Assembly (NCBI RefSeq): GCF_007713735.2
Contig: NZ_VMNW02000028.1
Span: 1 to 64,000 of the forward strand
Origin: Amycolatopsis acidicola
Lineage (GTDB): Bacteria; Actinomycetota; Actinomycetes; Mycobacteriales; Pseudonocardiaceae
DNA: 64,000 bases
Direction: 5' to 3'
Below, piece after piece: positions 1-64,000 of the stretch. Position 1 is the stretch's first letter. Every line of letters starts with the position of its first letter. A model generated the notes under the pieces. The model worked only from the letters and a program-made list of their open reading frames with translations, made no database searches and was not told where the DNA came from. A program made the position numbers and the translations under genes.

Positions 1-126
1 TGTTTACCCCTCCCGCGGGCGTGTTTGCCCCTCCCGCGGGCATGTTTGCCCCTCCCGCGGGCATGTTTGCCCCTCCCGCGGGCATGTTTGCCCCTCCCGC
101 GGGCATGTTTGCCGCGTACGGCGGCG
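1..126. repeat. 21-bp tandem repeat array A
   Basis: Five near-identical 21-bp units occupy 1-105, each beginning TGTTTGCCCCTCCCGCGGG, and a sixth decayed unit covers 106-126. The array may continue left of the window. Read on the minus strand the unit begins GGCAAACATGCCCGCGGGA, which matches the repeat at 18481-18564 at 15 of 21 positions, so it is an inverted member of the same family. Because 21 is a multiple of three, the array is open in several frames and gives low-complexity heptapeptide ORFs that I do not treat as genes. Confidence 0.9.
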
Positions 127-163
127 TGCTGGCCCGTGGCGCCGGCGCGTTCGCCCCGGCGGC

Positions 164-247
164 GGCCAACGCACGCACGCGAGCGGCCAACACATACACG
201 CGAGCGGCCAACACACGCACGCGAGCGGCCAAGACGCGCGGGCGCGC
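164..247. repeat. 21-bp tandem repeat array B (GGCCAAC family)
   Basis: Units start at 164, 185, 206 and 227. Each begins GGCCAA, and the first three continue to ACGCGAGC; the last is diverged. The same 21-bp register and GGCCAAC head recur at 18481-18564 and 24781-24864. The array lies just beyond the 3' end of the KstD-like gene (stop at 293), so it is non-coding and in a position to affect transcript ends. Arrays A and B have opposite orientation within this one intergenic space. Confidence 0.88.
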
Positions 248-292
248 GGGCGAGCGGCCCGGCGCCGAGCCCGGGACCTGGGCCGCGCAGGC

Positions 293-1951
293 TCAGGAAC
301 TCACTCCGCAGGCGTGTTCGGCGGCTACGAAGCCGAAGACCATCGTGTTCCCGATACTGCCGCCCGCGCCGAGGTACGTGCGGCCCATGACCGTCGAGGT
401 GATGTTGCCGGTGGCGTACAACCCCGGCACGGGCTCGCCGGCCTCACCGAGGACGCGCGCGTGCTCGTCGGTCACCAGGCCGCCGCACGTGCCGACATCG
501 CTCGGGTAGATCCGGAGCGCGTAGAAGGGCGCGCGGTCCAGCGGCCCCAGCGCCGGGTTCGGTTTGTTCCCCGGGTCGCCGAGATGCCGGTTGTACGCCG
601 ACTCCCCGCGCCCGAACTCCGGGTCCTCTCCCTTGGCCGCGTGCACGTTGAAAGACTCCACAGTGGACACGAGCCCGGCCGGGTCGATCCCGCAGGCCGC
701 GGCCAGCTCCGCCGGCGTCGCGCCCTTCTTGATCTTCCCGCTCGCCAGCCATTCCTTCGGCAGCCTGCCGACGCTGGTCTGCGAATGCGTGTACTTCCGC
801 CGGTAGTTGTCGTCGAACACCAGCCAGCACGGGACGGCCCTGGCCGTCTTGTCCCGCGCGAACATCGCCTTCCCCACCTCCACATACGAGTTCGCCTCGT
901 TGCAGAAGCGCTTACCGGCCTCGTCCACGTAGATCGTGTGTGCCCGCTGCCGCGCGCTGTTCAGCGCCGACATGCCGAAGTACGAGGACGGGTTGGGCAG
1001 CCACCACGCCTCGTCCAGCAGATCCGTCCGCGCGCCGAGCGCCATCGCCGTCGCGAGCACCTCACCCGTGTCGCCCGGGTTCGACATCGACCACTCGCCC
1101 GTCGTCCGCTGCTCACCGCCGTGCTCCCGGCGCATCTTTTCGTTGTGCGCGAAGCCTCCCGCCGCGAGCAGCACGCCTTTCCGCGCCTGGATGTTCTTCG
1201 CGACGCCGTCGCGGGTGATCCGCACGCCCGTCACCTTGCCGTCCTCGACCACGAGATCGTCCACTGTGGTCTCCAGCCAGATCGGGACACGCCGCTCCAC
1301 CGCCCGCTCCACCAGCTGCCCGACCAGCGAGGACCCGTTGGTGAGCAAGGGTTTCCGGCGGATCTTCGAGACCAGGCCCCGCAACGCGATCCGGCCCGCG
1401 ACGCGCAGGCTGCCCAGCGAGCGGTTGAAATGCATCATGGCCGGGATCTCTTCGGTCATCGCGGGGAACCCGATCGACGCCGCGAGCCCCGGCTGGAGCT
1501 TGTGCCGCCACTCCCCAAGGCGCCGCCCGTCGTACGGAAGGCCCTCGATGGACCGGCCGGCAGCCTTGCCGCCCTTGCGGTTGTCGTAGTAATCGGGATA
1601 CCCATCGCACCGCTTGAACCGCATCCCCGCGCCCTGCAGGAAGGTGATCATCCGCGGCCCGTCGGTGAGGTACGCGTGGCGGCGTTCCCGCGAGGAGCCG
1701 GGGCCGGAGTCGCCGACCACCTCCTCGAAGTACGCCATCCCGTCCTCGTAGGAGTCTTCGCCGGCCCGCAGCAGCGGGTTGACCGGCAGCCAGACCATCC
1801 CGCCGGACATGGCCGTCGAACCGCCGACGAGCGCCTGTTTTTCCAGGACCAGCGCGGAAAATCCGGCGTCCGCGGCGCGCAGCGCGCCCACCAGCCCGCC
1901 GCCACCACTGCCCACGCTGACGAAATCGTATACTGAATCCCACTCAGGCAT
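293..1951 (-). CDS. FAD-dependent 3-ketosteroid delta-1-dehydrogenase-like flavoprotein
   Basis: The 552-residue protein has an N-terminal Rossmann motif (VGSGGGG near residue 13, followed by an acidic LEK at the end of the second strand) and the GGSTAMSGG segment typical of the fumarate reductase/KstD FAD family. The C-terminus carries TCGGLVTDEHARVL and a closing GAGGSIGNTMVFG, also family hallmarks. Such enzymes introduce a double bond next to a keto group in steroids and other cyclic ketones. The ATG at 1951 is chosen because the nucleotide-binding fold starts nine residues later; the frame is open to 2188 but would overlap the upstream regulator. It is the last gene of the leftward P450 operon, 17 bp after a TetR gene. 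The substrate cannot be read from sequence. Confidence 0.85.
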   Translation of the reverse strand: MPEWDSVYDFVSVGSGGGGLVGALRAADAGFSALVLEKQALVGGSTAMSGGMVWLPVNPLLRAGEDSYEDGMAYFEEVVGDSGPGSSRERRHAYLTDGPRMITFLQGAGMRFKRCDGYPDYYDNRKGGKAAGRSIEGLPYDGRRLGEWRHKLQPGLAASIGFPAMTEEIPAMMHFNRSLGSLRVAGRIALRGLVSKIRRKPLLTNGSSLVGQLVERAVERRVPIWLETTVDDLVVEDGKVTGVRITRDGVAKNIQARKGVLLAAGGFAHNEKMRREHGGEQRTTGEWSMSNPGDTGEVLATAMALGARTDLLDEAWWLPNPSSYFGMSALNSARQRAHTIYVDEAGKRFCNEANSYVEVGKAMFARDKTARAVPCWLVFDDNYRRKYTHSQTSVGRLPKEWLASGKIKKGATPAELAAACGIDPAGLVSTVESFNVHAAKGEDPEFGRGESAYNRHLGDPGNKPNPALGPLDRAPFYALRIYPSDVGTCGGLVTDEHARVLGEAGEPVPGLYATGNITSTVMGRTYLGAGGSIGNTMVFGFVAAEHACGVSS

Positions 1952-1968
1952 CGTTGCCTCCGGGTCGG

Positions 1969-2676
1969 TCAGGAAGTGACGGAGCTTTCGTCCACCGGCG
2001 TCACGGCCGCAGTCCACATGCCGACGAGCACGTCCACCAGTCCGGTCGCCGCTTCGTCCCAGCCGGCAGGGTGCACCTGCTGCCCGTCCGCGAGCGCGCG
2101 CTCGCGTTCGGCGCACATCTGCAGGATCACGTGGCTGGCTATCCGGTATCGTTCGCGCAGCACGGGTTCGGGCAGCTCGGGCAGGCACCCGGCGAGCCCG
2201 TCCAGCACCCGCAGCATCGACTCGGACGTCGCCTCCTCGACGACGATCCGGCGCAGCCCCGGGTCGGTCGCCACCTGCGCCATGAACCGCGCGTACCAGG
2301 TGGGCGGCCCGCCCGCTTCGAGCAGTTCGAGGTACGGGTGGACGAGGCAGGTGGCCCAGTCGCGGAGCCCGGGTTTCGCGCCGAGGCGGGCTATCCGGTC
2401 CTCGCGGGCTTCGTTGACTCGCGCGTTGAACCGGCGGACCAGCGCGCGCACCAGATCGGCCTTGGAATCGAAGTAGTACCCGACCACGGAGGTGTTTCCC
2501 TTTCCCGCGGCAGCACCGATCTGGCGGTTCGACACCGCCAGCACCCCCTGTTCGGCGAACAACCGCACGGCCGCTTCGAGGATCGCGTTGCGCGTCGCCA
2601 CGCCGCGACTGTCCGAAGTGGCCGACTCGCCGCGGGGCGGCAGTGCACCGCCGGCCGCCAGCTTGAACTCATCCAC
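1969..2676 (-). CDS. TetR-family regulator, paralogue 1
   Basis: This is a 235-residue TetR protein with an N-terminal helix-turn-helix (RQIGAAAGKGNTSVVGYYF) and a ligand-binding C-terminal half. It starts with GTG at 2676 behind a GGGAAGG ribosome site. It lies between its own paralogue (2713-3402) and the KstD-like gene in one leftward operon. Both paralogues share the variant recognition helix GxGNxxVxGYxF, KADLVRA and the late QMCAERERA segment, so they probably arose by duplication. It is a candidate ligand of the palindrome at 5765-5788; the effector is unknown, though a CoA thioester or the pathway substrate is likely. Confidence 0.85.
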   Translation of the reverse strand: MDEFKLAAGGALPPRGESATSDSRGVATRNAILEAAVRLFAEQGVLAVSNRQIGAAAGKGNTSVVGYYFDSKADLVRALVRRFNARVNEAREDRIARLGAKPGLRDWATCLVHPYLELLEAGGPPTWYARFMAQVATDPGLRRIVVEEATSESMLRVLDGLAGCLPELPEPVLRERYRIASHVILQMCAERERALADGQQVHPAGWDEAATGLVDVLVGMWTAAVTPVDESSVTS

Positions 2677-2712
2677 CGGTCCGTGCGCCTTCCCGTTTCG
2701 CTTCCCCGCGAA

Positions 2713-3402
2713 TCATACTGGCCTCCCGTGCCCCACCAAGTGCAGCTTCACCGGCGGCGCCGTCGTGCACGGCGCCGTCCAGATGCCGGCCAGCGCGTCG
2801 ATGAGCCCGCCGGCCAGCGCCCGCCAGCTCGAACGCTCGGTCCGTTCTCCGGCCGCCACGGCCCGTTCCCGTTCCGCGCACATCTGCACGATCACCTGCT
2901 GCACGACCTCGTCCCGCGCGGCGGCGACGTCGGCGGGCATCGCGGGCAGGCAGCGCGTCAGCGCTTCCCGCGTGCGGCGGAGGCTCGGCGAGAGGCAGGC
3001 CTCCTCGGTGATCACCGCTTTGAGCTTCGCGTCGGTCATCGCCTGCGCGCACAGCCGGGCGAAGTAGGTGGTGCCCTGCGTGGCGAAATGGTCCGTCCAC
3101 GGATGGATCAGGCAGCCGAGCCACTCCCGGATCCCGGCCGAATCGTCCAGCCGCGTGAGCATCGCCGCGCGCGAGCGTTCGACGTCGACGGTGAACCGGC
3201 GCGTGATGGCCCGCACCAGGTCCGCCTTCGTGCCGAAGTGGTACCCCGCCACGGCCGGGTTTCCCTGCCCGGCGGCCTCGCCGATCTGGCGGCTGGTCGA
3301 GGCGAAAACGCCTTGTTCGGCGAACATCCGCTCGGCGGTGTCGAGCACGAGCACCCGGCCGGCCCTGCGACGCTCCACAGTGGACAGCGAGGTGGTGGTC
3401 AT
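2713..3402 (-). CDS. TetR-family regulator, paralogue 2
   Basis: This is a 229-residue TetR protein with the helix-turn-helix RQIGEAAGQGNPAVAGYHF, which differs from its neighbour's in only a few positions. The ATG at 3402 overlaps the stop of the SDR gene (ATGA), so it is translationally coupled to the P450/SDR operon. The C-terminal effector domain is more diverged than the DNA-binding part. That suggests the two regulators recognise related operators but respond to different ligands, or act as a heterodimer; both ideas are inference. Confidence 0.85.
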   Translation of the reverse strand: MTTTSLSTVERRRAGRVLVLDTAERMFAEQGVFASTSRQIGEAAGQGNPAVAGYHFGTKADLVRAITRRFTVDVERSRAAMLTRLDDSAGIREWLGCLIHPWTDHFATQGTTYFARLCAQAMTDAKLKAVITEEACLSPSLRRTREALTRCLPAMPADVAAARDEVVQQVIVQMCAERERAVAAGERTERSSWRALAGGLIDALAGIWTAPCTTAPPVKLHLVGHGRPV

Positions 3403-4223
3403 CGCGCCGCCTCACCGGCCCCGGCGATCTTCGCCAGGTCCTCGGACTTGAACGGGGTGCCCGCGGTCGTGCCGCCGTCGACGGGCAGCACGATGCCGGT
3501 GATGTACGCGGAGCGCTCGCTCGCCAGGTACAGCGCGGCCTCGGCCACATCGGACGCGGCCCCGTCACGGCGCAACGGCCGGGAAACAGCCATGATCGCG
3601 CGGATGGCGGCCACCCTGCCACCGTCCTCTTCGGACATCGAACTCGCCAGCAGCCCGGTGGGGATGTTGCCGGGCGCGATGCAGTTGACCCGCACCCCGT
3701 GCTCGGCGAGGTCGATCGCCACCGATTTGCTCATCTGGATCACACCGGCCTTGGACGCGCGGTAACTGATCACGCTCCGGCCGGCGTTGATGCCCCCGAC
3801 CGAGGTCACGTTGACGACGGCACCGCCGCCGTTGCCCGCCATGTGCCGGGCCGCCTCCTGGGTGCCGACCATCGTCCCCAGCAGGTTGACCGCCATCACG
3901 TGGCCGAAGTCGGAGAAGTCCTCGTCGAAGAACCGCGGGTGCATGTTCCCGGACACCCCGGCGTTGTTGACCATCACGTCCAGCCCGCCGAGCGTCTCCA
4001 CGGCGAACCGGATCAGCCCGCGCACGTCTTCGGGATCGGCGACGTCGGTCTGCCGGAAGACCGCGGCGTCCCCGATGGCGGCGGCCGTGGCCTTGCCCGC
4101 TTCGGCGTTCACGTCGGCCAGCACCACACGGGCGCCTTCCTCGGCGAAGCGCCGCGCGATGCCCTGGCCGAGGCCCGAAGCCGCACCGGTGACGACAGCG
4201 ACCTTGCCCGCGAACTCACTCAT
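3399..4223 (-). CDS. Short-chain dehydrogenase/reductase
   Basis: This classical SDR of 274 residues has the cofactor motif T12-G13-xxx-G17-x-G19, NNAG near residue 86, and the catalytic set S141, Y154, K158 (YRASK). An acidic residue (LAD) after the second strand points to NAD(H) rather than NADP(H). Such enzymes interconvert secondary alcohols and ketones. Sitting after the P450 and before the flavoprotein, it could oxidise the hydroxyl installed by the P450 to the ketone that a delta-1-dehydrogenase would need. The ATG at 4223 is preferred over the GTG immediately before it. Confidence 0.88.
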   Translation of the reverse strand: MSEFAGKVAVVTGAASGLGQGIARRFAEEGARVVLADVNAEAGKATAAAIGDAAVFRQTDVADPEDVRGLIRFAVETLGGLDVMVNNAGVSGNMHPRFFDEDFSDFGHVMAVNLLGTMVGTQEAARHMAGNGGGAVVNVTSVGGINAGRSVISYRASKAGVIQMSKSVAIDLAEHGVRVNCIAPGNIPTGLLASSMSEEDGGRVAAIRAIMAVSRPLRRDGAASDVAEAALYLASERSAYITGIVLPVDGGTTAGTPFKSEDLAKIAGAGEAAR

Positions 4224-4235
4224 CACAAGCCCCCG

Positions 4236-5471
4236 TCACCAGGACACCGGAAGGGAGTAGACGCCGTAGGCGAGCCGGTCGTGTTTGAACTCGACCTCGT
4301 CCAGCGTCGTGGCCAGCCGCAATCCGGGCAGGCGCTTGAAGATCGTGCCGAACACGACCTGCAGCTCGACCCTCGCCAGCTGCTGGCCGACGCACTGGTG
4401 GATGCCGTAGCCGAAGGCGTGGTGGTCGCGGGCGGAGCGGCGCAGGTCGAGCCGGGCGGGCTCGTCGAAGGTCCGCGGATCGCGGTTGGCCGTGGCCAGC
4501 TCGATGATGATGCCTTCGCCGGACTTGATCTCCACCCCGGCGATGCCGATGTCCCCCTTGGCGATCCGCCGCTGTCCATTGTGGATGATGCCGAGGTAGC
4601 GCAGCAGTTCCTCCACCGCGTTCGCGACCACCGCCGGGTCGTCGGTGTCGCGCAGCACGGCCAGCTGATCCGGGTTCCGGAGCAACGCCAGCGTGCCGAG
4701 GCCGATCATGTTCGAGCTCGTCTCGTGCCCGGCCACGAGCAGCCCGAGCCCCATCGACGCTGCCTCGAACACCGTGATCTCGTCCGAGACCACTCGCTGG
4801 GCCAGATCGGAGATCACGTCGTCCTGCGGCTCGGCCGCGCGCTGTTCGACCAGGCCGACCAGGTACTGCAGCTGCGCCGCGAAGGACTGCATCGCCTGCT
4901 CTTCGGAGGCGTACCGGTCCACGGCGATGGTCGCCTGCTCCTGCACGAATTCATGATCCTCATAAGGCACGCCGAGGATCTCGCAGATCATCCGGGTGGG
5001 CAGCGGCAGGGCGAGCGCTTCGACGAAATCGGCGGGCGAAGGGCCCGCCGTCATCGTGTCCAGCAGCTCGTCGGTGATCCGCTGGATGACCGGCCGCATC
5101 GCCTGTACGCGCTTGAACGTGAAGGGCGCCGTCATCATCCGCCGGTACTTCGTGTGCACCGGCGGGTCGGTGTTGAACACCGAATCGGGCCGGTGCGGCG
5201 CCATTTTCGAGATGCCCTCGTTCCAGTGCGGGAACCCCGGCAGCCGGTCGTCCACGCTGACCAGCGGGTCCGACAGGAGCGCGCGCTGTTCGGCGTGCCC
5301 GGTGACGATCCACGGCGTGCTGCCGTCCCAGATCCGCACCCGCCGCACGGGCCGTTCGGTGACGCTCGCCCGCAGTTCGGCCGGCGGGTCGAACGGGCAC
5401 CCCTGTTCCCGGTCCATCGGGAAGTACGGCGCGGTGTCCGCTTCCGGTCCCGACGCCAGTGTCTCGGACAT
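4236..5471 (-). CDS. Cytochrome P450
   Basis: This soluble bacterial P450 of 411 residues has an oxygen-activating I-helix AGHETS, the K-helix ExxR in EELLRY, and the heme-binding loop FGYGIHQCVG with the axial cysteine at 360. It has no membrane anchor and no fused reductase. The ferredoxin gene 31 bp upstream is its probable electron donor; a ferredoxin reductase is not encoded here and must come from elsewhere. The SDR follows after 12 bp. It hydroxylates an unidentified substrate at the head of the catabolic route. Confidence 0.93.
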   Translation of the reverse strand: MSETLASGPEADTAPYFPMDREQGCPFDPPAELRASVTERPVRRVRIWDGSTPWIVTGHAEQRALLSDPLVSVDDRLPGFPHWNEGISKMAPHRPDSVFNTDPPVHTKYRRMMTAPFTFKRVQAMRPVIQRITDELLDTMTAGPSPADFVEALALPLPTRMICEILGVPYEDHEFVQEQATIAVDRYASEEQAMQSFAAQLQYLVGLVEQRAAEPQDDVISDLAQRVVSDEITVFEAASMGLGLLVAGHETSSNMIGLGTLALLRNPDQLAVLRDTDDPAVVANAVEELLRYLGIIHNGQRRIAKGDIGIAGVEIKSGEGIIIELATANRDPRTFDEPARLDLRRSARDHHAFGYGIHQCVGQQLARVELQVVFGTIFKRLPGLRLATTLDEVEFKHDRLAYGVYSLPVSW

Positions 5472-5502
5472 GTGTTCCGGGTTCCTTTCGGTCAGGACTG
5501 GA

Positions 5503-5697
5503 TCAGGACTGGAGACGGATCGCCTGCGCGGGGCAGACGGCGGCGGCCGTGCGCACGCCTTCCTCGGCCCCGGCCGGTGCTTCGGGCGCCAGCAGCACCA
5601 CGATGCCGTCCTCGTCGCGCTGGTCGAAGACGTCCGGCGCGGCGGCGGCGCACTGCCCGGCGGCCACGCACAGGTCCTGCTCGACGCTGATCTTCAT
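5503..5697 (-). CDS. [3Fe-4S] ferredoxin
   Basis: This 64-residue ferredoxin begins MKISVEQDLC. Cysteines 10, 16 and 55 (CPAQAI) are retained, but the position of the second cysteine of a [4Fe-4S] motif is A13, which defines the [3Fe-4S] type used with actinobacterial P450s. It is the first gene of the leftward operon and directly precedes the P450, so it very likely delivers electrons to it. The open frame extends upstream to 6003, but the ATG at 5697 gives the normal family length. Confidence 0.92.
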   Translation of the reverse strand: MKISVEQDLCVAAGQCAAAAPDVFDQRDEDGIVVLLAPEAPAGAEEGVRTAAAVCPAQAIRLQS

Positions 5698-5764
5698 GGG
5701 CAACCTCGTTCGATCATCACGAAATGAGTGCACCGTTTGAGGGGATGGTAGGCCGCCCGGGAAA

Positions 5765-5788
5765 TTTGAGTCAACCGGTTGACTCAAA
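5765..5788. promoter_or_regulatory. Perfect 24-bp palindromic operator in divergent promoter region
   Basis: The half-site TTTGAGTCAACC is followed directly by its exact reverse complement, giving a 24-bp perfect palindrome. It lies in the 289-bp gap (5698-5986) between the leftward ferredoxin/P450 operon and the rightward amidohydrolase operon. Length, symmetry and position fit a TetR-type operator controlling both directions; the two TetR genes at 1969-3402 are the natural candidates. The rest of the gap is G/C-rich with no ORF I would support. It ends with an AGGAGGA ribosome site at 5974-5980. Confidence 0.8.
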
Positions 5789-5986
5789 ACTCTGCGGGGG
5801 TGTTCACTCGGGTCTGTGGCGGGCACCACACCGACCGGGAAGGGTCGCCCACGACGAGCTCGCACCGGCCCGCCACCCGTTCGCGGCCCCGGGCCGGCCC
5901 GCGCCGGCCCGTGCCTGCCCCCGTACCCCGCCGAGGCCCGTAACCCTTGTGGGACAACGGATTTCACGACCCCAGGAGGATCGACG

Positions 5987-7162
5987 ATGACCGTCCAGGC
6001 CACCCCAGCGCAGCCGTTCTACCCGCCGGGCGGGCTCGGCGCGCCCAAGGACCGCCAGGGCCACGCCGCCGGCATCGACGTCGGCCTGCCCGCCGGGACC
6101 GAGGTCTTCTCCGCGGACAACCACATCTCGCTCGCCGACGACATCTTCTACGAGCGGCTGCCCGCGGAGTTCCGCGACAAGGCGCCCCGCATCTGGTACG
6201 AGGACGGCGCCTACGAGCTGGGCATCGACGGGATGTCCTTCCTGCCGCCGGAATTCACCCAGGTGCTGATGCAGTACGACCCGCTGCTGGGCGCGGGCTC
6301 GGGCAACCCGCGGGCGCGCCGCGAGCAGCTCGCCGAAGACGGCGTGCGGAAGGAGCTGGCGTTCCCGAACGCGTTGCTGGCGCTGCTGTTCATGCCGGAC
6401 CGCGACCTCAAGGAGCGCTGCTTCCGGATCTACAACGAGTACATCGCGGGCATCCAGGAGGCTTCGCCCGGACGGTTCCACGGCGTCGGGCTGATCAACT
6501 GGTGGGACGGCGCCGGCGCGCGCCGGACCCTGGACGAGCTGAAATCGCTCGGCCTGCGGACTTTCCTGATGCCGCTCAACGCCGGGCACACCGACGAGGG
6601 CCCGGTCGACTACGCCTCGGAGAAGATGGACCCGGTGTGGGAGGCCATCGAGGAGTCCGGTGTGCCGGTCTCACACCACATCGGCGAGTCGCCGCTGTCC
6701 GCGCCTTGCGAGCGCAACGGGATCGCGGTCGGGATGGTGCACAACGTCGCGCCGTTCCGCGAGATGTTCGGCCGCTACGTCCTCGGCGGGATCCTCGACC
6801 GCCACCCCGGGCTGAAGGTCGGCTGGTTCGAAGGCGGGATCAACTGGGTGCTTTCCGCGCTGCAGGACGCCGAGCACATGGTCGCCTCCTACCGGCACAT
6901 GTTCAACCACGAGATCCGGCACGAGCCGCGGTACTACTGGGACACCAGCATGTACGCCTCGTTCATGGTCGACCCGCTGGGGCTGCGGCTGATCGACGGC
7001 ATCGGGGTGGACCGGGTGATGTGGTCCTCGGACTACCCGCACAACGAAAGCACCTACGGCTACTCGGAAAAGTCGATCGCCGCCGTCGTCGACGCCGTCG
7101 GCCCCGAGGCCGCCGCGAAGGTCGTCAGCGGCAACGTGCAGCGGTTCCTGGGCCTGGCATGA
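5987..7162 (+). CDS. Amidohydrolase family 2 metal-dependent hydrolase
   Basis: This 391-residue TIM-barrel amidohydrolase (PF04909 type) has an N-terminal metal motif ADNH (residues 43-46), a central SHHIGES and the C-terminal SSDYPHNEST, matching the SD(Y/F)PH signature of the family. Members hydrolyse or decarboxylate ring compounds, lactones and dioic acids. The ATG at 5987 follows a strong AGGAGGA site by six bases. It is the first gene of the rightward operon and overlaps the M24 gene by 4 bp. It probably opens or decarboxylates the product of the P450/SDR/flavoprotein steps. Confidence 0.87.
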   Translation: MTVQATPAQPFYPPGGLGAPKDRQGHAAGIDVGLPAGTEVFSADNHISLADDIFYERLPAEFRDKAPRIWYEDGAYELGIDGMSFLPPEFTQVLMQYDPLLGAGSGNPRARREQLAEDGVRKELAFPNALLALLFMPDRDLKERCFRIYNEYIAGIQEASPGRFHGVGLINWWDGAGARRTLDELKSLGLRTFLMPLNAGHTDEGPVDYASEKMDPVWEAIEESGVPVSHHIGESPLSAPCERNGIAVGMVHNVAPFREMFGRYVLGGILDRHPGLKVGWFEGGINWVLSALQDAEHMVASYRHMFNHEIRHEPRYYWDTSMYASFMVDPLGLRLIDGIGVDRVMWSSDYPHNESTYGYSEKSIAAVVDAVGPEAAAKVVSGNVQRFLGLA

Positions 7163-8373
7163 GCGCGATCGCCATCCCGGAAACCCCCGATCTGCACCGG
7201 ATGCGGCGGGAGGTCGGCGCCCGGCTGCGCGAGACGATGGCGCAGCACGGCGTGAACGTGCTCGTGCTGATCGGGAACAGCAACGTCAGCTACGCCACCG
7301 GCGCCAGCTGGCCGCTCGGCGATTCGGGGCTGGCCCACGTGGACCGCCCGGTCGCCGTCGTACTGGCCGACGACGAGTGGCCCCATCTGTTCATGCCGTT
7401 CCGCGAAGGCGTTTCGCCGGATTCGGGGTTGCCGGCCGACCATGTGCACGGCCCGGTGTACCTCGAGTTCGAAGAGGGCGTCGACGAGTTCGCCAAGACG
7501 CTGGCCGGTCTCGTGCCCGCCGGCGCGGTGTTCGCGGTCGACGAGCTGACCGGCGCGATGCGGCGGGAGCAGCAGCGCCTGTTCGGGGCGAACCCGCTCG
7601 CCGACGCCGCGATCGTGCTCGCCTCCTCGAAGGTGGTGAAGACTCAGGACGAGCTTTCCTGTATGCGCCGGGCTTTGCGGATCACCGAGCAGGCGATGGT
7701 CGACATCGACGCGGCCGTCGCGCCCGGAGTGCGCCAGATCGACCTGTCCGCGCGGTTCCTGCGGCGCGCGTTCGAGCTCGGCGCGACGGCGAACCTGCTC
7801 GAACCGATCTGGCAGATCATGCCGAACAGCCGGGCGGAAGGCGTGTGGACCACGCACGGCGACCTGGCACTGCCGCTGCTGCCCACCGAGCGGGAACTCG
7901 TCCGCGGGGACGTGCTGTGGACCGACGTCAGCATCAACTACGACGGCTACTGCTCGGACTTCGGCCGCACCTGGTGCGTCGGGCAGGACCCGTCGCCGCG
8001 CCAGGTCGCGCAGTTCCGGCGGTGGCAGGAGATCGTGGACGCGGTCCTGGCGGTCACGAAGGCCGGGGCGACCGCGGCCGACCTCACCGCGGCCGCGGTC
8101 GAGGCGCACGGCGACGGGACCCGGCCCTGGGTCCAGCACTTCTACCTCGGCCACGGGCTGGGCGTCGACGCGGCCGAGATGCCGTTCGTCGGCACCGACC
8201 TCGGCCAGGAGTTCGACGAAAACCTGGTGTTGCAGCACGGAAGCGTGCTGGTCCTGGAACCCATCGTCTGGGCGGACGGCACCGGCGGCTACCGCGGCGA
8301 GGAGATTCTCGTGATCACCGACGACGGCTACACCCGGCTCACCGACTACACCTACGCTCCCTATGGCGACTGA
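7159..8373 (+). CDS. M24 family metallopeptidase-like hydrolase (intact metal site)
   Basis: This 404-residue creatinase/aminopeptidase-P fold protein has an N-terminal creatinase-type domain (about 15-155) and a pita-bread domain. All five metal ligands are present: D256 and D267 (TDVSINYDGYCSDFGRT), H332 (GHGLG), E367 (LEPIVW) and E381 (GEEIL). Members cleave Xaa-Pro bonds, creatine or other amide/C-N bonds. The start overlaps the amidohydrolase stop (ATGA). The next gene is a degenerate paralogue, so the pair may form a hetero-oligomer. The in-cluster substrate is unknown and may be an amide intermediate. Confidence 0.88.
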   Translation: MSAIAIPETPDLHRMRREVGARLRETMAQHGVNVLVLIGNSNVSYATGASWPLGDSGLAHVDRPVAVVLADDEWPHLFMPFREGVSPDSGLPADHVHGPVYLEFEEGVDEFAKTLAGLVPAGAVFAVDELTGAMRREQQRLFGANPLADAAIVLASSKVVKTQDELSCMRRALRITEQAMVDIDAAVAPGVRQIDLSARFLRRAFELGATANLLEPIWQIMPNSRAEGVWTTHGDLALPLLPTERELVRGDVLWTDVSINYDGYCSDFGRTWCVGQDPSPRQVAQFRRWQEIVDAVLAVTKAGATAADLTAAAVEAHGDGTRPWVQHFYLGHGLGVDAAEMPFVGTDLGQEFDENLVLQHGSVLVLEPIVWADGTGGYRGEEILVITDDGYTRLTDYTYAPYGD

Positions 8374-9490
8374 AAACCTGCCGGACGACCGCGCTCTCCG
8401 CTCCGGGCGGCGGGACCGCGCGCTGGCACAGATGGAAGCCCACGACCTCGACGTGCTCGTGCTCGGGCGGACCGCGAACGTGCGGTACGTGACCGGGGCG
8501 AAACTGCTGTGGCTGGCCGGGACCCAGCCGTTCGGACCGGCCTGCGTCCTGGTCCGGTCCACCCGCGCGATCCACCTGCTCAGCACCTGGGACGACGGCG
8601 TGCCCGAGGACATCCCGCGCGAGAACCTGTTCGGCCTGACCTGGAACCCGATGAACACCATCACGGTTCTGCGGGGCATCGAAGGGGCCGCCGGGGCGAA
8701 ACGGGTCGGCACCGACGCGCTCTCCCCCACCTTCGCGCAGCTGCTCCCGATGGCGTTCCCCGCCGCCGAACTGGCCGACGGCGAGATCGCGATGCGCGAG
8801 GCCCGCCGGATCAAGACCGGCGAGGAACTGGACGCGATCGCGGAATCCGTGGCGGTCGCGGAAACCAGCCTCGCCAAGGCGGTCGCCGAGCTGCGGCCGG
8901 GCGTCGGCGAGAAGCAGCTCGACGGGATCCTGCTCGAAGCGGCCGCGGCCGGGGGCATCACCACGCCGGCGGTGCAGGACGCCGTGTGGATCACCAGCCG
9001 CGAGCACCAGTGGCGGCGGGTGGACAGCGATCGCACGGTCGAGGCCGGTGATCTGGTGGCCTTCACCGCCGGGGTGGTCGGGCACGGCTACATCGGCGAG
9101 GTCGGCCGCACGCATCCGGTGGGCGGCCGGATCAGCGAAGCCGCGGCGGCGCTCTACGCCCGGAATGACGCGCTGTGGCAACGACTTCTGGCGGTCTGCA
9201 AGCCCGGTGTCTCGCCCGCGAAGCTGCTGGACGCCTACGAGGAAGCGGGCGAACCACTACCCCCGATGGCTGTCGCGCGCGGGCTGGGGCTCGGGTTCGA
9301 CCCGCCGGTCGTCACCGCGGGCCTGCCCGCCACCGCGGCCGCGGAGCGGCTCGAAGCGCACAGCGTCCTCGCACTGACCGCCTACGTCTGGGAGCCCGGC
9401 GTCGGCGCGGTCTTCCGGCGGGACACCGTTGCCCTCACCGAAGACGGCCCGCGGGTGCTTTCCTCGGGCGCCCCCGTCCCCGGCGCCTGA
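8363..9490 (+). CDS. M24-fold protein lacking all metal ligands
   Basis: This 375-residue M24 homologue overlaps the preceding M24 gene by 11 bp. Aligning the two, the ligands D, D, H, E, E become T235, E246, R306, T339 and R353, while surrounding fold residues (GRT after the second ligand, SVLxL before the fourth, the final DG) are kept. It therefore cannot bind the dinuclear metal centre in the usual way. It may be a structural or regulatory partner of the active paralogue, or a metal-independent hydrolase like creatinase or EutD/DoeA. The function is open. Confidence 0.82.
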   Translation: MATENLPDDRALRSGRRDRALAQMEAHDLDVLVLGRTANVRYVTGAKLLWLAGTQPFGPACVLVRSTRAIHLLSTWDDGVPEDIPRENLFGLTWNPMNTITVLRGIEGAAGAKRVGTDALSPTFAQLLPMAFPAAELADGEIAMREARRIKTGEELDAIAESVAVAETSLAKAVAELRPGVGEKQLDGILLEAAAAGGITTPAVQDAVWITSREHQWRRVDSDRTVEAGDLVAFTAGVVGHGYIGEVGRTHPVGGRISEAAAALYARNDALWQRLLAVCKPGVSPAKLLDAYEEAGEPLPPMAVARGLGLGFDPPVVTAGLPATAAAERLEAHSVLALTAYVWEPGVGAVFRRDTVALTEDGPRVLSSGAPVPGA

Positions 9491-9515
9491 ACCCGTTCTA
9501 CCGCAAGGAGTTCCC

Positions 9516-10475
9516 GTGCCCGATCGTCCCACGCCCGAAGAGATCATCCGCTACGAGAAGGATCCGAAGACCAGGATCGCCACCATCACGCTCGACCGCC
9601 CGGACCACCTCAACGCCCCGACCGTCGGCGCCCGGCTGCGCTACGCCGAGCTGTTGCACCGCGCCAACATCGACGACGCGGTGAAGGTGCTCGTCATCCG
9701 CGGCGCGGGCAACGACCTCGGCAGCGGGGTGGACCTGCCCGAGTTCATGGAGACCTTCGGCTCCGCCGAAGACGGGCCGCGGCTGGCGGAATACGAACTG
9801 TCCGAAGAGGACGATGTCGCGCTGCCGCCGCAGGACTCCTTCCGTTACGGGGCCCAGGTTTCCCAGTGGTTCGCGAACCCGCGCTCGGGCTGCCGGACAC
9901 TGCAGGACTTCCGCAAGATCAGCATCCTGGAGGTCAAGGGGTACTGCTACGGCTGGCATTTCTACCAGGCCGCGGACGCCGACCTGGTGATCTCCTCCGA
10001 CGACGCGCTTTTCGGGCACGCCGCGTTCCGCTACGCCGGCTGGGGCCCGCGGATGTGGACCTGGGCGCAGACGATGGGGCTGCGCCGGTTCCAGGAGATG
10101 GTGTTCACCGGGCGCCCGTTCACCGCCGACGAGATGTACGACTGCGGGTTCCTGAACCGGGTGGTCCCGCGCGGCGAACTGGAGGCCGAGGTCGCCAAGT
10201 ACGCCCAAGCCTGCTCGCGCACCCGGCCGACGGACACGGTGTACCAGCAGAAGCTGTTCTTCACGATGATGAAACAGCAGCAGGGCGAGTACTTCGGCAG
10301 TATCCTCAGTGGACTGATGGAGAGCCTCGGCAACTACGTCCGGCCGGACAACGGGGATCTGGCGCTGGGCGAGGAAACTTTCGGGCGCGGGCTGAACAAT
10401 GCCGTGAAGGACAACGACTCCCAGTTCCCGCCCGACTTCCGGTTGAGCCGGTCGGGCCGCCGGAAGCCGGAGTAG
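9516..10475 (+). CDS. Enoyl-CoA hydratase/isomerase family protein
   Basis: This 319-residue crotonase-fold protein has the TLDRPDHLNA entry motif, a first oxyanion segment GAGNDLGSGVDL and a second around VKGYCYGWHFY. The GTG at 9516 lies five bases after AAGGAG and gives the start MPDRPTPEEI. It is about 55 residues longer than a minimal crotonase, with an acidic insert (residues 85-115) and a C-terminal extension. The neighbouring CoA-transferase begins 2 bp later, so this enzyme probably acts on the CoA ester made in the same pathway. Hydratase, isomerase or C-C hydrolase activity are all possible. Confidence 0.87.
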   Translation: MPDRPTPEEIIRYEKDPKTRIATITLDRPDHLNAPTVGARLRYAELLHRANIDDAVKVLVIRGAGNDLGSGVDLPEFMETFGSAEDGPRLAEYELSEEDDVALPPQDSFRYGAQVSQWFANPRSGCRTLQDFRKISILEVKGYCYGWHFYQAADADLVISSDDALFGHAAFRYAGWGPRMWTWAQTMGLRRFQEMVFTGRPFTADEMYDCGFLNRVVPRGELEAEVAKYAQACSRTRPTDTVYQQKLFFTMMKQQQGEYFGSILSGLMESLGNYVRPDNGDLALGEETFGRGLNNAVKDNDSQFPPDFRLSRSGRRKPE

Positions 10476-10477
10476 GG

Positions 10478-12880
10478 ATGGGCGCGGCGCACGAGCACCC
10501 GCTTTCCGGCTACACGGTCGTCGATCTCTCGTCCGGGATCGCGGGCGCGTACTGCACGAAGATCCTCGCCGACGGCGGTGCGAGCGTGGTCAAGGCCGAG
10601 CCACCGGAGGGCGACGACCTGCGCCGGTGGTCCGCCTCCGGCGCGGAGATCGCGGCCGGTTCGGACGGCGCGCTGTTCAGCTTTCTGGCCTGCTCCAAGC
10701 AAAGCGTGGTCGCCGACCCCGAGGACGACGACGCCGTGGAGCGCGTGCACGCCTTGCTGGCGGGGGCCGACGCCGTCGTGTGGTCGCGGGGTTCGCGGCT
10801 CGCGGAGCACCCTCGCCTGGCGCCGCAGGCGATCCGGCAGGCGCATCCGCGGCTGACCGTCACGGCGATCACCCCGTTCGGCCTCGATGGGCCGTGGCAC
10901 GACAAGCCCGCCACGGAGTTCACCCTGCAGGCGTGGTCGGGCGGGATGGTCGGCATCGGCCGCGGCGACCCCGGCCGCGCGCCGGTGCACGTCGGCGGGC
11001 AGGTCGGCGACTGGCTTTCCGGCGCCTACGCGGCGGCAGCCACGCTGACGTCGCGGATGCAGTCCCTGCGCACGGGACGGGGCAGGCTGATCGACCTCTC
11101 GATGCTGGAAGTGCACATCCTGACGCTGACGTACTACCCGGTCACGTTCCACGAGCTGCTCGGCAGGCCGTTCCGCTCGGTGCGCTCGCTGTTCGTTCCG
11201 GGGGTGGCGACGGCGAAGGACGGGCTGGTGGCGATCGGGTGCGCGACCGGGCAGCAGTGGTCGGACCTGTGCGCGATGGTCGGGCATCCGGAGTGGATCG
11301 ACCCGGACAAGCCGATCTCGATCATGGAGACCGCGGCGAAGGTCGCGCCGGAGCTGTACGCCTGGGTCCGCGAGCGCACCGTCGCCGAGGTGCGTGAGCT
11401 GGCGTCGTCGTTCCGCATCCCCAACGCGCCGGTCAGCCATGGGGCGAACATCGCCGGGATGGACCATTTCGCGGAGCGGAAGATGTTCCGGCCCAACCCG
11501 CGCGACGGGTTCCTGCAGCCGGATTTCCCGTACCGGCTGAGCCCGGCGGTGTTGCGCGAGCCGGAACCGGCGCCGCGACTCGGCGAGCACGTCGTCGAGC
11601 CGAAACCCCGGCAGGACAAGGAAAGTAGCGCGGACTCGGGCTTGCCGTTCGCCGGGCTGCGGGTACTGGACATGACGGCGTTCTGGGCCGGGCCCTCGGG
11701 CACGCACCTCCTGGCGATGCTCGGCGCCGAGGTCATCCACCTGGAGTCCTCGACGCGCCCGGACGGTACGCGGATGATCGCCGGGATCCCGTTCACCGAG
11801 CCCCAGTGGTGGGAACAGTCGCCGATCTTCGCCGCGCTCAACACCAACAAGAAGAGCGTCACGCTGAACTTCCAGACCGAACGCGGGCTCGCACTGGTGT
11901 GCGACCTCATCGCCGGCTGCGACGTGGTAGTGGAGAACTACACGCCGCGCGTGCTCGACCAGATCGGGCTGGACTACGAGGCGATCAAGGCCATCCGGCC
12001 GGACGCGATCATGGTGCGGATGCCCGGGTTCGGGCTCGACGGCCCGTGGCGCGACGCGGCCGCTTTCGCTTACGTCATCGAGGATGCGTCGGGCCTGACC
12101 TGGCTGACCGGGCATCCCGACCAGAACCCCGTCGAGCCCTACACGCTCGGCGACCCGAACGCGGGCCTGCACGCGCTCAACGGGCTCCTGCTCGCGCTCG
12201 AACACCGGCGGAAGACCGGCGAGGGGATGCTGGTGGAGTCGGCGATGGTCGATGCGGCGGTCAACATCGCGGCGGAGCAGGTGATCGAGCATTCCGCGTA
12301 CGGCGCGCTGCTGAGCCGGGACGGCAACCACGGCCCCGTTTCGGCGCCACAGAACGTGTACCGGACGGCCGAGCAAGACGAGTACGGCGGCCGGGATTCG
12401 TGGGTCGCGATCGCCGTCAGCACCGATGAACAGTGGCGGGCGCTCGCCGCCGTGGTCGGGAAACCGGACTGGGCGGCGGATCCGACACTGTCGGATGCCG
12501 CGGGCCGCCGGGCGCGGCAGGGCGAGATCGACGAGCACCTCGCGCAGTGGTGCCTGCAGCGGACGGGCGACGAGGTGGTCGACCGGTTGTGGCCCGCGGG
12601 TGTTCCGGTCGCGAAGGTACTGAACCCGCATCGCCAACCGGAAATCCCGCAGCTGGACGCGCGGGGGTTCTGGGAGACCGTGACGCATCCGGTCGCCGGG
12701 AAGGGGCGGTACAGCACGCTGCCCATGCGGTTCTCGGACTCGGCGGAGCCCGCGCACCGCAGGCACGCGCCGCTGCTCGGCGAGCACAACACCGAGGTGC
12801 TCACCGGGCTCGGGCTGACCGAGGAGGAGATCGCCTCGCTGGCCGAGGAAGGGGTGATCGGTGAGCACCCCGCCTGGTGA
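10478..12880 (+). CDS. Double-domain family III (CaiB/BaiF) CoA-transferase
   Basis: This 800-residue protein contains two full CaiB/BaiF domains (about 8-370 and 385-800), twice the normal length. Both open with the family start (GYTVVDLSS and GLRVLDMTAFWAGPSG). The catalytic aspartate that forms the aspartyl-CoA intermediate is D206 in domain 1 (IDLSMLE). In domain 2 the same place is E587 (VESAMVDA). Family III enzymes move CoA between acids. The two halves of the usual interlocked dimer are thus linked in one chain and may be non-equivalent. It is followed by a small protein and an acyl-CoA ligase in the same operon. Confidence 0.9.
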   Translation: MGAAHEHPLSGYTVVDLSSGIAGAYCTKILADGGASVVKAEPPEGDDLRRWSASGAEIAAGSDGALFSFLACSKQSVVADPEDDDAVERVHALLAGADAVVWSRGSRLAEHPRLAPQAIRQAHPRLTVTAITPFGLDGPWHDKPATEFTLQAWSGGMVGIGRGDPGRAPVHVGGQVGDWLSGAYAAAATLTSRMQSLRTGRGRLIDLSMLEVHILTLTYYPVTFHELLGRPFRSVRSLFVPGVATAKDGLVAIGCATGQQWSDLCAMVGHPEWIDPDKPISIMETAAKVAPELYAWVRERTVAEVRELASSFRIPNAPVSHGANIAGMDHFAERKMFRPNPRDGFLQPDFPYRLSPAVLREPEPAPRLGEHVVEPKPRQDKESSADSGLPFAGLRVLDMTAFWAGPSGTHLLAMLGAEVIHLESSTRPDGTRMIAGIPFTEPQWWEQSPIFAALNTNKKSVTLNFQTERGLALVCDLIAGCDVVVENYTPRVLDQIGLDYEAIKAIRPDAIMVRMPGFGLDGPWRDAAAFAYVIEDASGLTWLTGHPDQNPVEPYTLGDPNAGLHALNGLLLALEHRRKTGEGMLVESAMVDAAVNIAAEQVIEHSAYGALLSRDGNHGPVSAPQNVYRTAEQDEYGGRDSWVAIAVSTDEQWRALAAVVGKPDWAADPTLSDAAGRRARQGEIDEHLAQWCLQRTGDEVVDRLWPAGVPVAKVLNPHRQPEIPQLDARGFWETVTHPVAGKGRYSTLPMRFSDSAEPAHRRHAPLLGEHNTEVLTGLGLTEEEIASLAEEGVIGEHPAW

Positions 12881-12903
12881 CGCCGACGGAAAGGACTCGG
12901 AGC

Positions 12904-13215
12904 ATGGAGCCGAAGACCGGGACGACGCTGCGGAGCACCGTGGACGAAACGACCGTGGTGGTCGTGCGCTGGTCCGCCGGTGCCGCGCCGGTGACCTGCG
13001 GTGGCGCGCCGATGGTGGAGAAGGCCTTTTACGACAGCGCCTCGCGGGGCGCGCTGGACCCGGCGCAGGCGGCCGGGACGAAGCTGGGAAAAAGGTACAC
13101 CGATCCGGAGGGCTCCGTGGAGTTGTTGTGCACCAAGCAAGGGCAGGGGTCGCTCGCGCTGGGCGGCGTCCCGCTGGAGATCAAGACCGCCAAGCCGCTG
13201 CCCGCTTCGGACTGA
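12904..13215 (+). CDS. Small conserved protein next to acyl-CoA ligase, function unknown
   Basis: This 103-residue soluble protein has patches that look conserved: TVVVVRWSAG, CGGAPM, LGKRY and LLCTKQGQGSLALGG. Two cysteines (in TCGGAP and LLCTK) could bind a metal or be redox active. I know similar small proteins beside actinobacterial acyl-CoA synthetase genes but no function for them. The ATG at 12904 has AAAGGA about nine bases upstream; a GTG at 12877 overlapping the previous stop is an alternative start. The acyl-CoA ligase begins 4 bp after its stop, so it may assist that enzyme or the CoA-transferase. Confidence 0.75.
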   Translation: MEPKTGTTLRSTVDETTVVVVRWSAGAAPVTCGGAPMVEKAFYDSASRGALDPAQAAGTKLGKRYTDPEGSVELLCTKQGQGSLALGGVPLEIKTAKPLPASD

Positions 13216-13219
13216 CGCC

Positions 13220-14680
13220 ATGAACCTCACGACTCTGCTGGACATGGCCGTCGACGCCGACGAGGAGCGCGCCGCGCTGGCCACCCCCGCCGGGGCCTTG
13301 TCGGTCAAGAAGTTCCGCACGGTGTCCCGCCACGGCGCCGCGATGCTGATGCAGACCGGGGCGTCCGCGCTGGTCCACCTCGCCGAGAACGGGCCGGCCT
13401 TCCCGGTCGCGCTGTTCGCGGCGGCCATCGCGGGCGTGCCGTTCGTGCCCCTCAACTACCGCCTGGGCGCCGAGCAGCTCAGCGCGTTGCTGGCCGAACA
13501 TCCGCGCGCGTACGTGATCGCCGACGAGCAGCACACGGCCGTCGCCGAGAGCACGGCCGTGCGCGTACAGACGCCGGACGTGTGGTTCGAGAACACGATC
13601 TCGACGATCATGCCGGGCCGCCCGGTGACCGAACCGGCGCCGGACGACCCGGCGGTGATCATCTACACCAGCGGCACCACCTCGGCGCCGAAGCCCGTGG
13701 TGCTGCGGCACGCGAACCTCGTCTCTTACGTCATCGGCACGGTGGAGTTCGGGAGCGCGGGCCCGGACGAAGCTTCCTTGATCTGCGTGCCGCCGTACCA
13801 CATCGCGGCAGTGTCCAATGTGGTCACCAACCTCTACGCCGGGCGGCGGCTGGTGCTGCTGGGCGCCTTCTCCCCCGCCGCGTGGCTGGACGCGGTGCGG
13901 CGCGAACGGGTCACGAACGCGATGGTGGTGCCGACGATCCTCGCGCGCATCATGGCGGACGACACCGTGGACCGTTCGGTGCCGAGCCTGCGCACGCTCG
14001 CCTACGGCGGTGCCCCGATGCCGCCGCGCGTGATCGAACGCGCGCTGCGCGAGTGGCCGCGGGTGGGGTTCGTGAACGCCTACGGCCTGACCGAGACCAG
14101 CTCGACCGTCGCCGTGCTGGGCCCTGAGGAACACCGAAAGGCGTTCGCCGCAACGGATCCCGAGGAGCGCGCCCGGCTGCACTCGGTGGGCACGCCCATT
14201 CCCGGGGTGGAGGTGGAGATCCGCGACATCGACGGGAGCCGGCTCTCCGCGGGGCTTTCCGGACGGATCTGGGTTCGCGGCGAGCAGGTCTCCTCGGACG
14301 GCTGGTTCGACACCCGCGACCTCGGGCGTCTCGACGGCGACGGGTTCCTGTTCGTCGAAGGACGGGAGGACGACACGATCATCAGGGGCGCCGAGAACAT
14401 CGCGCCCGCCGAGATCGAGGACGTCCTGCTCCGCCTCGACGGCGTGGCCGACGCGGTGGTGGTCGGCGTCCCCGATGACGAATGGGGCCACCGGATCGCG
14501 GCCGTGGTCACGCCGGAACCGGGCGCGGCGCTCGATCCGGAGCAGCTTCGCGAGGCAGTCCGCACCACGCTGCGCGGCTCCAAGACCCCGGACCGCGTAG
14601 TGGTCTGGGACGAGTTGCCCCGCACCGACACGGGCAAGATCCGCCGGCGCGATGTCGTGACCGCGCTCGGGCAAGGGTGA
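13220..14680 (+). CDS. AMP-dependent acyl-CoA ligase
   Basis: This 486-residue ANL-superfamily enzyme has the phosphate-binding loop YTSGTTSAPK, the NAYGLTETS motif, the hinge-region DTRDLG and the C-terminal catalytic lysine in TDTGKIRRRD. It activates a carboxylic acid to acyl-AMP and then acyl-CoA. It ends the rightward catabolic operon, directly after the small conserved protein. With the CoA-transferase upstream the cluster has two independent ways of forming the CoA ester. Substrate specificity cannot be read from the sequence. Confidence 0.9.
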   Translation: MNLTTLLDMAVDADEERAALATPAGALSVKKFRTVSRHGAAMLMQTGASALVHLAENGPAFPVALFAAAIAGVPFVPLNYRLGAEQLSALLAEHPRAYVIADEQHTAVAESTAVRVQTPDVWFENTISTIMPGRPVTEPAPDDPAVIIYTSGTTSAPKPVVLRHANLVSYVIGTVEFGSAGPDEASLICVPPYHIAAVSNVVTNLYAGRRLVLLGAFSPAAWLDAVRRERVTNAMVVPTILARIMADDTVDRSVPSLRTLAYGGAPMPPRVIERALREWPRVGFVNAYGLTETSSTVAVLGPEEHRKAFAATDPEERARLHSVGTPIPGVEVEIRDIDGSRLSAGLSGRIWVRGEQVSSDGWFDTRDLGRLDGDGFLFVEGREDDTIIRGAENIAPAEIEDVLLRLDGVADAVVVGVPDDEWGHRIAAVVTPEPGAALDPEQLREAVRTTLRGSKTPDRVVVWDELPRTDTGKIRRRDVVTALGQG

Positions 14681-14734
14681 CGGCCCACGCCGCGGCGGCC
14701 ACGAGCTGAGCGCCACGAGGTCCACAGTGGACCG

Positions 14735-15625
14735 TCAGCGGACTGCCTTGAGCGGGGGTCGCTGGGCCTCCGCGGCGACGGCCGTCGCCACTCGGACGAA
14801 CGCGGCAACCGCCTGCGAACGCGAGATCCGCGGCCACGCCACCACGAGCGCCGACGGCTCCACATCCCGCACCTCGCGGAACACGACGCCGGGCCTAGAA
14901 TGCCGCCGCGCCACCGAAACGGGCGCGTACCAGACCACACTCCCCAACTCCACCATCGTGAACAGCTGCGCGAAATCCCGGTGCGGCAAGGGAATTCCGG
15001 GCGGCGGCAGCTGGTCTCCCCCGAGCTCGGCGGGCATCCCGTCCGGGAGCGTGCGGCCGGCGAGGTCCGCGAGGCTCAGTGAAGGCCGATCGGCCAGCGG
15101 GTCCGACGCGGCGAGCGCCACCAGCCGCGGCTCGGTCAGGAGCGGTTCGCTGTCCAGGCCCTGATCGTCGAACGGCGTCGGCAGGATCGCGACGTCGGCG
15201 CGGCCGTCCAGCAGCGCGGGCACCTGCTCGCCGCGCCCGCCCATCTGCACCTCGACCGGCAGCGCAGCCTCCTCACGCCGGTACGCGGCAAGGATTTCCG
15301 GCAGCAGACCCGCGTCGTAGTCGGCCTTCAGCGCAAGCCGGAGGGTCGGCTCCGCGCGCCCCGCGTGCCGGGCCCGCTCCCCCGCCGCCGTGACAGCCTG
15401 CAGCGCCGTCTTCGCGTCGCGCAGCAGCACCTCCCCGGCCGGGGTGAGCGCGACCTGACGGGTGGTGCGTTCGAGCAACTGCACGCCCAGCTGCCGCTCC
15501 AGCTCACGGATCGCCCGCGACAGCGGCGGCTGCGCCATGCCCAGCCGCTCGGCCGCGCGCCCGAAATGCAGCTCTTCGGCGACGGCCACGAAATAGCGCA
15601 GCTGCCGGGTCTCCAGGTCGTTCAT
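14735..15625 (-). CDS. LysR-family transcriptional regulator
   Basis: The 296-residue protein has a typical LysR N-terminus (LRYFVAVAEELHFGRAAERL, then SRAIRELERQLGVQLLERT) and an effector-binding domain with the DVAILPTP motif. It is divergent from the NmrA-family gene at 15754, separated by 128 bp, which is the classic arrangement for LysR control of an adjacent oxidoreductase. The stop is convergent with the acyl-CoA ligase at 14680. No inducer can be predicted. Confidence 0.93.
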   Translation of the reverse strand: MNDLETRQLRYFVAVAEELHFGRAAERLGMAQPPLSRAIRELERQLGVQLLERTTRQVALTPAGEVLLRDAKTALQAVTAAGERARHAGRAEPTLRLALKADYDAGLLPEILAAYRREEAALPVEVQMGGRGEQVPALLDGRADVAILPTPFDDQGLDSEPLLTEPRLVALAASDPLADRPSLSLADLAGRTLPDGMPAELGGDQLPPPGIPLPHRDFAQLFTMVELGSVVWYAPVSVARRHSRPGVVFREVRDVEPSALVVAWPRISRSQAVAAFVRVATAVAAEAQRPPLKAVR

Positions 15626-15753
15626 ATCCCCAGGGTATCAATTCCGCCCGCATCGGTCCTTCAGGTTCGCGCCGACCCCGGGTTGACTGGATCTCGCGGC
15701 CGGCCACGGAGTCCGGCGCTTTCCCTTACACCCCATGCAATTTTGGAGTCGCG

Positions 15754-16641
15754 ATGATCGTCGTCACCACCCCGACGGGCACCATCGGCCGTCAGGTCGC
15801 GGACACCTTGCTCGACCGGGGCGCCCCGGTCCGGGTGATCGTCCGCGACCCGGCGCGCCTGAGCGCCCGCATCCGCGAGCAGGCCGAGGTGGTCCAGGGC
15901 TCGCATGCCGACGCCGACGTGCTGGCGAAGGCCTTCGCCGGTGCCGACGCGGTGTTCTGGCTCGTGCCGCCGAACCCGCACGCCGACAGCCTCGAAGCCG
16001 TGTACTCGGGCTTCAGCCGCGCGGCGTGCGAAGCGTTCGTGACGGAGGGCGTCGGCCGGGTCGTCGGCGTGTCGGCGCTGGGCCGCGGCACCGCCGTCGC
16101 CGGACATGCCGGGCACGTCACGGCTTCGCTGAAGCTGGACGACCAGATCGCGGCGACCGGCGTGCCGTACCGGGCGCTCGTGATGCCGTCGTTCATGGAC
16201 AACCTCCTCGGACAGGCCGGCGCGATCAAGGCACAGGGCCTGTTCTTCGGCACGATCTCCCCCGGCCGGAAACTGCCCACGGCCGCGACCCGCGACATCG
16301 CCGCCGCCGCGGTGAAGCTGCTGCTGGACGACTCCTGGACCGGGCACGGCGAGGTCCCCGCGCTGGGCCCGGAGGACCTTTCGCACGACGACCTCGCGCG
16401 GATCATGACCGAGGTGCTCGGGAAATCCGTGCGGTACCAGCAGATCCCGCTCGCGGACCTCCGCGCGGGCATGCTCGCCGATGGCCGGTCGCAGGCGATC
16501 GCGCAGGGCATGGCCGACATGTCGGACGCCAAGGACAACGGCCTCGACAACGGCGTGGCCCGCACCCCGGAGACCAGCACGCCCACGAGTTTCCGCACCT
16601 GGTGCGAGGAGGTGCTCAAGCCCGCCGTCGAAGCCGCTTGA
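15754..16641 (+). CDS. NmrA-like NAD(P)-binding protein
   Basis: This 295-residue atypical SDR has the N-terminal TPTGTIGRQV dinucleotide motif followed by VIVRDPARL, and it lacks the canonical YxxxK active site. Members include NmrA regulators and quinone or flavin reductases such as QorB. A GGAG ribosome site lies six bases before the ATG. It is divergent from a LysR gene that probably controls it in response to electrophilic or redox stress. It could act as an NADPH:quinone oxidoreductase or as a redox sensor. Confidence 0.85.
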   Translation: MIVVTTPTGTIGRQVADTLLDRGAPVRVIVRDPARLSARIREQAEVVQGSHADADVLAKAFAGADAVFWLVPPNPHADSLEAVYSGFSRAACEAFVTEGVGRVVGVSALGRGTAVAGHAGHVTASLKLDDQIAATGVPYRALVMPSFMDNLLGQAGAIKAQGLFFGTISPGRKLPTAATRDIAAAAVKLLLDDSWTGHGEVPALGPEDLSHDDLARIMTEVLGKSVRYQQIPLADLRAGMLADGRSQAIAQGMADMSDAKDNGLDNGVARTPETSTPTSFRTWCEEVLKPAVEAA

Positions 16642-16671
16642 CGTATTCCCATATCGGCATACGATGACGGG

Positions 16672-17016
16672 GTGGCACGAGCAGCGACGACGGCCGACGC
16701 GTTCAACGCCGTGGCCGAGCCCCGGCGCCGGCAGATCCTCGACGTGCTCGCCGCGGGCGAGCGCCCGGTGAACGAGCTGGTGGACCAACTCGGGCTGACG
16801 CAGCCGCAGGTGTCCAAGCACCTGCGGGTGCTGCGCGACGTCGGCGCGGTGGACGTGCGGGACGACGGGCGCCGACGGCTGTACCGGCTGAATGGCAAGG
16901 CGCTCAAGCCGATCCACGACTGGGTCAAGCAGTACGAGCGCACGTGGTCCGAGCGTTTCGACGCGCTCGACACCGTGCTGGCGGAACTCCAGGAGGAGCA
17001 GCGAGATGGCGAGTAG
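16672..17016 (+). CDS. ArsR-family winged-helix regulator
   Basis: This 114-residue ArsR/SmtB-fold protein has a clear winged helix (PRRRQILDVL, VNELVDQLGLTQPQVSKHLRVL) and no cysteine metal site, so it is of the non-metal type. The GTG start sits 30 bp after the NmrA-like gene. It overlaps the downstream AHSA1-domain gene by 11 bp. ArsR/SRPBCC pairs of this kind are common in actinobacteria; the regulator usually represses its own operon. Confidence 0.92.
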   Translation: MARAATTADAFNAVAEPRRRQILDVLAAGERPVNELVDQLGLTQPQVSKHLRVLRDVGAVDVRDDGRRRLYRLNGKALKPIHDWVKQYERTWSERFDALDTVLAELQEEQRDGE

Positions 17017-17500
17017 CGGAACCGCGAAGATCACCCTGCCCGCGGACGACCAGATCCTGATCACGCGCGAGTTCGCCGCGCCGAGACGGCTGGTGTACCG
17101 CGCGTGGACCACGCCGGAGCTGGTCAAACGGTGGTGGGGCGGGCACCGGGGCACGGTGACGAGCGTCGAGATCGATCTGCGGGTCGGCGGCCGGTGGCGG
17201 TACGTGCTGGCCGCCGGCCACGGGCAGGAGGTCGCTTTCCATGGCGAGTACCGGGAAATCGCCGAGGCCGAGCGGATCGTGAACACCGAGGTGTTCGAGA
17301 TGCCCGGCGCCCCGGAGTCCGACGAGGGCGCGCCCGTCGTCACCACCACCTTCACCGAGCACGACGGCCGCACCACCGTCGCCATGCTGTCCGAGTGCGG
17401 GAGCAGGGAGCTGCGGGACGGCATCCTGGAGTCCGGGATGGAAACCGGGATGCAGGAGCAGTTCGACCTGCTCGAGGAACTCGCGCAATCCTTGCGGTGA
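17006..17500 (+). CDS. SRPBCC/AHSA1-domain protein
   Basis: This 164-residue protein has the AHSA1/START-like helix-grip fold: the entry strand ITREFAAPRRLVYRAWTTPE, then KRWWGG, and the ending GMETGMQEQFDLLEELA. These proteins bind small hydrophobic ligands; a few act as Hsp90 co-chaperone-like factors or antitoxin-like partners. It is translationally coupled to the ArsR gene, with the ATG at 17006 behind AGGAGGAG inside the upstream coding end. It may be the ligand sensor or the target function of that regulator. Confidence 0.88.
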   Translation: MASSGTAKITLPADDQILITREFAAPRRLVYRAWTTPELVKRWWGGHRGTVTSVEIDLRVGGRWRYVLAAGHGQEVAFHGEYREIAEAERIVNTEVFEMPGAPESDEGAPVVTTTFTEHDGRTTVAMLSECGSRELRDGILESGMETGMQEQFDLLEELAQSLR

Positions 17501-17555
17501 CAGGGTTTTCGCCCTCGGTGAAAGCAGCTGCGCGGCACCGGCCGCGGACCGTAGT

Positions 17556-18401
17556 GTGCCGATCGTGGAGACGATCACGGGTACCGCGGCCGGAGTCCCG
17601 TTCACGGCGGTGCCCCCGCCCGGTGGCGGCCCCGCGCCGCTGATCGTGTCCTGGCACATGCTCGACGCGCCGCGCACCGACGCGGCGTTCGCCGCCGCGC
17701 TGCCGATGGCCGGGGTGCGCGCGTGGCGGGTACACCTGGGCATGCCGATGTGCGGCGCGCGCATGGTCGACGGCCGGGTGGACGCGGTCGTCGAGCTCGC
17801 GCGCGAGGACGCGTTGTTGTCCTTCCTGGCGCCGTTCACCCGCCAGGCCGCCGCGGAGTTCCCGGCCGCGCTCGCCGCGCTGCGCGCTCAGCTGCCGATC
17901 GAGGACGGGCCGGTCAGCCTGCTCGGCGCCTCCCTCGGCGGTACGGTGGCGCTGGAAGTGCTTGCCGCGCAAGGGATCCCGGTGCGGTCGGTGGCGCTGG
18001 TCAACCCGGCGGCGCGGATCCGGTCCGCGGTGGGGCTCGTCGACGGCCTCGCCGGGCATCCGTACCGGTGGACCCCGGAGGCGCGCGAGGTCGCGCGTGA
18101 ACTGGACTTCGTCGCCCGCGCCGGCGAGATCGCGGGCGAACCGCCGTTCTTGCTGATCAGTGGCGAGCGGGACCACCCTGATCTTCGCGTGGACGCGGCG
18201 GCGCTCGTGGACGCGCTCCGCGGGCGCTATGCCCGGCCGGACGAGGTCGAGCTCGTCACCGTGCCCGGCCTGGCGCACCCGCTGGCCGACGAACCGGGCC
18301 TCGAACCCGCGCCGCAGTCACCTGTCGCCAAGGCGGTCGACGAGATTCTGACGACCTGGTTCGCCCGGCAGGTGGCAGGGGAAGGTTCCGGCCGGCGTTA
18401 G
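17556..18401 (+). CDS. Alpha/beta hydrolase
   Basis: The 281-residue protein has a nucleophile elbow GASLGG near residue 130, a likely acid residue in GERDHPDL and a histidine in GLAHPL, completing an alpha/beta-hydrolase triad. The oxyanion region VSWHMLD is unusual, since an HG motif is normal. The GTG at 17556 gives MPIVETITG; a second GTG three codons later is possible. It follows the AHSA1 gene by 55 bp and may be a separate unit. The substrate is unknown; a small ester or acyl compound is likely. Confidence 0.8.
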   Translation: MPIVETITGTAAGVPFTAVPPPGGGPAPLIVSWHMLDAPRTDAAFAAALPMAGVRAWRVHLGMPMCGARMVDGRVDAVVELAREDALLSFLAPFTRQAAAEFPAALAALRAQLPIEDGPVSLLGASLGGTVALEVLAAQGIPVRSVALVNPAARIRSAVGLVDGLAGHPYRWTPEAREVARELDFVARAGEIAGEPPFLLISGERDHPDLRVDAAALVDALRGRYARPDEVELVTVPGLAHPLADEPGLEPAPQSPVAKAVDEILTTWFARQVAGEGSGRR

Positions 18402-18589
18402 GTTCGGGCCCGGCGCCAGGTTCCGGTGCGGCGTTAGGTCCGGTGCGGCGTTAGGTTCCGCCGCTCAGTGTGCCGCCTTCGGCCAACTCGCCGACGCCTT
18501 CAGCCAACTCGCCCACGGGAACGGCCAACTCGCCCACGGGAACGGCCAACACACCCACGGGAACGGCGAGCCAGCCGTATGGTGCCCCG
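18402..18589. repeat. Convergent intergenic repeat region with 21-bp array C
   Basis: Between the stops of the hydrolase (+) and the sigma factor (-) lie two repeat types. At about 18383-18464 there are imperfect copies of GGTTCCGGTGCGGCGTTAG. At 18481-18564 four 21-bp units follow, starting at 18481, 18502, 18523 and 18544, each with the head (A/G)GCCAAC; the last three end CACGGGAAC. This is the same family as the arrays at 1-247 and 24781-24864. No gene is supported here. Confidence 0.88.
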
Positions 18590-19474
18590 TCAGCGAAGCG
18601 TGAGCGGGGTTTCCGCCTGCACGCGGGTCAGCTTTTCCGGGTTGCGCACGTAGTACAGGCCGGTGACGCGCCCGCCTCCGACGCGGAGCGCCAGCACGCC
18701 GTCGATCTCGCCGTCGAGGCGGAGCACGAGCGCCGGGTTGCCGTTGACCACGGTGGGCCCCACGGTGATCGTGGCGTCGGCCTTGCCGGTGCCGCCGAAG
18801 ATGAACCGGGCCACCTTGTCCGAACCGGACACCGGGCGCAGCGCCGCCTGCTTGACGCCACCGCCGTCACTGACCAGCACGACCTCGGGCGCGAGTACGT
18901 CGAGAAGTCCTTGCAGGTCCCCGGTTTCGAAGGCGCGCCGGAACGACTCCAGCACCGCCTTCGTCTCGTCCGGGGTGACCGTCTCGCGCGGGCGGCGCGC
19001 GTCGACGTGCTGCCGGGCGCGGTGCGCGATCTGCCGGACCGCGGCCTGGGTTTTCCCCACGGCACCGGCGATTTCGTCGTACCCGACGTCGAAAACCTCG
19101 CGTAGCACGAAAACCGCGCGCTCGGTCGGCGACAGCGTCTCCAGGACGAGCATCGCCGCCATCGACACGCTCTCCGCCAGCTCCACGTTTTCGGCCACGT
19201 CGGGCGACGTCAGCAGCGGCTCCGGCAGCCACGGCCCGACATACGCCTCCCGGCGGCGCTTCAGCGCGCGCAGCCGGTTCAGCGCCTGCCGGGTGGTGAC
19301 GCGGACCAGATAGGCACGCTCGTCCCGCACCTGCGCCAGGTCCACCTCCACCCACCGCAGCCAGGTTTCCTGCAGCACGTCCTCGGCGTCGGCCGCCGAA
19401 CCGAGCATCTCGTAGGCGACGGTGAAGAGCAGGTTGCGGTGCGCGACGAAAACTTCGGTGGCTCGCTCGCTCAA
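18590..19474 (-). CDS. ECF41-type RNA polymerase sigma factor with SnoaL-like C-terminal domain
   Basis: This protein of about 294 residues has sigma region 2 (FTVAYEMLGSAADAEDVLQETWLRW), region 4 (LSPTERAVFVLREVFDVGYDEIAG) and a fused SnoaL-like domain. WLPEP in the linker, DGGG in the C-terminal domain and NPEKL near the end are the signature motifs of ECF41 (SigJ-like) factors, whose C-terminal domain replaces a separate anti-sigma. I choose TTG at 19474 because AGGAGG lies just upstream and the protein then starts MSERATEVFVAHR; a GTG at 19507 is the alternative. It lies downstream of a DoxX gene preceded by an ECF41-like promoter. Confidence 0.9.
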   Translation of the reverse strand: MSERATEVFVAHRNLLFTVAYEMLGSAADAEDVLQETWLRWVEVDLAQVRDERAYLVRVTTRQALNRLRALKRRREAYVGPWLPEPLLTSPDVAENVELAESVSMAAMLVLETLSPTERAVFVLREVFDVGYDEIAGAVGKTQAAVRQIAHRARQHVDARRPRETVTPDETKAVLESFRRAFETGDLQGLLDVLAPEVVLVSDGGGVKQAALRPVSGSDKVARFIFGGTGKADATITVGPTVVNGNPALVLRLDGEIDGVLALRVGGGRVTGLYYVRNPEKLTRVQAETPLTLR

Positions 19475-19499
19475 CGGGTCCTCCTGTCCGTCCTCATCC

Positions 19500-19886
19500 T
19501 CACGCACCGAACGGCACGGCGCCGAACCGGCCCCACACGACGAACGCCGCGACGGCCAGGTAAATCAGGTTCAGCGCGACGAACCGCGCGGCACCGGCGT
19601 ACCGCAGATGCGCGATCATCGCGCCGATCATCAGCAGCACCCAGCACAGCGCTGTCACCGGCACCAGCACCGGCGCGATGCCGGTCACCGCGGGCAGGAT
19701 CAGGCCGAACGCCGCGAGCAGCTCGAGCGCGCCGAGCGTCCGGAGGAACCCGGCGGGCGCGTCCCGGGTCCATTCGCCGCCGGCGGCCGCGGCCAGTTTT
19801 TCCCTCGGCAGGAACGCCTTGGTGAACCCGCCGGCCAGTGCGACGGCGGCCAGCAGCCCGGCGGCGATCCACAGGGTGACGTTCAT
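19500..19886 (-). CDS. DoxX-like membrane protein
   Basis: This 128-residue protein has four predicted membrane helices, including ITLs of the type LWIAAGLLAAVALAGGF, a central LRTLGALELLAAFGLILP and a C-terminal helix near LIYLAVAAFVVWG. The GALE(L) motif in helix 2 is typical of DoxX/DoxD-like proteins. These are linked to redox stress or quinone function. The ATG at 19886 has a GGAGAAG ribosome site. It precedes the ECF41 sigma gene by about 25 bp, so the two form an operon from the promoter at 19922-19948. ECF41 factors are typically linked to such redox-type partner genes. Confidence 0.87.
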   Translation of the reverse strand: MNVTLWIAAGLLAAVALAGGFTKAFLPREKLAAAAGGEWTRDAPAGFLRTLGALELLAAFGLILPAVTGIAPVLVPVTALCWVLLMIGAMIAHLRYAGAARFVALNLIYLAVAAFVVWGRFGAVPFGA

Positions 19887-19921
19887 GAGCTTCTCCTCCG
19901 TGACGGGGAATCCGCCCACCA

Positions 19922-19948
19922 GACACCGGCGGCCGCCATCCTGTGACA
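19922..19948 (-). promoter_or_regulatory. ECF41-type promoter (TGTCACA-N16-TGTC)
   Basis: On the minus strand TGTCACA at 19948-19942 is followed, after exactly 16 bases, by TGTC at 19925-19922, which is 36 bp before the DoxX ATG. The described ECF41 promoter is TGTCACA-N16-CGTC, so only one position differs. With an ECF41 sigma gene in the same operon, positive autoregulation is the natural reading. Confidence 0.7.
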
Positions 19949-19962
19949 CGTGCCGGGTGACG

Positions 19963-20006
19963 AAAAAGCCGCGGGCCGGCCACCTCGAGGGTGACCGGCC
20001 CGCGGC
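19963..20006 (-). terminator. Rho-independent terminator of the 20023-21231 gene
   Basis: A perfect 12-bp GC stem (GCCGCGGGCCGG at 19968-19979 pairing with 19995-20006) encloses a 15-base loop. On the minus strand it is followed immediately by five T residues. It lies 17 bp past the stop of the leftward membrane-protein gene and upstream of the DoxX promoter, so it insulates the two units. Confidence 0.85.
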
Positions 20007-20022
20007 CGGGGAGAAAGCGCTC

Positions 20023-21231
20023 TCAGCGACGCCGGTACTTCAGCGTCGACGTCAGCGAGTCGGACCACGGCGAAGCGAGGTCCAGGCGGCGCAGCTCGTC
20101 GGCGTGCTGGGCCGCGGCCAGCTCCGCCATCAGCCGGGCGCGCATCCGGTCGTCGTGCGCGGCGTTCGCCGAACGCAGCGCGCGGGCGAGGCGGACCTTG
20201 CGGAACGGCGTGGCCCAGGAAGCGCGGGCCAGGTGCGCGGCGCGGCGGGCCGCGCGGTCCCGGGTGCGGGCGAGCGCGTCACGCTCGTCGTCCCCGAGGC
20301 CGAGCCGGGACAGGAAACGCTCTTTCAGCTCACGGCTGATCCGCGCCCACGTGGTGACACGGGTGCGGGCGTGCCGCAGCTCGATGCCGAGCGCGAGGTG
20401 CAGCATGACCACGCCCAGCACCGGGCCGAGCATGACACGGGCGAGGCCGGAGACCGGGCCCGCGAGGTCGAAGGCCATGTAGCCGGACGCCGCGCACAGC
20501 GCCCACAGGATCAGCCGGGCCGGGCCGGGCTTGTTGTCGTGGCTGCGGATCCCCGCGCGCATCGCGAAACCGCAGGCGATCAGCGCGACCTCGACGACCG
20601 CGAACATCGCGGCGCGCTCGTAGATGTTGGTGATGCCGAGCTTCTCGCCGAAGAACCGCCACGAGGTGTCCACCGACACCAGCAGCGACATGAACGCGAC
20701 GAGGTAGAACCCGCCCGAGCCTTCCGGCCGGGACCGGCGGGACTTGCTGGGCGCCTCGATGATGTGCGGGCGGCCGGACTGCGCCGCGTCCTCGGCGGGC
20801 TGCGGTTCGGGCTGCGGTTCGGGCTCCGGCTCCGGCTCAGGCTTGACCTCGGTGACCGTGGCCTGCTCGACCGCCGCGATCTCGGTGGTCTCCTCGGCGG
20901 CCGTCTTCGCCTTCTCCTCGGCGCGCTGCGCGTCGAGTTCCGTCAGCATTTCCACCGACAGGCGCGGGAGGTCGCCGGTGTCGGCCATGCCGCGCTCTTC
21001 GCGCCACTTCTTCACCTGCGCGGCCACGTAGGACCGTTCGCGCTTGGGGTTGGTCACCACCCCGTAGGTGAGCAGGAAGGCCAGCACGTCCGATGTCGAC
21101 GGTTGTTCCAGGGCTTCACAGGCGTAGCGGATCCGCTCGTCCATGGTGTCCAGCATGACCAGCCGCGCGGCGTGCGCCGCGCTGCTGAGGACGTCCGCTG
21201 GCGCAGCCTGCTGGTCGCTCTCGGTTTCCAT
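20023..21231 (-). CDS. Membrane protein with Pro-Glu linker, possibly SpdB/DUF2637-like
   Basis: The 402-residue protein has four parts. A cytoplasmic N-terminal region (1-130) contains a segment resembling a small DNA-binding or adaptor helix bundle. A Pro-Glu/Gln repeat linker (EPEPEPEPQPEPQP) follows. Then come about four membrane helices (roughly 190-290), and a basic, helical C-terminal region rich in Arg and Ala (300-402). The layout resembles the DUF2637/SpdB-type membrane proteins of actinomycete integrative elements, but no integrase or att site is nearby. The ATG at 21231 has AAGGG upstream; an in-frame ATG at 21276 lacks one. I do not assign a function. Confidence 0.7.
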   Translation of the reverse strand: METESDQQAAPADVLSSAAHAARLVMLDTMDERIRYACEALEQPSTSDVLAFLLTYGVVTNPKRERSYVAAQVKKWREERGMADTGDLPRLSVEMLTELDAQRAEEKAKTAAEETTEIAAVEQATVTEVKPEPEPEPEPQPEPQPAEDAAQSGRPHIIEAPSKSRRSRPEGSGGFYLVAFMSLLVSVDTSWRFFGEKLGITNIYERAAMFAVVEVALIACGFAMRAGIRSHDNKPGPARLILWALCAASGYMAFDLAGPVSGLARVMLGPVLGVVMLHLALGIELRHARTRVTTWARISRELKERFLSRLGLGDDERDALARTRDRAARRAAHLARASWATPFRKVRLARALRSANAAHDDRMRARLMAELAAAQHADELRRLDLASPWSDSLTSTLKYRRR

Positions 21232-21364
21232 GTTGTTTACCCTTGTTAAGTTCTCATCGGTGGGGGTGGCGAGCATATCGGGTAGCGGGGGGATTCATAC
21301 CACCACCCCGCGCGTGTCCGCCAGGGGTGTGTCCGAATCGGAGCGTGGCCGCCCGTACGTACGG

Positions 21365-22777
21365 TCAGTCCACCCCGAACACGGCACGAAGAGCTCGTTT
21401 GTCCACTTTGCCGATGCCCGTCAGCGGCAGGGAGTCCGCGAACTCCACTGTCGCGGGAACATAATGCTCCCGCCCGAAAACGGCCCGCGCGCGGGTCCTG
21501 ATTTCCTCCGCGCCGACCCCTTCGGCGACCACTACCGCGTGTAACGAGGGGCCGTCCTCCCCCGGCACACCGAACACCGCGACGGCGCGCACGGCGGGGT
21601 GCCCGGCGATCGCGTCCTCCACTGTGGACGGTGCGATCTTGGTGCCGTGCTCCCCGACGATCACCACGTCGTCCGCGCGCCCTGACAAGTACAGATAGCC
21701 CTCGTCGTCGAACCGGCCGAGGTCTCCGGTGGGCAGCCAGCCCTCGCCCACCGGCGGGGCGCCGAGGTAACCGTCCATCATGGCCAGTCCCCGCACTTCC
21801 ACCTCACCCTCGGTGATCCGGGCCTCCATCCCGGGCACGATCCGGCCGACCGAACCGAGCCGGCCGGGCCGTCCGGCCAGCTCCGCCGCGGAGATGCTCG
21901 CGATCATCGGCGCCTCGGTCAGCCCGTAGCCCTGCCCGGCGACCGGACCGAACACCTCGAGCGCCTGGGCGAGCCGGTGCGGCGGGAGCGGCGCGGCGCC
22001 CAGGGAAAGAGCGCGGACGCTGTCCAGCCTGGTGCGCGGCCGCGCCGGGTGATCGAGGAGCGCCGCCAGGCGGGGCGGGGTGAGCGACAGCGCCGTGATC
22101 CGGTGCTCCTCGATCGCGGCGAGCACCTCTCCGGCCGCGAAACCGTTGTGCAGCACAACTTTGTCGCCCCGCAACAAACCGCCGACGACGCTCGCGTGGC
22201 CGGTCAGGTGGGTCATCGGCGCGACGACGAGCGTGCGCTCGGGCTCGCCCGGCGAGGCCGCGAAGATGTGCGCCATGCCGTCGTAGATCCCGCTGTGCCG
22301 GATGATCTTCGGCGCCCCCGTCGTCCCGCCGGACGGGAACAGCACGTCCACCGCTCCAGGCAGCGAGACCGGCGCTGGCTGGCCGAGCAGGTCGCTCACC
22401 GTCCGGACGTCCCCGGCGGGCCACGCCTCGGGCCGGTCCGTCACCACCGTCGTGACACCGGCCGCCTCCGCCGCGGCCAGCTCGGCCTGGCGGGGCGCGG
22501 AGGCCGCGACGAACAGCACGCGCGCGCCGCGCAGCATCGCCGCGAGCGGCACCAGCAGGGCTTCGGGCCGGTTCTCCAGATCGACGGCGACAACGCCTGC
22601 TTCGCCGAGCCCGCCGTGCAACCGGCGCAGCAGTGCGTCGGCCTCGCGATACGTCATCGGCCCGTCGTGGTGGAACAGCACGCGGTCCCCGCCGCGGGCG
22701 AGCGCGGCGAGGGCGGCGGACAGGAACGCGCTTTCCCCTGGCACGGGCGCCGACGCTACCCGACGGCGGACGATCAC
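21365..22777 (-). CDS. AMP-dependent acyl-CoA ligase family protein
   Basis: This 470-residue ANL enzyme has the loop FPSGGTTGAPKIIRHS (a variant of TSGTTGxPK), a GYGLTEAP motif, GDLGRFDDEG and the C-terminal lysine of TGIGKVDKRAL. It is shorter than typical FadD proteins because the N-terminal subdomain is compact. It stands alone on the minus strand, divergent from the anti-sigma gene with 187 bp between them, and 133 bp separate it from the membrane protein downstream. It activates an unknown carboxylic acid. Confidence 0.85.
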   Translation of the reverse strand: MIVRRRVASAPVPGESAFLSAALAALARGGDRVLFHHDGPMTYREADALLRRLHGGLGEAGVVAVDLENRPEALLVPLAAMLRGARVLFVAASAPRQAELAAAEAAGVTTVVTDRPEAWPAGDVRTVSDLLGQPAPVSLPGAVDVLFPSGGTTGAPKIIRHSGIYDGMAHIFAASPGEPERTLVVAPMTHLTGHASVVGGLLRGDKVVLHNGFAAGEVLAAIEEHRITALSLTPPRLAALLDHPARPRTRLDSVRALSLGAAPLPPHRLAQALEVFGPVAGQGYGLTEAPMIASISAAELAGRPGRLGSVGRIVPGMEARITEGEVEVRGLAMMDGYLGAPPVGEGWLPTGDLGRFDDEGYLYLSGRADDVVIVGEHGTKIAPSTVEDAIAGHPAVRAVAVFGVPGEDGPSLHAVVVAEGVGAEEIRTRARAVFGREHYVPATVEFADSLPLTGIGKVDKRALRAVFGVD

Positions 22778-22964
22778 CGCTCATGCCGGTTTCCGGTGAC
22801 CGCCTTTCGTTGTCCCCCAAGTCATCCAAGCCCTCGATGACCGCGTAGCACCGGCATAGCCTCGACACCGGGACCGACGGGGGGAGCCGAACGATGTCCC
22901 AGCACGGGTCCCGCGGCCGGCGAGTTCGCCCGCGCCGGTCACGCCGCTTTCCGGGGAGGGTTCG

Positions 22965-23927
22965 ATGGCCGGAGCAGGGCACGTCGCGGGCGAGCTCGGC
23001 GCGTGGGCGGTGGACGCCGTCCCCGCCGCCGAGGCGGCCTCGATCGCCGCGCACCTGAGGGAGTGCCCGGTGTGCGCGGCCGAGGCGGGCCGGTTGAAGG
23101 GGGTGGCGAGCCTGCTGGGCGTCGTCGAGTCGGTACCGCCGACGCCGTCACTGGGGGACGCCGTGCTGGCGGCCGCGCTCACGGCGCGGCCGCCAGTGGC
23201 GGTGCCCCTGCTGGCGCCGGCCCGCGCGTATGCCGTTCAGGCCGCGGAGATGGACTCGCTCCTCGACACGCTCACCGGCGCGCAATGGTCCCGGCCCGCC
23301 GCGAAGTACGGCAGCGTCCGGACGCTGGTGGAGCACCTGGCGGAGAACGACGCGCCGGTGGCCACCGCGCTCGGCGCCCCCACTGTTCCCGCGCCCGGGC
23401 GGGCGGGCTGGCGCGCCGGGGCCACCACCCTGCTGCGCGCGCTCGCCTCCGCCGACCAGACCGTGCTCGAGCGCCCCGCGCGGCTCGCCGGTCCGGTCCC
23501 GGCCACCGCGCCGATGCGGGATGCGTTGGTGCAGCGTGCCTTCGAGACCTGGACGCACGCCGACGACATCCGCGTCGCGCTCCATTTGCCGGTCCGCGTG
23601 CCGCCGCCGGAGCAGATCCGGTCGGTGGTCGGGCTCGGCGTGAGGCTGCTGCCGACGGTGCTGTACGCGGCGGGGACGCATCGTCCCGGCCGCGCGGCGC
23701 GGCTGGCGCTTTCCGGGCCGGGCAACGGCGAATGGCTGGTGACGCCGGCGCTGGAACCACTGGGGGGCACGGCGGTCGTGGCGGCGACCATCCGCGCCGA
23801 GGCCGTCGACGTGTGCCGGCTGATGGCGGGCCGCATCGACCCGGCGCGGCTGCCACGGTCCGTGGACGGCGACCGGGGCCTGGCCGAAGACCTGCTGGCC
23901 GCCGCCGCGACGCTGGGTTGTGATTGA
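22965..23927 (+). CDS. Zinc-binding anti-sigma domain fused to mycothiol-dependent isomerase-like (DinB-fold) domain
   Basis: The 320-residue protein opens with a ZAS-type anti-sigma domain carrying H30-xxx-C34-xx-C37 (HLRECPVC) after the leading HVAGELGAWAVDAVP. From about residue 85 it has a DinB/maleylpyruvate-isomerase fold with the probable metal ligands H124 (VEHL), E194 and H198 (ETWTH), the ligand pattern of mycothiol-dependent maleylpyruvate isomerase. No membrane helix is present, so the anti-sigma is soluble. The ECF sigma gene follows 2 bp later. I infer that mycothiol or a thiol adduct bound by the C-terminal domain controls release of the sigma factor. Confidence 0.85.
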   Translation: MAGAGHVAGELGAWAVDAVPAAEAASIAAHLRECPVCAAEAGRLKGVASLLGVVESVPPTPSLGDAVLAAALTARPPVAVPLLAPARAYAVQAAEMDSLLDTLTGAQWSRPAAKYGSVRTLVEHLAENDAPVATALGAPTVPAPGRAGWRAGATTLLRALASADQTVLERPARLAGPVPATAPMRDALVQRAFETWTHADDIRVALHLPVRVPPPEQIRSVVGLGVRLLPTVLYAAGTHRPGRAARLALSGPGNGEWLVTPALEPLGGTAVVAATIRAEAVDVCRLMAGRIDPARLPRSVDGDRGLAEDLLAAAATLGCD

Positions 23928-23929
23928 CC

Positions 23930-24490
23930 GTGCGAACCGAACGCGAAAACGAGCATCGGCTGCGCCAGCGCCTGATCGCGGGCGACGCGGAGGCGCTCGC
24001 CGAGGCCTACCGGGCGTATTCGCCGATGGTGTTCGGGCTGCTCACCCGGATGCTGACCGATCCGCCCGCGGCCGAGGACATCACGCAGGAGGTGTTCGTG
24101 CGGCTGTGGGAAAGACCGGAGCGCTTCGACCCCGAACGTGGCAGGCTGGGGACCTGGCTGTGCACGATGGCGCGCAGCCGGGCGATCGACTCGATCCGCC
24201 GCACGCAGACCAGGGAACGCGCCGCCGTCGCGCAGGCGCAGCAGGTGCATCCCGAGTCGGATACCGCGGATCTGGTGGCGCACAACGCGATGGTGCACAC
24301 CGTGCGCGTCGCCGTGCAGCGACTGCCTGAGGCGCAACGGATCGCGGTGACACTGGCCTACTACGAGGGGCTGACGTACCGCCGCGTGGCCGAGAAGCTC
24401 GGGATCCCGGAAGGCACCGTGAAATCCCGCCTGCGCTTCGGCCTGCGGGGAATAGCCGACCACCTGGAAAAGGAGGGCGTGCTCGGCTGA
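23930..24490 (+). CDS. ECF sigma factor
   Basis: This sigma-70 family ECF protein of about 186 residues has region 2 (AYSPMVFGLLTRML, DITQEVFVRLWERP) and region 4 (LPEAQRIAVTLAYYEGLTYRRVA, GIPEGTVKSRLR), resembling SigK/SigL-type factors. It starts 2 bp after the ZAS-fusion gene with GTG at 23930; a TTG at 23924 overlapping that stop is an alternative. The gene order is anti-sigma first, the reverse of the common order. The pair is expected to be co-transcribed and reciprocally regulated. Confidence 0.92.
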   Translation: MRTERENEHRLRQRLIAGDAEALAEAYRAYSPMVFGLLTRMLTDPPAAEDITQEVFVRLWERPERFDPERGRLGTWLCTMARSRAIDSIRRTQTRERAAVAQAQQVHPESDTADLVAHNAMVHTVRVAVQRLPEAQRIAVTLAYYEGLTYRRVAEKLGIPEGTVKSRLRFGLRGIADHLEKEGVLG

Positions 24491-24502
24491 CCCCGCGCCC
24501 AC

Positions 24503-24613
24503 CCGCCACCCGGCAACGCAACGCGAGCCTTCCCGAGGACCACGCCCGTCCCCAACACCACCCGAAAACCGCCACCCGGCAACGCGAAGCGAGCCTTCCC
24601 GACGACCACACCC
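24503..24613. repeat. 45-bp direct repeat pair
   Basis: Two 45-bp copies, 24503-24547 and 24569-24613, share 41 of 45 positions (each starts CCGCCACCCGGCAACGC and contains GCGAGCCTTCCCGA). They lie just after the ECF sigma stop in the 376-bp convergent gap 24491-24866. This gap also holds a large hairpin (24644-24701) and 21-bp array D (24781-24864). I see no gene in it. Confidence 0.85.
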
Positions 24614-24643
24614 CTCCGCCGCTCCGATCCCCAGCCTGCTTTT

Positions 24644-24701
24644 GCGGTCATCGGGCTGGGTCAAGGTACTCTTTCCCGCCTTGACGCGGCCCGATGACCG
24701 C
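24644..24701. terminator. Large bidirectional hairpin between convergent operons
   Basis: An outer 13-bp perfect stem (GCGGTCATCGGGC at 24644-24656 pairing with 24689-24701) and an inner 7-bp stem (GTCAAGG at 24660-24666 pairing with 24679-24685) are separated by a symmetric 3-base internal loop, with a 12-base apical loop. It sits between the sigma-factor gene (+) and the exporter gene (-), where it could terminate both strands. It lacks a strong T-run, which is usual in actinomycetes. Confidence 0.78.
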
Positions 24702-24780
24702 GAACACTCACGGATCGGGGCGGCGGAGGGGTGCACCCAGCGCGCCCCGCGCGCGTCCGTTGCCGCCGCAGCCCGCGCCA

Positions 24781-24864
24781 AGCCACCACACCGCCACCAC
24801 GAGCCAACACACCGCCCCACCCGGCCAACACACTAACGCGAGCGGCCAACACACCAACCCCGGC
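24781..24864. repeat. 21-bp tandem repeat array D (GCCAAC family)
   Basis: Four 21-bp units start at 24781, 24802, 24823 and 24844. The first is diverged (AGCCACC); the others have (A/G)GCCAACACAC heads, and the third ends ACGCGAGC exactly as in array B. The array stops 2 bp before the stop codon of the MFS gene. It is the fourth array of the same family in the window and again lies at a convergent gene end. Confidence 0.87.
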
Positions 24865-24866
24865 CG

Positions 24867-26135
24867 TCACTCCCGCACAGCCTCCGGCATCTCCCTCAAC
24901 CGGCCGACCGGCGAAAGCAGCAGCGGCACCAGAATCGCCGAGGAACCGAGCGCGCAGACCCACAGCGCCGCGTGCACGCCGATCGCGCCGCCGAGCAGTC
25001 CGGCGAACGGGCCGCCGAGCGCGCCCATACCGAGCAGCAGGGTGCGCATGGCCGAGTTCATCCGGCCCATCAGCCGCATCGGGGTGATCACCTGCCGCAG
25101 CGTCACGATGATCACGTTGACCCCGCTCACGCCGAGGAAGTTGAGCAGGAACGCGGCGGCGAACACGGTCACCACCAGCGGTTCCGGCCCGGCCGCCGCC
25201 GGGATCAGCAGCGGGGCGAGGAACGTGATCACCAGGAACCCGACGTACGCCCGCCCGACGGTGAACCGCCGGGTGAACCGGCCCGAGACCAGCGAACCCA
25301 CGACCCCGCCGACCGCGCCCATCGTCAGGATCACCCCGAGCAGCAGTGCCGACAATCCCTTGTCCCGCACCGCGTACAGCACGAAAATGGAGTCGACCGC
25401 GATCACGAAGAAGTTGCACAGCGCCCCCACCACGGCGACGGCGCGCAGGTAGCGGTTGCCCACCACGAAGCGCAGCCCCGCCAGCAGCTCCCGCCCGAGA
25501 TGCCGCCGCTCCGGCCGCGCCGGTTTCGGCTCCGGCGTGCGGATCAGCACCAGCGTGCCCAGCGAAACCAGGTACGACCCCGCGTCCACCAGCATCGCGA
25601 CGGGCGCGGTCAGCGCGCTGACCAGCGCTCCCCCGATGCCCGGCCCGGCCGCCTGCGCGCCGGACATGCTGGCGCCCAGCTTCGAGTTCGCCTCGATGAT
25701 CGAACGCCGGTCCTCGACGAGCACCGGTACGAACGACAGGAAGCTCACGTCGTAGAGCACCGTGGCGACCCCGGCCCCGAAGGCCACCACGAACAGCACC
25801 CACATGTGCAGCGCGCCGGCCAGCGCCAGCGCCGGGATGAGCCCGATCAGCAGCATGCGGGCGGCGTTCGCGGTGAGCATCGCGGGCTTGCGCCGGTGCC
25901 GGTCGACGAGCACGCCGAGCGGCAGGGCCAGCGCGAGCGCGGGCACCAGCTGCAGGAAACTCAGCCAGCCGATCTGCTGCGCCGTCGCGTCGAGCACCAG
26001 CACCGCGGTGAGCGGGAAGGCCAGCGAAGTCACCTGGCTGCCGGCCACCGACAGTGTCTCCCCCACCCAGAACTTCAGGAAATCCTTGTTGTGCCACAGG
26101 CTTTTCGGGGTGTCCCGGGTTTCCGCCGCGGTCAT
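24867..26135 (-). CDS. MFS exporter (EntS-like)
   Basis: The 422-residue protein has twelve predicted membrane helices and the MFS loop signature GVLVDRHRRKPAM between helices 2 and 3, of the MFS_3/EntS type that exports siderophores and other small peptides. It is the last gene of the 12-gene operon and its start overlaps the NRPS stop (ATGA). It is most simply the exporter of the NRPS product and may give self-resistance. Confidence 0.88.
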   Translation of the reverse strand: MTAAETRDTPKSLWHNKDFLKFWVGETLSVAGSQVTSLAFPLTAVLVLDATAQQIGWLSFLQLVPALALALPLGVLVDRHRRKPAMLTANAARMLLIGLIPALALAGALHMWVLFVVAFGAGVATVLYDVSFLSFVPVLVEDRRSIIEANSKLGASMSGAQAAGPGIGGALVSALTAPVAMLVDAGSYLVSLGTLVLIRTPEPKPARPERRHLGRELLAGLRFVVGNRYLRAVAVVGALCNFFVIAVDSIFVLYAVRDKGLSALLLGVILTMGAVGGVVGSLVSGRFTRRFTVGRAYVGFLVITFLAPLLIPAAAGPEPLVVTVFAAAFLLNFLGVSGVNVIIVTLRQVITPMRLMGRMNSAMRTLLLGMGALGGPFAGLLGGAIGVHAALWVCALGSSAILVPLLLSPVGRLREMPEAVRE

Positions 26136-29100
26136 CCGCCCGCCTCCAGCTCCGCCCGCACGGTCGCGGCGATGGCATGCAGCCCGGCACCCGACCAGAT
26201 CGAGAAGTGGTCACCGTCCACTGTGTACTCCTGGAACTCGTCGGCGTGGCGCCCCCACCGCATGAACGTGTCCGGCGACGCGGTAGCGCGGATGAGCACC
26301 AGGTTGCCGTGGAACGTGCCGCGTGGCCGGTACGCGGCCAGCGCGTCCACGTTCGCCCGGAACACCGCGTAGCGGCGCCGGAGGAACTCGGCGTCCATCT
26401 CCGGGGCCAGCGCGCCCGTCCCGGCCAGTTCGGTGAGCGCGGCTTCCGCGTCCACGTCCTGGTCGGCGACCGAGGCGAGCAGTTTCTCCAGCGCGGGCAC
26501 CACTCCGCCCGGCGTGCCCGCCATCTCCGCGGCGAACTGCCGCAGCAGCAGGTGTTCCGGCAGCACGCCACCCTTCTGACGCAGCTGCGAGTCGACGATG
26601 ACCAGCAGCGGCACCTCGACCCCGGCGTCCTGCAGCCGCAGGGCCATGTCGAAGGCGACCGTGCCGCCCATCGACCAGCCGAGCAGCCGGTAGGCGCCGG
26701 CCGGGCGGGTCTCGCGGAGCGCGTCGACGTACTCGGCGGCCAGCTCCTCGACCGTGCCCAGCGGGGTGCGGTCGTTGTCGAACCCCGGCGCCTCCAGGCT
26801 GAACACCGGGTGAGCGTCGAGCAGCCCGGCTAGACCGGAGTACGCGTAGGCGGAACCGGAAACCGGCGGCAGGCAGAACAACGGCGGCTGCTCGCCGTCC
26901 GCCTTCAGCACCACGAGCGGGTCGCGGTCGGCGGCCGCCCCGGTCGCGCGAAGGGCGTCGACCGTGCCCGCCACCGCGCTCACCATCGACGAGCCGTAGA
27001 GCTGCTTGACGTTCACCTTCACGCCGAACGCCCGGCTCAGCCTGCTGGCCAGCCGCATCGCCTGCAGCGAACTCCCGCCCAGCTCGAAGAAATCGTCCCC
27101 GGCGCCGACGCGCGCGAGCGAAAGCACCTCGGCGAACACCTCGGCCACCGTCGCCTCGGTCGGCGTGCGCGGCTCGATCCACTCCGCCACTTCGCGGGCC
27201 CGCTCGGGGCCGGCGGCCGGGTCCGGCAGCGCGGCCCGGTCGACCTTGCGCGCGGTGGTCAGCGGGAACTTGTCCAGCACGAGCCAGCTCGACGGCACCA
27301 TGTACCCGGGCAGCTGATCGCCGACGTGGCGACGCAGGTCGGCCGGAGTGGGCGCTTCCCGTTCCGCGGCCGGCACCACGTAACCGACCAAACGGTTGTC
27401 CCCGGCCGGATCCGGGCGCAGCGCGACCGCCGCCGCCGCGACGTCAGGATGACTCAGCAGCGCGGATTCGATCTCCTCCAGCTCGATCCGCAGCCCGTGC
27501 AGCTGCACCTGCGTGTCGAGCCTGCCGAAGAACTCCAGGTCCCCGTCCGCGTTCCAGCGCACGAGATCACCGCTGCGGTAGACGCGCCCGGTCGGCCGGA
27601 AGGGGTCGCGCACGAACTTCTCGGCGGTCAGCTCCGGCCGGTTGAGGTAGCCGCGGGCGAGCCCTTCCGCGCCCCCGATCAGCAGCTCCCCCGGCACACC
27701 CGGCGGCACGAGATTGTTCCACCGGTCCACCACGTACATCCGGCGGTCGGGATACGGCTTGCCGATCGGCGGGGCGCCGCGCCAGTCCCGGTGCGGGCAT
27801 TCGTACGCCGTGCAGCCGACGGCCGCTTCGGTCGGCCCGTACACGTTCACCAGCCTGCGCTCGCCGGTGTTCCACTTGTTCACCAGCTCGCCGGGCACGG
27901 CCTCCCCGCCCGCCATGATCTTGCGCAGCGCCGGGTAGGGTTCCGCGTCCAGCAGGGAAAGCATGGCCGGGGAGAAGCAGACGTAGCTCACCTGCTCGGC
28001 CCGCATCAGCTCGGCCAGCGCGTCCGCCGAGCCGCCGGTTTCGGGCGGCACCAGCACCAGCGTCGCGCCGACGGTGAGCCCGGTGAAGATCTCGCCCTGC
28101 GACATGTCGAAGGCGAGCGCGGCGAGCTGCAGCATCCGGTCGTCCGGGCCGAGTGAGAACGTGCGCCGGTAGGACTCGATGAACGACGTCAGCGCCCGGT
28201 GCTCGATCAGCACACCCTTCGGTTTCCCCGTGGAGCCCGAGGTGTAAAGCACGTAGGCGAGTGAATCGCGGGTGGCGGGCGCACTCTCCACTATGGACGG
28301 TGCGGCCTCGATCTCGTCCCATTGCGTGTCGAGGCAGATCATCGCCGGGGCGCGATCGGGCAGCTTGCCCGCGACGGCGGCCTGGGTGAGCACCAGCGGC
28401 GCCCCGGTGTCGGTGAGCATGAACTCCTGGCGGGCGGCCGGGTGCGCGGGGTCGAGTACGACGAACGCCGCGCCCGCCTTGAGCACGCCCAGCAGCGCGA
28501 CGAGGGTGTCCAGTTCGCGTTCCATCGCCACGGCGACGATGCGTTCCGGGCCGATTCCGTGTGCCCGCAGGTAGTTCGCGAGGATCCCGGCCCGGCGGTC
28601 CAGCTCGCCGTAGCTGAGCTCCTTGCCCCGGCAGACCGCCGCGATCGCGTCCGGGTCGGCCGCCGCGGTGCGCGCGATGACCTCGTGCACCGGGTCGGCC
28701 GGTGCCCCGGATCGCACGCCCTGGCCGTACTCCAGCAGTTGCCTGCGTTCGGCGCGCGATACCAGCGGCAGCTGGGAAATCCGCAGCGACGGGTCGCCGC
28801 ACATCGCGGACAGGACCCGCTCGACGTGTCCCGCGAGCGCCTGGATCCGCCACTCGTCGAACAGCTCGGTGGAGTACTCGATGCCCAGCGTCAGCTCGTC
28901 CCCCGCCTCCACGAACGTCAGCGCGAGATCGAACCGGGACTGCGCCCACTGCGCGTCGATGGGCGCGGTTTCGATGCCGGGGAACGCGAGGCCCCCGGCC
29001 GTGGTGCGCGCGCCCAGCAACTGCACGCACACGCCGAACAGCGGGTTCCGGCTGGGATCGCGCACCGGGCGCAGCCGGTCCACGACCTTCTCGAACGGCG

Positions 29101-30100
29101 CGTCCTGGTTGTCGAACGCGTCCAGGTTGGCCTCGGAAATCCGGGCGAGCAGCTCGTAGGCCGCCGGGTCGCCGGAGAGGTCGGTCCGCAGCACCACCAT
29201 GTTCGTGAAGAAGCCGACCAGGTCCTCCAGCTCCGGTTCGGTGCGCCCGGGCATGGGCACGCCGAGCGGTACGTCGTCCTGGCCGGTGTAGCGCGAGAGC
29301 ACCACGTTCACCGCCGCGACGAGCGGGACGAACAGCGAAACCCCTTGTGAGGCGGCGAATTCCCGCGCGCGGCGGAGCAGTTCGGGCGGCAGCGGGGCGC
29401 GCAGGGTGGCCCCGGCCGAGCTGAGTCCGGCGGGCCTCGGCCGGTCGGCGGGCAGGTCGAGCACCGGCAGCCCGGCGAGCTGCTCCGCCCAGTACTCCAG
29501 CTGCTCGGCGATGACGCCGGTGCCGAGCTGTTCGTGTTGCCAGGCAACGTAATCGCCGTAGCCGGTGGGCAGTTCCGGGAACTCCGGCCGCTCGCCTTCG
29601 TACAGCGCGCGGTAGGCGTCGGCGAGGTCGCGGTGGAGGATCGAAGCCGACCAGCCGTCGGTGACGATGTGGTGGATGGTCAGGCAGAGCACGTGCTCCC
29701 GCTCCCCGAGGCGGAAGAGCGTGAACCGGTACATCGGCCCTTCGGCGAGGTCGAACGGGGTGCCGATCTCTTCCAGCAACGCGGCGCCGACCTCGTTCTC
29801 CGACGCGCCCGTGAAGTCCTGGTATCGCAGCCGGACGGCGAGCTCGGCGGGCGCGATCACCTGGTACGGCGTGCCGTCGTCCGAGCCGAAGGTGGCGCGC
29901 AGGCTGTCGTGCCTGGCCACCACGGCCGCGAGCGCTTCGCCCATGATCTCCCGGTCGAGCGCGCCCAGCAGGCGGTGCACGATCGGCACGTTGTAGGTCG
30001 GTTCCCCCGGCGCCAGCTGGTCGAGAAACCACAGCTGCTGCTGCCCGTGCGACAACGGCAGCCGCTCCGCGCCTGAACTCTCCATTGTGGACCCCTCCAT
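26132..30100 (-). CDS. Single-module non-ribosomal peptide synthetase (C-A-T-TE)
   Basis: This 1322-residue NRPS has four domains. C: about 12-450, HHIVTDG at 143-149. A: about 475-960, A3 LYTSGSTGKPKG at 618-629, A10 lysine K952. T: DDFFELGGSSL with the pantetheine serine at 1011. TE: GWSMGG, S1143, probable D1170, H1298. By alignment to GrsA the specificity residues read D665, M666, G669, C708, I728, A730, V753, V761, G762, K952, a code I do not recognise. There is no MbtH gene and no donor carrier domain in the operon, so the C domain probably takes a CoA-bound or trans-supplied donor. ATG 30100 has GGGGGAGG upstream; ATG 30085 with GAGGGG is an alternative. Confidence 0.93.
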   Translation of the reverse strand: MEGSTMESSGAERLPLSHGQQQLWFLDQLAPGEPTYNVPIVHRLLGALDREIMGEALAAVVARHDSLRATFGSDDGTPYQVIAPAELAVRLRYQDFTGASENEVGAALLEEIGTPFDLAEGPMYRFTLFRLGEREHVLCLTIHHIVTDGWSASILHRDLADAYRALYEGERPEFPELPTGYGDYVAWQHEQLGTGVIAEQLEYWAEQLAGLPVLDLPADRPRPAGLSSAGATLRAPLPPELLRRAREFAASQGVSLFVPLVAAVNVVLSRYTGQDDVPLGVPMPGRTEPELEDLVGFFTNMVVLRTDLSGDPAAYELLARISEANLDAFDNQDAPFEKVVDRLRPVRDPSRNPLFGVCVQLLGARTTAGGLAFPGIETAPIDAQWAQSRFDLALTFVEAGDELTLGIEYSTELFDEWRIQALAGHVERVLSAMCGDPSLRISQLPLVSRAERRQLLEYGQGVRSGAPADPVHEVIARTAAADPDAIAAVCRGKELSYGELDRRAGILANYLRAHGIGPERIVAVAMERELDTLVALLGVLKAGAAFVVLDPAHPAARQEFMLTDTGAPLVLTQAAVAGKLPDRAPAMICLDTQWDEIEAAPSIVESAPATRDSLAYVLYTSGSTGKPKGVLIEHRALTSFIESYRRTFSLGPDDRMLQLAALAFDMSQGEIFTGLTVGATLVLVPPETGGSADALAELMRAEQVSYVCFSPAMLSLLDAEPYPALRKIMAGGEAVPGELVNKWNTGERRLVNVYGPTEAAVGCTAYECPHRDWRGAPPIGKPYPDRRMYVVDRWNNLVPPGVPGELLIGGAEGLARGYLNRPELTAEKFVRDPFRPTGRVYRSGDLVRWNADGDLEFFGRLDTQVQLHGLRIELEEIESALLSHPDVAAAAVALRPDPAGDNRLVGYVVPAAEREAPTPADLRRHVGDQLPGYMVPSSWLVLDKFPLTTARKVDRAALPDPAAGPERAREVAEWIEPRTPTEATVAEVFAEVLSLARVGAGDDFFELGGSSLQAMRLASRLSRAFGVKVNVKQLYGSSMVSAVAGTVDALRATGAAADRDPLVVLKADGEQPPLFCLPPVSGSAYAYSGLAGLLDAHPVFSLEAPGFDNDRTPLGTVEELAAEYVDALRETRPAGAYRLLGWSMGGTVAFDMALRLQDAGVEVPLLVIVDSQLRQKGGVLPEHLLLRQFAAEMAGTPGGVVPALEKLLASVADQDVDAEAALTELAGTGALAPEMDAEFLRRRYAVFRANVDALAAYRPRGTFHGNLVLIRATASPDTFMRWGRHADEFQEYTVDGDHFSIWSGAGLHAIAATVRAELEAGG

Positions 30101-30127
30101 CTTCAGTGCCTCCCCCGGCGGCCACGG

Positions 30128-31258
30128 TCATGTCGCGGCCGCCACCTTCGCCGGCCAGGACCGGCGGTAGAGCTCCAGCAGGGCCGGTTTGGTCACGGCG
30201 ACCGGCGTGTTCTCCAGCACCGGCCGGTAGGTCGCCGCGAGCCCCGCGAGCCGCGGCAGATCCCCGTCCGGCACGCAGTAGGTGTCCAGCCCGGTGGGTA
30301 CGCCCAGTTCGTCGAGCAGCGCGGCGAACGCGGCGCCGACCTCGGCGGGGCGACCGTGCCAGGCCGCCAGCAGCGCGCCGTGCCGTTCACTGTCGTTCCC
30401 GCCCAACATGCTCAGCGCGGCCGGCGCGACGACCGCGTTGGCCCGGCCATGGCTGAGCCCGTACTCGCTGGTCAGCGGGTAGCCCAGCGCGTGCACGACG
30501 CCTGCGTTGGTGTTCGCCATCGCCACGCTCGCCAGCAGACAGCCGAAGCCCAGTTCCCGCGACACCCCGGGCTGACCGTCCACAACGGACTGAAGACTAC
30601 GGGTGATCCGGCCGACCGCCCGCAGCGCGAGGCCACTGGTGACCGGTGTCCCGGCCCGGGCGAAGAACGCTTCGATCGCGTGCAGCAACGAATCCAGCGC
30701 GGTGTCCAGCACGACTTCACGCGGCGCCGTCGCGGCCAGCGCCGGGTCGAGGAGCACGGCGCTGGGCCGCAGGCCGAGGCCGCTGACCGCGTACCGGCGG
30801 CCGTGCGGACCGGCGATCACCGCGTGCGCCGTGACCTCCGCGCCACCCGGCGTGGTCGGCACGGCGAACACGGGCGGCGCGGCGCCGGTGAACTGGCCGA
30901 GCCCTTCGAACTGGGCCAGGCGCGGGCTCCCCGGCTCACCGAGCAGGCCCGCCGCCGCCTTCGCCGCGTCGATGACGCTGCCGCCGCCGACCGCGACCAG
31001 CGCGTCGTGCCTGCCGGAGCGGTACGCCTGCGCGCACCGCTCCACCACGGTCTCGCCAGGGCAGCCGTGCACTCCCCGCCAGACGACCGGCTTCCGGTTC
31101 GACGCCAGGATCAGCGCCGCCACCAGATCGGCCCAGCCCGCCTCCGACACCCCCGCGTCGGTGACCACGAGCAGCCGCCGGATCCGCTTGTCCGTCAGCA
31201 CCCGCCGGAGCCCGGTGACCGGGCCGATCCGGACCGGCGGGCGAACCAGCGCGCTCAC
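30128..31258 (-). CDS. Iron-type alcohol dehydrogenase, copy 2
   Basis: This 376-residue group III dehydrogenase has the NAD(P)-binding motif VGGGSVIDAAK, the metal region LDTALDSLLHAIEAFF, and HALGYPLTSEYGLSHG with two histidines. It reduces a carbonyl or oxidises an alcohol, and members include maleylacetate reductase-like enzymes. It is one of two paralogous Fe-ADHs in the operon; each directly follows a transketolase C-half (ATGA overlap here). I infer that it reduces the ketone left after a ketol transfer. Confidence 0.88.
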   Translation of the reverse strand: MSALVRPPVRIGPVTGLRRVLTDKRIRRLLVVTDAGVSEAGWADLVAALILASNRKPVVWRGVHGCPGETVVERCAQAYRSGRHDALVAVGGGSVIDAAKAAAGLLGEPGSPRLAQFEGLGQFTGAAPPVFAVPTTPGGAEVTAHAVIAGPHGRRYAVSGLGLRPSAVLLDPALAATAPREVVLDTALDSLLHAIEAFFARAGTPVTSGLALRAVGRITRSLQSVVDGQPGVSRELGFGCLLASVAMANTNAGVVHALGYPLTSEYGLSHGRANAVVAPAALSMLGGNDSERHGALLAAWHGRPAEVGAAFAALLDELGVPTGLDTYCVPDGDLPRLAGLAATYRPVLENTPVAVTKPALLELYRRSWPAKVAAAT

Positions 31259-32223
31259 AGCCGCTCCAACGCCGAGCGAACGCCGTCGCGCACGTGCTCC
31301 GCGGAAAGGCCATACCTGGCCAGCATTTCCGGGTATTCGGCGGTGTCGGTGCAGAAGACGTCCGGCACGGCGAAGCGCAGCAGCGGCGCGGGGTGCCGGG
31401 TGAGCAGCGTGCTCGCGACCGCCGACCCCAGCCCGCCGTGGATGTTGTGGTCCTCGTAGGTGACGACCAGCCGCGCCACGCGGGCCGCGTCCACGATCGC
31501 CTTGGTGTCCAAGGGTTTCAGCGTGTGCATGTTCAGCACGCGCACGCGGAGCCCGTACTCGCCCAGCAGCCCGGCCGCCTCCAGCGCCTGCGGCACGATC
31601 TGGCAGCCGGTGGCGATGATCGCGACATCCGGCGAGCCAGTGCCCTCGGCGAGCGTGACCGCGCGGCCGAGGGTGAACTCGTAGTGCTCGCTGTACACCG
31701 GCGGCGTGTCGCCCCGGCTGAGCCGCAGGTACACCGGCCCGTCGTGGCGGAACGCGGCGACGGTGGCGCGGTACGCCTCGTACGCGTCGGCCGGCGAAAC
31801 CACCACCAGGTCCGGGATCGCCCTGGTGATCGCGATGTCCTCGAGGCAGCTGTGCGACGGGCCGGCGTAGCCACCGGAGAGCCCGGTGTAGTAGCCCGCG
31901 ATCTTCACGTTGCTGCCCGCGTACGCCGCGTCCAGCCGGATCTGCTCACACGCCCGCAGCACGGCGAAAGCCGCGAAGGTGTTGACGAACGGGACCTTAC
32001 CCGCCATCGCCATCCCGCAGGCGACGCTGACGAGATCGGCCTCCGCGATGCCCAGCTGCAGGTAGCGCGCGGGGAACTCCTTCCCGAACGGGACCGCGGG
32101 CAGCCCGAGGTCCCCCTCGACCGAGAACACCCGCTCGTTGAGCCGCGCCAGGTCGAGCTGCGCCTGCCTGCTGGTCACCCGGCTGGACAGGCCGTGCTCG
32201 GCGTACCAGTCCGCGAGCGTCAT
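31255..32223 (-). CDS. Transketolase C-terminal subunit, copy 2
   Basis: This 322-residue protein corresponds to the pyrimidine-binding and C-terminal domains of transketolase, with the thiamine-activating glutamate in LQLGIAEADL and FVNTFAAFAVLRACEQIR. The ThDP pyrophosphate-binding domain is absent and must come from the separate N-half at 35084-35923. It is paralogous to the C-half at 34095-35087. It starts by an ATGA overlap with the Fe-ADH before it and is followed by a second Fe-ADH, so [C-half, Fe-ADH] is repeated. A different acceptor preference from copy 1 is likely. Confidence 0.9.
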   Translation of the reverse strand: MTLADWYAEHGLSSRVTSRQAQLDLARLNERVFSVEGDLGLPAVPFGKEFPARYLQLGIAEADLVSVACGMAMAGKVPFVNTFAAFAVLRACEQIRLDAAYAGSNVKIAGYYTGLSGGYAGPSHSCLEDIAITRAIPDLVVVSPADAYEAYRATVAAFRHDGPVYLRLSRGDTPPVYSEHYEFTLGRAVTLAEGTGSPDVAIIATGCQIVPQALEAAGLLGEYGLRVRVLNMHTLKPLDTKAIVDAARVARLVVTYEDHNIHGGLGSAVASTLLTRHPAPLLRFAVPDVFCTDTAEYPEMLARYGLSAEHVRDGVRSALERL

Positions 32224-33389
32224 CGCGATCCCTCCCCCGCCACCTTGGCCACGACCCTGCGGATGTCCTCAGTGGACAGTGCGACCGGGTTGAGGCCGAG
32301 GTGGAAACCGTCTTCGAGCACCTTCGCCACGAGCGGGCCGATGTGCTCCTCCCGCACGCCGAGTTCGGCGGCGCCCGGGATTCCGCACTTCTCCACCAGC
32401 TCCCGGACGGCCGCGACCGCGGACTTGGCCGCCACGTAGTCGTCCGTGCCGTGGTCGGCGACGCCCATCGCCCTGGCGACGGCGGCCAGCCGGCCGGCCA
32501 GGTAGGGCAGGTTGAACTCCATCGCCTCGGCGAGGAACAGCCCGACGCCGACCCCGTGGTGCACGTCGAACAGCGCGTTCACCGCGTGCGCGAACGCGTG
32601 GTCCGCCGCTCCCCCGCCCTTCATGGAGATCCCGGCGGCCAGGCTGCCGATGGTCATCCACTCGCGGGCCTCGAGGTCCGCGCCGTCGGCCACCGCCACC
32701 GGCAGCCAGCGCGAGATCACCGAGATCGCGTACAACGCCATCCCGTCCGTCAGCGGCTGCCGTTCGGACGAGGTGTACGCCCCGATGGCGTGCGCCAGCG
32801 CGTCGATCCCCGAGGCCGCCGTGGGGCCGGGCGGGAGCCCGGCCGTCAGCTCCGGATCGCACAGCGCGACCTGCGCCGGCACCGCGACCACGTGCATCTT
32901 GAACACCCGCGCGCTGTCGGTGATGATCGCGCCCGCGACCACCTCGCTGCCGGTGCCCGACGTGGTCGGCACCAGCACCAGCGGCGGCACCGGGCTCCCC
33001 GGGGCCCTCGCGCCGTCTTCGAACTCGCGGATGTCCGCGCCGCCGGAGGCGACGACGGTCGCGGCGCATTTCGCCACGTCCATCGAGCTGCCGCCGCCGA
33101 CCCCGAGCACCCCGTCACAGCCCGCCGCGACGTACGCCTCGGCCGCGGCCGCCACCTGCTTCTCGGACGGATTGGTGGCCAGGTCGGAAAACACCGTCAC
33201 CGCGACGCCTTCGTCGCGCAACGCCGACAGCACCGGCTCGCACACCCCTGCACCGAGCACCCCGGGGTCGGTCACCACGAGCGCGTGCCGGATCCCTTGT
33301 GCCTTCGCCAGTCCGCCCGCACTGGCGGCGACCCCGCGTCCATAGTGGACTTCGGGGACCAGCTGGAAGAAACTCGGTTCAGTGAGCAT
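32220..33389 (-). CDS. Iron-type alcohol dehydrogenase, copy 1
   Basis: This 389-residue Fe-dependent dehydrogenase has VGGGSSMDVAK, PTTSGTGSEV, and metal ligands in GIDALAHAIGAYTS and ADHAFAHAVNALFDVHHG. It is closer to the classic propanediol/butanol dehydrogenase type than copy 2. It overlaps the racemase-like gene by 11 bp and the following transketolase C-half by 4 bp. It probably handles an aldehyde or hydroxyketone intermediate. Confidence 0.9.
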   Translation of the reverse strand: MLTEPSFFQLVPEVHYGRGVAASAGGLAKAQGIRHALVVTDPGVLGAGVCEPVLSALRDEGVAVTVFSDLATNPSEKQVAAAAEAYVAAGCDGVLGVGGGSSMDVAKCAATVVASGGADIREFEDGARAPGSPVPPLVLVPTTSGTGSEVVAGAIITDSARVFKMHVVAVPAQVALCDPELTAGLPPGPTAASGIDALAHAIGAYTSSERQPLTDGMALYAISVISRWLPVAVADGADLEAREWMTIGSLAAGISMKGGGAADHAFAHAVNALFDVHHGVGVGLFLAEAMEFNLPYLAGRLAAVARAMGVADHGTDDYVAAKSAVAAVRELVEKCGIPGAAELGVREEHIGPLVAKVLEDGFHLGLNPVALSTEDIRRVVAKVAGEGSR

Positions 33390-34095
33390 CGCCCACCACC
33401 GAATGCCGGGAGCCCGAGACGGCCCAGTCGATCACCGTGAGGATGTCGAACACCGGAACCGGGATCAGCGGCCGGAGTTCGGACAGCACCGCGGGCAGCA
33501 TCGTGCATTCGCTGACCAGCGCGCCGATGTCGGACTCGCGGGCGAGAAACTCGGTGATCACTTCGAGCAGGTCGTCGCGCAGCCGGGCGCGCAGCTCGCC
33601 GTCCATCTCCTTGGTCTCCAGGAAGCGGTTCCACGACCGGTAGCGGCCGACCCCGGCCACGCTGACCGGGGCCTCGGAGCTGCTCCAGCCGCAGGCGGTG
33701 AAGTTCTCCTCGCCGACCGCGTCCACGAAGAAGGTGAGAATCCCGACGCGGCGGTGCGGCCCGATCATCCTGGCCACCGTGGGCACGGCGATCAGACTGG
33801 ACAGCACGACCGGCACGTCGACGGCGTCCGCGACCTGCTGCTGCGCGAGCGCGAGCAGCCCGCAGTTGGCGGTGATCACGTCCACCCCGTCGTCCCGCAG
33901 TTCCCGCGCGGCGTCGAGGTAGTTCGGCAGCATCGGCGGGATGTCGGCGGGCCGGCGCGGGGTCGAGGACCCCGAGACCACCTTGCGGTGCACGGGATGC
34001 GCGAAGCTCGCGTCGCTGGCCATGCAGCCGGGCACGTCCGCCATCCGGCCCGCCAGCATGAGCACCCCGACGGCGGGTTTTTCCTGTCTGGCCAT
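33379..34095 (-). CDS. Asp/Glu racemase superfamily protein
   Basis: The 238-residue protein has the two-cysteine signature of the Asp/Glu racemase, hydantoin racemase, maleate isomerase and arylmalonate decarboxylase superfamily: C78 in TANCGLLAL and C197 in VSECTML. Two opposed cysteines imply proton transfer at a carbon alpha to a carboxylate (racemisation or isomerisation). The ATG at 34095 shares one base with the preceding stop (TGATG). A longer reading frame upstream only overlaps the transketolase gene and is not coding. It could set the stereochemistry of the NRPS substrate. Confidence 0.85.
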   Translation of the reverse strand: MARQEKPAVGVLMLAGRMADVPGCMASDASFAHPVHRKVVSGSSTPRRPADIPPMLPNYLDAARELRDDGVDVITANCGLLALAQQQVADAVDVPVVLSSLIAVPTVARMIGPHRRVGILTFFVDAVGEENFTACGWSSSEAPVSVAGVGRYRSWNRFLETKEMDGELRARLRDDLLEVITEFLARESDIGALVSECTMLPAVLSELRPLIPVPVFDILTVIDWAVSGSRHSVVGDAH

Positions 34096-35087
34096 CACTT
34101 CCACCTCCGCAGAGCGGATTCGACCGCCGCGCGCACGCCGGGTACGTCGAGGCCGCACCGGGCCAGCTGGTCGGCGTACGAGCCGACGTCGTGGGCGAAC
34201 GCGTCGGGCAGGCCGAGCATCCGCATCGGGACCGGGCAGCTCCCGGCGAGCACGTCGGCCACCGCGCCGCCGAGCCCGCCGATCGTCGAATGCTCCTCGA
34301 CGGTCACCACGAGCCCGGTCGCTTTCGCGGACCGGACAAGGAGTTCCTCGTCGACCGGCTTGATCGTGTGCAGGTCGATCACGGTGGCGTGCACGCCGCG
34401 CGCGGCCAGCTGCCGCGCCGCTTCGAGCACCGTCGCGACCGTGGTCAACCCGGCCGCCACGAGGGTCACGTCCGCGCCTTCGGCGAGCACGTTGCCGCGG
34501 CCGATCTCGAAGGTCGCGTTCTCGTCGTAAACCTGGGGCGTCGCCTCCACCCCGAGCCGCAGGTACACCGGGCCGTCGAGCTGCGCGGCGGCCAGGGTCA
34601 GCTGGTACGCGCTGACCGCGTCGGCCGGCGCGAGCACCGTCATCCCCGGCAGCGACCGCGCCACGGCGAGGTCCTCGCCGCAGTGGTGGGTCGGGCCGGA
34701 GAACCCGGCCGCGACGCCGGTGAACGTTCCGGCGATCTTCACGTTCGTCCGGTGGTAGGCCACGTCGAGCCGGACCTGCTCGCAGGCCCGCATCAGCGCG
34801 AAACTGCCGAACGTGTTGACGAACGCGACCTTCCCGCGCAGCGCGAGCCCCGCGGCCGCGCCGATCAGGCTCGCCTCGGCGATGCCCATGTCCAGGAACC
34901 GCCCCGGATACCTTTCGGCGAACCGCAGCCCGCCGAAGTCGCCGAGGTCGCCCTCCAGCGAGAACACCCGGCCGTCGCGGTCCGCGGCGTGCAGCTGCGC
35001 GAGCCGGCAGGTGTCCACGGCGGACAGGCCGTAGCGCTCGACCCAGGCCGTGCTGCCGCACGCCGGTTCCACCACCACGGAGGTCAT
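34095..35087 (-). CDS. Transketolase C-terminal subunit, copy 1
   Basis: This 330-residue protein holds the transketolase pyrimidine and C-terminal domains, with LDMGIAEASLIGAAAG (activating glutamate), FVNTFGSFALMRACEQVR and the later VEEHSTIGGLGGAV. The ATG at 35087 overlaps the N-half stop (ATGA), so the two are made together and should form the primary heterodimeric enzyme. Split transketolases in biosynthetic clusters transfer a two-carbon ketol unit to an aldehyde. Confidence 0.92.
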   Translation of the reverse strand: MTSVVVEPACGSTAWVERYGLSAVDTCRLAQLHAADRDGRVFSLEGDLGDFGGLRFAERYPGRFLDMGIAEASLIGAAAGLALRGKVAFVNTFGSFALMRACEQVRLDVAYHRTNVKIAGTFTGVAAGFSGPTHHCGEDLAVARSLPGMTVLAPADAVSAYQLTLAAAQLDGPVYLRLGVEATPQVYDENATFEIGRGNVLAEGADVTLVAAGLTTVATVLEAARQLAARGVHATVIDLHTIKPVDEELLVRSAKATGLVVTVEEHSTIGGLGGAVADVLAGSCPVPMRMLGLPDAFAHDVGSYADQLARCGLDVPGVRAAVESALRRWK

Positions 35088-35923
35088 CTCGCCCCCTGGT
35101 CCAGCTCGCCGAGCGCCTGTTCGTACTGCGCCTCGGTGAACTTCCCGTAGTGCCACAGGTGCGTGTTCGAGGTGAACGACAGCCCGTGCCCCTTCTCCGT
35201 ATGCGCGACGAGACAGGTCGGTTTCCCCGTGGCAGCGGGGACTTTGTGCAGCGCGGCGCTCAGGTCGCCCACGTCGTGACCGTCCACTTCGGTCACTTCC
35301 CAGCCGAAGCTGCGCCATTTGTCGGCGAACGGCTCCAGCCGCATGATCTCCTCGGTCGGCCCGTCCTCCTGGAACCCGTTGCGGTCCACGATCGCGACCA
35401 GGTTGTCCAGGCGATAGTGCCCCGCGGCCATCGCCGACTCCCACACCGAGCCCTCCTGGCATTCGCCGTCGCCCAGCACGACGAACACGCGGTAGTTCGC
35501 GCGGTCGTACGCCCCGGCGAGGGCGAGCCCGGTGCCGACCGGCAGGCCGTGCCCGAGCGAGCCGGTGGCCAGCTCGACCCCGGGGATGCTCCGCGACGGG
35601 TGCCCGGCGAACCGGCTGCCCGGGGTCTTGTACCCGGCCAGCTCATCGATGGGGAAGAAGCCCCGCTCGGCCAGCGCGGCGTACAGCGACGCCGAGGAAT
35701 GTCCCTTGCTGTAGATGAGGAAATCCCGTTCCGGCCAGTCCGGCCGCGCCGGGTCGACCCGCAGCACGTCGTCGAACAGCAGGACGGTCAGGATCTCCAC
35801 CGAAGACATCGAGCCCCCGACGTGCGCGCCAGGGCTGTGCGTCGCCAGTTCGACGATGTGCCTGCGCAGCCGGTGCGCCATCGCGATGAGATCGGTGTGG
35901 TTGGCAACGGTCGTGATACTCAT
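35084..35923 (-). CDS. Transketolase N-terminal subunit
   Basis: This 279-residue protein is the ThDP pyrophosphate-binding half. It has KGHSSASLYAALAERG, GSLGHGLPVGTGLAL and the magnesium/ThDP motif GDGECQEG starting at residue 151 and ending at N182. No second N-half is present, so it must serve both C-halves at 34095 and 31255. It follows the DegT aminotransferase by 26 bp. Primary-metabolism transketolases are single chains of about 700 residues, so this split form is a dedicated pathway enzyme. Confidence 0.92.
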   Translation of the reverse strand: MSITTVANHTDLIAMAHRLRRHIVELATHSPGAHVGGSMSSVEILTVLLFDDVLRVDPARPDWPERDFLIYSKGHSSASLYAALAERGFFPIDELAGYKTPGSRFAGHPSRSIPGVELATGSLGHGLPVGTGLALAGAYDRANYRVFVVLGDGECQEGSVWESAMAAGHYRLDNLVAIVDRNGFQEDGPTEEIMRLEPFADKWRSFGWEVTEVDGHDVGDLSAALHKVPAATGKPTCLVAHTEKGHGLSFTSNTHLWHYGKFTEAQYEQALGELDQGAR

Positions 35924-35949
35924 GGCCCCTCTTCCGTGTTTCTGCTGGA

Positions 35950-37281
35950 TCACCACAGCCGGTCGCCGTCCTCCCACGGCTCGGCGTAGTCGATGGTTCG
36001 CGCGTACGCGGCCAGCTCCCCCAGCCGGCCGAACACCTTCACGAAGGCGTCCTCGTACGCGGAGATCGCCGCCGGGTCCCGGAACGAAGCCGGGCACAGC
36101 CTGCTGCCGACCAGCAGCGAGCCGGAGATCACCGCGAGCGTCGAGGTGTACTCCTCCGGCCGGTATTCGACCGTCCGCGCGGTGTGCCCGCAGGTCCACG
36201 GGCAGCCCCGGCCGTAGCCGACGCGCTCGGCGAACAGGCGCTGGCCGGGCAGCGGCCGGTTCTGGTAGCCGATCACCGGGATCCCCTCGGCGGTCAGCGC
36301 CTCGCCGACCACGCGTCGGAACGGCCCCGGTGCGACGTCGAGCCCGGCCTGTGCCGGGTCGAACCGCACCCGGAAGTGGTGGTACACATGGGTTCTGCCG
36401 TCCGGGACGACCGGCGGCAGCACGCCGGGCAGCTCGCTCAGCGTCCCGGTGAGCCGGTTCGCGCCCGCCCTGGTCTCGTCGATGTAGGTGTCGAGCCGCG
36501 CCAGCTGGGAGCGGGTGAACGCGGCGAGGATGGAGCTGAACCGGTAGTTCCAGCCGAGCGTGTGCGCGTGGTAGTCGCGGTGCCCGTCCGGATCGATGGT
36601 CTCGCCGAACATCTTCACCGCGTCCGCGCGGTTGCGCAGGCCGGTATCGTTCGTCGTTAGCAGCCCGCCTTCGCCCGCGGTGGCCAGGTTCTTCCCGGCC
36701 ATGATGCTGAACGCGCCGAGATCGCCGAGCGCGCCGGCCCGCACCCCGTCCACCGTGGCGCCGTGCGCCTGCGCCGCGTCCTCGATCACCACCAGCCCGT
36801 GCCGGCGCGCGATCTCGCTGACGGCGGCCATGTCGGCGGGCAAGCCGTGCAGGTGTACCGCGATGATCGCCTTGGTGCGCCGGGAGATCCGGTGCTCCAC
36901 ATCGGACGGATCGAGGGTGAACGTGACCGGGTCGACGTCCGCGAACACCGGGATGCCCTGGTGGTGCAGGACGCAGGTGGCGGAGGCGAGGAAGCTCAGC
37001 GCGGGCACGATCACCTCGTCGCCCGGCCCGATCCCCGCCGCCGCGACGGCCGCGTGCAGCGCCGCCGTCCCGCTGTTCACCGCGAGGCAGTGCGCGGTAC
37101 CGGTGTACCCGGCCCACTCCCGTTCCAGCTCGCGCACCTGGTCGTCGTTCATCCAGCTCAGGCGCCCGGAACGGAGCGTGTCGGTGACCGCGGCGATGTC
37201 GGTTTCGGTGACCTCGGGCCAGTTCTCGTCGATCCCCTTCGGCGCCACCGGGGTGCCGCCGAACAACGCGAGCGCGCTCAC
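35950..37281 (-). CDS. DegT/DnrJ/EryC1 PLP-dependent aminotransferase
   Basis: This 443-residue aminotransferase has the fold-type I signature: NSGTAALHAAV, VIEDAAQAHGA (D168 contacts the PLP ring nitrogen) and the Schiff-base lysine K197 in FSIMAGKNLATAGEGG. The GTG at 37281 overlaps the upstream stop (GTGA). This family transfers an amino group to a sugar-like or hydroxy-ketone carbon. Beside a transketolase, the simplest reading is amination of the ketol product. The usual lysine context TKN is AGKN here. Confidence 0.9.
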   Translation of the reverse strand: MSALALFGGTPVAPKGIDENWPEVTETDIAAVTDTLRSGRLSWMNDDQVRELEREWAGYTGTAHCLAVNSGTAALHAAVAAAGIGPGDEVIVPALSFLASATCVLHHQGIPVFADVDPVTFTLDPSDVEHRISRRTKAIIAVHLHGLPADMAAVSEIARRHGLVVIEDAAQAHGATVDGVRAGALGDLGAFSIMAGKNLATAGEGGLLTTNDTGLRNRADAVKMFGETIDPDGHRDYHAHTLGWNYRFSSILAAFTRSQLARLDTYIDETRAGANRLTGTLSELPGVLPPVVPDGRTHVYHHFRVRFDPAQAGLDVAPGPFRRVVGEALTAEGIPVIGYQNRPLPGQRLFAERVGYGRGCPWTCGHTARTVEYRPEEYTSTLAVISGSLLVGSRLCPASFRDPAAISAYEDAFVKVFGRLGELAAYARTIDYAEPWEDGDRLW

Positions 37282-38456
37282 CGGAGGGTTCCCGGCAGCA
37301 GCTGGAGCTCCCTGGGCACCACCTTGCCGGTCAGCACCTCGCAGCCCGTCTCGGTGACGACGACGGTCTCGCTGAACCCGACGTGCCCGTTCAGCTCCGG
37401 CACGATCAGCGACGGCACCAGGTGGAAGACCATGTTGGGCCGCAACACGGTTTCGTCGCCGGGGTGGAGGTTCATGATGTGGCTTTCGTTCCAGCCCGGC
37501 GGATAGCAGACGCCGATGGAATAGCCGGTCTCGTGCGTGAAGTCCCCGAAACCGTGGCTCACCAGGGTCTTCCGGCACGCGTCGTCCACGGCGCCGGACG
37601 TGACCCCGGCACGGATGGTGCCGATCGCTGCCTCCAGCCCGTCGACCACCGCCGCGACGCGGCCGGTGACCGCGGCGGGCGGATCGCCGATGAACGCCGC
37701 GCGCATCATCGCCGCGCTGTAGCGGCGGACGCAGCCGGAGAACTCCAGGAACACGATGTCCCCGTCGCGCAGCTCGCGGCCTTCCCAGGTGCCGTGCGGC
37801 AATCCCGAACGTTCCCCGCTGATCACGTACGGCGGGCTCCCCGGGTACTCACTGCCGTGGCGCAGCGTGCCGCCGTACACCGCGGCCGCCACCTCGTTCT
37901 CGGTCACGCCGGGGCGGGCAGTGTCCAAAGCGGACCGCATCCCGGCCATCGCCGCCCCGGCGGCGAGCCGGATGTAGTCGATCTCGGCGGGCGACTTGAC
38001 CAGCCGCACCGCCTCGACCAGCCCGCTGCCGTCCACCCAGCGGGTCTGGGGCAGCGCGGCGACGAGCCGGTGGTAGGTGCGGATGGGGAAGAAGTAGCCG
38101 CTCTCCTCGATGGAGGTGACCTTCCCCCGCGCGCCGACCTCGTCGAGCGCGTCGACCGTGACCTCGATCGGATCCTGCGTGACGTCGTAGTCGGTGTAAC
38201 GCTCCAGCCAGGACAGCCGCTGCACGTTGATCCGCTCCTCGCGGTACGTCAGCAGCAGCGGCTCGCCCTCGGCCGGCACCAGCAGGGTCTGGTACATGTA
38301 ATAGCCGAGCGTGGTGTAGCCGGTGAGGTAGTAGATGTTCTCCGGTACGGAGATCATCGCGACGTCGATCTCCCGCGCCGCCATGCCCTCGCGCACCCGG
38401 GCCAGTCTCGTCCGGTACTCGTCGAGCGTGAACGGCAGATTTTCGTTCTCCCGCAT
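37278..38456 (-). CDS. M24-fold hydrolase resembling ectoine hydrolase (DoeA/EutD)
   Basis: The 392-residue creatinase-fold protein resembles DoeA/EutD along its C-terminal half: LEFSGCVRRYSAAMMRAAFIG, ETGYSIGVCYPPGWNESH and LRPNMVFHLVP. The metal aspartates of M24 peptidases are replaced (E in FLEFSG and A in RYSAAMMR), as in metal-independent ectoine hydrolase, so no dinuclear metal site is expected. Ectoine catabolism genes are otherwise absent. It may cleave or form a cyclic amidine or amide on the cluster's intermediate. A GAGGGGG ribosome site precedes ATG 38456. Confidence 0.83.
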   Translation of the reverse strand: MRENENLPFTLDEYRTRLARVREGMAAREIDVAMISVPENIYYLTGYTTLGYYMYQTLLVPAEGEPLLLTYREERINVQRLSWLERYTDYDVTQDPIEVTVDALDEVGARGKVTSIEESGYFFPIRTYHRLVAALPQTRWVDGSGLVEAVRLVKSPAEIDYIRLAAGAAMAGMRSALDTARPGVTENEVAAAVYGGTLRHGSEYPGSPPYVISGERSGLPHGTWEGRELRDGDIVFLEFSGCVRRYSAAMMRAAFIGDPPAAVTGRVAAVVDGLEAAIGTIRAGVTSGAVDDACRKTLVSHGFGDFTHETGYSIGVCYPPGWNESHIMNLHPGDETVLRPNMVFHLVPSLIVPELNGHVGFSETVVVTETGCEVLTGKVVPRELQLLPGTLR

Positions 38457-38478
38457 GGATTCCCCCTCGTGGTGATGG

Positions 38479-41199
38479 TCAGCCGGCCGGACGGCCGAAT
38501 TCGTGCAAGGTGAGCCGTGGCCCGTCCCGGCGCACGAAGGCGCCGCCGTGCCATTCCCAGACCCAGCCGGAGCGGCGCCGTCCGCCATAGGGCGCGAGCG
38601 GCAGCCTGCGCCGGTGCTCCAGCCAGGTTTCGCCGGTGAACACCTCGCCGTGCGTGCGGGCGAGTCTCGCCGCGATGTCCGTGGTGCCCCCGAAAACGGT
38701 CGCGGTGAGCCCGTAGACCGAGTCCTCCGCCAGTTCGACGGCCTCGTCCGCGGAGTCGGCCTGGACGATCGGGAGCACCGGCCCGAAGGTCTCGGCGCGC
38801 ATCACGTCCATGTCGTGCCCGACGTCGACGAGCACCGCCGGTTCGATCAGCACGCGGTCCCCGACGTTGTGCGCCTTGCCGCCGTACAGCAGCTTCGCGC
38901 CGGCCTTGGTCGCCGCGTCGAGCTGGGCGAGCACCCGGCTCGCCGTCGCACGGTCCAGCGGCGCGATGTCCGTCGCCTCGTCCCAGTGCTCGCCGATCGC
39001 CAGCGCCGCGGTCAGTTCCGCGACCTGGCCCACGAACTCCGGGTAGATCTCGCGGTGCACGTAGAACCGTTCCGGCGCGGTGCACGCCTGGCCGGCGTTG
39101 TAGAGCCCGGCGGCCACCGCGGCGGCCGCGGCCTCGGGCACGGAAGCGCCGGGCAGCACCAGAAACGGGTCCTTGCCGGGGCCTTCGAACACGAACCGGG
39201 TCCCCGTCTTGCGGGCGGGTTCCTCGTAGCCCCGCGCCCAGTTGTCGTCGCCGAACGCCATCACCGCGCCGATCCCGGGGTCGGCCATCGACTCGCCGAG
39301 GAAGACAGGCCCGGCCCGGTCGCTGAACTCGACCCTGCCGGACAACGCGGGCCGCAGGAGGTCCGCGAGAATCTCCGCCCAGCGCGCGCGTCGGCCCGGA
39401 AGCCGGGCGAGCGTGCGGTTTCCGGCCAGGTAGGACGCACCTATGGTGGCCACCGGGTTGCTCAGGATCGCGTTACCGGGCAGGCACAACGCGACCTTGC
39501 CGACCGGCTCCCGCCCCTGCAGCGCGTCGAGCGCGCCGGGAAACGCGCGCAGCCGCGTGATCGCCAGCCGGATGTCCGAACGGATCACCTTGCGGCTGAA
39601 CGGGAACAGCTCGACCGCGAGGTCCTCCAGCTCACCGGCGGTGTCCTCGACGACGTCAGCCAGCTTCGCCAGCTGTTCCGCGCGCTCCGCCACGGACGAC
39701 CCGAACCCGTGTCCATTGTGGACTTCGCGCTTCGCCGCCATCGCGGCCGCCTTGCGCTGCAACGCACTCCGCGCGACCTTCTCCGTGGCCGTCACCGGCA
39801 GGCGATGCATGATGTGGATCTCACGTGGCCGTTTGAACGGGGCGAGTGCACGGGCACACGCCTGTTCCACCAGCCCGCGGTCCACGACGAACCGCGGCAG
39901 CGGCTCCAGGAAGACCTCGATCTCCTGGCCACCGAAGGGATCCGGGACCCCGAGCGCGACCGCCCGGCGCACCCCGGCACAGGCCTCGACCACCCGCTCG
40001 ATCTCCGCCGGGTCGATGTTCTCCCCGCGCCGCCGGATCAGGTCGTCCGTCCGGCCCGCGAAGGTCAGCATCCCGGCTTCGTCGCGCCGCACCAGGTCGC
40101 CGGTGGCGAACCAGTGGCCGGTGAAGGCCTGCCTCGTCGCGGCCGGGGCGCGGAAGTAACCCGACATCATCGCCGGGTTGCGGCGTACCAGCAGCCGTCC
40201 GGTGCCCGGCCCGTGGACGGTGGCGCCGACGGCGTCGATCAGCCTGATCCGGACGTGGTCGAGCGGTTCGCCGAGCGTGCCGGGATTCGGCGCGTCCCAG
40301 CGCCCGCACAGCAGGGTGTTCGTCTCGGACAGCCCGAAGCCTTCCACGACGGGAACGCCGTAGCGCGCGGTGAAAAGGCGTGCGGTCTCCGCGGGCGCTC
40401 CGCCTCCATAGACAACGCGCAGCGTTGTCGAGAGGTCGTCCGGGTCGGCGGGCCGCGCACACAGCACGGCGAGCATCTCGCCGAGGTGGCGGAACACCGT
40501 CGCCCGGTACTTCCGCACCTCCGGCCAGAACCGGCTGCCGCTGAACCTGGGCCGCAGCACCACGTGCGCGCCACGGTGGGCGGCCGACGCGAGCAACGAC
40601 AGCCCTGCCATATGGTGCAACGGAAGGACGTGCAGGACGACGTCCTCGTGGCTGATCCCGAGCCGCTCGCAGAACTCCTCGACCGGCAGCACGAAACTCA
40701 GCTGGCTGAGCACGCAGCCCTTCGGCTTCCCGGTCGAGCCCGAGGTGAACAGCACGACCAGCGGGCTCTGCGCCGACACCGGGCCGTCCGGCGGATCGCC
40801 ACCGCCGGACAGCTCACTGACCACCCGGAAAGGCCCGAGCGTGTCCGCGAGTTCCTTGCGGTGCGGCGGAACCAGCACCAGCGACGGCGCCGCGGTGGTC
40901 ACCAGCGCGCGCAGTTCCTTGTCGGTCAGGCGTTCGTCCAGCGGCACCAGCACCGCGCCGAGCCGCGCGCAGGCGAACCACAGGAACGCCAGCTCCGGCC
41001 CGTTCGGCAGCACCACGGCGACACGGTCGCCGAAACCCACCCGGTGCCGGGCCAGCGCGGCGGCCACCTCGGTGACGTGCTCCAGCGCGGCGCGGTAGGT
41101 GACTGTCTCGTCCTGGCCGTCCGGGCGCGTCCAGGTCAGGAACGGCCGTTCGGGATGACGCCCGGCGGTGCGGCGCAGGACGTCGATGACGGTCAGCAC
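38479..41199 (-). CDS. AMP-ligase / aldehyde dehydrogenase fusion protein
   Basis: This 906-residue fusion has two parts. Residues 1-480 form an ANL acid ligase (FTSGSTGKPKG at 151-161, GFGLSETN, K474 in TATEKVARSAL). Residues 530-906 form an aldehyde dehydrogenase with E672 and the catalytic C706 (NAGQACTAPE), spaced 34 residues as in classical ALDHs, plus ETFGPV at 803-808. There is no carrier domain between them, unlike carboxylic acid reductases. It could reduce an activated acid to an aldehyde, or oxidise an aldehyde and then activate the acid. The first option would supply the aldehyde acceptor for the transketolase. Confidence 0.9.
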   Translation of the reverse strand: MLTVIDVLRRTAGRHPERPFLTWTRPDGQDETVTYRAALEHVTEVAAALARHRVGFGDRVAVVLPNGPELAFLWFACARLGAVLVPLDERLTDKELRALVTTAAPSLVLVPPHRKELADTLGPFRVVSELSGGGDPPDGPVSAQSPLVVLFTSGSTGKPKGCVLSQLSFVLPVEEFCERLGISHEDVVLHVLPLHHMAGLSLLASAAHRGAHVVLRPRFSGSRFWPEVRKYRATVFRHLGEMLAVLCARPADPDDLSTTLRVVYGGGAPAETARLFTARYGVPVVEGFGLSETNTLLCGRWDAPNPGTLGEPLDHVRIRLIDAVGATVHGPGTGRLLVRRNPAMMSGYFRAPAATRQAFTGHWFATGDLVRRDEAGMLTFAGRTDDLIRRRGENIDPAEIERVVEACAGVRRAVALGVPDPFGGQEIEVFLEPLPRFVVDRGLVEQACARALAPFKRPREIHIMHRLPVTATEKVARSALQRKAAAMAAKREVHNGHGFGSSVAERAEQLAKLADVVEDTAGELEDLAVELFPFSRKVIRSDIRLAITRLRAFPGALDALQGREPVGKVALCLPGNAILSNPVATIGASYLAGNRTLARLPGRRARWAEILADLLRPALSGRVEFSDRAGPVFLGESMADPGIGAVMAFGDDNWARGYEEPARKTGTRFVFEGPGKDPFLVLPGASVPEAAAAAVAAGLYNAGQACTAPERFYVHREIYPEFVGQVAELTAALAIGEHWDEATDIAPLDRATASRVLAQLDAATKAGAKLLYGGKAHNVGDRVLIEPAVLVDVGHDMDVMRAETFGPVLPIVQADSADEAVELAEDSVYGLTATVFGGTTDIAARLARTHGEVFTGETWLEHRRRLPLAPYGGRRRSGWVWEWHGGAFVRRDGPRLTLHEFGRPAG

Positions 41200-42053
41200 G
41201 CCGTTCTCCGCTGCAGCACGTACGCGGGATGCGGGCCGGTGCGGCGGAAGTCCACCGCCACGTAGCCGCGCGCGAAGTACTCGGTGAACACCGCGCGGAT
41301 CTCCGCCCGCCAGGCCCGTGCCGCGCCGAGGTCGGCGTGCTTGATCGCGCCGAGGTCACCGGGTACCGCGACCAGCACGCGCGGCGTCTCCCGGTCCAGG
41401 TGCACGGATCGGTTGCAGGGCAAGCCGTTCCGCTCGATCACGCGGTTCGCGGGTGACTCGCTGAGCGAGCCCGGCGCGGTGTTCCGCGGTTCCGGCCACG
41501 GGCTGCGGCGCAGCCACCATTCGGCCAGCAGCCGGTCGGTGTCGAGGCCGGCGTTGAGCCCACTGCCGGTGCCGTAGACGTTCACCCGGTAGTCGCGCGC
41601 GATCGCGCCGAGCCTGCGCACGTTGAGCGCCGCGTTCCCGGCCAGCAGCGGGTCGAAGGTCCAGGTGATGAGCTCGATCCCGGCGTCGAGCGCCGCCCGG
41701 CGCTGCGCCAGCTTCAGGCGCCTGCCGATGCCGTGCGAGCGGTACAGCGGATGCACGCACAACAGCACGGAGCACTGTTTCAGCGCGCCGCCCTGGCTGA
41801 TCCCCGGAAACGAGTAGACGAACCCCGCGAGCTCCCCGCCGCCGTCGAACGCACCGAGGACGATCCCGCCGTTCTCCTGCGCGGTCAGCAGCTCCAGCAG
41901 CGGGATGCCGACGATGTCACTGGTCCCCCAGACCAGGTCCTGCAGACGCTCACACTGGCGGTATTCGTCCGTTCCCCACACCCGCCGGACGGTGACCGCC
42001 GGACTCGGTGCCACCGCGGGCGCCTGGGCAGCCCGCATCAAGATCCCGGCCAT
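41193..42053 (-). CDS. GNAT-superfamily acetyltransferase-like protein (COG3375 type)
   Basis: The 286-residue protein has LVWGTSDIVGIPLLELL, the acetyl-CoA-binding region HPLYRSHGIGRRLK (an R/QxxGxG/A variant) and LITWTFDPLLAGNAALNVRRLG followed by YGTGSGLNAGLDTDRLLAEW, typical of the COG3375 GNAT group. The biochemical role of that group is not established. The ATG at 42053 has GAGGGGG directly upstream. It is the first gene of the 12-gene operon. It may acylate the amine made by the DegT enzyme. Confidence 0.82.
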   Translation of the reverse strand: MAGILMRAAQAPAVAPSPAVTVRRVWGTDEYRQCERLQDLVWGTSDIVGIPLLELLTAQENGGIVLGAFDGGGELAGFVYSFPGISQGGALKQCSVLLCVHPLYRSHGIGRRLKLAQRRAALDAGIELITWTFDPLLAGNAALNVRRLGAIARDYRVNVYGTGSGLNAGLDTDRLLAEWWLRRSPWPEPRNTAPGSLSESPANRVIERNGLPCNRSVHLDRETPRVLVAVPGDLGAIKHADLGAARAWRAEIRAVFTEYFARGYVAVDFRRTGPHPAYVLQRRTAC

Positions 42054-42128
42054 GTTCCCCCCTCGCAACCGGCCTCCGTTGCCAGTTGTACGGGCGAGGG
42101 GCGCCCCCGGATCAGAAATCACCCGGAG

Positions 42129-42220
42129 TTATTAATCCGACCGGAAGCAGGCGGAAACCAACCGCAGCGGAGTTGCTCGGAGAAACCCATTTCCGCCGTG
42201 GCTGTAGTCGGATTAGTAAC
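42129..42220. promoter_or_regulatory. A/T-rich promoter region with inverted-repeat operator arms
   Basis: TTATTAATCCGAC at 42129-42141 is mirrored by GTCGGATTAGTAAC at 42207-42220 (12 of 13 positions pair). The two arms are 65 bp apart in the 247-bp gap upstream of the 12-gene operon. The A/T content is unusually high for this genome. The arrangement suits two regulator sites enabling looping, or two promoters, but no regulator gene is in the operon. The rest of the gap shows no gene. Confidence 0.6.
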
Positions 42221-42300
42221 CAACAGCTCGGTATGTGCTGACTTTTCCGCCGCGGTTCCGGGCAGGAGCCAACAGCGCCTGAGGTGTCCTCAGTGGACGG

Positions 42301-42879
42301 TCAGGCCACGCGCGCCGCCGGGGGCAGCAGCGCTTCGTCCGCGGCGGGCCAGCCGAACGGATCCGGCCCCAGAGCGGCGAGTTCGGCGACCTGCTGCGCG
42401 CACCACGGCGAGACCGTCCGCCCGCCGGCGCCCACCTCGGCCACCAGCTCGTCCCACACCGCCCACTCGTAACCGTCCACTTCGGACGGCTCTGGCCGGG
42501 GGTCACCGTCCGTGACCGCGCGGAACACCGGGCACATCTCGTTCTCCACGATGCCGTTCTCCATCACCGCGCGGTAGCGGAACGCGGGCAGCACCAGCGT
42601 GATCTCCTCGGCGTCCACGCCCAGCTCCTGCGGGACCCGCCGACGCACGGCGTCGGCGAGTTTCTCGCCCGGCGCGGGGTGGCCGCAGCAGCTGTTGGTG
42701 CGCACGCCCGGCCACGTCGGCTTCGTCCGCGCGCGGGTGGTGAGCAGGAGCCTGCCCCGGCCGTCGAACAGGTAGCACGAGAACGCGAGATGCAGCGGGG
42801 TGTCGCGGTGGTGCACCGCCGCCTTGTCCATGGTGCCCCTGGCCTGCCCGTCCTCGGTCAGCAGTACGACCTGTTCCAT
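42301..42879 (-). CDS. idi: Isopentenyl-diphosphate delta-isomerase, type 1
   Basis: This 192-residue Nudix-fold enzyme interconverts IPP and DMAPP. It has the active-site cysteine in TNSCCGHP (C65; an extra C64 precedes it), the acid pair in VENEMCPVF (E112, E114), and histidines H23/H24 near the N-terminus that match the metal site. ATG 42879 is chosen because the conserved sequence begins there; the open frame continues to 42963. It follows an acyl-CoA dehydrogenase by 87 bp and lies upstream of the NRPS operon on the same strand, with no other isoprenoid genes here, so it is probably housekeeping. Confidence 0.93.
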   Translation of the reverse strand: MEQVVLLTEDGQARGTMDKAAVHHRDTPLHLAFSCYLFDGRGRLLLTTRARTKPTWPGVRTNSCCGHPAPGEKLADAVRRRVPQELGVDAEEITLVLPAFRYRAVMENGIVENEMCPVFRAVTDGDPRPEPSEVDGYEWAVWDELVAEVGAGGRTVSPWCAQQVAELAALGPDPFGWPAADEALLPPAARVA

Positions 42880-42966
42880 GCTTCTCCGTTCCCGCGCGAG
42901 GGCTTGCGTGTCCTGCCGGTCACCCACTGTATGGGCTGGTGCCGCGCGAGAACATCCCCACAAGGT

Positions 42967-44253
42967 TCAGCTGTTCACCGACGCCGAATCGAGCAGCCAG
43001 GCGAACTTCTCCTTCGCGGCGGCGCGACGGGCCGGGACGTGCTCCGATGGCACCTCACGCCGCTCGTACCCCCGCAGGACGCGGCGGGCGACTGTGACCT
43101 TGTGCACCTCGTCCGGGCCGTCGTAGATGCGCGCCGCCCTGGCCTGCCGGTACATCGACTCCAGCGGCAGGTCGGTGGTGTAGCCGAGCGAGCCGTGCGC
43201 CTGGATCGCGCGGTCGATGACGTTGTAGAGCACCGAAGCCCCGTAGAACTTGATCATCGCGATGTCGGTGAGCGCGGCCGCCGTGCCGCCGGTGTCCATC
43301 TTCCACGTTGCCTGCAGGGTCATCAGCCGCGCCGCGGTCATCTCGGCCGCCGAGGTCGCGATCCAGTCCTGCACCATCTGCTTCTCGGCCAGGAAGGAGC
43401 CGTGGGTGTACCGCGAAAGGGCACGTTCGCACAGCATGTCGAACGCGCGCTGGGACTGGCCGAGCCAGCGCATGCAGTGGTGGATCCGGCCGGGGCCGAG
43501 CCGCTGCTGCGCGAGCACGAACCCGTCGCCCTCGTCGCCGATGCGGTTCTCCACCGGCACCCGCACGTCGCGGTAGATGATCTCGGCGTGGCCACCGGGG
43601 CGTCCACTGTGCTCGTCCGGTTCGGCCATCGTCGGCACGTCGCGGAGGATGTCGACGCCCTCGGTGCCCGCCGGCACGACGAACATGGTGGCCCGCCGCC
43701 GGGGCGGGGCGTCCGGGTCGGTCACCGCCATCACGATGAGGAAGTCGGCGACCGAACCGTGGGAGGTGAACCACTTGTGGCCGTTGAGGACGTACTCGTC
43801 GCCGGAGCGCACCGCGCGCGTGGTCAGCAGCGTGGGGTCCGCGCCCGCGCCGGGCTCGGTCATCGAGAACGCGCTGCGCAGGCGGCCGTCCAGCAGCGGT
43901 TCCAGCCACTTCTGCTTCTGCTCGTCGTCGGCGCCGACGGCGAGCAGTTCGGCGTTGCCCGAGTCGGGCGCGTTGTTGCCGAAGATCGCGGGCGCGTAGG
44001 CGCAACGGCCGAGGATCTCGTGCATCAGCCCGAGCTTCACCTGCCCGAACCCGCGGCCGCCGAGCGACGGCGGCAGATGCGCGGCCCACAGCCCGCGCGC
44101 CTTCACCTCCTCCTTCAACGGCGCGGTGGCGCGCGCGAAGGCGTCCGCGTCGAGGTCGAGGGTTTCGAGCGGGATGATCTCGTCGCGGACGAACCCGCGC
44201 ATCCAGGCGAGCTTCTCCTCGAACTCCGGTTCGGTGGAAAAGTCCCAGGCCAT
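42967..44253 (-). CDS. Acyl-CoA dehydrogenase
   Basis: The 428-residue flavoprotein has the acyl-CoA dehydrogenase signatures FSMTEPGAGADPT (flavin contact), YVLNGHKWFTSHG, and the C-terminal AIQAHGSLGYTTDLPLESMYRQARAARIYDGPDEVHK. The DGPDEVHK ending marks the ACAD10/11-like group that is often paired with APH-type kinases, and an APH gene sits 14 bp upstream. It oxidises an acyl-CoA to the 2-enoyl-CoA. The start at 44253 (MAWDFSTEPEFEEK) was chosen from family alignment; the frame is open much further upstream. Confidence 0.92.
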   Translation of the reverse strand: MAWDFSTEPEFEEKLAWMRGFVRDEIIPLETLDLDADAFARATAPLKEEVKARGLWAAHLPPSLGGRGFGQVKLGLMHEILGRCAYAPAIFGNNAPDSGNAELLAVGADDEQKQKWLEPLLDGRLRSAFSMTEPGAGADPTLLTTRAVRSGDEYVLNGHKWFTSHGSVADFLIVMAVTDPDAPPRRRATMFVVPAGTEGVDILRDVPTMAEPDEHSGRPGGHAEIIYRDVRVPVENRIGDEGDGFVLAQQRLGPGRIHHCMRWLGQSQRAFDMLCERALSRYTHGSFLAEKQMVQDWIATSAAEMTAARLMTLQATWKMDTGGTAAALTDIAMIKFYGASVLYNVIDRAIQAHGSLGYTTDLPLESMYRQARAARIYDGPDEVHKVTVARRVLRGYERREVPSEHVPARRAAAKEKFAWLLDSASVNS

Positions 44254-44267
44254 GGTGTTTTCTCCCG

Positions 44268-45293
44268 TCAGTTGGCGAGGTCCCGCAGGGCGGCTTCGCA
44301 GAGGCGGACACCGTCGTCGGCGCGTTCTTCGAGTGAGAATCCGTCGTCCGCCATGTGCCCGGCCTCGTAGCGCGCCCGCACGCCCACGCCGATGCACGCG
44401 GATCGCCATCGCGCGAAGGCGATCCAGTACGGCAGGTCGGCGAGGTCGAGCCCCGACCGGTCGGCGTAGCGCGCCACGATCTCGGCCCGCGACGGAAAGC
44501 CGGGCGCCGTGCTCGGCCCCGGCGTGACCGGTGGGGTCTCCTCCCCCGGGTCCTGCCAGCTCGCCGCCAGCCAGCCGAGGTCCGCGAGCGGATCGCCCGA
44601 CGTGGCCAGCTCCCAGTCGAACACCGCGCGCACGGTGCCGTCCGGACCGAAGCTGAGGTTGCCGGGCCGGTAGTCGCCGTGCACGATTCCGTTGCGCTGC
44701 TTCGGGATTCGTTCGGCCAGCCGGTCGTGCACCTCGTCCAGCAGCGCCAGCTCCGGTGCGCCGGTGGCGTGCACCTGCGCGTGCCAGCGCCGCAGCTGCC
44801 GCTCGACGTACCCGGTGCGGCGCACGAGATCGCCGAGACCCAGCGCCACCGGATCCAGCGCGTGCAGTTCCGCCAGCACGTCGACGAGGTGCTCGCCGGC
44901 GCGGGCGCGAGCCTCCTCCGGAAAGCGGTTTCCGGCTTCGGCATCGGCCAGGACCTCGCCCTCGACGAGGCCCATCACGGAGAACTCGGCGCCGGTGACT
45001 TCGGTGTCGGTGCAGTACGCGAGCGGCGGCGCGACGGGGACCGCCGTGCCCGCGAGCGCCGAGATGAAGCTCCACTCGCGCCCCATGTCGTGCGCCGTGC
45101 TGAGCACGCCCCCGGTCGGCGGGCGGCGCAACGCTCGGGCCGTACCGGCGCCGTCGGTGACCCGGTACGTGAGGTTCGACCGGCCACCGGAGATCAGCTC
45201 GAACGCGGCGGGCTCGACGAAGCCTTCGACATGGTCGCCGAGCCACCGGCTCACCCGCTGCCCGTCGATGCCCGCGGGTTCATCGTCCGACAT
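44268..45293 (-). CDS. APH-family phosphotransferase (ACAD10/11 kinase-domain type)
   Basis: This 341-residue aminoglycoside-phosphotransferase-fold kinase has the catalytic loop IVHGDYRPGNLSF and the metal motif FDWELATSGDP. In animals the same domain is fused to an acyl-CoA dehydrogenase (ACAD10/11), where it phosphorylates 4-hydroxyacyl-CoA before elimination. Here the two lie in adjacent genes (14 bp apart), so the same two-step removal of a 4-hydroxyl from acyl-CoA is a reasonable inference. ATG 45293 overlaps the enoyl-CoA hydratase gene by 14 bp. Confidence 0.88.
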   Translation of the reverse strand: MSDDEPAGIDGQRVSRWLGDHVEGFVEPAAFELISGGRSNLTYRVTDGAGTARALRRPPTGGVLSTAHDMGREWSFISALAGTAVPVAPPLAYCTDTEVTGAEFSVMGLVEGEVLADAEAGNRFPEEARARAGEHLVDVLAELHALDPVALGLGDLVRRTGYVERQLRRWHAQVHATGAPELALLDEVHDRLAERIPKQRNGIVHGDYRPGNLSFGPDGTVRAVFDWELATSGDPLADLGWLAASWQDPGEETPPVTPGPSTAPGFPSRAEIVARYADRSGLDLADLPYWIAFARWRSACIGVGVRARYEAGHMADDGFSLEERADDGVRLCEAALRDLAN

Positions 45294-46041
45294 AGTGGGG
45301 CTCCCGCTTCTCCAAGAACGACCGCACACCCTCGCGGTGATCCTCCGTGGTGAACAACTCCCCCAGCGTCGTGCTCACCCACGCCCCGAGGTCACGCCAC
45401 TCCGGATCGAGCGCGCGCCGGAGCCCGCGTTTGAGCGCGGCGACGGCCAGCGGCGGGTTCGCCGCGATCCGCCCGGCCAGTTCCAGCGCGGCGGGCATCA
45501 GGTGATCATCGGGGACGACGCGGCTCACCAGCCCGATCCGCTCAGCCCGTCCGGCATCGATGACGTCCCCGGTGAACAACAGCTCGGCGGCGGTCTCCCG
45601 GCCCACGAGTTGCGCGAGCCGGGCGATCCCCGCGACGTCACTGCACAGCCCGCGTTTGACGAACAGCTCCCCGAACCGGGCCGAGGCCGCCGCGACCCGG
45701 AGATCGGCCATCAGCGCCAGCTCCATACCCCATCCGACCGCCGGCCCGTTCACCGCCGCGATCACCGGGACATCGGTGTGCAGCAAGGCATCCGCGGCCG
45801 GGGTGAGCCGGGGCGGTGGTGGCGGCGCCTCGCCGGTCATCAGCTCGCGGACGTCGTCGCCCGAGCAGAACGACCGTCCGGCGCCGGTGATCACCAGCAC
45901 GCGGGCCGTGGTGCCGTGGACCAGCTCGGTCAGTTCGTCATAAGTCTTGCGCCGCAAGGCATTGTGCACGTCGGGACGGTTGAGCGTGAGCACTCCGACG
46001 TGCTCGCTCTCGGCGTAGCCGATGTCCTGACCGGGACTCAC
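45280..46041 (-). CDS. Enoyl-CoA hydratase/isomerase
   Basis: This 253-residue crotonase has LTLNRPDVHNALR, the oxyanion segments TGAGRSFCSGDDV and AAVNGPAVGWGMELALMADLR, and RIGLVSRVVPDD. The GTG start overlaps the stop of the acyl-CoA ligase (GTGA). It would hydrate the enoyl-CoA formed by the acyl-CoA dehydrogenase of the same leftward operon. A glutamate-poor active site (GELFVKRGLCSD) leaves isomerase activity possible. Confidence 0.9.
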   Translation of the reverse strand: MSPGQDIGYAESEHVGVLTLNRPDVHNALRRKTYDELTELVHGTTARVLVITGAGRSFCSGDDVRELMTGEAPPPPPRLTPAADALLHTDVPVIAAVNGPAVGWGMELALMADLRVAAASARFGELFVKRGLCSDVAGIARLAQLVGRETAAELLFTGDVIDAGRAERIGLVSRVVPDDHLMPAALELAGRIAANPPLAVAALKRGLRRALDPEWRDLGAWVSTTLGELFTTEDHREGVRSFLEKREPHYVGR

Positions 46042-47744
46042 CGCGCCTCCACTTCCGCCGCCAGCACGGGCCGCAGGTCGCGTTTCAGGACCTTGCCGCT
46101 CGGCGTGCGCGGCAGCGGCTCCGACCGGATCAGGACGTGCGCGGGCACCTTGAAGGCCGCCAGCCCCGCCGCCACATGCCGCCGGATCTCCTCCGCCGTC
46201 ACGCTCATTCCCTCGCGCGGCACGACGACCGCGACGGCCTCCTCACCCAGCGTCGGATGCGGCACGCCGACCACCGTCACGTCCTCGACCGCCGGATGCC
46301 GGAACAGCACGGCCTCCACCTCGGCGCAGTAGATGTTCTCCCCGCCGCGGATGATCACGTCCTTCATCCGGTCCACGACGAACACCCAGCCCTCGCTGAC
46401 GCGCCCGAGGTCCCCGGTGTGGAACCAGCCATCGGTGAACGCCGCCGCCGTCGCCTCCGGGTTTTTCCAGTACCCGCGCACGATGTTCGGGCCGCGGAAC
46501 CACAGTTCGCCGATCTCGCCCTCGCCGACGTCCTCACCGGTCCCCGGATCCACCACGCGCACCTCGGTTCCCGGCTGGCAGCGCCCGACGCTGTCCGGCC
46601 GCGCCACGTAGTCCGAGCCGACGTTCGCCACGACCGCCGACGTGGTCTCGGTGAGGCCGTAACCGTTGCTGGGCGCGACAAGCGCGTCGAAGACCTGGTC
46701 GACCCCGCCCACGAGATCGGGCGGCACCGGCGCGCCGCCCATGGAGATCCCGGCCAGCGTCCCCAGCCCGTCGGTGTCCTCCGCCGCGTCGTCGAGCAGG
46801 GAGCGGATCACCGTCGGCACCCCGGACACCGCGGTGAGCCGTTCGCGCCGGACCAGCGCGCGGGCCTCGTCGCGATCCCATTTGTACTGGGTGACGAGCT
46901 TGCCGCCCACCATCGCGGTGTAGCCGATGCTGGTGATCCCGGCGATGTGGAACAACGGGAACGTGCACAGCCCGCCGGGCTGCGGCGCGGCCGGATCCGG
47001 GACCACCGGCTCGCCGCCGTTGGCCATCGCGCCGCTGACGAACGCGGACAACGCGGTGTTGAAGAGATTCGTGCAGTGGTTGCGATGGGTGCCGATCGCT
47101 CCCTTGGGCTGTCCCGTCGTGCCGGAGGTGTAGAGGATGGTCGCGTCGTCGTCCGGCTCCACGTCGGCGTCCGGCGGCTCCGCGGCGGGGTCGAGCGACG
47201 CGAGCAGCTCGTCCCAGCCGCGCCCGGTCGTCCCGGTCCCGCGCACTTCGACGAGCGGCGGGTTGCCGAGGCTGTCGAGGTGCGGCGCCAGCAACGCGGC
47301 GCGTTCCCCGTCGACGATCACGAGTCTCGCGCCCGCGTCCTCGATGGCGTACCGCAGCTCCGGCGCGGTCCACCACGCGTTGAGCGGCACCAGCACGATC
47401 CCGAGCAGCTGCGTGGCCCAGAACACGGGTGTCCACTCGGGATAGTTGCGCATCGAAACCGCCACCCGGTCCCCTTTGCGCAGCCCGTATTCCTCGCGCA
47501 GGCAGCGCGCCAGGCCCGCGATGATCCGCGCCTGCTCGGCGTACGTCCAGCGTTCGTCGCGGAAGACGAGGAACGGCCGTTCGCCGAACGCGCCGAGAGA
47601 AAGCGCTATCTCGCGCAACGTCTGCGGCCCCGCCGTGAACACGCGCATCGGGATGCCGCGGACCTCGCGTTCGCCGATCTCGAACGGCTGTCCCGGCGCG
47701 GTGAACCGTTCCGTGAGCGCCGCGCGGCTGAGGGTGTCCGTCAT
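46038..47744 (-). CDS. Long/medium-chain acyl-CoA synthetase
   Basis: This 568-residue FadD-like ANL enzyme has LYTSGTTGQPKGAIGTH, NGYGLTETTSAV, WFHTGDLGRV and the C-terminal lysine in TPSGKVLKRDLRPVL. It forms acyl-CoA for the downstream hydratase, kinase and dehydrogenase genes, which overlap or follow it closely. It lies 10 bp after the SMP-30 gene, so all are in one transcript. Substrate chain length is not predictable. Confidence 0.92.
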   Translation of the reverse strand: MTDTLSRAALTERFTAPGQPFEIGEREVRGIPMRVFTAGPQTLREIALSLGAFGERPFLVFRDERWTYAEQARIIAGLARCLREEYGLRKGDRVAVSMRNYPEWTPVFWATQLLGIVLVPLNAWWTAPELRYAIEDAGARLVIVDGERAALLAPHLDSLGNPPLVEVRGTGTTGRGWDELLASLDPAAEPPDADVEPDDDATILYTSGTTGQPKGAIGTHRNHCTNLFNTALSAFVSGAMANGGEPVVPDPAAPQPGGLCTFPLFHIAGITSIGYTAMVGGKLVTQYKWDRDEARALVRRERLTAVSGVPTVIRSLLDDAAEDTDGLGTLAGISMGGAPVPPDLVGGVDQVFDALVAPSNGYGLTETTSAVVANVGSDYVARPDSVGRCQPGTEVRVVDPGTGEDVGEGEIGELWFRGPNIVRGYWKNPEATAAAFTDGWFHTGDLGRVSEGWVFVVDRMKDVIIRGGENIYCAEVEAVLFRHPAVEDVTVVGVPHPTLGEEAVAVVVPREGMSVTAEEIRRHVAAGLAAFKVPAHVLIRSEPLPRTPSGKVLKRDLRPVLAAEVEAR

Positions 47745-47754
47745 CGCCTCCTCC

Positions 47755-48696
47755 TCACGCCGTGTACGCCAGATCGAGGCCCGGGCAGGGCCATTCCGTG
47801 CGGTACAAGCGACCCCGGCCGGACGACGTGATGTACGCCGTGTTCGAGCCCGGGGCGAAACAGATGTTGGTCACGAACGGATCCGGCTCGGGCACCGGCA
47901 CCTGCCGCAGGAGCGTGCCGTCCGGGGCCAGCACGCTGATCGCGCCGGTGATCAGCGTCGCGACGCACACGTTGCCTTCGCCGTCGACTCCCAGCGAGTC
48001 GAGCGGCTGGTAGCCCGGGAACCCGTGCAGCAGCGTCGCGCCGCCGGGCCCGAACGTCGCGCCCGCGCGCACCCGGCCGGGCGCCTCGATCTCCCAGGAC
48101 CACACGCGCCCCGGTCCGGTTTCGGCCACGTAGAGCCGGGAACCGTCCGGGCTGAGGCCGACGCCGTTCGGCTGGGTCAGCGGGTGGACCACTTCGCGAA
48201 TGGACGAACCGTCGGCGGCCGCGTAGTAGAGCGCGCCCGTGTCGTGGTCACGCTCGCGGCCCTTCCCCAGATCGGTGAACCAGAACCCGCCGTCGGTGTC
48301 GAACACGAGGTCGTTCGGGCCGCGCAGCGGGCGGCCGTCGCATTCGGTGTAGAGATCGGTGACCGAACCGTCGCCGTCCACGCGCTGGATGCGGCCGCCG
48401 AGGTAGTCCGCCGGCTGGTGCCCCGGCGCGGTGATCCCGTCCGCCTCCTGCCATTCGAACCCGCCGTTGTTGCACACGTACACGGCGCCGTCCGGCCCGA
48501 TCGCGGCGCCGTTCGGGCCGCCGCCCACTTCGGCGACCACCGAGATTTCGCCGCCGGGGCGCACCTTCGCCAGCGTGCCGCGCCGGATCTCCACGACGAG
48601 CACGGAACCGTCGCGCAGGGCGACCGGTCCTTCGGGGAACTGCAGCCCGCCTGCCACCTCGTCGAGCGGCGGGGCGGTGGGGTCGGCACTGACCAT
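47755..48696 (-). CDS. SMP-30/gluconolactonase/LRE family protein
   Basis: This 313-residue six-bladed beta-propeller of the SMP-30 family has the acidic metal ligands in QFPEGPVAL, RGPNDLVFDTDGGFWFTD, PNGVGLSPDGSRLYVAETG and the LDSLGVDGEGNVCVA blade. Members hydrolyse lactones with a divalent metal. In an acyl-CoA operon it may open a lactone so that the released hydroxy acid can be activated by the neighbouring ligase, and gamma-lactones would fit the 4-hydroxyacyl kinase idea. Confidence 0.9.
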   Translation of the reverse strand: MVSADPTAPPLDEVAGGLQFPEGPVALRDGSVLVVEIRRGTLAKVRPGGEISVVAEVGGGPNGAAIGPDGAVYVCNNGGFEWQEADGITAPGHQPADYLGGRIQRVDGDGSVTDLYTECDGRPLRGPNDLVFDTDGGFWFTDLGKGRERDHDTGALYYAAADGSSIREVVHPLTQPNGVGLSPDGSRLYVAETGPGRVWSWEIEAPGRVRAGATFGPGGATLLHGFPGYQPLDSLGVDGEGNVCVATLITGAISVLAPDGTLLRQVPVPEPDPFVTNICFAPGSNTAYITSSGRGRLYRTEWPCPGLDLAYTA

Positions 48697-48727
48697 GATC
48701 CTGCCTTTCCTGCGAGGGTGTTCGCCG

Positions 48728-50074
48728 TCAGGTGTCTTCGGACAGATAACGCGGGTTGGCGACGGCGAGCCGGTCGGTCACCGCCGCCCGCACGACTTCG
48801 AGCAGCGCCGGGTCCTCCGCGTCGACGGCGCCGGACCGGATCGCGGCGGCGAGCCCGGCCTGATCGACCTGCCCCAGCGTGGCGAGCCGTTCGCGGTGCC
48901 GCTGCTCTTGTTCAGGGCCGAGCCGCAGCTCGCGTTCGACGCCGTCGAGCGTGTTCGCCGCGACCCGGGCGAGAAAGTTCAGCCTCCCTTCGGTCCCGGC
49001 CATCACGTCTTCGCGGAGGAACGCCGCCACCGCCGCGACCAGTTCGGCTGTGGTGGGCCGCCCGTGCAGATCCGAGCCCGGCGCGCACGGGCCGGGCTCG
49101 CGTTTTTCCGCCGGCAGCCCGAGTTCGAGGAGGAGGTCGTGCTCCTGCTCGCACACTCGCCTGCCGACCGCCGCCAGCTCCACCGAAGGCGTCTCGCCGG
49201 ACAGATGCCGCTCGGCCATCGCCCGGCAGCCCACGGTCCACCGCGTGGTGCCGTAGAGCTGCCACCAGCGCACGGCTTCCGCATCCGGGCGCTCACCCGC
49301 GACCTCCGCGTAGCCGTCAAGAAGTTCTTCGACGGTGCCGAAACCGCCTGCGGGCAGCGGCGAGCCGAACCGCCAGCACTTCACGCACAGCCAGCCGAGA
49401 TCCTCCCGCGGGTCCCCGGCGTGGACCGACTCCCAGTCGAGCACCGCGCGCAGGCCCGAGGGCGCGACGATCAGGTTTCCGGTGCGGAAATCCCCGTGCA
49501 CCACCGTTTCCGGCACTTCGGGCGGCCGGTGCAGCGCCAGCCAGCGGAGTCCGATCTCGACGGTCGGCAACGGTTCGCCGAGCGCGTCATAGTTCTCGCG
49601 CAGCGTTTCCAGCGGGTCGTAAGTGGACAGTCCGGGCACCTCGCGCACCGGGATGGCGTGGATCCTGGCGAGCGTGCGCCCCAGTTCCGCGGCCAGGCCC
49701 TTTCTCACCGGCGCGTACTGCTCGTCCCGCAACAGCCGCCGCGCGATGGTCTCGCCGTCGACGTGCTCGGTGATCAGGTACGGCGAGCCGACGACCGCCG
49801 GGTCCGTGTCCGCGTCGACCAGCCGCGGTACGGCCACCCCGGCGCGCCCGGCCGCGGCGATCGCCTTCGCCTCCAACGCCATCCCCTCGGGACGCCCGGC
49901 ACCCGGCGGATCACGGCGCAGCACCAGGCGCCGTTCGTCCCCCGCCGACCGGGCCGTGAAGGACCACGTCTCCCGGCTCGCCCCACCCGTGAGCCGGTGC
50001 AGGTTCGCCACCTCGACGGGTTTTCCGGACACCCCGGTCAGCCGGGCCGAGAGCCGCGCGTCGAGCCCGGTCAT
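48728..50074 (-). CDS. APH-family phosphotransferase with C-terminal helical extension
   Basis: The 448-residue protein has an N-terminal APH kinase domain (nucleotide loop TGGASRETWSF, catalytic VVHGDFRTGNLIV, metal site DWESVHAGDP) followed by about 110 residues of helices (GRPTTAELVAAVAAFLREDV, FLARVAANTLDGVERE) that resemble the DUF6285 extension found with acyl-CoA kinases. It differs from the shorter APH at 44268, so the locus has two such kinases and two acyl-CoA dehydrogenases. It probably phosphorylates a hydroxyacyl compound. Confidence 0.87.
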   Translation of the reverse strand: MTGLDARLSARLTGVSGKPVEVANLHRLTGGASRETWSFTARSAGDERRLVLRRDPPGAGRPEGMALEAKAIAAAGRAGVAVPRLVDADTDPAVVGSPYLITEHVDGETIARRLLRDEQYAPVRKGLAAELGRTLARIHAIPVREVPGLSTYDPLETLRENYDALGEPLPTVEIGLRWLALHRPPEVPETVVHGDFRTGNLIVAPSGLRAVLDWESVHAGDPREDLGWLCVKCWRFGSPLPAGGFGTVEELLDGYAEVAGERPDAEAVRWWQLYGTTRWTVGCRAMAERHLSGETPSVELAAVGRRVCEQEHDLLLELGLPAEKREPGPCAPGSDLHGRPTTAELVAAVAAFLREDVMAGTEGRLNFLARVAANTLDGVERELRLGPEQEQRHRERLATLGQVDQAGLAAAIRSGAVDAEDPALLEVVRAAVTDRLAVANPRYLSEDT

Positions 50075-50102
50075 CGCCCGGACTCCTTGTGGCGCCGGGA
50101 AA

Positions 50103-50717
50103 CTAGGGCGCGCCGACCATGTCCAGCGCCAGGCGCTGGTACCGCTCGACGATCTGCTCCCTGCTCACGCGGGACCGCGGAGAGAACCAGCTCGCGACCC
50201 CCGTGCACATCACGACGATCGCCCGCGACGCCTCCAGCGGCAGCGAGGTGGTGAACACGCCCTGCTCCACCCCACGCCGCACGACCTGGTCGAACATCCG
50301 CTGCTGCTGCCGCCGTTTCGCCAGATGCCTGCCGCGCACCGGCTCCTCCAGCGCCCGCACCTCGCTCGTGCCCAGCAGCGTGCCGCGCTGGTCCTGCAGG
50401 TGGAACAGGATCTGCACCGACACCAGCGCCGACAGCTGGTCCACCGGGTCCTCGCCCGCTCCCGCGAGCGCGGTGCGGGTGCTCAGGAGGAGCTGCTTGA
50501 TGCCCCGCTCCATGATCGTGGCGAGCACGTCCTGTTTCGACTCGAAATGGTGGTACAGCGCCGAAGCGCTGAACCCGGCCTCCTCGGCGATGTCCCGCAC
50601 CGACGTGCCGTGGTAGCCGTGCTCGGCCATCACCGCTATCGCGGCGCGCAGGATCGTCTCCTCGCCCGGCGAGGCGGCCTCCTCCGCCCGCCGTCCGGCA
50701 CCTTCCGCCAAGTCCAC
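50103..50717 (-). CDS. TetR-family regulator of the acyl-CoA operon
   Basis: This 204-residue TetR protein has the helix-turn-helix TSVRDIAEEAGFSASALYHHFESKQDV. GTG 50717 has GGAGG just upstream; the longer open frame to 51335 runs through the dehydrogenase gene and is not coding. It sits between the acyl-CoA dehydrogenase and the kinase gene on the same strand. The AACGATCGTT palindrome at 52110 is a probable operator for it. Acyl-CoA ligands are typical for such TetR proteins. Confidence 0.88.
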   Translation of the reverse strand: MDLAEGAGRRAEEAASPGEETILRAAIAVMAEHGYHGTSVRDIAEEAGFSASALYHHFESKQDVLATIMERGIKQLLLSTRTALAGAGEDPVDQLSALVSVQILFHLQDQRGTLLGTSEVRALEEPVRGRHLAKRRQQQRMFDQVVRRGVEQGVFTTSLPLEASRAIVVMCTGVASWFSPRSRVSREQIVERYQRLALDMVGAP

Positions 50718-50832
50718 GCCACCTCCGCCTGGGTCCAGTGTGGACAGAGGAGGACCCTGCCACCGGGGCACGCCACGATACACCCCGGTCCGGCGGATCT
50801 TCACCCATCGTGCTCCTCCCCTGATCGGCCGT

Positions 50833-52098
50833 TCAGTCGCCGAGGCGCCGCTTGCGCGGGCCGGCGAACCCGAACAGGTAGCCGGCGACCTTGCGCATCT
50901 GCACCTCCTCCGCGCCCTCGGTGATCCGGTAGCGGCGGTGGTGGCGGTAGATGTGCTCGAACGGCTTGTGCCGGGTGTAGCCGATCCCGCCGTGCACCTG
51001 GATCGCGCGGTCGGCGGCGTCGCACACCAGCCGGTTCGCCCGGTAGTTGCACATCGAGACCTTGTCGCTGATCTCCAGGTGCGGCACCCGGTCCAGCTCC
51101 CACGCGGTCTTGCGGACCAGCCAGCGCACCATCTCCGCCTCGGTCTGCAGCTCCACCAGCGGCCACTGGATCGCCTGCCGGGTGGCCAGCGGCTGCCCGA
51201 AGGTCTTGCGCTGCCTGGCGAATTCGACGCTCTGGTCGATGCAGTACTGCGCCGCGCCGACCCCGGACGCGGCCTGGCGGATCCGGTTCTCGTGCACGAA
51301 GGTCTGCGCCACCGCGAGCCCCTCGCCCACTTCACCGAACACGGTGGACCCGGGCACGCGCACGTCGCGCAGCGTGACCTCCGCGTGGTCGGTGGGCATG
51401 TTGAAGGTCCACCAGTGGAAGTCGACGGAGAACCCGGGCGTGTCGGTGGGCGTGATGAACGCCGTGATCCCGTGCGCGTCGCCCGGCTCGCCCGAGGTGC
51501 GGGCGAACACGACGTCGTGCGTGGCCGAATGCATCCCGGAGTTGAACCGCTTGGCGCCGTTGAGGATCCAGTCCCCGCCGTCGCGGACCGCGGTGGTCTC
51601 CATCCACGTCGCGTCGCTGCCGTGCTCCGGCTCGGTCAGCCCGAACCCGATCCGCTTGGTGTGCGTGAGCATCGGTTCGAGGAACTCCTCGCGCTGCCCG
51701 GGCGTCCCGTACTCGAGCATCATGTGCACGAACGGGAAATTCCCGACCACCGAGGATTCGTTCTGCAGGTCGTTGTGCAAACCGAGGCCCTTCGCGGCCA
51801 GGTGCTCGCGGATGACGGCCATGTCGAGGTTTCCGCCGTCCGAGCCGCCGACCTCCTTCGGCAGCCCGTAGCGCAGCCAGCCCGCCGCGTCGGCGCGCCG
51901 GAACATCTCGCCCAGCAGCTCTTCCCACTCGCGCCTCGGCACGCCACCGTTTTCGAAGTCGGTGCGCGCGTATTCCCGGCGGTGGTCGAAGAACCGCTCG
52001 TTGTCGTCCTGCTGCTGCAGCGGGACGATCTCGCGCTCGATGAACTCGTCCAGAGCGGCGAGCCGGGCGGTCAGCTCGGCGGGAAGTCCGAAATCCAC
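50833..52098 (-). CDS. Acyl-CoA dehydrogenase
   Basis: The 421-residue flavoprotein has FGLTEPEHGSDATW, WILNGAKRFNSGMHS, AIQVHGGIGYTRHKPFEHIYRHHRRYRITEGAEEVQ. TEGAEEVQ takes the place of the common EGT-xE(I/V) ending; the catalytic glutamate appears to be in that ITEGAEE segment. The GTG at 52098 has AAGGAGG upstream. It is the first gene of the leftward operon, divergent from an enoyl-CoA hydratase with the presumed TetR operator between them. Confidence 0.92.
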   Translation of the reverse strand: MDFGLPAELTARLAALDEFIEREIVPLQQQDDNERFFDHRREYARTDFENGGVPRREWEELLGEMFRRADAAGWLRYGLPKEVGGSDGGNLDMAVIREHLAAKGLGLHNDLQNESSVVGNFPFVHMMLEYGTPGQREEFLEPMLTHTKRIGFGLTEPEHGSDATWMETTAVRDGGDWILNGAKRFNSGMHSATHDVVFARTSGEPGDAHGITAFITPTDTPGFSVDFHWWTFNMPTDHAEVTLRDVRVPGSTVFGEVGEGLAVAQTFVHENRIRQAASGVGAAQYCIDQSVEFARQRKTFGQPLATRQAIQWPLVELQTEAEMVRWLVRKTAWELDRVPHLEISDKVSMCNYRANRLVCDAADRAIQVHGGIGYTRHKPFEHIYRHHRRYRITEGAEEVQMRKVAGYLFGFAGPRKRRLGD

Positions 52099-52109
52099 GA
52101 CGCCTCCTT

Positions 52110-52119
52110 AACGATCGTT
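52110..52119. promoter_or_regulatory. TetR-type palindrome AACGATCGTT
   Basis: A perfect 10-bp palindrome lies in the 85-bp gap between the divergent acyl-CoA dehydrogenase (start 52098) and enoyl-CoA hydratase (start 52184) genes. It is 11 bp before the dehydrogenase start, next to its AAGGAGG. Similar AACG-ATCGTT cores are known operators for TetR regulators of actinobacterial fatty-acid genes. The TetR at 50103-50717 is the candidate binder. Confidence 0.6.
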
Positions 52120-52183
52120 CAGCTAGGATGACATCCCGGGTGGCGCAAAGGGAAGAGGCCGTGGACGGCGGAAGGATGCGCTC

Positions 52184-52987
52184 ATGGGCGAGCAGCGGGT
52201 GAGTCTCACGATCGAGGACGGGGTGGCCGACGTGCGGCTGTCCCGGCCGGAAAAGCGCAACGCGCTCGATCCGGGCATGTTCGCGGGCCTGATCGAGACG
52301 GGCGAGCGGCTCAAGAACGAGCCCGGCGTGCGCGCCGTCGTCCTTTCCGGTGAAGGGCCGGATTTCTGCGCGGGCCTGGACTTCGGCTCGTTCCGCGCGA
52401 TCGCCTCGAACGAAACACGCCCGGCGCTGGAGCCGGACCAGGTCGCCGAAGGTCCCGCGAAGGCGACGGGCCAGCGCGCGGCGTACGTGTGGGCTGAGAT
52501 CCCGGCGCCGGTCATCGCCGCCATCCGGGGCCACGCGCTCGGCGGCGGGCTGCAGGTGGCGCTGGGTGCCGACATCCGGATCGTCACGCCGGACGCGCGG
52601 CTGTCGGTGCTGGAGGTCAAGTGGGGGCTGATCCCGGACATGACCGGCACGCAGCTGCTGCCCGAGCTCGTCGGCCGGGACGTGGCGAAGGAGCTGACGT
52701 TCACCGGCCGGGTGATCAGCGGCGACGAGGCGGTCGCGCTCGGCCTCGCCACCAGGGCGGACGCCGATCCCGTCGCCGCGGCCCTGGCGCTGGCGAGGGA
52801 GATCGCGGGGAAGAACCCGCACACCGTCCGCGCGGCGAAGCGGCTGCTGGACCTGGCGGGGCGGGTGGAGCTGGCCGAGGGGTTCGCGGCGGAGCAGACG
52901 GAGGTCAAGGCGCTCATCGGCAGCCCGAACCAGGTCGAAGCGGTCACCGCGTCGTTCGAAAAGCGGACCCCCGTGTTCGAGGACTAG
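52184..52987 (+). CDS. Enoyl-CoA hydratase/isomerase
   Basis: This 267-residue crotonase has VRLSRPEKRNALDPGMF, the oxyanion motifs SGEGPDFCAGLDF and AAIRGHALGGGLQVALGADIR, and the ending FEKRTPVFED. It has the acidic pair and LEVKWGLIPD characteristic of ECI/ECH-like actinobacterial enzymes. It is transcribed opposite the acyl-CoA dehydrogenase from a shared 85-bp gap. The next gene is convergent, 103 bp away, and that gap holds nothing I can assign. Confidence 0.9.
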   Translation: MGEQRVSLTIEDGVADVRLSRPEKRNALDPGMFAGLIETGERLKNEPGVRAVVLSGEGPDFCAGLDFGSFRAIASNETRPALEPDQVAEGPAKATGQRAAYVWAEIPAPVIAAIRGHALGGGLQVALGADIRIVTPDARLSVLEVKWGLIPDMTGTQLLPELVGRDVAKELTFTGRVISGDEAVALGLATRADADPVAAALALAREIAGKNPHTVRAAKRLLDLAGRVELAEGFAAEQTEVKALIGSPNQVEAVTASFEKRTPVFED

Positions 52988-53090
52988 CGTTCGCCCGGCC
53001 GGCGCGGCGCGCTTGAAGTACCAGTTCAGCCCCGTAGCAACGTTTCCGGCCGCTCCAGCTGGCTCACCGTCTACGGCTGAGGTCAGTCCA

Positions 53091-54539
53091 TCAGGGAGTG
53101 AGCTCGAAGGGTTCCGGTTCGTGTCCCGTCCAGATCCGGCGCGAGGCTTCCTCCGGATAGGGCAAGGTCTTCGATTCGGCATCGAGCACTCGCGTGAGCC
53201 GCTGCCCGGCCCCGTAGGCGGGCCATCCCGGATCGCCGGTCGTGGCGAAGCGAACCCACGCTCGTTGCAGTTCCCGGGACACCGCCAGCACTTCCGCCGA
53301 CGGCACGTCACCGAAGAGCTGACGGCCGGCCGGCGTGCCCAGTGTGCCGAACGCCAAGGGGACGTCGAGGCTGTGGCAGGCGCGCAGGACTTCGCCGGCC
53401 GTCAGCCGCAGCTCGAACAGGTACGACGTGCCGCCCGCCGCTTCATTCGCTTCGGCCAGTTTCAGTGACGGCATCCGGAAGAGCGCGTCGGAGTACACCA
53501 GTTCGACCAGCTCTTCGGGCGTCGCTTCGGGATACGCGGCACGGTAGGCGCCGGGGCTCGGAGCGAAGAACTCCAGCGCCGTTCGAGCGTCGTCCTCGGT
53601 GAACGTGCCCAGCCTCCCCATCATGACGCTGAACAGCCGGAACTCGTCCCGCGTGTGGCCGACGAGGAGTTCGGTCCCCTCGGCCGCCTGGCCGCAAAGC
53701 GCTCTCCACGGCGTTTCCTCGCCGTCGATGACAGGGCACACGGGGACACCGGCCTGCGCGAGCCTGCCCCACCGGCCGGGAACCTCCGCGCTCAAGGCCG
53801 TGAGCTCGGTGGCCAGGCGCGCGGGGTCTATGCCGGACAGGGCTTCGACATCGGGCGTCACGCCGACCCGGCCCGCGAGCGCCGCGGCGACTTCTTCCGC
53901 CAGCGCGCGAGTGCACAGGTACCCCGGCACCGAGTGCGCGATGGCCCGGCGGAACAACCTGCGCTTCCTCGTCAGCAGGGCCGCGATCGACCCCGCGCCC
54001 GCCGACTGTCCGGCGACCGTGACCTGGTCGGGATCTCCGCCGAATACGGCGATGTTGCGCTGCACCCACTCCAGAGCCGAGACCTGGTCCAGGAACCCGC
54101 GATTCGCCGGGGCGCCTTCGATGAGCGCGAAGCCCTCGGCGGCTACGCGGTAGTTGACGCTGACCACGACGAGGCCCGCGCTGGTCAGGGCGGCCGGGTC
54201 GTACATGGGATCGCTGGAGGTGCCGGCGATGTAGGCCCCGCCGTGGATCCACACCAGCACGGGCAGCCCGGCCGACCCCACGGCCGGAGTGCTGACGTTG
54301 AGGGTGAGCCAGTCATCCCCGGCCGAGACCTCGGCGGTCGGCCCCGCCTGCGGGACCACGGGGCCGAACCCGGTCGCCTGCCTCGCGCCCTCCCATCCCT
54401 CGACCGGGGTGGGCGCCTGGAAACGCAGCGGCCCGACCGGTGGCCGCGCGTAGGAGATGCCGCGGAACACCGCGCGCTCCCCGTGCCAGCGCCCTTCGAC
54501 GAGCCCCTCCGCGGTGCGTGCTTTCGGATGTCCTCCCAT
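53091..54539 (-). CDS. Type-B carboxylesterase
   Basis: This 482-residue esterase/lipase has an oxyanion hole WIHGGAYIAGTS, the nucleophile elbow VTVAGQSAGAGS and a terminal catalytic histidine in RACHSLDVPLAFG. It has no signal peptide, so it is cytoplasmic. The N-terminus RTAEGLVEG and FRGISYARPPVGPLRF are the usual PnbA-like start. It hydrolyses carboxylic esters. A TetR gene is divergent with only 62 bp between, so it is probably repressed by that regulator. Confidence 0.92.
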   Translation of the reverse strand: MGGHPKARTAEGLVEGRWHGERAVFRGISYARPPVGPLRFQAPTPVEGWEGARQATGFGPVVPQAGPTAEVSAGDDWLTLNVSTPAVGSAGLPVLVWIHGGAYIAGTSSDPMYDPAALTSAGLVVVSVNYRVAAEGFALIEGAPANRGFLDQVSALEWVQRNIAVFGGDPDQVTVAGQSAGAGSIAALLTRKRRLFRRAIAHSVPGYLCTRALAEEVAAALAGRVGVTPDVEALSGIDPARLATELTALSAEVPGRWGRLAQAGVPVCPVIDGEETPWRALCGQAAEGTELLVGHTRDEFRLFSVMMGRLGTFTEDDARTALEFFAPSPGAYRAAYPEATPEELVELVYSDALFRMPSLKLAEANEAAGGTSYLFELRLTAGEVLRACHSLDVPLAFGTLGTPAGRQLFGDVPSAEVLAVSRELQRAWVRFATTGDPGWPAYGAGQRLTRVLDAESKTLPYPEEASRRIWTGHEPEPFELTP

Positions 54540-54560
54540 GCTTCCCCTTTTTACCGGTCA

Positions 54561-54590
54561 CTTGTAATATGTCAACCGTATGAGAACAAG
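54561..54590. promoter_or_regulatory. Imperfect inverted repeat in esterase/TetR promoter gap
   Basis: CTTGT at 54561-54565 and ACAAG at 54586-54590 are complementary arms 20 bp apart in an A/T-rich stretch (GTAATATGTCAACCGTATGA) of the 62-bp divergent gap. It is the only plausible operator or promoter in the gap. The arms are short, so support is limited. The TetR ribosome site AAGGGAAGG overlaps the right arm. Confidence 0.4.
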
Positions 54591-54601
54591 GGAAGGCCGG
54601 G

Positions 54602-55243
54602 ATGCCCAAACAGGTGGATCACCGCGAACGCCGTGAAGCGATCGCCCGGGCGCTGTGGCGCGTGGTGGAACAACGCGGCATGGCGCACGCGAGCGTCCGC
54701 GAAGTCGCCGAGGAGGCGGGCATCTCGCACGGCGCGGTGCAACACTACTTCGCCACGCGCGCGGAGATGCTGGTGTTCGCGATGGACTTCGCGTCGGAAC
54801 AGACGTCACAGCGGGTGGCCGCGAGCGTCGGGAAACTCGGCGACCCGCCGCATCCTCGTGACATGCTCCGGGCGATGCTGGTGGAGATGCTCCCGCTGCA
54901 CGACGACGCCCGCGCGACGAGCCGGATGAGCGCCGCCTACGTCCTGGAAGCCTTGCACGACGCGAACATCCACACGCGAGCGCGCGACGGGCTGAAGCAC
55001 GGCCGCGATCTCGTCAAGCGGATCGTCCGCCAGGCGATCAAGGAGGGTCACGTCAGCGCGGACCGCGACCCGGTGACGGAGACCACGCTGCTCCTGGCAC
55101 TCACCGGCCTGACCCCGCTCCTCGAGCTCACCGTGATCTCACCCCGGGAGGCACTGGCCGCGATCGATCAGCACCTCGATCGGCTGTTCAGCCGAAGCGT
55201 CAGCGCACCGACACCAGCAGCGCCTCCGGCCCGCGGACGTTGA
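54602..55243 (+). CDS. TetR-family regulator
   Basis: This 213-residue TetR protein has the HTH ASVREVAEEAGISHGAVQHYFATRAEM. The HGAVQHYF variant occurs in regulators of small-molecule stress and lipid genes. Its stop at 55243 overlaps the end of the convergent P450 gene by 44 bp, so the two coding ends share DNA on opposite strands. It is divergent from the carboxylesterase. It could control the esterase, the lipid operon, or both. Confidence 0.9.
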   Translation: MPKQVDHRERREAIARALWRVVEQRGMAHASVREVAEEAGISHGAVQHYFATRAEMLVFAMDFASEQTSQRVAASVGKLGDPPHPRDMLRAMLVEMLPLHDDARATSRMSAAYVLEALHDANIHTRARDGLKHGRDLVKRIVRQAIKEGHVSADRDPVTETTLLLALTGLTPLLELTVISPREALAAIDQHLDRLFSRSVSAPTPAAPPARGR

Positions 55244-56411
55244 TCCGGCCATTCCACCGCACCTCATCCACCACGACGTCCGGAAAGCGCCGCACGAAGC
55301 GGGGAAACACCGTCCGCGCCTCCAGGCGGGCGAGCACCGCGCCGAGGCAGTGGTGCACGCCCGCCCCGAACGACAGGTTCTGGTGGGCGTCCGGCCGTTC
55401 GAGACGGAGCTGGTCCGCGTCCGCGCCCCAGAAGTCCGGGTCCCGGTTCGCCGCGGCGAGGCAGCCGACCACGTGACTCCCGGCCGGGATCTCGATTCCG
55501 TGCAGCACCAGCGGTTCCCGGGTGATCCTCCGCATCAGGTGCACCGAAGTCTCGTACCGGATCAGCTCCTCCACGGCCACGCCCGCGAGCTCCGGGCGCT
55601 GCCGCAGCAGTTCCGCCTGCCCGGGATTCCTTGCCAGCGCGAGGATTCCGTTCGCGAGGAAGTTCACTGTCGTCTCGTGGCCCGCGATGTAGAGGAACAT
55701 GACCTGCGCGACCAGCTCCTCTTCGGTCAGCGCGTCGTCCTCGTGCCGGGCCTCGATCAGGCCGGTGATCAGGTCTTCGCCGGGGTGCCGCCGCTTGTGG
55801 CCGATCAGGTCGCGGGTGATCTCGGTCAGTTCACTGTCGGCCGCGCGGATTTCGGCGAGCAGCGCGGGCGAGGACAGCGGTTCGAGGAAGCGGACGAGCG
55901 TGCCGGTCAGCTCGCGGAGCCGGGCGTGCGCCACCGCGGGCACGCCCAGCAGCTCCGAGATCATCGTGAACGGAATCGGGAAAGCCAGCTCCGGCACCAG
56001 ATCGACGCGCCCGGTGCAGGCGATTCGCTCGAGCGCCTCGTCGACGAGCGTTTCGAGCCGCGGCTGCAACCCCTCGACCGCCCGGCGCGTGAAAGCCTGC
56101 GAGACGAGACGGCGGAGCCGGGTGTGGTCCGGCGGGTCCTGGTCCACCATGGACAGTCCGCGCATCGGCCGGTTTTCCTTCAGCGGCACGCCGGAATCGC
56201 GTTTCCACTCGGGCACGTGCGTCAGATACCTGTCGTCGACGGAATGCGCCGCGCGCTGGAACAGCGCCACGTCCTCGTAGCGCGACAACAACCAGAAACC
56301 GAGCGGATGGTGGTACGCGGGCGCCTTCTCGCGGAGTTCCGCGTAGTGCGGGTACGGATCCTCGGCGAACCCGTCGGCAAAGGGGTCGAACACGTAGCCG
56401 GTCGTGGTCAC
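55200..56411 (-). CDS. Cytochrome P450 (last gene of lipid operon)
   Basis: The 403-residue P450 has I-helix YIAGHETTVN, K-helix ExxR in VEELIRYETS and heme loop LSFGAGVHHCLG with cysteine 355. The GTG at 56411 is preceded by GGAGGAG and overlaps the upstream hydrolase stop. It is one of two P450s in the nine-gene operon. No ferredoxin is encoded with it. It probably hydroxylates or otherwise oxidises the acyl chain or a released product. Confidence 0.92.
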   Translation of the reverse strand: MTTTGYVFDPFADGFAEDPYPHYAELREKAPAYHHPLGFWLLSRYEDVALFQRAAHSVDDRYLTHVPEWKRDSGVPLKENRPMRGLSMVDQDPPDHTRLRRLVSQAFTRRAVEGLQPRLETLVDEALERIACTGRVDLVPELAFPIPFTMISELLGVPAVAHARLRELTGTLVRFLEPLSSPALLAEIRAADSELTEITRDLIGHKRRHPGEDLITGLIEARHEDDALTEEELVAQVMFLYIAGHETTVNFLANGILALARNPGQAELLRQRPELAGVAVEELIRYETSVHLMRRITREPLVLHGIEIPAGSHVVGCLAAANRDPDFWGADADQLRLERPDAHQNLSFGAGVHHCLGAVLARLEARTVFPRFVRRFPDVVVDEVRWNGRINVRGPEALLVSVR

Positions 56412-57208
56412 CGGGACTCCTCCGGTCGCTCCAGGAAAGTGGTCAGCAGGCGGACGATCTCGGCGGGCTGTTCGAGGGTGGAGCTGTGGCCGCAGTTCTC
56501 CACCACCTCCAGGCGCGCGCCCGCGATCCCGTCCGCCATACGCGCCGATTCCGCCGGCGGTATCGCCCGGTCTTCGGCACCGGCCACCACGAGTGCCGGC
56601 ACTGTGATGCGGCCGAGTTCGTGCGTCACCGCTTTCCGGTTCGCGACGCCGAGCACCGCCTGCCGCAGCGCCGCACGGTTCGCCCGCGCGATACGGCGGC
56701 GCCACTCCCCCACGGCGTCGGCCGGGGCGCCGGGGCCGAACAGCAGCGGCGTCACCCTGCCCAGCACGGGCCGGATCCCGAACACCCGCTGGACGAGCGC
56801 GAGGAGCTTGTAGTCATGCGCCTTCGCCGGGTCCTCCGCTTCGGCGCTGGTGTCCAGCAAAGTCAGTGTGCGCAGCAGTTCGCCGTGCCGGACCGCGATC
56901 CGCTGCCCGACGAACCCGCCCATCGACAGCCCGACCCAGTGCACCGGCGCGAGCCCGAGCGCGTCGATCAGCGCGACGGCGTCGCCTGTCAACGTGTCCA
57001 TGTCGTACCCGCCGCGCGCGGGCGGGCTGTCGCCCTGGCCGCGCCAGTCGATCGTCACGCACCGGAACCGGTCGCTCAGCGCTTCGACCTGCGGGCCGAA
57101 CATCCAGCCACCGAACAGCAATCCGTGTCCGAAGAGGACGGCCGGCGCCCCGCGCGGACCGGTATCGGTGTACGCGAGCGCCGCGCCGTTCACCTCGATC
57201 GACGGCAC
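56408..57208 (-). CDS. Alpha/beta hydrolase
   Basis: This 266-residue hydrolase has the HGLLFGG oxyanion motif, DWRGQGDS, the nucleophile elbow GLSMGG, an acid in GAEDRAIP and H in NCGHSS. It resembles 3-oxoadipate enol-lactonase/haloperoxidase-like enzymes. It follows the PaaI gene by 1 bp, and its stop overlaps the P450 start. It may hydrolyse an ester or lactone formed in this pathway. Confidence 0.88.
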   Translation of the reverse strand: MPSIEVNGAALAYTDTGPRGAPAVLFGHGLLFGGWMFGPQVEALSDRFRCVTIDWRGQGDSPPARGGYDMDTLTGDAVALIDALGLAPVHWVGLSMGGFVGQRIAVRHGELLRTLTLLDTSAEAEDPAKAHDYKLLALVQRVFGIRPVLGRVTPLLFGPGAPADAVGEWRRRIARANRAALRQAVLGVANRKAVTHELGRITVPALVVAGAEDRAIPPAESARMADGIAGARLEVVENCGHSSTLEQPAEIVRLLTTFLERPEESR

Positions 57209-57209
57209 G

Positions 57210-57638
57210 TCAGACCTTGAGGTTGCGCATGGTCACCAGCGCGGTCACCACGAGGCTCTCTTCCCCGCCGTCCACGGCATACAGATCGGCCGCCGCGACG
57301 GTCGTCGTGCGGCCCGCCTTGACCACGCGCCCGCGCGCGATGACCTGCTCCCCCTTGGCCGGCGCGAGGATCTTGACCGTGTAGTCGATCGTCATGTTGA
57401 CCCACCCGGCGGGAAGCAGCGTGCCCGCGGCCGAGCCACCGGCGAAGTCCGCGAGCGCGCCGAGGATGCTGCCCTGGAAGAACCCGTTGTGCTCGGTCAG
57501 TTCCGGCCGGCGCGGCTGGACGATCTCCACCTCACCGGGCCCGATCCGGCCGAAAGTGAAGCCGAGATGCTTCGCGGCGGGCATACTCAGCACGACCGCC
57601 CGCACGGCCTCGGCGTACTCGGGGTTCGCGGCTTCCAT
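57210..57638 (-). CDS. PaaI-type hotdog thioesterase
   Basis: This 142-residue hotdog-fold protein has HNGFFQGSILGALADFAGGSAAG in place of the hotdog helix and TIDYTVKILAPAKG. The HNxxGxxxGxxxxxxD-type motif is in the form NGFFQGSILGALADFA, with the active-site aspartate in ALADFA. It lies 4 bp after the FAAL gene and before the alpha/beta hydrolase. It could release a CoA- or ACP-bound acyl chain, a second release activity beside the type II thioesterase. Confidence 0.88.
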   Translation of the reverse strand: MEAANPEYAEAVRAVVLSMPAAKHLGFTFGRIGPGEVEIVQPRRPELTEHNGFFQGSILGALADFAGGSAAGTLLPAGWVNMTIDYTVKILAPAKGEQVIARGRVVKAGRTTTVAAADLYAVDGGEESLVVTALVTMRNLKV

Positions 57639-57642
57639 CGGC

Positions 57643-59265
57643 TCAGTCCTTTCGGTGACGGGCGAATCCGCCGTCCAGATAGCGCTTCCTCGCCGCGGCC
57701 CGCATGATCTTGCCGCTGCTCGTCTTCCCCAGCTGCCCGGCCCGCACCAGCACCACGTCGCCGAGGGAGATCCCGTGCTCGGCGAGCACCGCGGCCCGGA
57801 TCGCCCCGGTCACCTCCAGCTCGTCGGCGTCCAGCCGGTGTTCACGCCGGATCTCCTGCACCAGCACGGGTTTCCCGCCTTCGGTGAACGCGGCGCTCCC
57901 GCCTGGCCTGGCGGCGGGATGGGCGTGCTGCGCGGTGTGCTCGAGATCCTGCGGGTAGTGGTTCCGGCCCCGGATGATCATCAGATCCTTCAGCCTGCCC
58001 ACGACGTACAGCTCGTCGTCGGCGAGCACGCCGAGATCGCCCGTGTGCAGGTAGCCGCCGGCGAAGGCCTCCGCATCGGGCTTTTTCCAATAGCCCCGCG
58101 CAACGTGCCCGCCCCGGACCACGATCTCGCCGATTTCACCCGCCGCACAGGGTTTCCGTGTCTCCGGATGCACGATCCGCAGCTCCTCCCCCGGCAGCAC
58201 GGTCCCGGAACCAGCCAGTATCCGCCCGCCCGGGCTCTCCACGAACCGCCCTTGAGCGAGCTCATCGGCGTCGACTTCGGCCGTGCGCGGGCCGCGATCC
58301 TTCCTGCTGCCGGTGACGATCAGGGTCGCCTCCGCGAGGCCGTAGCACGGGTAAAGCGCTTTCTCGTCGAAGCCGTGAGGGCCGAAGGTGCGGGCGAACC
58401 GGTCCAAAGTCGCGGGCAGGATCGGCTCGGCGCCGTTGAACGCGACTCGCCAGGCGTTCAGCTCGATGTCAGGAACTCCACCCCTGGCGGCCGCGACGCA
58501 GGCATCGAACGCGAAGTTCGGCCCGCCGCTCGTGTGCGCGCGATAGCGGGAGATGGTCTCCAGCCACAGCAGCGGGCGGCGGATGAAAGCCATCGGCGAC
58601 AGGAGGATCGCGGTCGCGCCCACGTAGAGCGGCTGCAGCACGTTGCCGATGAGGCCCTGGTCGTGGAAGAACGGCGCCCAGCCGACCACCGTCGAGTGCT
58701 CGTCGTGGCCGAACCCGTGGCGGATCATCTCCTGGTTCGCGACCAGGTTCCCATGCGACACCATGACACCCTTGGGCGCCGAGGTGGATCCGGAGGTGTA
58801 CTGCAGGAAAGCCAGGGTTTCCCCGGTCACCGGGAGTGGCTCGAACCCCGCCTCGGGCACTTCGTCCACGGCGATCCACTGTGGACTTCCCACGAGCTGC
58901 TCCACTGTGGACTTCAGTCCCGCCATCGACGACACGGTGAGCACCGCGGCCGGCTCGCAGTCCTGCACGATCGCGCGGGTGGCGTCCTGGATCCCGGTAC
59001 GGCGCGGCGGGTTCACCGGCACGGCGATCAGCTGGGCGTACAGGCACCCGAAGTAGGCGATGATGAATTCCGGGCACTGCGGGAACACCAGCAGCGCCCG
59101 ATCGCCGGGCTCGCAGGTCCGGCTGAGTTCGGCGGCCACGGAAGCGGCGCGCGCGTGCAGTTCGCCGTAGGTGAGGGACGCCGTCTCCTCACCCTCCTCG
59201 TTCAGGAAGGTGTAGGCGATCTTGCCGGGCTCGCGGGTGCGGAGGATTTCGGGAAGCAGCTTCAC
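57643..59265 (-). CDS. Fatty acyl-AMP ligase (FAAL)
   Basis: This 540-residue ANL protein has YTSGSTSAPKGVMVSHGNL and the FAAL-typical TSGGPNFAFDACV, followed by FNGAEPI and CYGLAEATLIVTG. FAALs make acyl-adenylates and hand them to an acyl carrier protein rather than to CoA. The C-terminal lysine is in KTSSGKIMRAAARKRY. The GTG at 59265 overlaps the thioesterase stop (GTGA). In the same operon a free ACP (61947) and a desaturase (62213) complete an FAAL-ACP-desaturase set. Confidence 0.92.
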   Translation of the reverse strand: MKLLPEILRTREPGKIAYTFLNEEGEETASLTYGELHARAASVAAELSRTCEPGDRALLVFPQCPEFIIAYFGCLYAQLIAVPVNPPRRTGIQDATRAIVQDCEPAAVLTVSSMAGLKSTVEQLVGSPQWIAVDEVPEAGFEPLPVTGETLAFLQYTSGSTSAPKGVMVSHGNLVANQEMIRHGFGHDEHSTVVGWAPFFHDQGLIGNVLQPLYVGATAILLSPMAFIRRPLLWLETISRYRAHTSGGPNFAFDACVAAARGGVPDIELNAWRVAFNGAEPILPATLDRFARTFGPHGFDEKALYPCYGLAEATLIVTGSRKDRGPRTAEVDADELAQGRFVESPGGRILAGSGTVLPGEELRIVHPETRKPCAAGEIGEIVVRGGHVARGYWKKPDAEAFAGGYLHTGDLGVLADDELYVVGRLKDLMIIRGRNHYPQDLEHTAQHAHPAARPGGSAAFTEGGKPVLVQEIRREHRLDADELEVTGAIRAAVLAEHGISLGDVVLVRAGQLGKTSSGKIMRAAARKRYLDGGFARHRKD

Positions 59266-59936
59266 GGCAGCGCTCCGGTCATCGTCGCCGCCAGCGTCAC
59301 GCGATGACGGTGGTGGAAGAAGTGGTCGCCCGGCAGCGGGTGGATCGCGAACTCGCTGTCGGTCAGTTCTTTCCAGGCCTGCGCCTCGCCGACAGTGACG
59401 AGCGGATCCTCGTTGCCGTGGAAAACCGTGACAGGGCAACGCAATCGAGGAACCGGAAGGTAGTGGTACTCCTCGGACAGCTCCAGGTCGGCCCGGGTCA
59501 GCCGGGTCGCGTACCGGCGCCACGACGGGCTCGGGCCGATCGGGCCGCCCATGTCGGCGAGCGCGGTGAGGAACTCCTCGTCGGGCAGGCGGTGGATCGG
59601 GGCCCTGCGCGCGGGCAGGTGTGGCGCGCGCCGGCCCGAGACGAACAGATGCACGGGCTCGGTTCCGGCGGCGGTCAGCGCCCTGGCCAGTTCGAACGCG
59701 ACGAGCGCGCCCATGCTGTGCCCGTAGAGCGCCACGCGCTCGCCGGGGCGAATCCGTGGCAGGACGAACGCGACGGCGTCGCCCACTCGACGCAGCGGCG
59801 GTTCGGCCGCGGCTTCTTCCCTGCCGGGGAGCCGGATCCGGTCCAGCGTGATCGACTCGGGGAACAGGCCGGGCCAGCGGGCGAACGACGACGCCCCGGC
59901 CCCCGCGTGCGGGAAACAGAGCAGGCGCAGGGTCAC
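59262..59936 (-). CDS. Type II thioesterase
   Basis: The 224-residue alpha/beta hydrolase begins VTLRLLCFPHAGAGASSF, has the nucleophile elbow YGHSMGALVAFELARAL, an acid near GNEDPLV and H in GDHFFHH. This is the GrsT/TEII family that clears misprimed or unloads carrier proteins in secondary metabolism. The GTG at 59936 overlaps the P450 stop (GTGA). It probably acts on the free ACP of this operon. Confidence 0.92.
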   Translation of the reverse strand: MTLRLLCFPHAGAGASSFARWPGLFPESITLDRIRLPGREEAAAEPPLRRVGDAVAFVLPRIRPGERVALYGHSMGALVAFELARALTAAGTEPVHLFVSGRRAPHLPARRAPIHRLPDEEFLTALADMGGPIGPSPSWRRYATRLTRADLELSEEYHYLPVPRLRCPVTVFHGNEDPLVTVGEAQAWKELTDSEFAIHPLPGDHFFHHRHRVTLAATMTGALP

Positions 59937-61108
59937 CGGGCGCTCCCCACGGTGACGGGAAGCCGTTTCAGGCCGCGCACGATGAAGCTCTGGTCCTGCC
60001 ATTCGAGCTCTTCGTCCCGCAGCGAAAGCCGGTATCCGGACAGGGTTTCGAACGCGACCTCCGCCTGCAGCTCCGCGAGGAGCCCGCCCAGGCAGCCGTG
60101 CATCCCGTGCCCGAAAGCCAGGTGCCCGGTCGTGTCGCGTGCGGGGTCGAAGCGGTCGGGGTCGGCGAACACCCCGGGGTCGCGGTTGGCGGCGCCCAGG
60201 CACAGCAGCACCTGGTCGCCCGCGCGGATCGTCTCGCCGCCGATTTCGACGTCGCGGGTGGCGAGGCGTTTCGTGAGCTGGAGCGGGCTGTCGTAGCGCA
60301 GGGCCTCGCCGACAGCGCCCGCTCCCGGCGGGATACCGTGCCGCAGGAACGCAAGACTTCCGTTGCCGATCAACGATTTCGTGGTCTCGTTGCCCGCCAC
60401 GAAACACATCATGCAGACGAACACGAGTTCCTCGCCGGAAAGCCTGTCCCCGCTCGCGAGCAGCCGGCTGATCAGGTCTTCCCCCGGTTGTTCCCGCCGC
60501 GCCTGGACCACGTCGTCGAGCGCGGCCGCGAACCGGTCGACCACTTCGGCCACACGGGCGAAGTCCGCGCCCTTCATCAGCCCCGGTTCGAGCAGGAAGC
60601 GGATGTCGTGCGTCCACCGGCCGACGTTTTCTCGCAGGGTGTCGGGCAGTGCCATCCACTCGGACAGCACGGCGACCGGCAGCGGCGCGGCGAACTCGGC
60701 GATCACGTCCATCCCGCCGTTCCGGGCCGCGCTTTCCGCCAGCCGCAAAGCGGTTTTCTCCACGACGGGCCGGAGTTTCGCGATCGTGGGCGCGGTGAAC
60801 GCCCGGTTCACCAGCCCGCGCAACCGCGCGTGATCCGGGTTGTCGGTGAACACCAGCGACTTGCGGCCCAGCCGTTCGATGCGCGGGACGTTCTCGCCCG
60901 AGAGCCGGCGCGCCTGCTCGCTCACCAGCCGCGGGATGAGCCCGGCGCTGAAACTGCGGTCGTGCAACACAGTTCGTACGTCGGCGTGCCGGGTCAGCAC
61001 CCACGTGCCGAGCGACCGGTGCACCGGACGGGTTTCGCGCAGCTGCCGGTACAACGGGTACGGGTCCCGCCGGAACTCCGCGCTGAACGGGTTGAACCGC
61101 ACGGTCAC
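59933..61108 (-). CDS. Cytochrome P450
   Basis: The 391-residue P450 has FVAGNETTKSLIG (N in place of the more common H in AGxET), the K-helix ExxR in GEALRYDSP and heme loop AFGHGMHGCLGG with cysteine 339. The GTG at 61108 overlaps the methyltransferase stop (GTGA). It lies between the methyltransferase and the type II thioesterase. It likely hydroxylates or epoxidises the modified acyl chain, perhaps while bound to the ACP. Confidence 0.92.
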   Translation of the reverse strand: MTVRFNPFSAEFRRDPYPLYRQLRETRPVHRSLGTWVLTRHADVRTVLHDRSFSAGLIPRLVSEQARRLSGENVPRIERLGRKSLVFTDNPDHARLRGLVNRAFTAPTIAKLRPVVEKTALRLAESAARNGGMDVIAEFAAPLPVAVLSEWMALPDTLRENVGRWTHDIRFLLEPGLMKGADFARVAEVVDRFAAALDDVVQARREQPGEDLISRLLASGDRLSGEELVFVCMMCFVAGNETTKSLIGNGSLAFLRHGIPPGAGAVGEALRYDSPLQLTKRLATRDVEIGGETIRAGDQVLLCLGAANRDPGVFADPDRFDPARDTTGHLAFGHGMHGCLGGLLAELQAEVAFETLSGYRLSLRDEELEWQDQSFIVRGLKRLPVTVGSAR

Positions 61109-61950
61109 GAGGTCCACCCGCTCGCCGACGGCCGCAACACCAGGCGGTACAAGGCAATCTTGCCGAGCCCGAAGCCCAGCGCCGACATCTTCAGGTAGCG
61201 CTCGTACCGTGCGACGACCTCGGGCCCCACCAACTGGACGGCCTCGGGGCGCCGGGCACGCAGCCGCCGCGCCCACTGCGCGCACGTCCACGCGTAGTCC
61301 AGCCGCCCGTTTTCGAGCGACTGGACCTCGAACACGCGGTCGGCGGCGGTGGTGATCTCCGCGAGCGTCGGGAGGTCGGCGCCGGGGAAGATCTCCTGTT
61401 GCATGAACGCGCTGGCGTCCTCACGCGACATGTCCGCGTACGCGATCGTCTGCAGCGAGAGGGCGCCGCTGCTCGTGAGCCAGTCCCGGCAGCGGGTGAA
61501 GAAATCGCGGTACCGCCGGACTTTCCGCTCCGGCGAGTCGGCCGGGGTCGCGAAGTGCTCGAAGGCGCCGATGGAGATGATGCCGTCGAACCGGGCGCCG
61601 GGCTCGTAGTCCGTCCAGTTCTCCACGCGGACTTCGGCGGCGGGCTGGTGACGCGCGATGTAGGCCGCCTGCTCGTCGCTGAGCGTCAGGCCCACGCCCC
61701 GGCAGGCGCCGGGCAGCCGGGCGAGGATCGAGCCCCAGCCACAGCCGATGTCCAGTACGCTGCCCGCGTTCGCGGCGCCGACCGCGTCGAGGTGATAGCG
61801 CAGCTTGTTCTCCTGCGCCTGCGCGAGCGTGTCGGCCTGGCTGCCACGGCGCGCGCACGAGTAGGTGAGCGAATCGTCCAGCCACAGCTTGTAGAACTCG
61901 GAGGAAACGTCGTAGTGGTGGCGGATCGCGGCCGCGGCGTCGGTGCTCAT
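61105..61950 (-). CDS. Cyclopropane-fatty-acid-synthase-type methyltransferase
   Basis: This 281-residue SAM enzyme begins RHHYDVSSEFYKLWLDDSLTYSC, has the SAM motif VLDIGCGWGS and the catalytic region IISIGAFEHF. It is similar in length to the mycolic-acid modifying enzymes of mycobacteria (CmaA/MmaA type). These enzymes attack a double bond of an acyl chain with the SAM methyl, giving cyclopropane, methyl or methoxy products. It follows the ACP by an ATGA overlap, so its substrate is probably the unsaturated acyl chain made by the desaturase and held on the ACP. Confidence 0.93.
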   Translation of the reverse strand: MSTDAAAAIRHHYDVSSEFYKLWLDDSLTYSCARRGSQADTLAQAQENKLRYHLDAVGAANAGSVLDIGCGWGSILARLPGACRGVGLTLSDEQAAYIARHQPAAEVRVENWTDYEPGARFDGIISIGAFEHFATPADSPERKVRRYRDFFTRCRDWLTSSGALSLQTIAYADMSREDASAFMQQEIFPGADLPTLAEITTAADRVFEVQSLENGRLDYAWTCAQWARRLRARRPEAVQLVGPEVVARYERYLKMSALGFGLGKIALYRLVLRPSASGWTS

Positions 61951-62201
61951 CGTCGGGCCGCGGACCGGGCGCGCAGGTAGTCGGCCACCGCGTCGAGGTT
62001 CGGGTTCTCGAACAGCGCCTCCGGCGGGAGGTCGACCCCGTACCGCTCCTCCACCGCCATCAGCAGTGACACGGCGACCGCCGAGTCGATGCCGAGCCGG
62101 TCGAAGTCGGCGGCCGGGTCGATCGCCGCGACCGGGGTGCCGAGCAGGTCGGCGAGGTACTCCCGGCACCAGCCGACGATCGCGTCCTTGGTCGTGTCCA
62201 C
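61947..62201 (-). CDS. Free-standing acyl carrier protein
   Basis: This 84-residue carrier has the phosphopantetheine site FDRLGIDSAVAVSLL with serine 40 and the usual acidic helices. The GTG at 62201 has AAGGAAAG upstream. The gene lies 11 bp after the desaturase and overlaps the methyltransferase start. Within this operon the FAAL would load it, the desaturase and methyltransferase would act on it, and a thioesterase would release the product. No ketosynthase is present. Confidence 0.93.
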   Translation of the reverse strand: MDTTKDAIVGWCREYLADLLGTPVAAIDPAADFDRLGIDSAVAVSLLMAVEERYGVDLPPEALFENPNLDAVADYLRARSAARR

Positions 62202-62212
62202 GTCATCTTTCC

Positions 62213-63235
62213 TTACGCCGCAGGGGTTTTCACGATGCGCAGGGACTGCTTGCGCTCTTCGGTGGGCACCTTGAGATCCCAGGCGAGCCCGGCCGCCGCC
62301 AGCGCGCGGACCAGCCAGAACCCGGGGTCGAGCCGGTACCACTCCAGCCCGAACGAGGGCGACTCGGGGAACGCGTGGTGGTTGTTGTGCCAGGACTCGC
62401 CCAGCGTGATCAGCGCGAAAACGCCGCCGTTGCGGGAGTTCTCGCGCGAGCGGTACGGGCGGGTGCCGAACATGTGCAGGAACGAGTTGATCGCCCACAC
62501 GATGTGCTCCAGCACGAAGATCCGCACGAACCCGCCCCAGCACAGGCCGCTCACCGCGCCCGCCCAGCTCATCGAGACCAGGCCGCCGACCAGCGCCGGG
62601 ATCGCCAGCCCGAGCAGCACCCAGTAGTGGTAAAGGCGGGCGATCTTCAGCAGCATCCGGTCCTTCAGCAGGTCCGGGGCGTAGTGCGCGATGTTCGGGT
62701 ACTCGTGGCGGCGCATCCACAGGAAATGGGAATGTGCCAGTCCTTTCAGCCTGCCCTTGACCCCGCCGCCGGACAGGTTGGGCGAATGCGGGTCGCCCTC
62801 GCGGTCACTGCACTCGTGGTGCCGCCGGTGCAGCGCGACCCACGAGGTCACGCCGCCCTGCCCCGCCATCGAGCCCAGCACGGCGAGCACCGCGACGACC
62901 GGCCGCGCCGCCTTGAACGTGCGGTGGGTGAACAGCCGGTGATACCCGACTGTCACGCCGAGGCCGGTCAGGAGCCACATCGACAGCAGCAGCGTCAGTT
63001 CGGTCAGCCCGAACGGATACACCGCGAGGAACGCCAGCGCGCCCACGGTGCCGATGATCGGGAGGATGTCGAAGAGGAGGAAATGCCTGCGCTGCAACCG
63101 GTACAGATACGGGTTGCTGATCACCTTCCTGCGCGGCTCCGGCCGGACCGCTTGCTCCGTCATGATCGGCTGCCCCTTCACGCGGTGGTGGACGGGCAAA
63201 TCCTCCGTCACCACGGCCGGGGCGGCCGCGTCCAT
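62213..63235 (-). CDS. Membrane fatty-acyl desaturase (delta-9-like)
   Basis: This is an integral-membrane di-iron desaturase. It has the three histidine boxes HRLFTH, HRRHH and HNNHH, and long hydrophobic segments before the first and between the second and third boxes. The ORF is open to 63256 (347 residues; boxes then at 106-111, 143-147 and 290-294). I chose ATG 63235 because the first seven codons of the longer form have low third-position G/C; ATG 63163 with AAGGGG upstream is a further option. It is the first gene of the lipid operon. Similar desaturases act with FAAL and ACP to form terminal alkenes or alkynes. Confidence 0.88.
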   Translation of the reverse strand: MDAAAPAVVTEDLPVHHRVKGQPIMTEQAVRPEPRRKVISNPYLYRLQRRHFLLFDILPIIGTVGALAFLAVYPFGLTELTLLLSMWLLTGLGVTVGYHRLFTHRTFKAARPVVAVLAVLGSMAGQGGVTSWVALHRRHHECSDREGDPHSPNLSGGGVKGRLKGLAHSHFLWMRRHEYPNIAHYAPDLLKDRMLLKIARLYHYWVLLGLAIPALVGGLVSMSWAGAVSGLCWGGFVRIFVLEHIVWAINSFLHMFGTRPYRSRENSRNGGVFALITLGESWHNNHHAFPESPSFGLEWYRLDPGFWLVRALAAAGLAWDLKVPTEERKQSLRIVKTPAA

Positions 63236-63276
63236 AGCGCTTGCCAATCGGGGCATTGATCTTGCCGCGCAACGGA

Positions 63277-63311
63277 AAACCGCCGCCCGCGCGGAGCGTG
63301 GACGGCGGTTT
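63277..63311 (-). terminator. Terminator of the right-edge gene
   Basis: AAACCGCCG (63277-63285) and CGGCGGTTT (63303-63311) form a 9-bp stem with a GC-rich 17-base loop. On the minus strand the stem ends in a short T-run. It lies 13 bp past the stop of the partial gene at the window edge and just before the desaturase gene, so it separates the two transcripts. Confidence 0.75.
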
Positions 63312-63324
63312 CTTCGTCAGGATT

Positions 63325-64000
63325 TCAGGCTTGCTTCTCCGGGGCGTTCGGATCCTGTTGCCCCGCGTTCGGATCCCCGGCGTTCGGATCTTCGGCCGCC
63401 GGGTCCGGATGCTCCTGCCGCCACTGGTCGCCGGAATCCGACCAGGCCTGATCCGCCTGCATCTGGATATCGGTGAGCGCCTTGTCCACGTTCACGATGT
63501 CCTTGCCGACCCAGCCCACGAAGTTCTTGCTGCTCTTGGCATCGGCCATCGACTTGATGACCGGGTAGTAGGGCTTGAGCTTCTCGTTGTTCTTGAACTG
63601 CTCCTCGACCCACTTGACCTTCTGCCAGCTCGCACCCTGCAGCCAGGCTTCGTGCTTCTGCATGAACTTGGCCGCCTGGTCCTTGAACACCGACGATCCG
63701 GCCGGCTTGGGCGCGGGCGTGGTGTCGGTGTCGGCGTGGTCGCCCGAGGTGCTGGTGCTCTCGTCGTGCGTGCTGCCCGGTGTGTCTTCGTGGGTGCTGC
63801 TTCCGGAGCTGCCGGGCGTGTCCTCGTGCGTACTGCTCGCGGAACTGGCGGGGGCGTCCTCGTGCGGGGTGGTGCTGCCCGGGCCGTGCTCGTCCCGCGG
63901 CGGGTTGAAGTGGTTGTCCGCGGCCAGCCAGGTGTCGAACGGGTCGTCCTTGTCGTGCTGGGACGCCGGGCTGTTCGGCGTGTCCTCGTGCGTGCTGCTG
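63325..64000 (-). CDS. Acidic Ser/Thr repeat protein, 5'-truncated by window edge
   Basis: The frame is open from the right edge (codons start at 63999) to the stop at 63325, so only the C-terminal 224 residues or so are seen. The visible N-part is low-complexity with copies of STHEDTP, DTWLAADNHFNPPRDE, and stretches of S, T, D and P. A central helical region follows (VFKDQAAKFMQKHEAWLQ, KWVEEQF, SMADAKSSKNFVGWVG), then a tail with DPNAG repeats. No membrane segment or known domain is visible. I cannot assign a function; it may be a secreted or surface-linked protein. Confidence 0.8.
   Translation of the reverse strand, partial: SSTHEDTPNSPASQHDKDDPFDTWLAADNHFNPPRDEHGPGSTTPHEDAPASSASSTHEDTPGSSGSSTHEDTPGSTHDESTSTSGDHADTDTTPAPKPAGSSVFKDQAAKFMQKHEAWLQGASWQKVKWVEEQFKNNEKLKPYYPVIKSMADAKSSKNFVGWVGKDIVNVDKALTDIQMQADQAWSDSGDQWRQEHPDPAAEDPNAGDPNAGQQDPNAPEKQA

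Follow-up and report, generated by a model that had tools for sequence, protein, structure and literature searches.

The locus described here raises the question of whether a split transketolase and a DegT-family aminotransferase, encoded beside a nonribosomal peptide synthetase (NRPS) gene, can build an amino-polyol amino acid without a carrier protein. Such a route is known from antibiotics that attack DNA. To our knowledge, azinomycin-, vazabitide- and ficellomycin-type antibiotics are the only ones for which the transketolase/aminotransferase route to DADH (diamino-dihydroxy-heptanoic acid) has been elucidated. The vazabitide- and ficellomycin-type routes are tied to an amino-group carrier protein (AmCP). 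The window, that is, the whole stretch of 64,000 nucleotides of Amycolatopsis acidicola that was analysed, contains twelve genes on the minus strand running from 42053 to 24867, all intact on translation, as a sequence-only reading of this DNA had described. The near-gapless packing claimed in that reading holds for eight of the eleven junctions, but the overlaps span 1 to 11 bp rather than 1 to 14 bp, and the remaining three junctions are gaps of 22, 26 and 27 bp. Its gene names were backed by Pfam and NCBIfam profiles, except for that of the GNAT gene, which had no profile match. The features of the locus are as follows.

42054 to 42300, minus strand: presumed promoter region of the operon, a 247-bp gap up to a NUDIX gene, from gene coordinates
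41193 to 42053, minus strand: acyltransferase of the GNAT fold (predicted), 286 aa, encoded by the first operon gene
38479 to 41199, minus strand: acyl-CoA ligase (about aa 1–490) fused to an aldehyde dehydrogenase, ALDH (about aa 490–906), in one open reading frame (PF00501 and PF00171)
37278 to 38456, minus strand: M24-fold C-N hydrolase resembling the ectoine hydrolase DoeA (NCBIfam DoeA models, under cut-off)
35950 to 37281, minus strand: DegT/DnrJ/EryC1 aminotransferase, Fic25-like (phmmer, 8gyh, 7e-112)
35084 to 35923, minus strand: transketolase N-terminal subunit TKN, the ThDP diphosphate-binding half (PF00456; GDG...N motif seen by eye)
34095 to 35087, minus strand: transketolase C-terminal subunit 1, TKC1 (PF02779 and PF02780)
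33379 to 34095, minus strand: Asp/Glu racemase-fold protein RAC (NCBIfam PRK07475, 1.3e-51, under cut-off)
32220 to 33389, minus strand: Fe-type alcohol dehydrogenase 1, Fe-ADH1, choline dehydrogenase/lactaldehyde reductase-like (PF00465 and PF25137)
31255 to 32223, minus strand: transketolase C-terminal subunit 2, TKC2 (PF02779 and PF02780)
30128 to 31258, minus strand: Fe-type alcohol dehydrogenase 2, Fe-ADH2 (PF00465 and PF25137)
26132 to 30100, minus strand: single-module NRPS with C-A-T-TE architecture, 1322 aa (Pfam domains)
24867 to 26135, minus strand: MFS exporter (PF07690, PF05977)
24644 to 24701, no strand assigned: strong inverted repeat, located past the last operon gene and before a convergent ECF sigma-factor gene

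A scan of positions 24400–42400 gave no match above chance to a sigma-70-type promoter consensus, and no T-tailed terminator above chance was detected in the same run. The inverted repeat beyond the last gene is possibly a two-way terminator; the region 24635–24710 folds at -40.6 kcal/mol (z -6.4 relative to 200 shuffled sequences), and no T run follows the stem. A search with Rfam over 20000–46000 returned no match, and no tRNA was found in the 64-kb window.

The distribution of the genes was analysed in samples of the family, presumably the Pseudonocardiaceae as Lentzea belongs to it, with 249 genomes searched with the ligase-ALDH and 390 genomes searched with DegT, in a class sample of 394 genomes and in a phylum sample of 396 genomes; these samples overlap to some degree. 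A set of eleven genes (GNAT, CoA ligase, ALDH, M24, DegT, TKN, TKC1, RAC, Fe-ADH1, TKC2 and Fe-ADH2) was found in seven of the 390 family genomes, namely the source genome (G000), G214, G693, G697, G193, G170 and Lentzea aerocolonigenes NBRC 13195 (G007). Six of them carry all eleven genes, and G170 carries ten across two contigs, the missing TKC2 falling at a contig end. The DegT proteins of the six relatives are 64–68% identical to that of the window. The gene order of the window from GNAT to the NRPS is retained in G214, G693 and G697, where an additional, divergent C-A-T NRPS lies beside the relative of the MFS gene. In the Lentzea-type clusters the set is present as two blocks within a larger multi-NRPS locus, with NRPSs other than that of the window. 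Since NRPS genes adjoin the set in all seven clusters, the earlier view of one co-conserved gene set accompanying NRPS genes is borne out by its recurrence.

The gene set is also rare in the samples searched. Within the genus of the window, 18 other genomes in the family sample gave no DegT match at 1e-90. No cluster of this type was found outside the family in the class sample, and in the phylum sample the M24 query matched the source genome alone. A search without a positive control in the genus to which G603 belongs (295 genomes) likewise returned none. Among the 80 of 579 candidates listed in a contig search, Lentzea aerocolonigenes alone exceeded 48%, and the remaining 79 listed loci showed no further gene of the set at 1e-15 in the stretch taken. 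A plasmid search with M24 gave one Rhizobium record (41.5%). No characterised cluster sharing this gene order was found in the literature covered, which included the available parts of PMC9570651 and PMC6804068 and lay outside MIBiG and most subscription journals. Nor was a described product of the carrier-free version found in literature that was largely outside subscription journals.

The closest solved relatives of the DegT protein, according to phmmer, are 8gyh, 8gyi and 8gyj (E 7e-112). These entries are titled Fic25 of Streptomyces ficellus, one of them being a complex with a PLP-(5S,6S)-N2-acetyl-DADH adduct. The identity to Fic25 was 47–50% across 220–253 aligned residues, and K197 of DegT aligns with the Fic25 lysine. 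The kinship is based on this phmmer match and not on the predicted DegT structure, which was poor (pLDDT 49, four sequences) and was used for entry titles only. In a phylogenetic tree of 22 rows, from which Fic25 itself was left out, the seven cluster members formed one clade (support 99/98), and 12 other sequences formed a separate clade (100/100). In eleven of these 12, AmCP and/or both an ArgB-like and an ArgC-like gene lie no more than about 10 kb away.

Most of the next DegT relatives examined are located in carrier-type clusters. The search of 390 genomes gave 22 places with weaker DegT matches, of which 12 were examined, two of them in G654. Eight of the 12 contain ArgB, ArgC, TKN and TKC genes; L136 has AmCP plus part of LysX only, and L126, L128 and L137 have none of these markers. 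Of three other matches from the class sample, L106 and L107 contain ArgB, ArgC, TKN and TKC, and L108 is without them. The DegT proteins of L126, L128 and L137 are placed on the side of the seven with respect to the 100/100 branch, with no transketolase or carrier genes nearby, so the DegT family serves other uses too.

Genes of the carrier machinery were sought with marker queries verified by their best models (LysW, LysX, [LysW]-aminoadipate kinase, ArgC and [LysW]-lysine hydrolase), with LysX, LysW and the hydrolase scoring slightly under the curated cut-offs. No small ORF of the EEDWGE type, characteristic of AmCP, was found in the window or in the loci of the relatives; it was present in nine comparison loci. 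Genome-wide, AmCP had no match in five of the seven genomes of the type (G000, G693, G697, G007 and G170), and all four control genomes were positive (G603, the source of the query, G421, G654 and G110). In G214 and G193 AmCP lies beside a second, weaker DegT elsewhere in the genome. LysX, the ArgB-like kinase and the ArgC-like reductase gave no tblastn match at 1e-15 in the 64-kb window and the loci of the relatives, and the same held for an M20 (LysK-like) release hydrolase. As defining features of the AmCP-dependent pathway were sought and not found, the operon is placed outside it. The analogy with vazabitide and ficellomycin drawn in the sequence-only reading is supported for the transketolase and the Fic25-like DegT; no evidence points to an azabicycle, and AmCP, LysX and the ArgB-/ArgC-like proteins gave no match in these loci. 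The transketolase and Fic25-like aminotransferase pair appears to work without a carrier here.

Based on the observed gene set, its co-conservation, the Fic25 kinship, the absence of AmCP machinery and the residue patterns given below, we consider it somewhat more probable than the contrary that the product of the operon is a non-proteinogenic amino-polyol amino acid, made by a variant of the DADH pathway that does without AmCP and handed on to the one-module NRPS and the MFS exporter. This variant is probably CoA-activated. In the scheme that we infer, as regards every substrate, the order of steps, the direction of the ligase and ALDH and the product, the GNAT protein would block an amino group of the starting amino acid, possibly glutamate or a relative. 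The CoA ligase would then activate the free carboxylate and the fused ALDH would reduce the thioester to an aldehyde, both standing in for the ArgB-/ArgC-like enzymes of the carrier route. The split transketolase would add a C2 ketol to the aldehyde, and the Fic25-like DegT would aminate the ketone so formed. Redox state and configuration may be adjusted by the Fe-ADHs and by the racemase-fold protein with its two cysteines, and the metal-less M24 hydrolase may strip the blocking acyl group, which is the job of LysK. Finally, the A domain of the NRPS would load the product, and the C and TE domains would join and release it. The corresponding scheme of the sequence-only reading, in which an aldehyde is extended by a C2 ketol, aminated, reduced, condensed and exported, is likewise putative in its order of steps, its reduction and its starting aldehyde.

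The ligase and ALDH share a reading frame in the window only; each of the six relatives has them in different frames or at a distance from each other. Their fusion points to consecutive reactions. The pocket letters of the ligase (MASRY[AG]GT[VL]) are conserved in all seven clusters. The same is true of the ALDH cysteine and of the glutamate of the FEGPGKDP motif, presumably the general base typical of aldehyde-oxidising ALDHs. CoA-acylating ALDHs lack this glutamate, and its loss, expected of a CoA-acylating (reductive) enzyme, was seen in none of the seven. The best profiles for ALDH are those of succinic semialdehyde dehydrogenases, far under cut-off. Both features fit the opposite direction of ALDH at least equally well and thus count against the proposed scheme. 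They favour an explanation in which the transketolase/aminotransferase chemistry is the same and the ligase-ALDH works in reverse: an Fe-ADH would oxidise the terminal CH2OH of the C2 ketol, ALDH would make a carboxylate, yielding a beta-hydroxy-alpha-amino acid, and the ligase would make a CoA ester as the acyl donor for GNAT, the first aldehyde coming from an Fe-ADH or primary metabolism. In line with this, the GNAT and ligase genes adjoin in all seven clusters, while ALDH is apart from the ligase in the three Lentzea-type clusters. On the other hand, such a reversal leaves no operon enzyme for the aldehyde-making role of ArgB/ArgC, and the order of the fusion, ligase before ALDH, is uninformative on direction. 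This explanation is regarded as rather unlikely, though as the strongest of the alternatives. As for the GNAT assignment itself, the model is weak (57) and the fold lists leave other families possible.

The M24 protein, named ectoine-hydrolase-like in the sequence-only reading, does resemble DoeA, with scores of 324 bits (cut-off 575) and 233.6 bits (cut-off 613) against two DoeA models, but that reading had passed over the loss of metal ligands. Comparison with the prolidase 1pv9 at positions that we take to be metal ligands showed that most of them are changed, likewise in DoeA, and M24 is therefore unlikely to be a metallopeptidase. In the relatives the protein is 77–78% identical in five genomes and is in pieces in G170. 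Ectoine hydrolases open the ring, and the N-acetyl group is left for a second enzyme; deblocking by M24 alone is thus a guess. The kinship to DoeA and the presence of both GNAT and M24 in all seven clusters could also mean that GNAT, DegT and M24 form a cyclic amidine resembling the ectoine ring on a diamine that the transketolase and DegT supply, M24 catalysing an ectoine-hydrolase-type reaction in either direction. This is improbable: M24 scores under both DoeA cut-offs, the Pfam matches of the operon include no EctC-like family, and the ectoine hydrolase reaction is normally ring-opening.

Returning to the AmCP-free DADH variant, its transketolase was correctly recognised earlier as split, but the sequence-only reading had missed that the single N-half has two partner C-halves, TKC1 and TKC2. 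TKC1 and TKC2 are 48% identical, and both keep the glutamate of the GIAE motif, which we take to be the catalytic glutamate of the transketolase C-half. The source genome contains only one other TKN-like N-half match (E < 1e-50), on contig C118, about 130 bp ahead of a C-half match in another frame. TKC2 therefore most simply shares TKN. The closest solved chain to TKC2 is the C-half of the split transketolase 6yaj (6e-63). The arginine of the RxSRGxTP/RLGRxATP stretch, presumably a phosphate ligand, is present in all TKC2 sequences (6/6) and in all carrier-type subunits (10/10); in TKC1 the position is occupied by V or I (7/7). The stretch aligns with TSRPEN of the full-length transketolase 6rjb. 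In the C-half tree, the TKC1 clade was supported at 98/99, and TKC2 (84/98) and the carrier-type group (88/92) were both moderately supported. The arginine pattern suggests a division of labour: the ketose donor of TKC2 would be phosphorylated, and the partner of TKC1 would not. Tentatively, and with the odds against it, TKN and the two specialised C-halves might even add C2 units twice to a growing chain, TKC2 being charged from a ketose phosphate and TKC1 working on a non-phosphorylated partner, with the two Fe-ADHs resetting an aldehyde between rounds.

The cysteines of RAC in the NCG and ECT motifs are invariant in all seven clusters, and two cysteines are expected of proton-transfer racemases. 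The best NCBIfam match of Fe-ADH1 is GbsB, below cut-off. A DADH-like product leaves the racemase-fold protein, the two alcohol dehydrogenases and the second transketolase C-half without an explained need.

The active-site motifs of the NRPS (HHIVTDG, LGGSSL and GWSMG) are intact as read in translation. The nine-position signature of its A domain, with positions set from a GrsA anchor, is DMGCMGVVG and is identical in all four NRPSs located beside Fe-ADH2, those of the window, G214, G693 and G697. The signature is kept although the counterpart A domains are only 65–66% identical, so the same substrate is likely. The second NRPS of G214, G693 and G697 has the signature DMGGMGLVA (3/3), and the carrier-type loci L107, L131, L132 and L133 have DVFDFGGV[AT], which is also found twice in L108. 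Judging by these letters, the A domain probably takes another substrate than those of the carrier-type loci. The TE of the first NRPS is encoded by an overlapping ORF of its own in G214, and the T and TE matches of this NRPS are also separated in G693 and G697. For the C domain of the lone C-A-T-TE module, no donor is obvious; the module may condense its own product or receive a donor made elsewhere. No sibling of the second NRPS was found in the source genome at E 1e-90, the next best matches being 41% and 37%.

An azabicycle was set aside as the product, given the lack of carrier machinery and of a CysN match in the window and the different A-domain letters. The CysN query, which stands for the sulfation genes of the aziridine, gave no match apart from the locus it was taken from, L107, so that the other comparison loci are also without one nearby.

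A catabolic or aminosugar operon beside an unrelated NRPS, in which ALDH, ligase, Fe-ADHs and transketolase would serve polyol breakdown and DegT would be a sugar aminotransferase, is highly improbable: such families are frequent in the breakdown of sugars and polyols and DegT profiles of nucleotide-sugar enzymes do match below cut-off, but the Fic25 match is far better than those of the named solved sugar enzymes, the set lies beside NRPS genes wherever it was seen, and so few family genomes carry it.

A natural carrier-free route would provide a simple soluble pathway that could be reconstituted and engineered, and would let direct assays separate the roles of the carrier and the transketolase. 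It would also predict that rare actinobacteria hold a further family of amino-polyol building blocks for NRPSs. If the twofold C2 addition is true, it would represent a carrier-free iterative "ketol elongation" to polyhydroxylated diamino acids and would add a new class to the building blocks of NRPSs. With two C-halves to one N-half, the operon offers a test case for donor choice by transketolases.

Comparison with known systems places the operon as follows. Perosamine synthetase, BtrR and other sugar or cyclitol aminotransferases have the DegT fold and the PLP lysine in common with the DegT of the window, but the named solved sugar enzymes match it at 2e-56 or worse, versus 7e-112 for Fic25. 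The ectoine hydrolase DoeA (6twk) aligns with M24 nearly end to end and has the same metal-ligand changes. The transketolase of Carboxydothermus hydrogenoformans (6yaj, 6yak) is two-chain, like that of the operon, which differs in having one N-half and two diverged C-halves. For the azabicycle of azinomycin, the available part of PMC9570651 describes N-acetylation, phosphorylation and reduction of glutamate to a semialdehyde, its extension by two carbons with the transketolase AziC5/C6 and amination to acetylated DADH, and gives AmCP, known from vazabitide, as an alternative. The operon is similar to this AziC1–C7 proposal, as far as the available part sets it out, in the N-acetyltransferase, the semialdehyde, the two-subunit transketolase and the aminotransferase, but the proposal uses the kinase and phosphate reductase AziC3/AziC4, neither of which was found in the operon (PMC9570651). 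With the DADH pathway of ficellomycin, vazabitide and azinomycin as a whole, the operon shares the Fic25-type DegT, the split transketolase and the NRPS context. Instead of the AmCP, LysX, ArgB-like kinase, ArgC-like reductase and LysK-like hydrolase of that pathway, all absent from the operon, it has GNAT, CoA ligase, ALDH, M24, the racemase-fold protein, two Fe-ADHs and a second transketolase C-half, and we would class it as a new form of the DADH-type transketolase/aminotransferase pathway that does without AmCP.

According to its gene content, the Lentzea aerocolonigenes cluster holds the amino-acid genes of the window as the predicted core of a large hybrid NRPS locus. Its extra genes, recognized by profile matches, are located as follows:

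L015 15301-16407 and L016, extra genes of the L. aerocolonigenes cluster

These loci additionally encode a B12 radical-SAM tryptophan 2-C-methyltransferase (match above the cut-off), as well as a capreomycidine-synthase/GntC-like PLP enzyme, a flavin monooxygenase-like protein and an N-monooxygenase-like protein (each match below the cut-off). In all three genomes that share the gene order of the window, namely, G214 (L019/L020), G693 and G697 (L120-L125), a third A domain with the signature DMYHLGLVD was found in the cluster flank.

The aminotransferase (DegT), M24 and transketolase N-terminal genes of another genome with the gene set, G170 (L012, L021), were each matched in two pieces in this 630-contig draft, as if split by frame changes, which may reflect sequencing error or decay. 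In the window itself, another M24-family gene (8363-9490, forward strand) lies about 28 kb from the operon M24 gene.

Two features were noted in the convergent intergenic region between the operon end and the sigma-factor gene:

24644-24701, near-perfect 58-base inverted repeat (z -6.4)
24505-24612, two similar copies of ~38 bases each, found by eye

Inspection of both strands revealed no T run after the stem of the inverted repeat. The copies were read by eye as ccacccggcaacgc...gcgagccttcccga...accac.

As for the Fic25-like DegT genes at three other loci (L126, L128 and L137; about 45-50%), neither transketolase nor AmCP-route carrier genes were found within about 10 kb of them, and additional roles for the Fic25-like aminotransferase family are possible.
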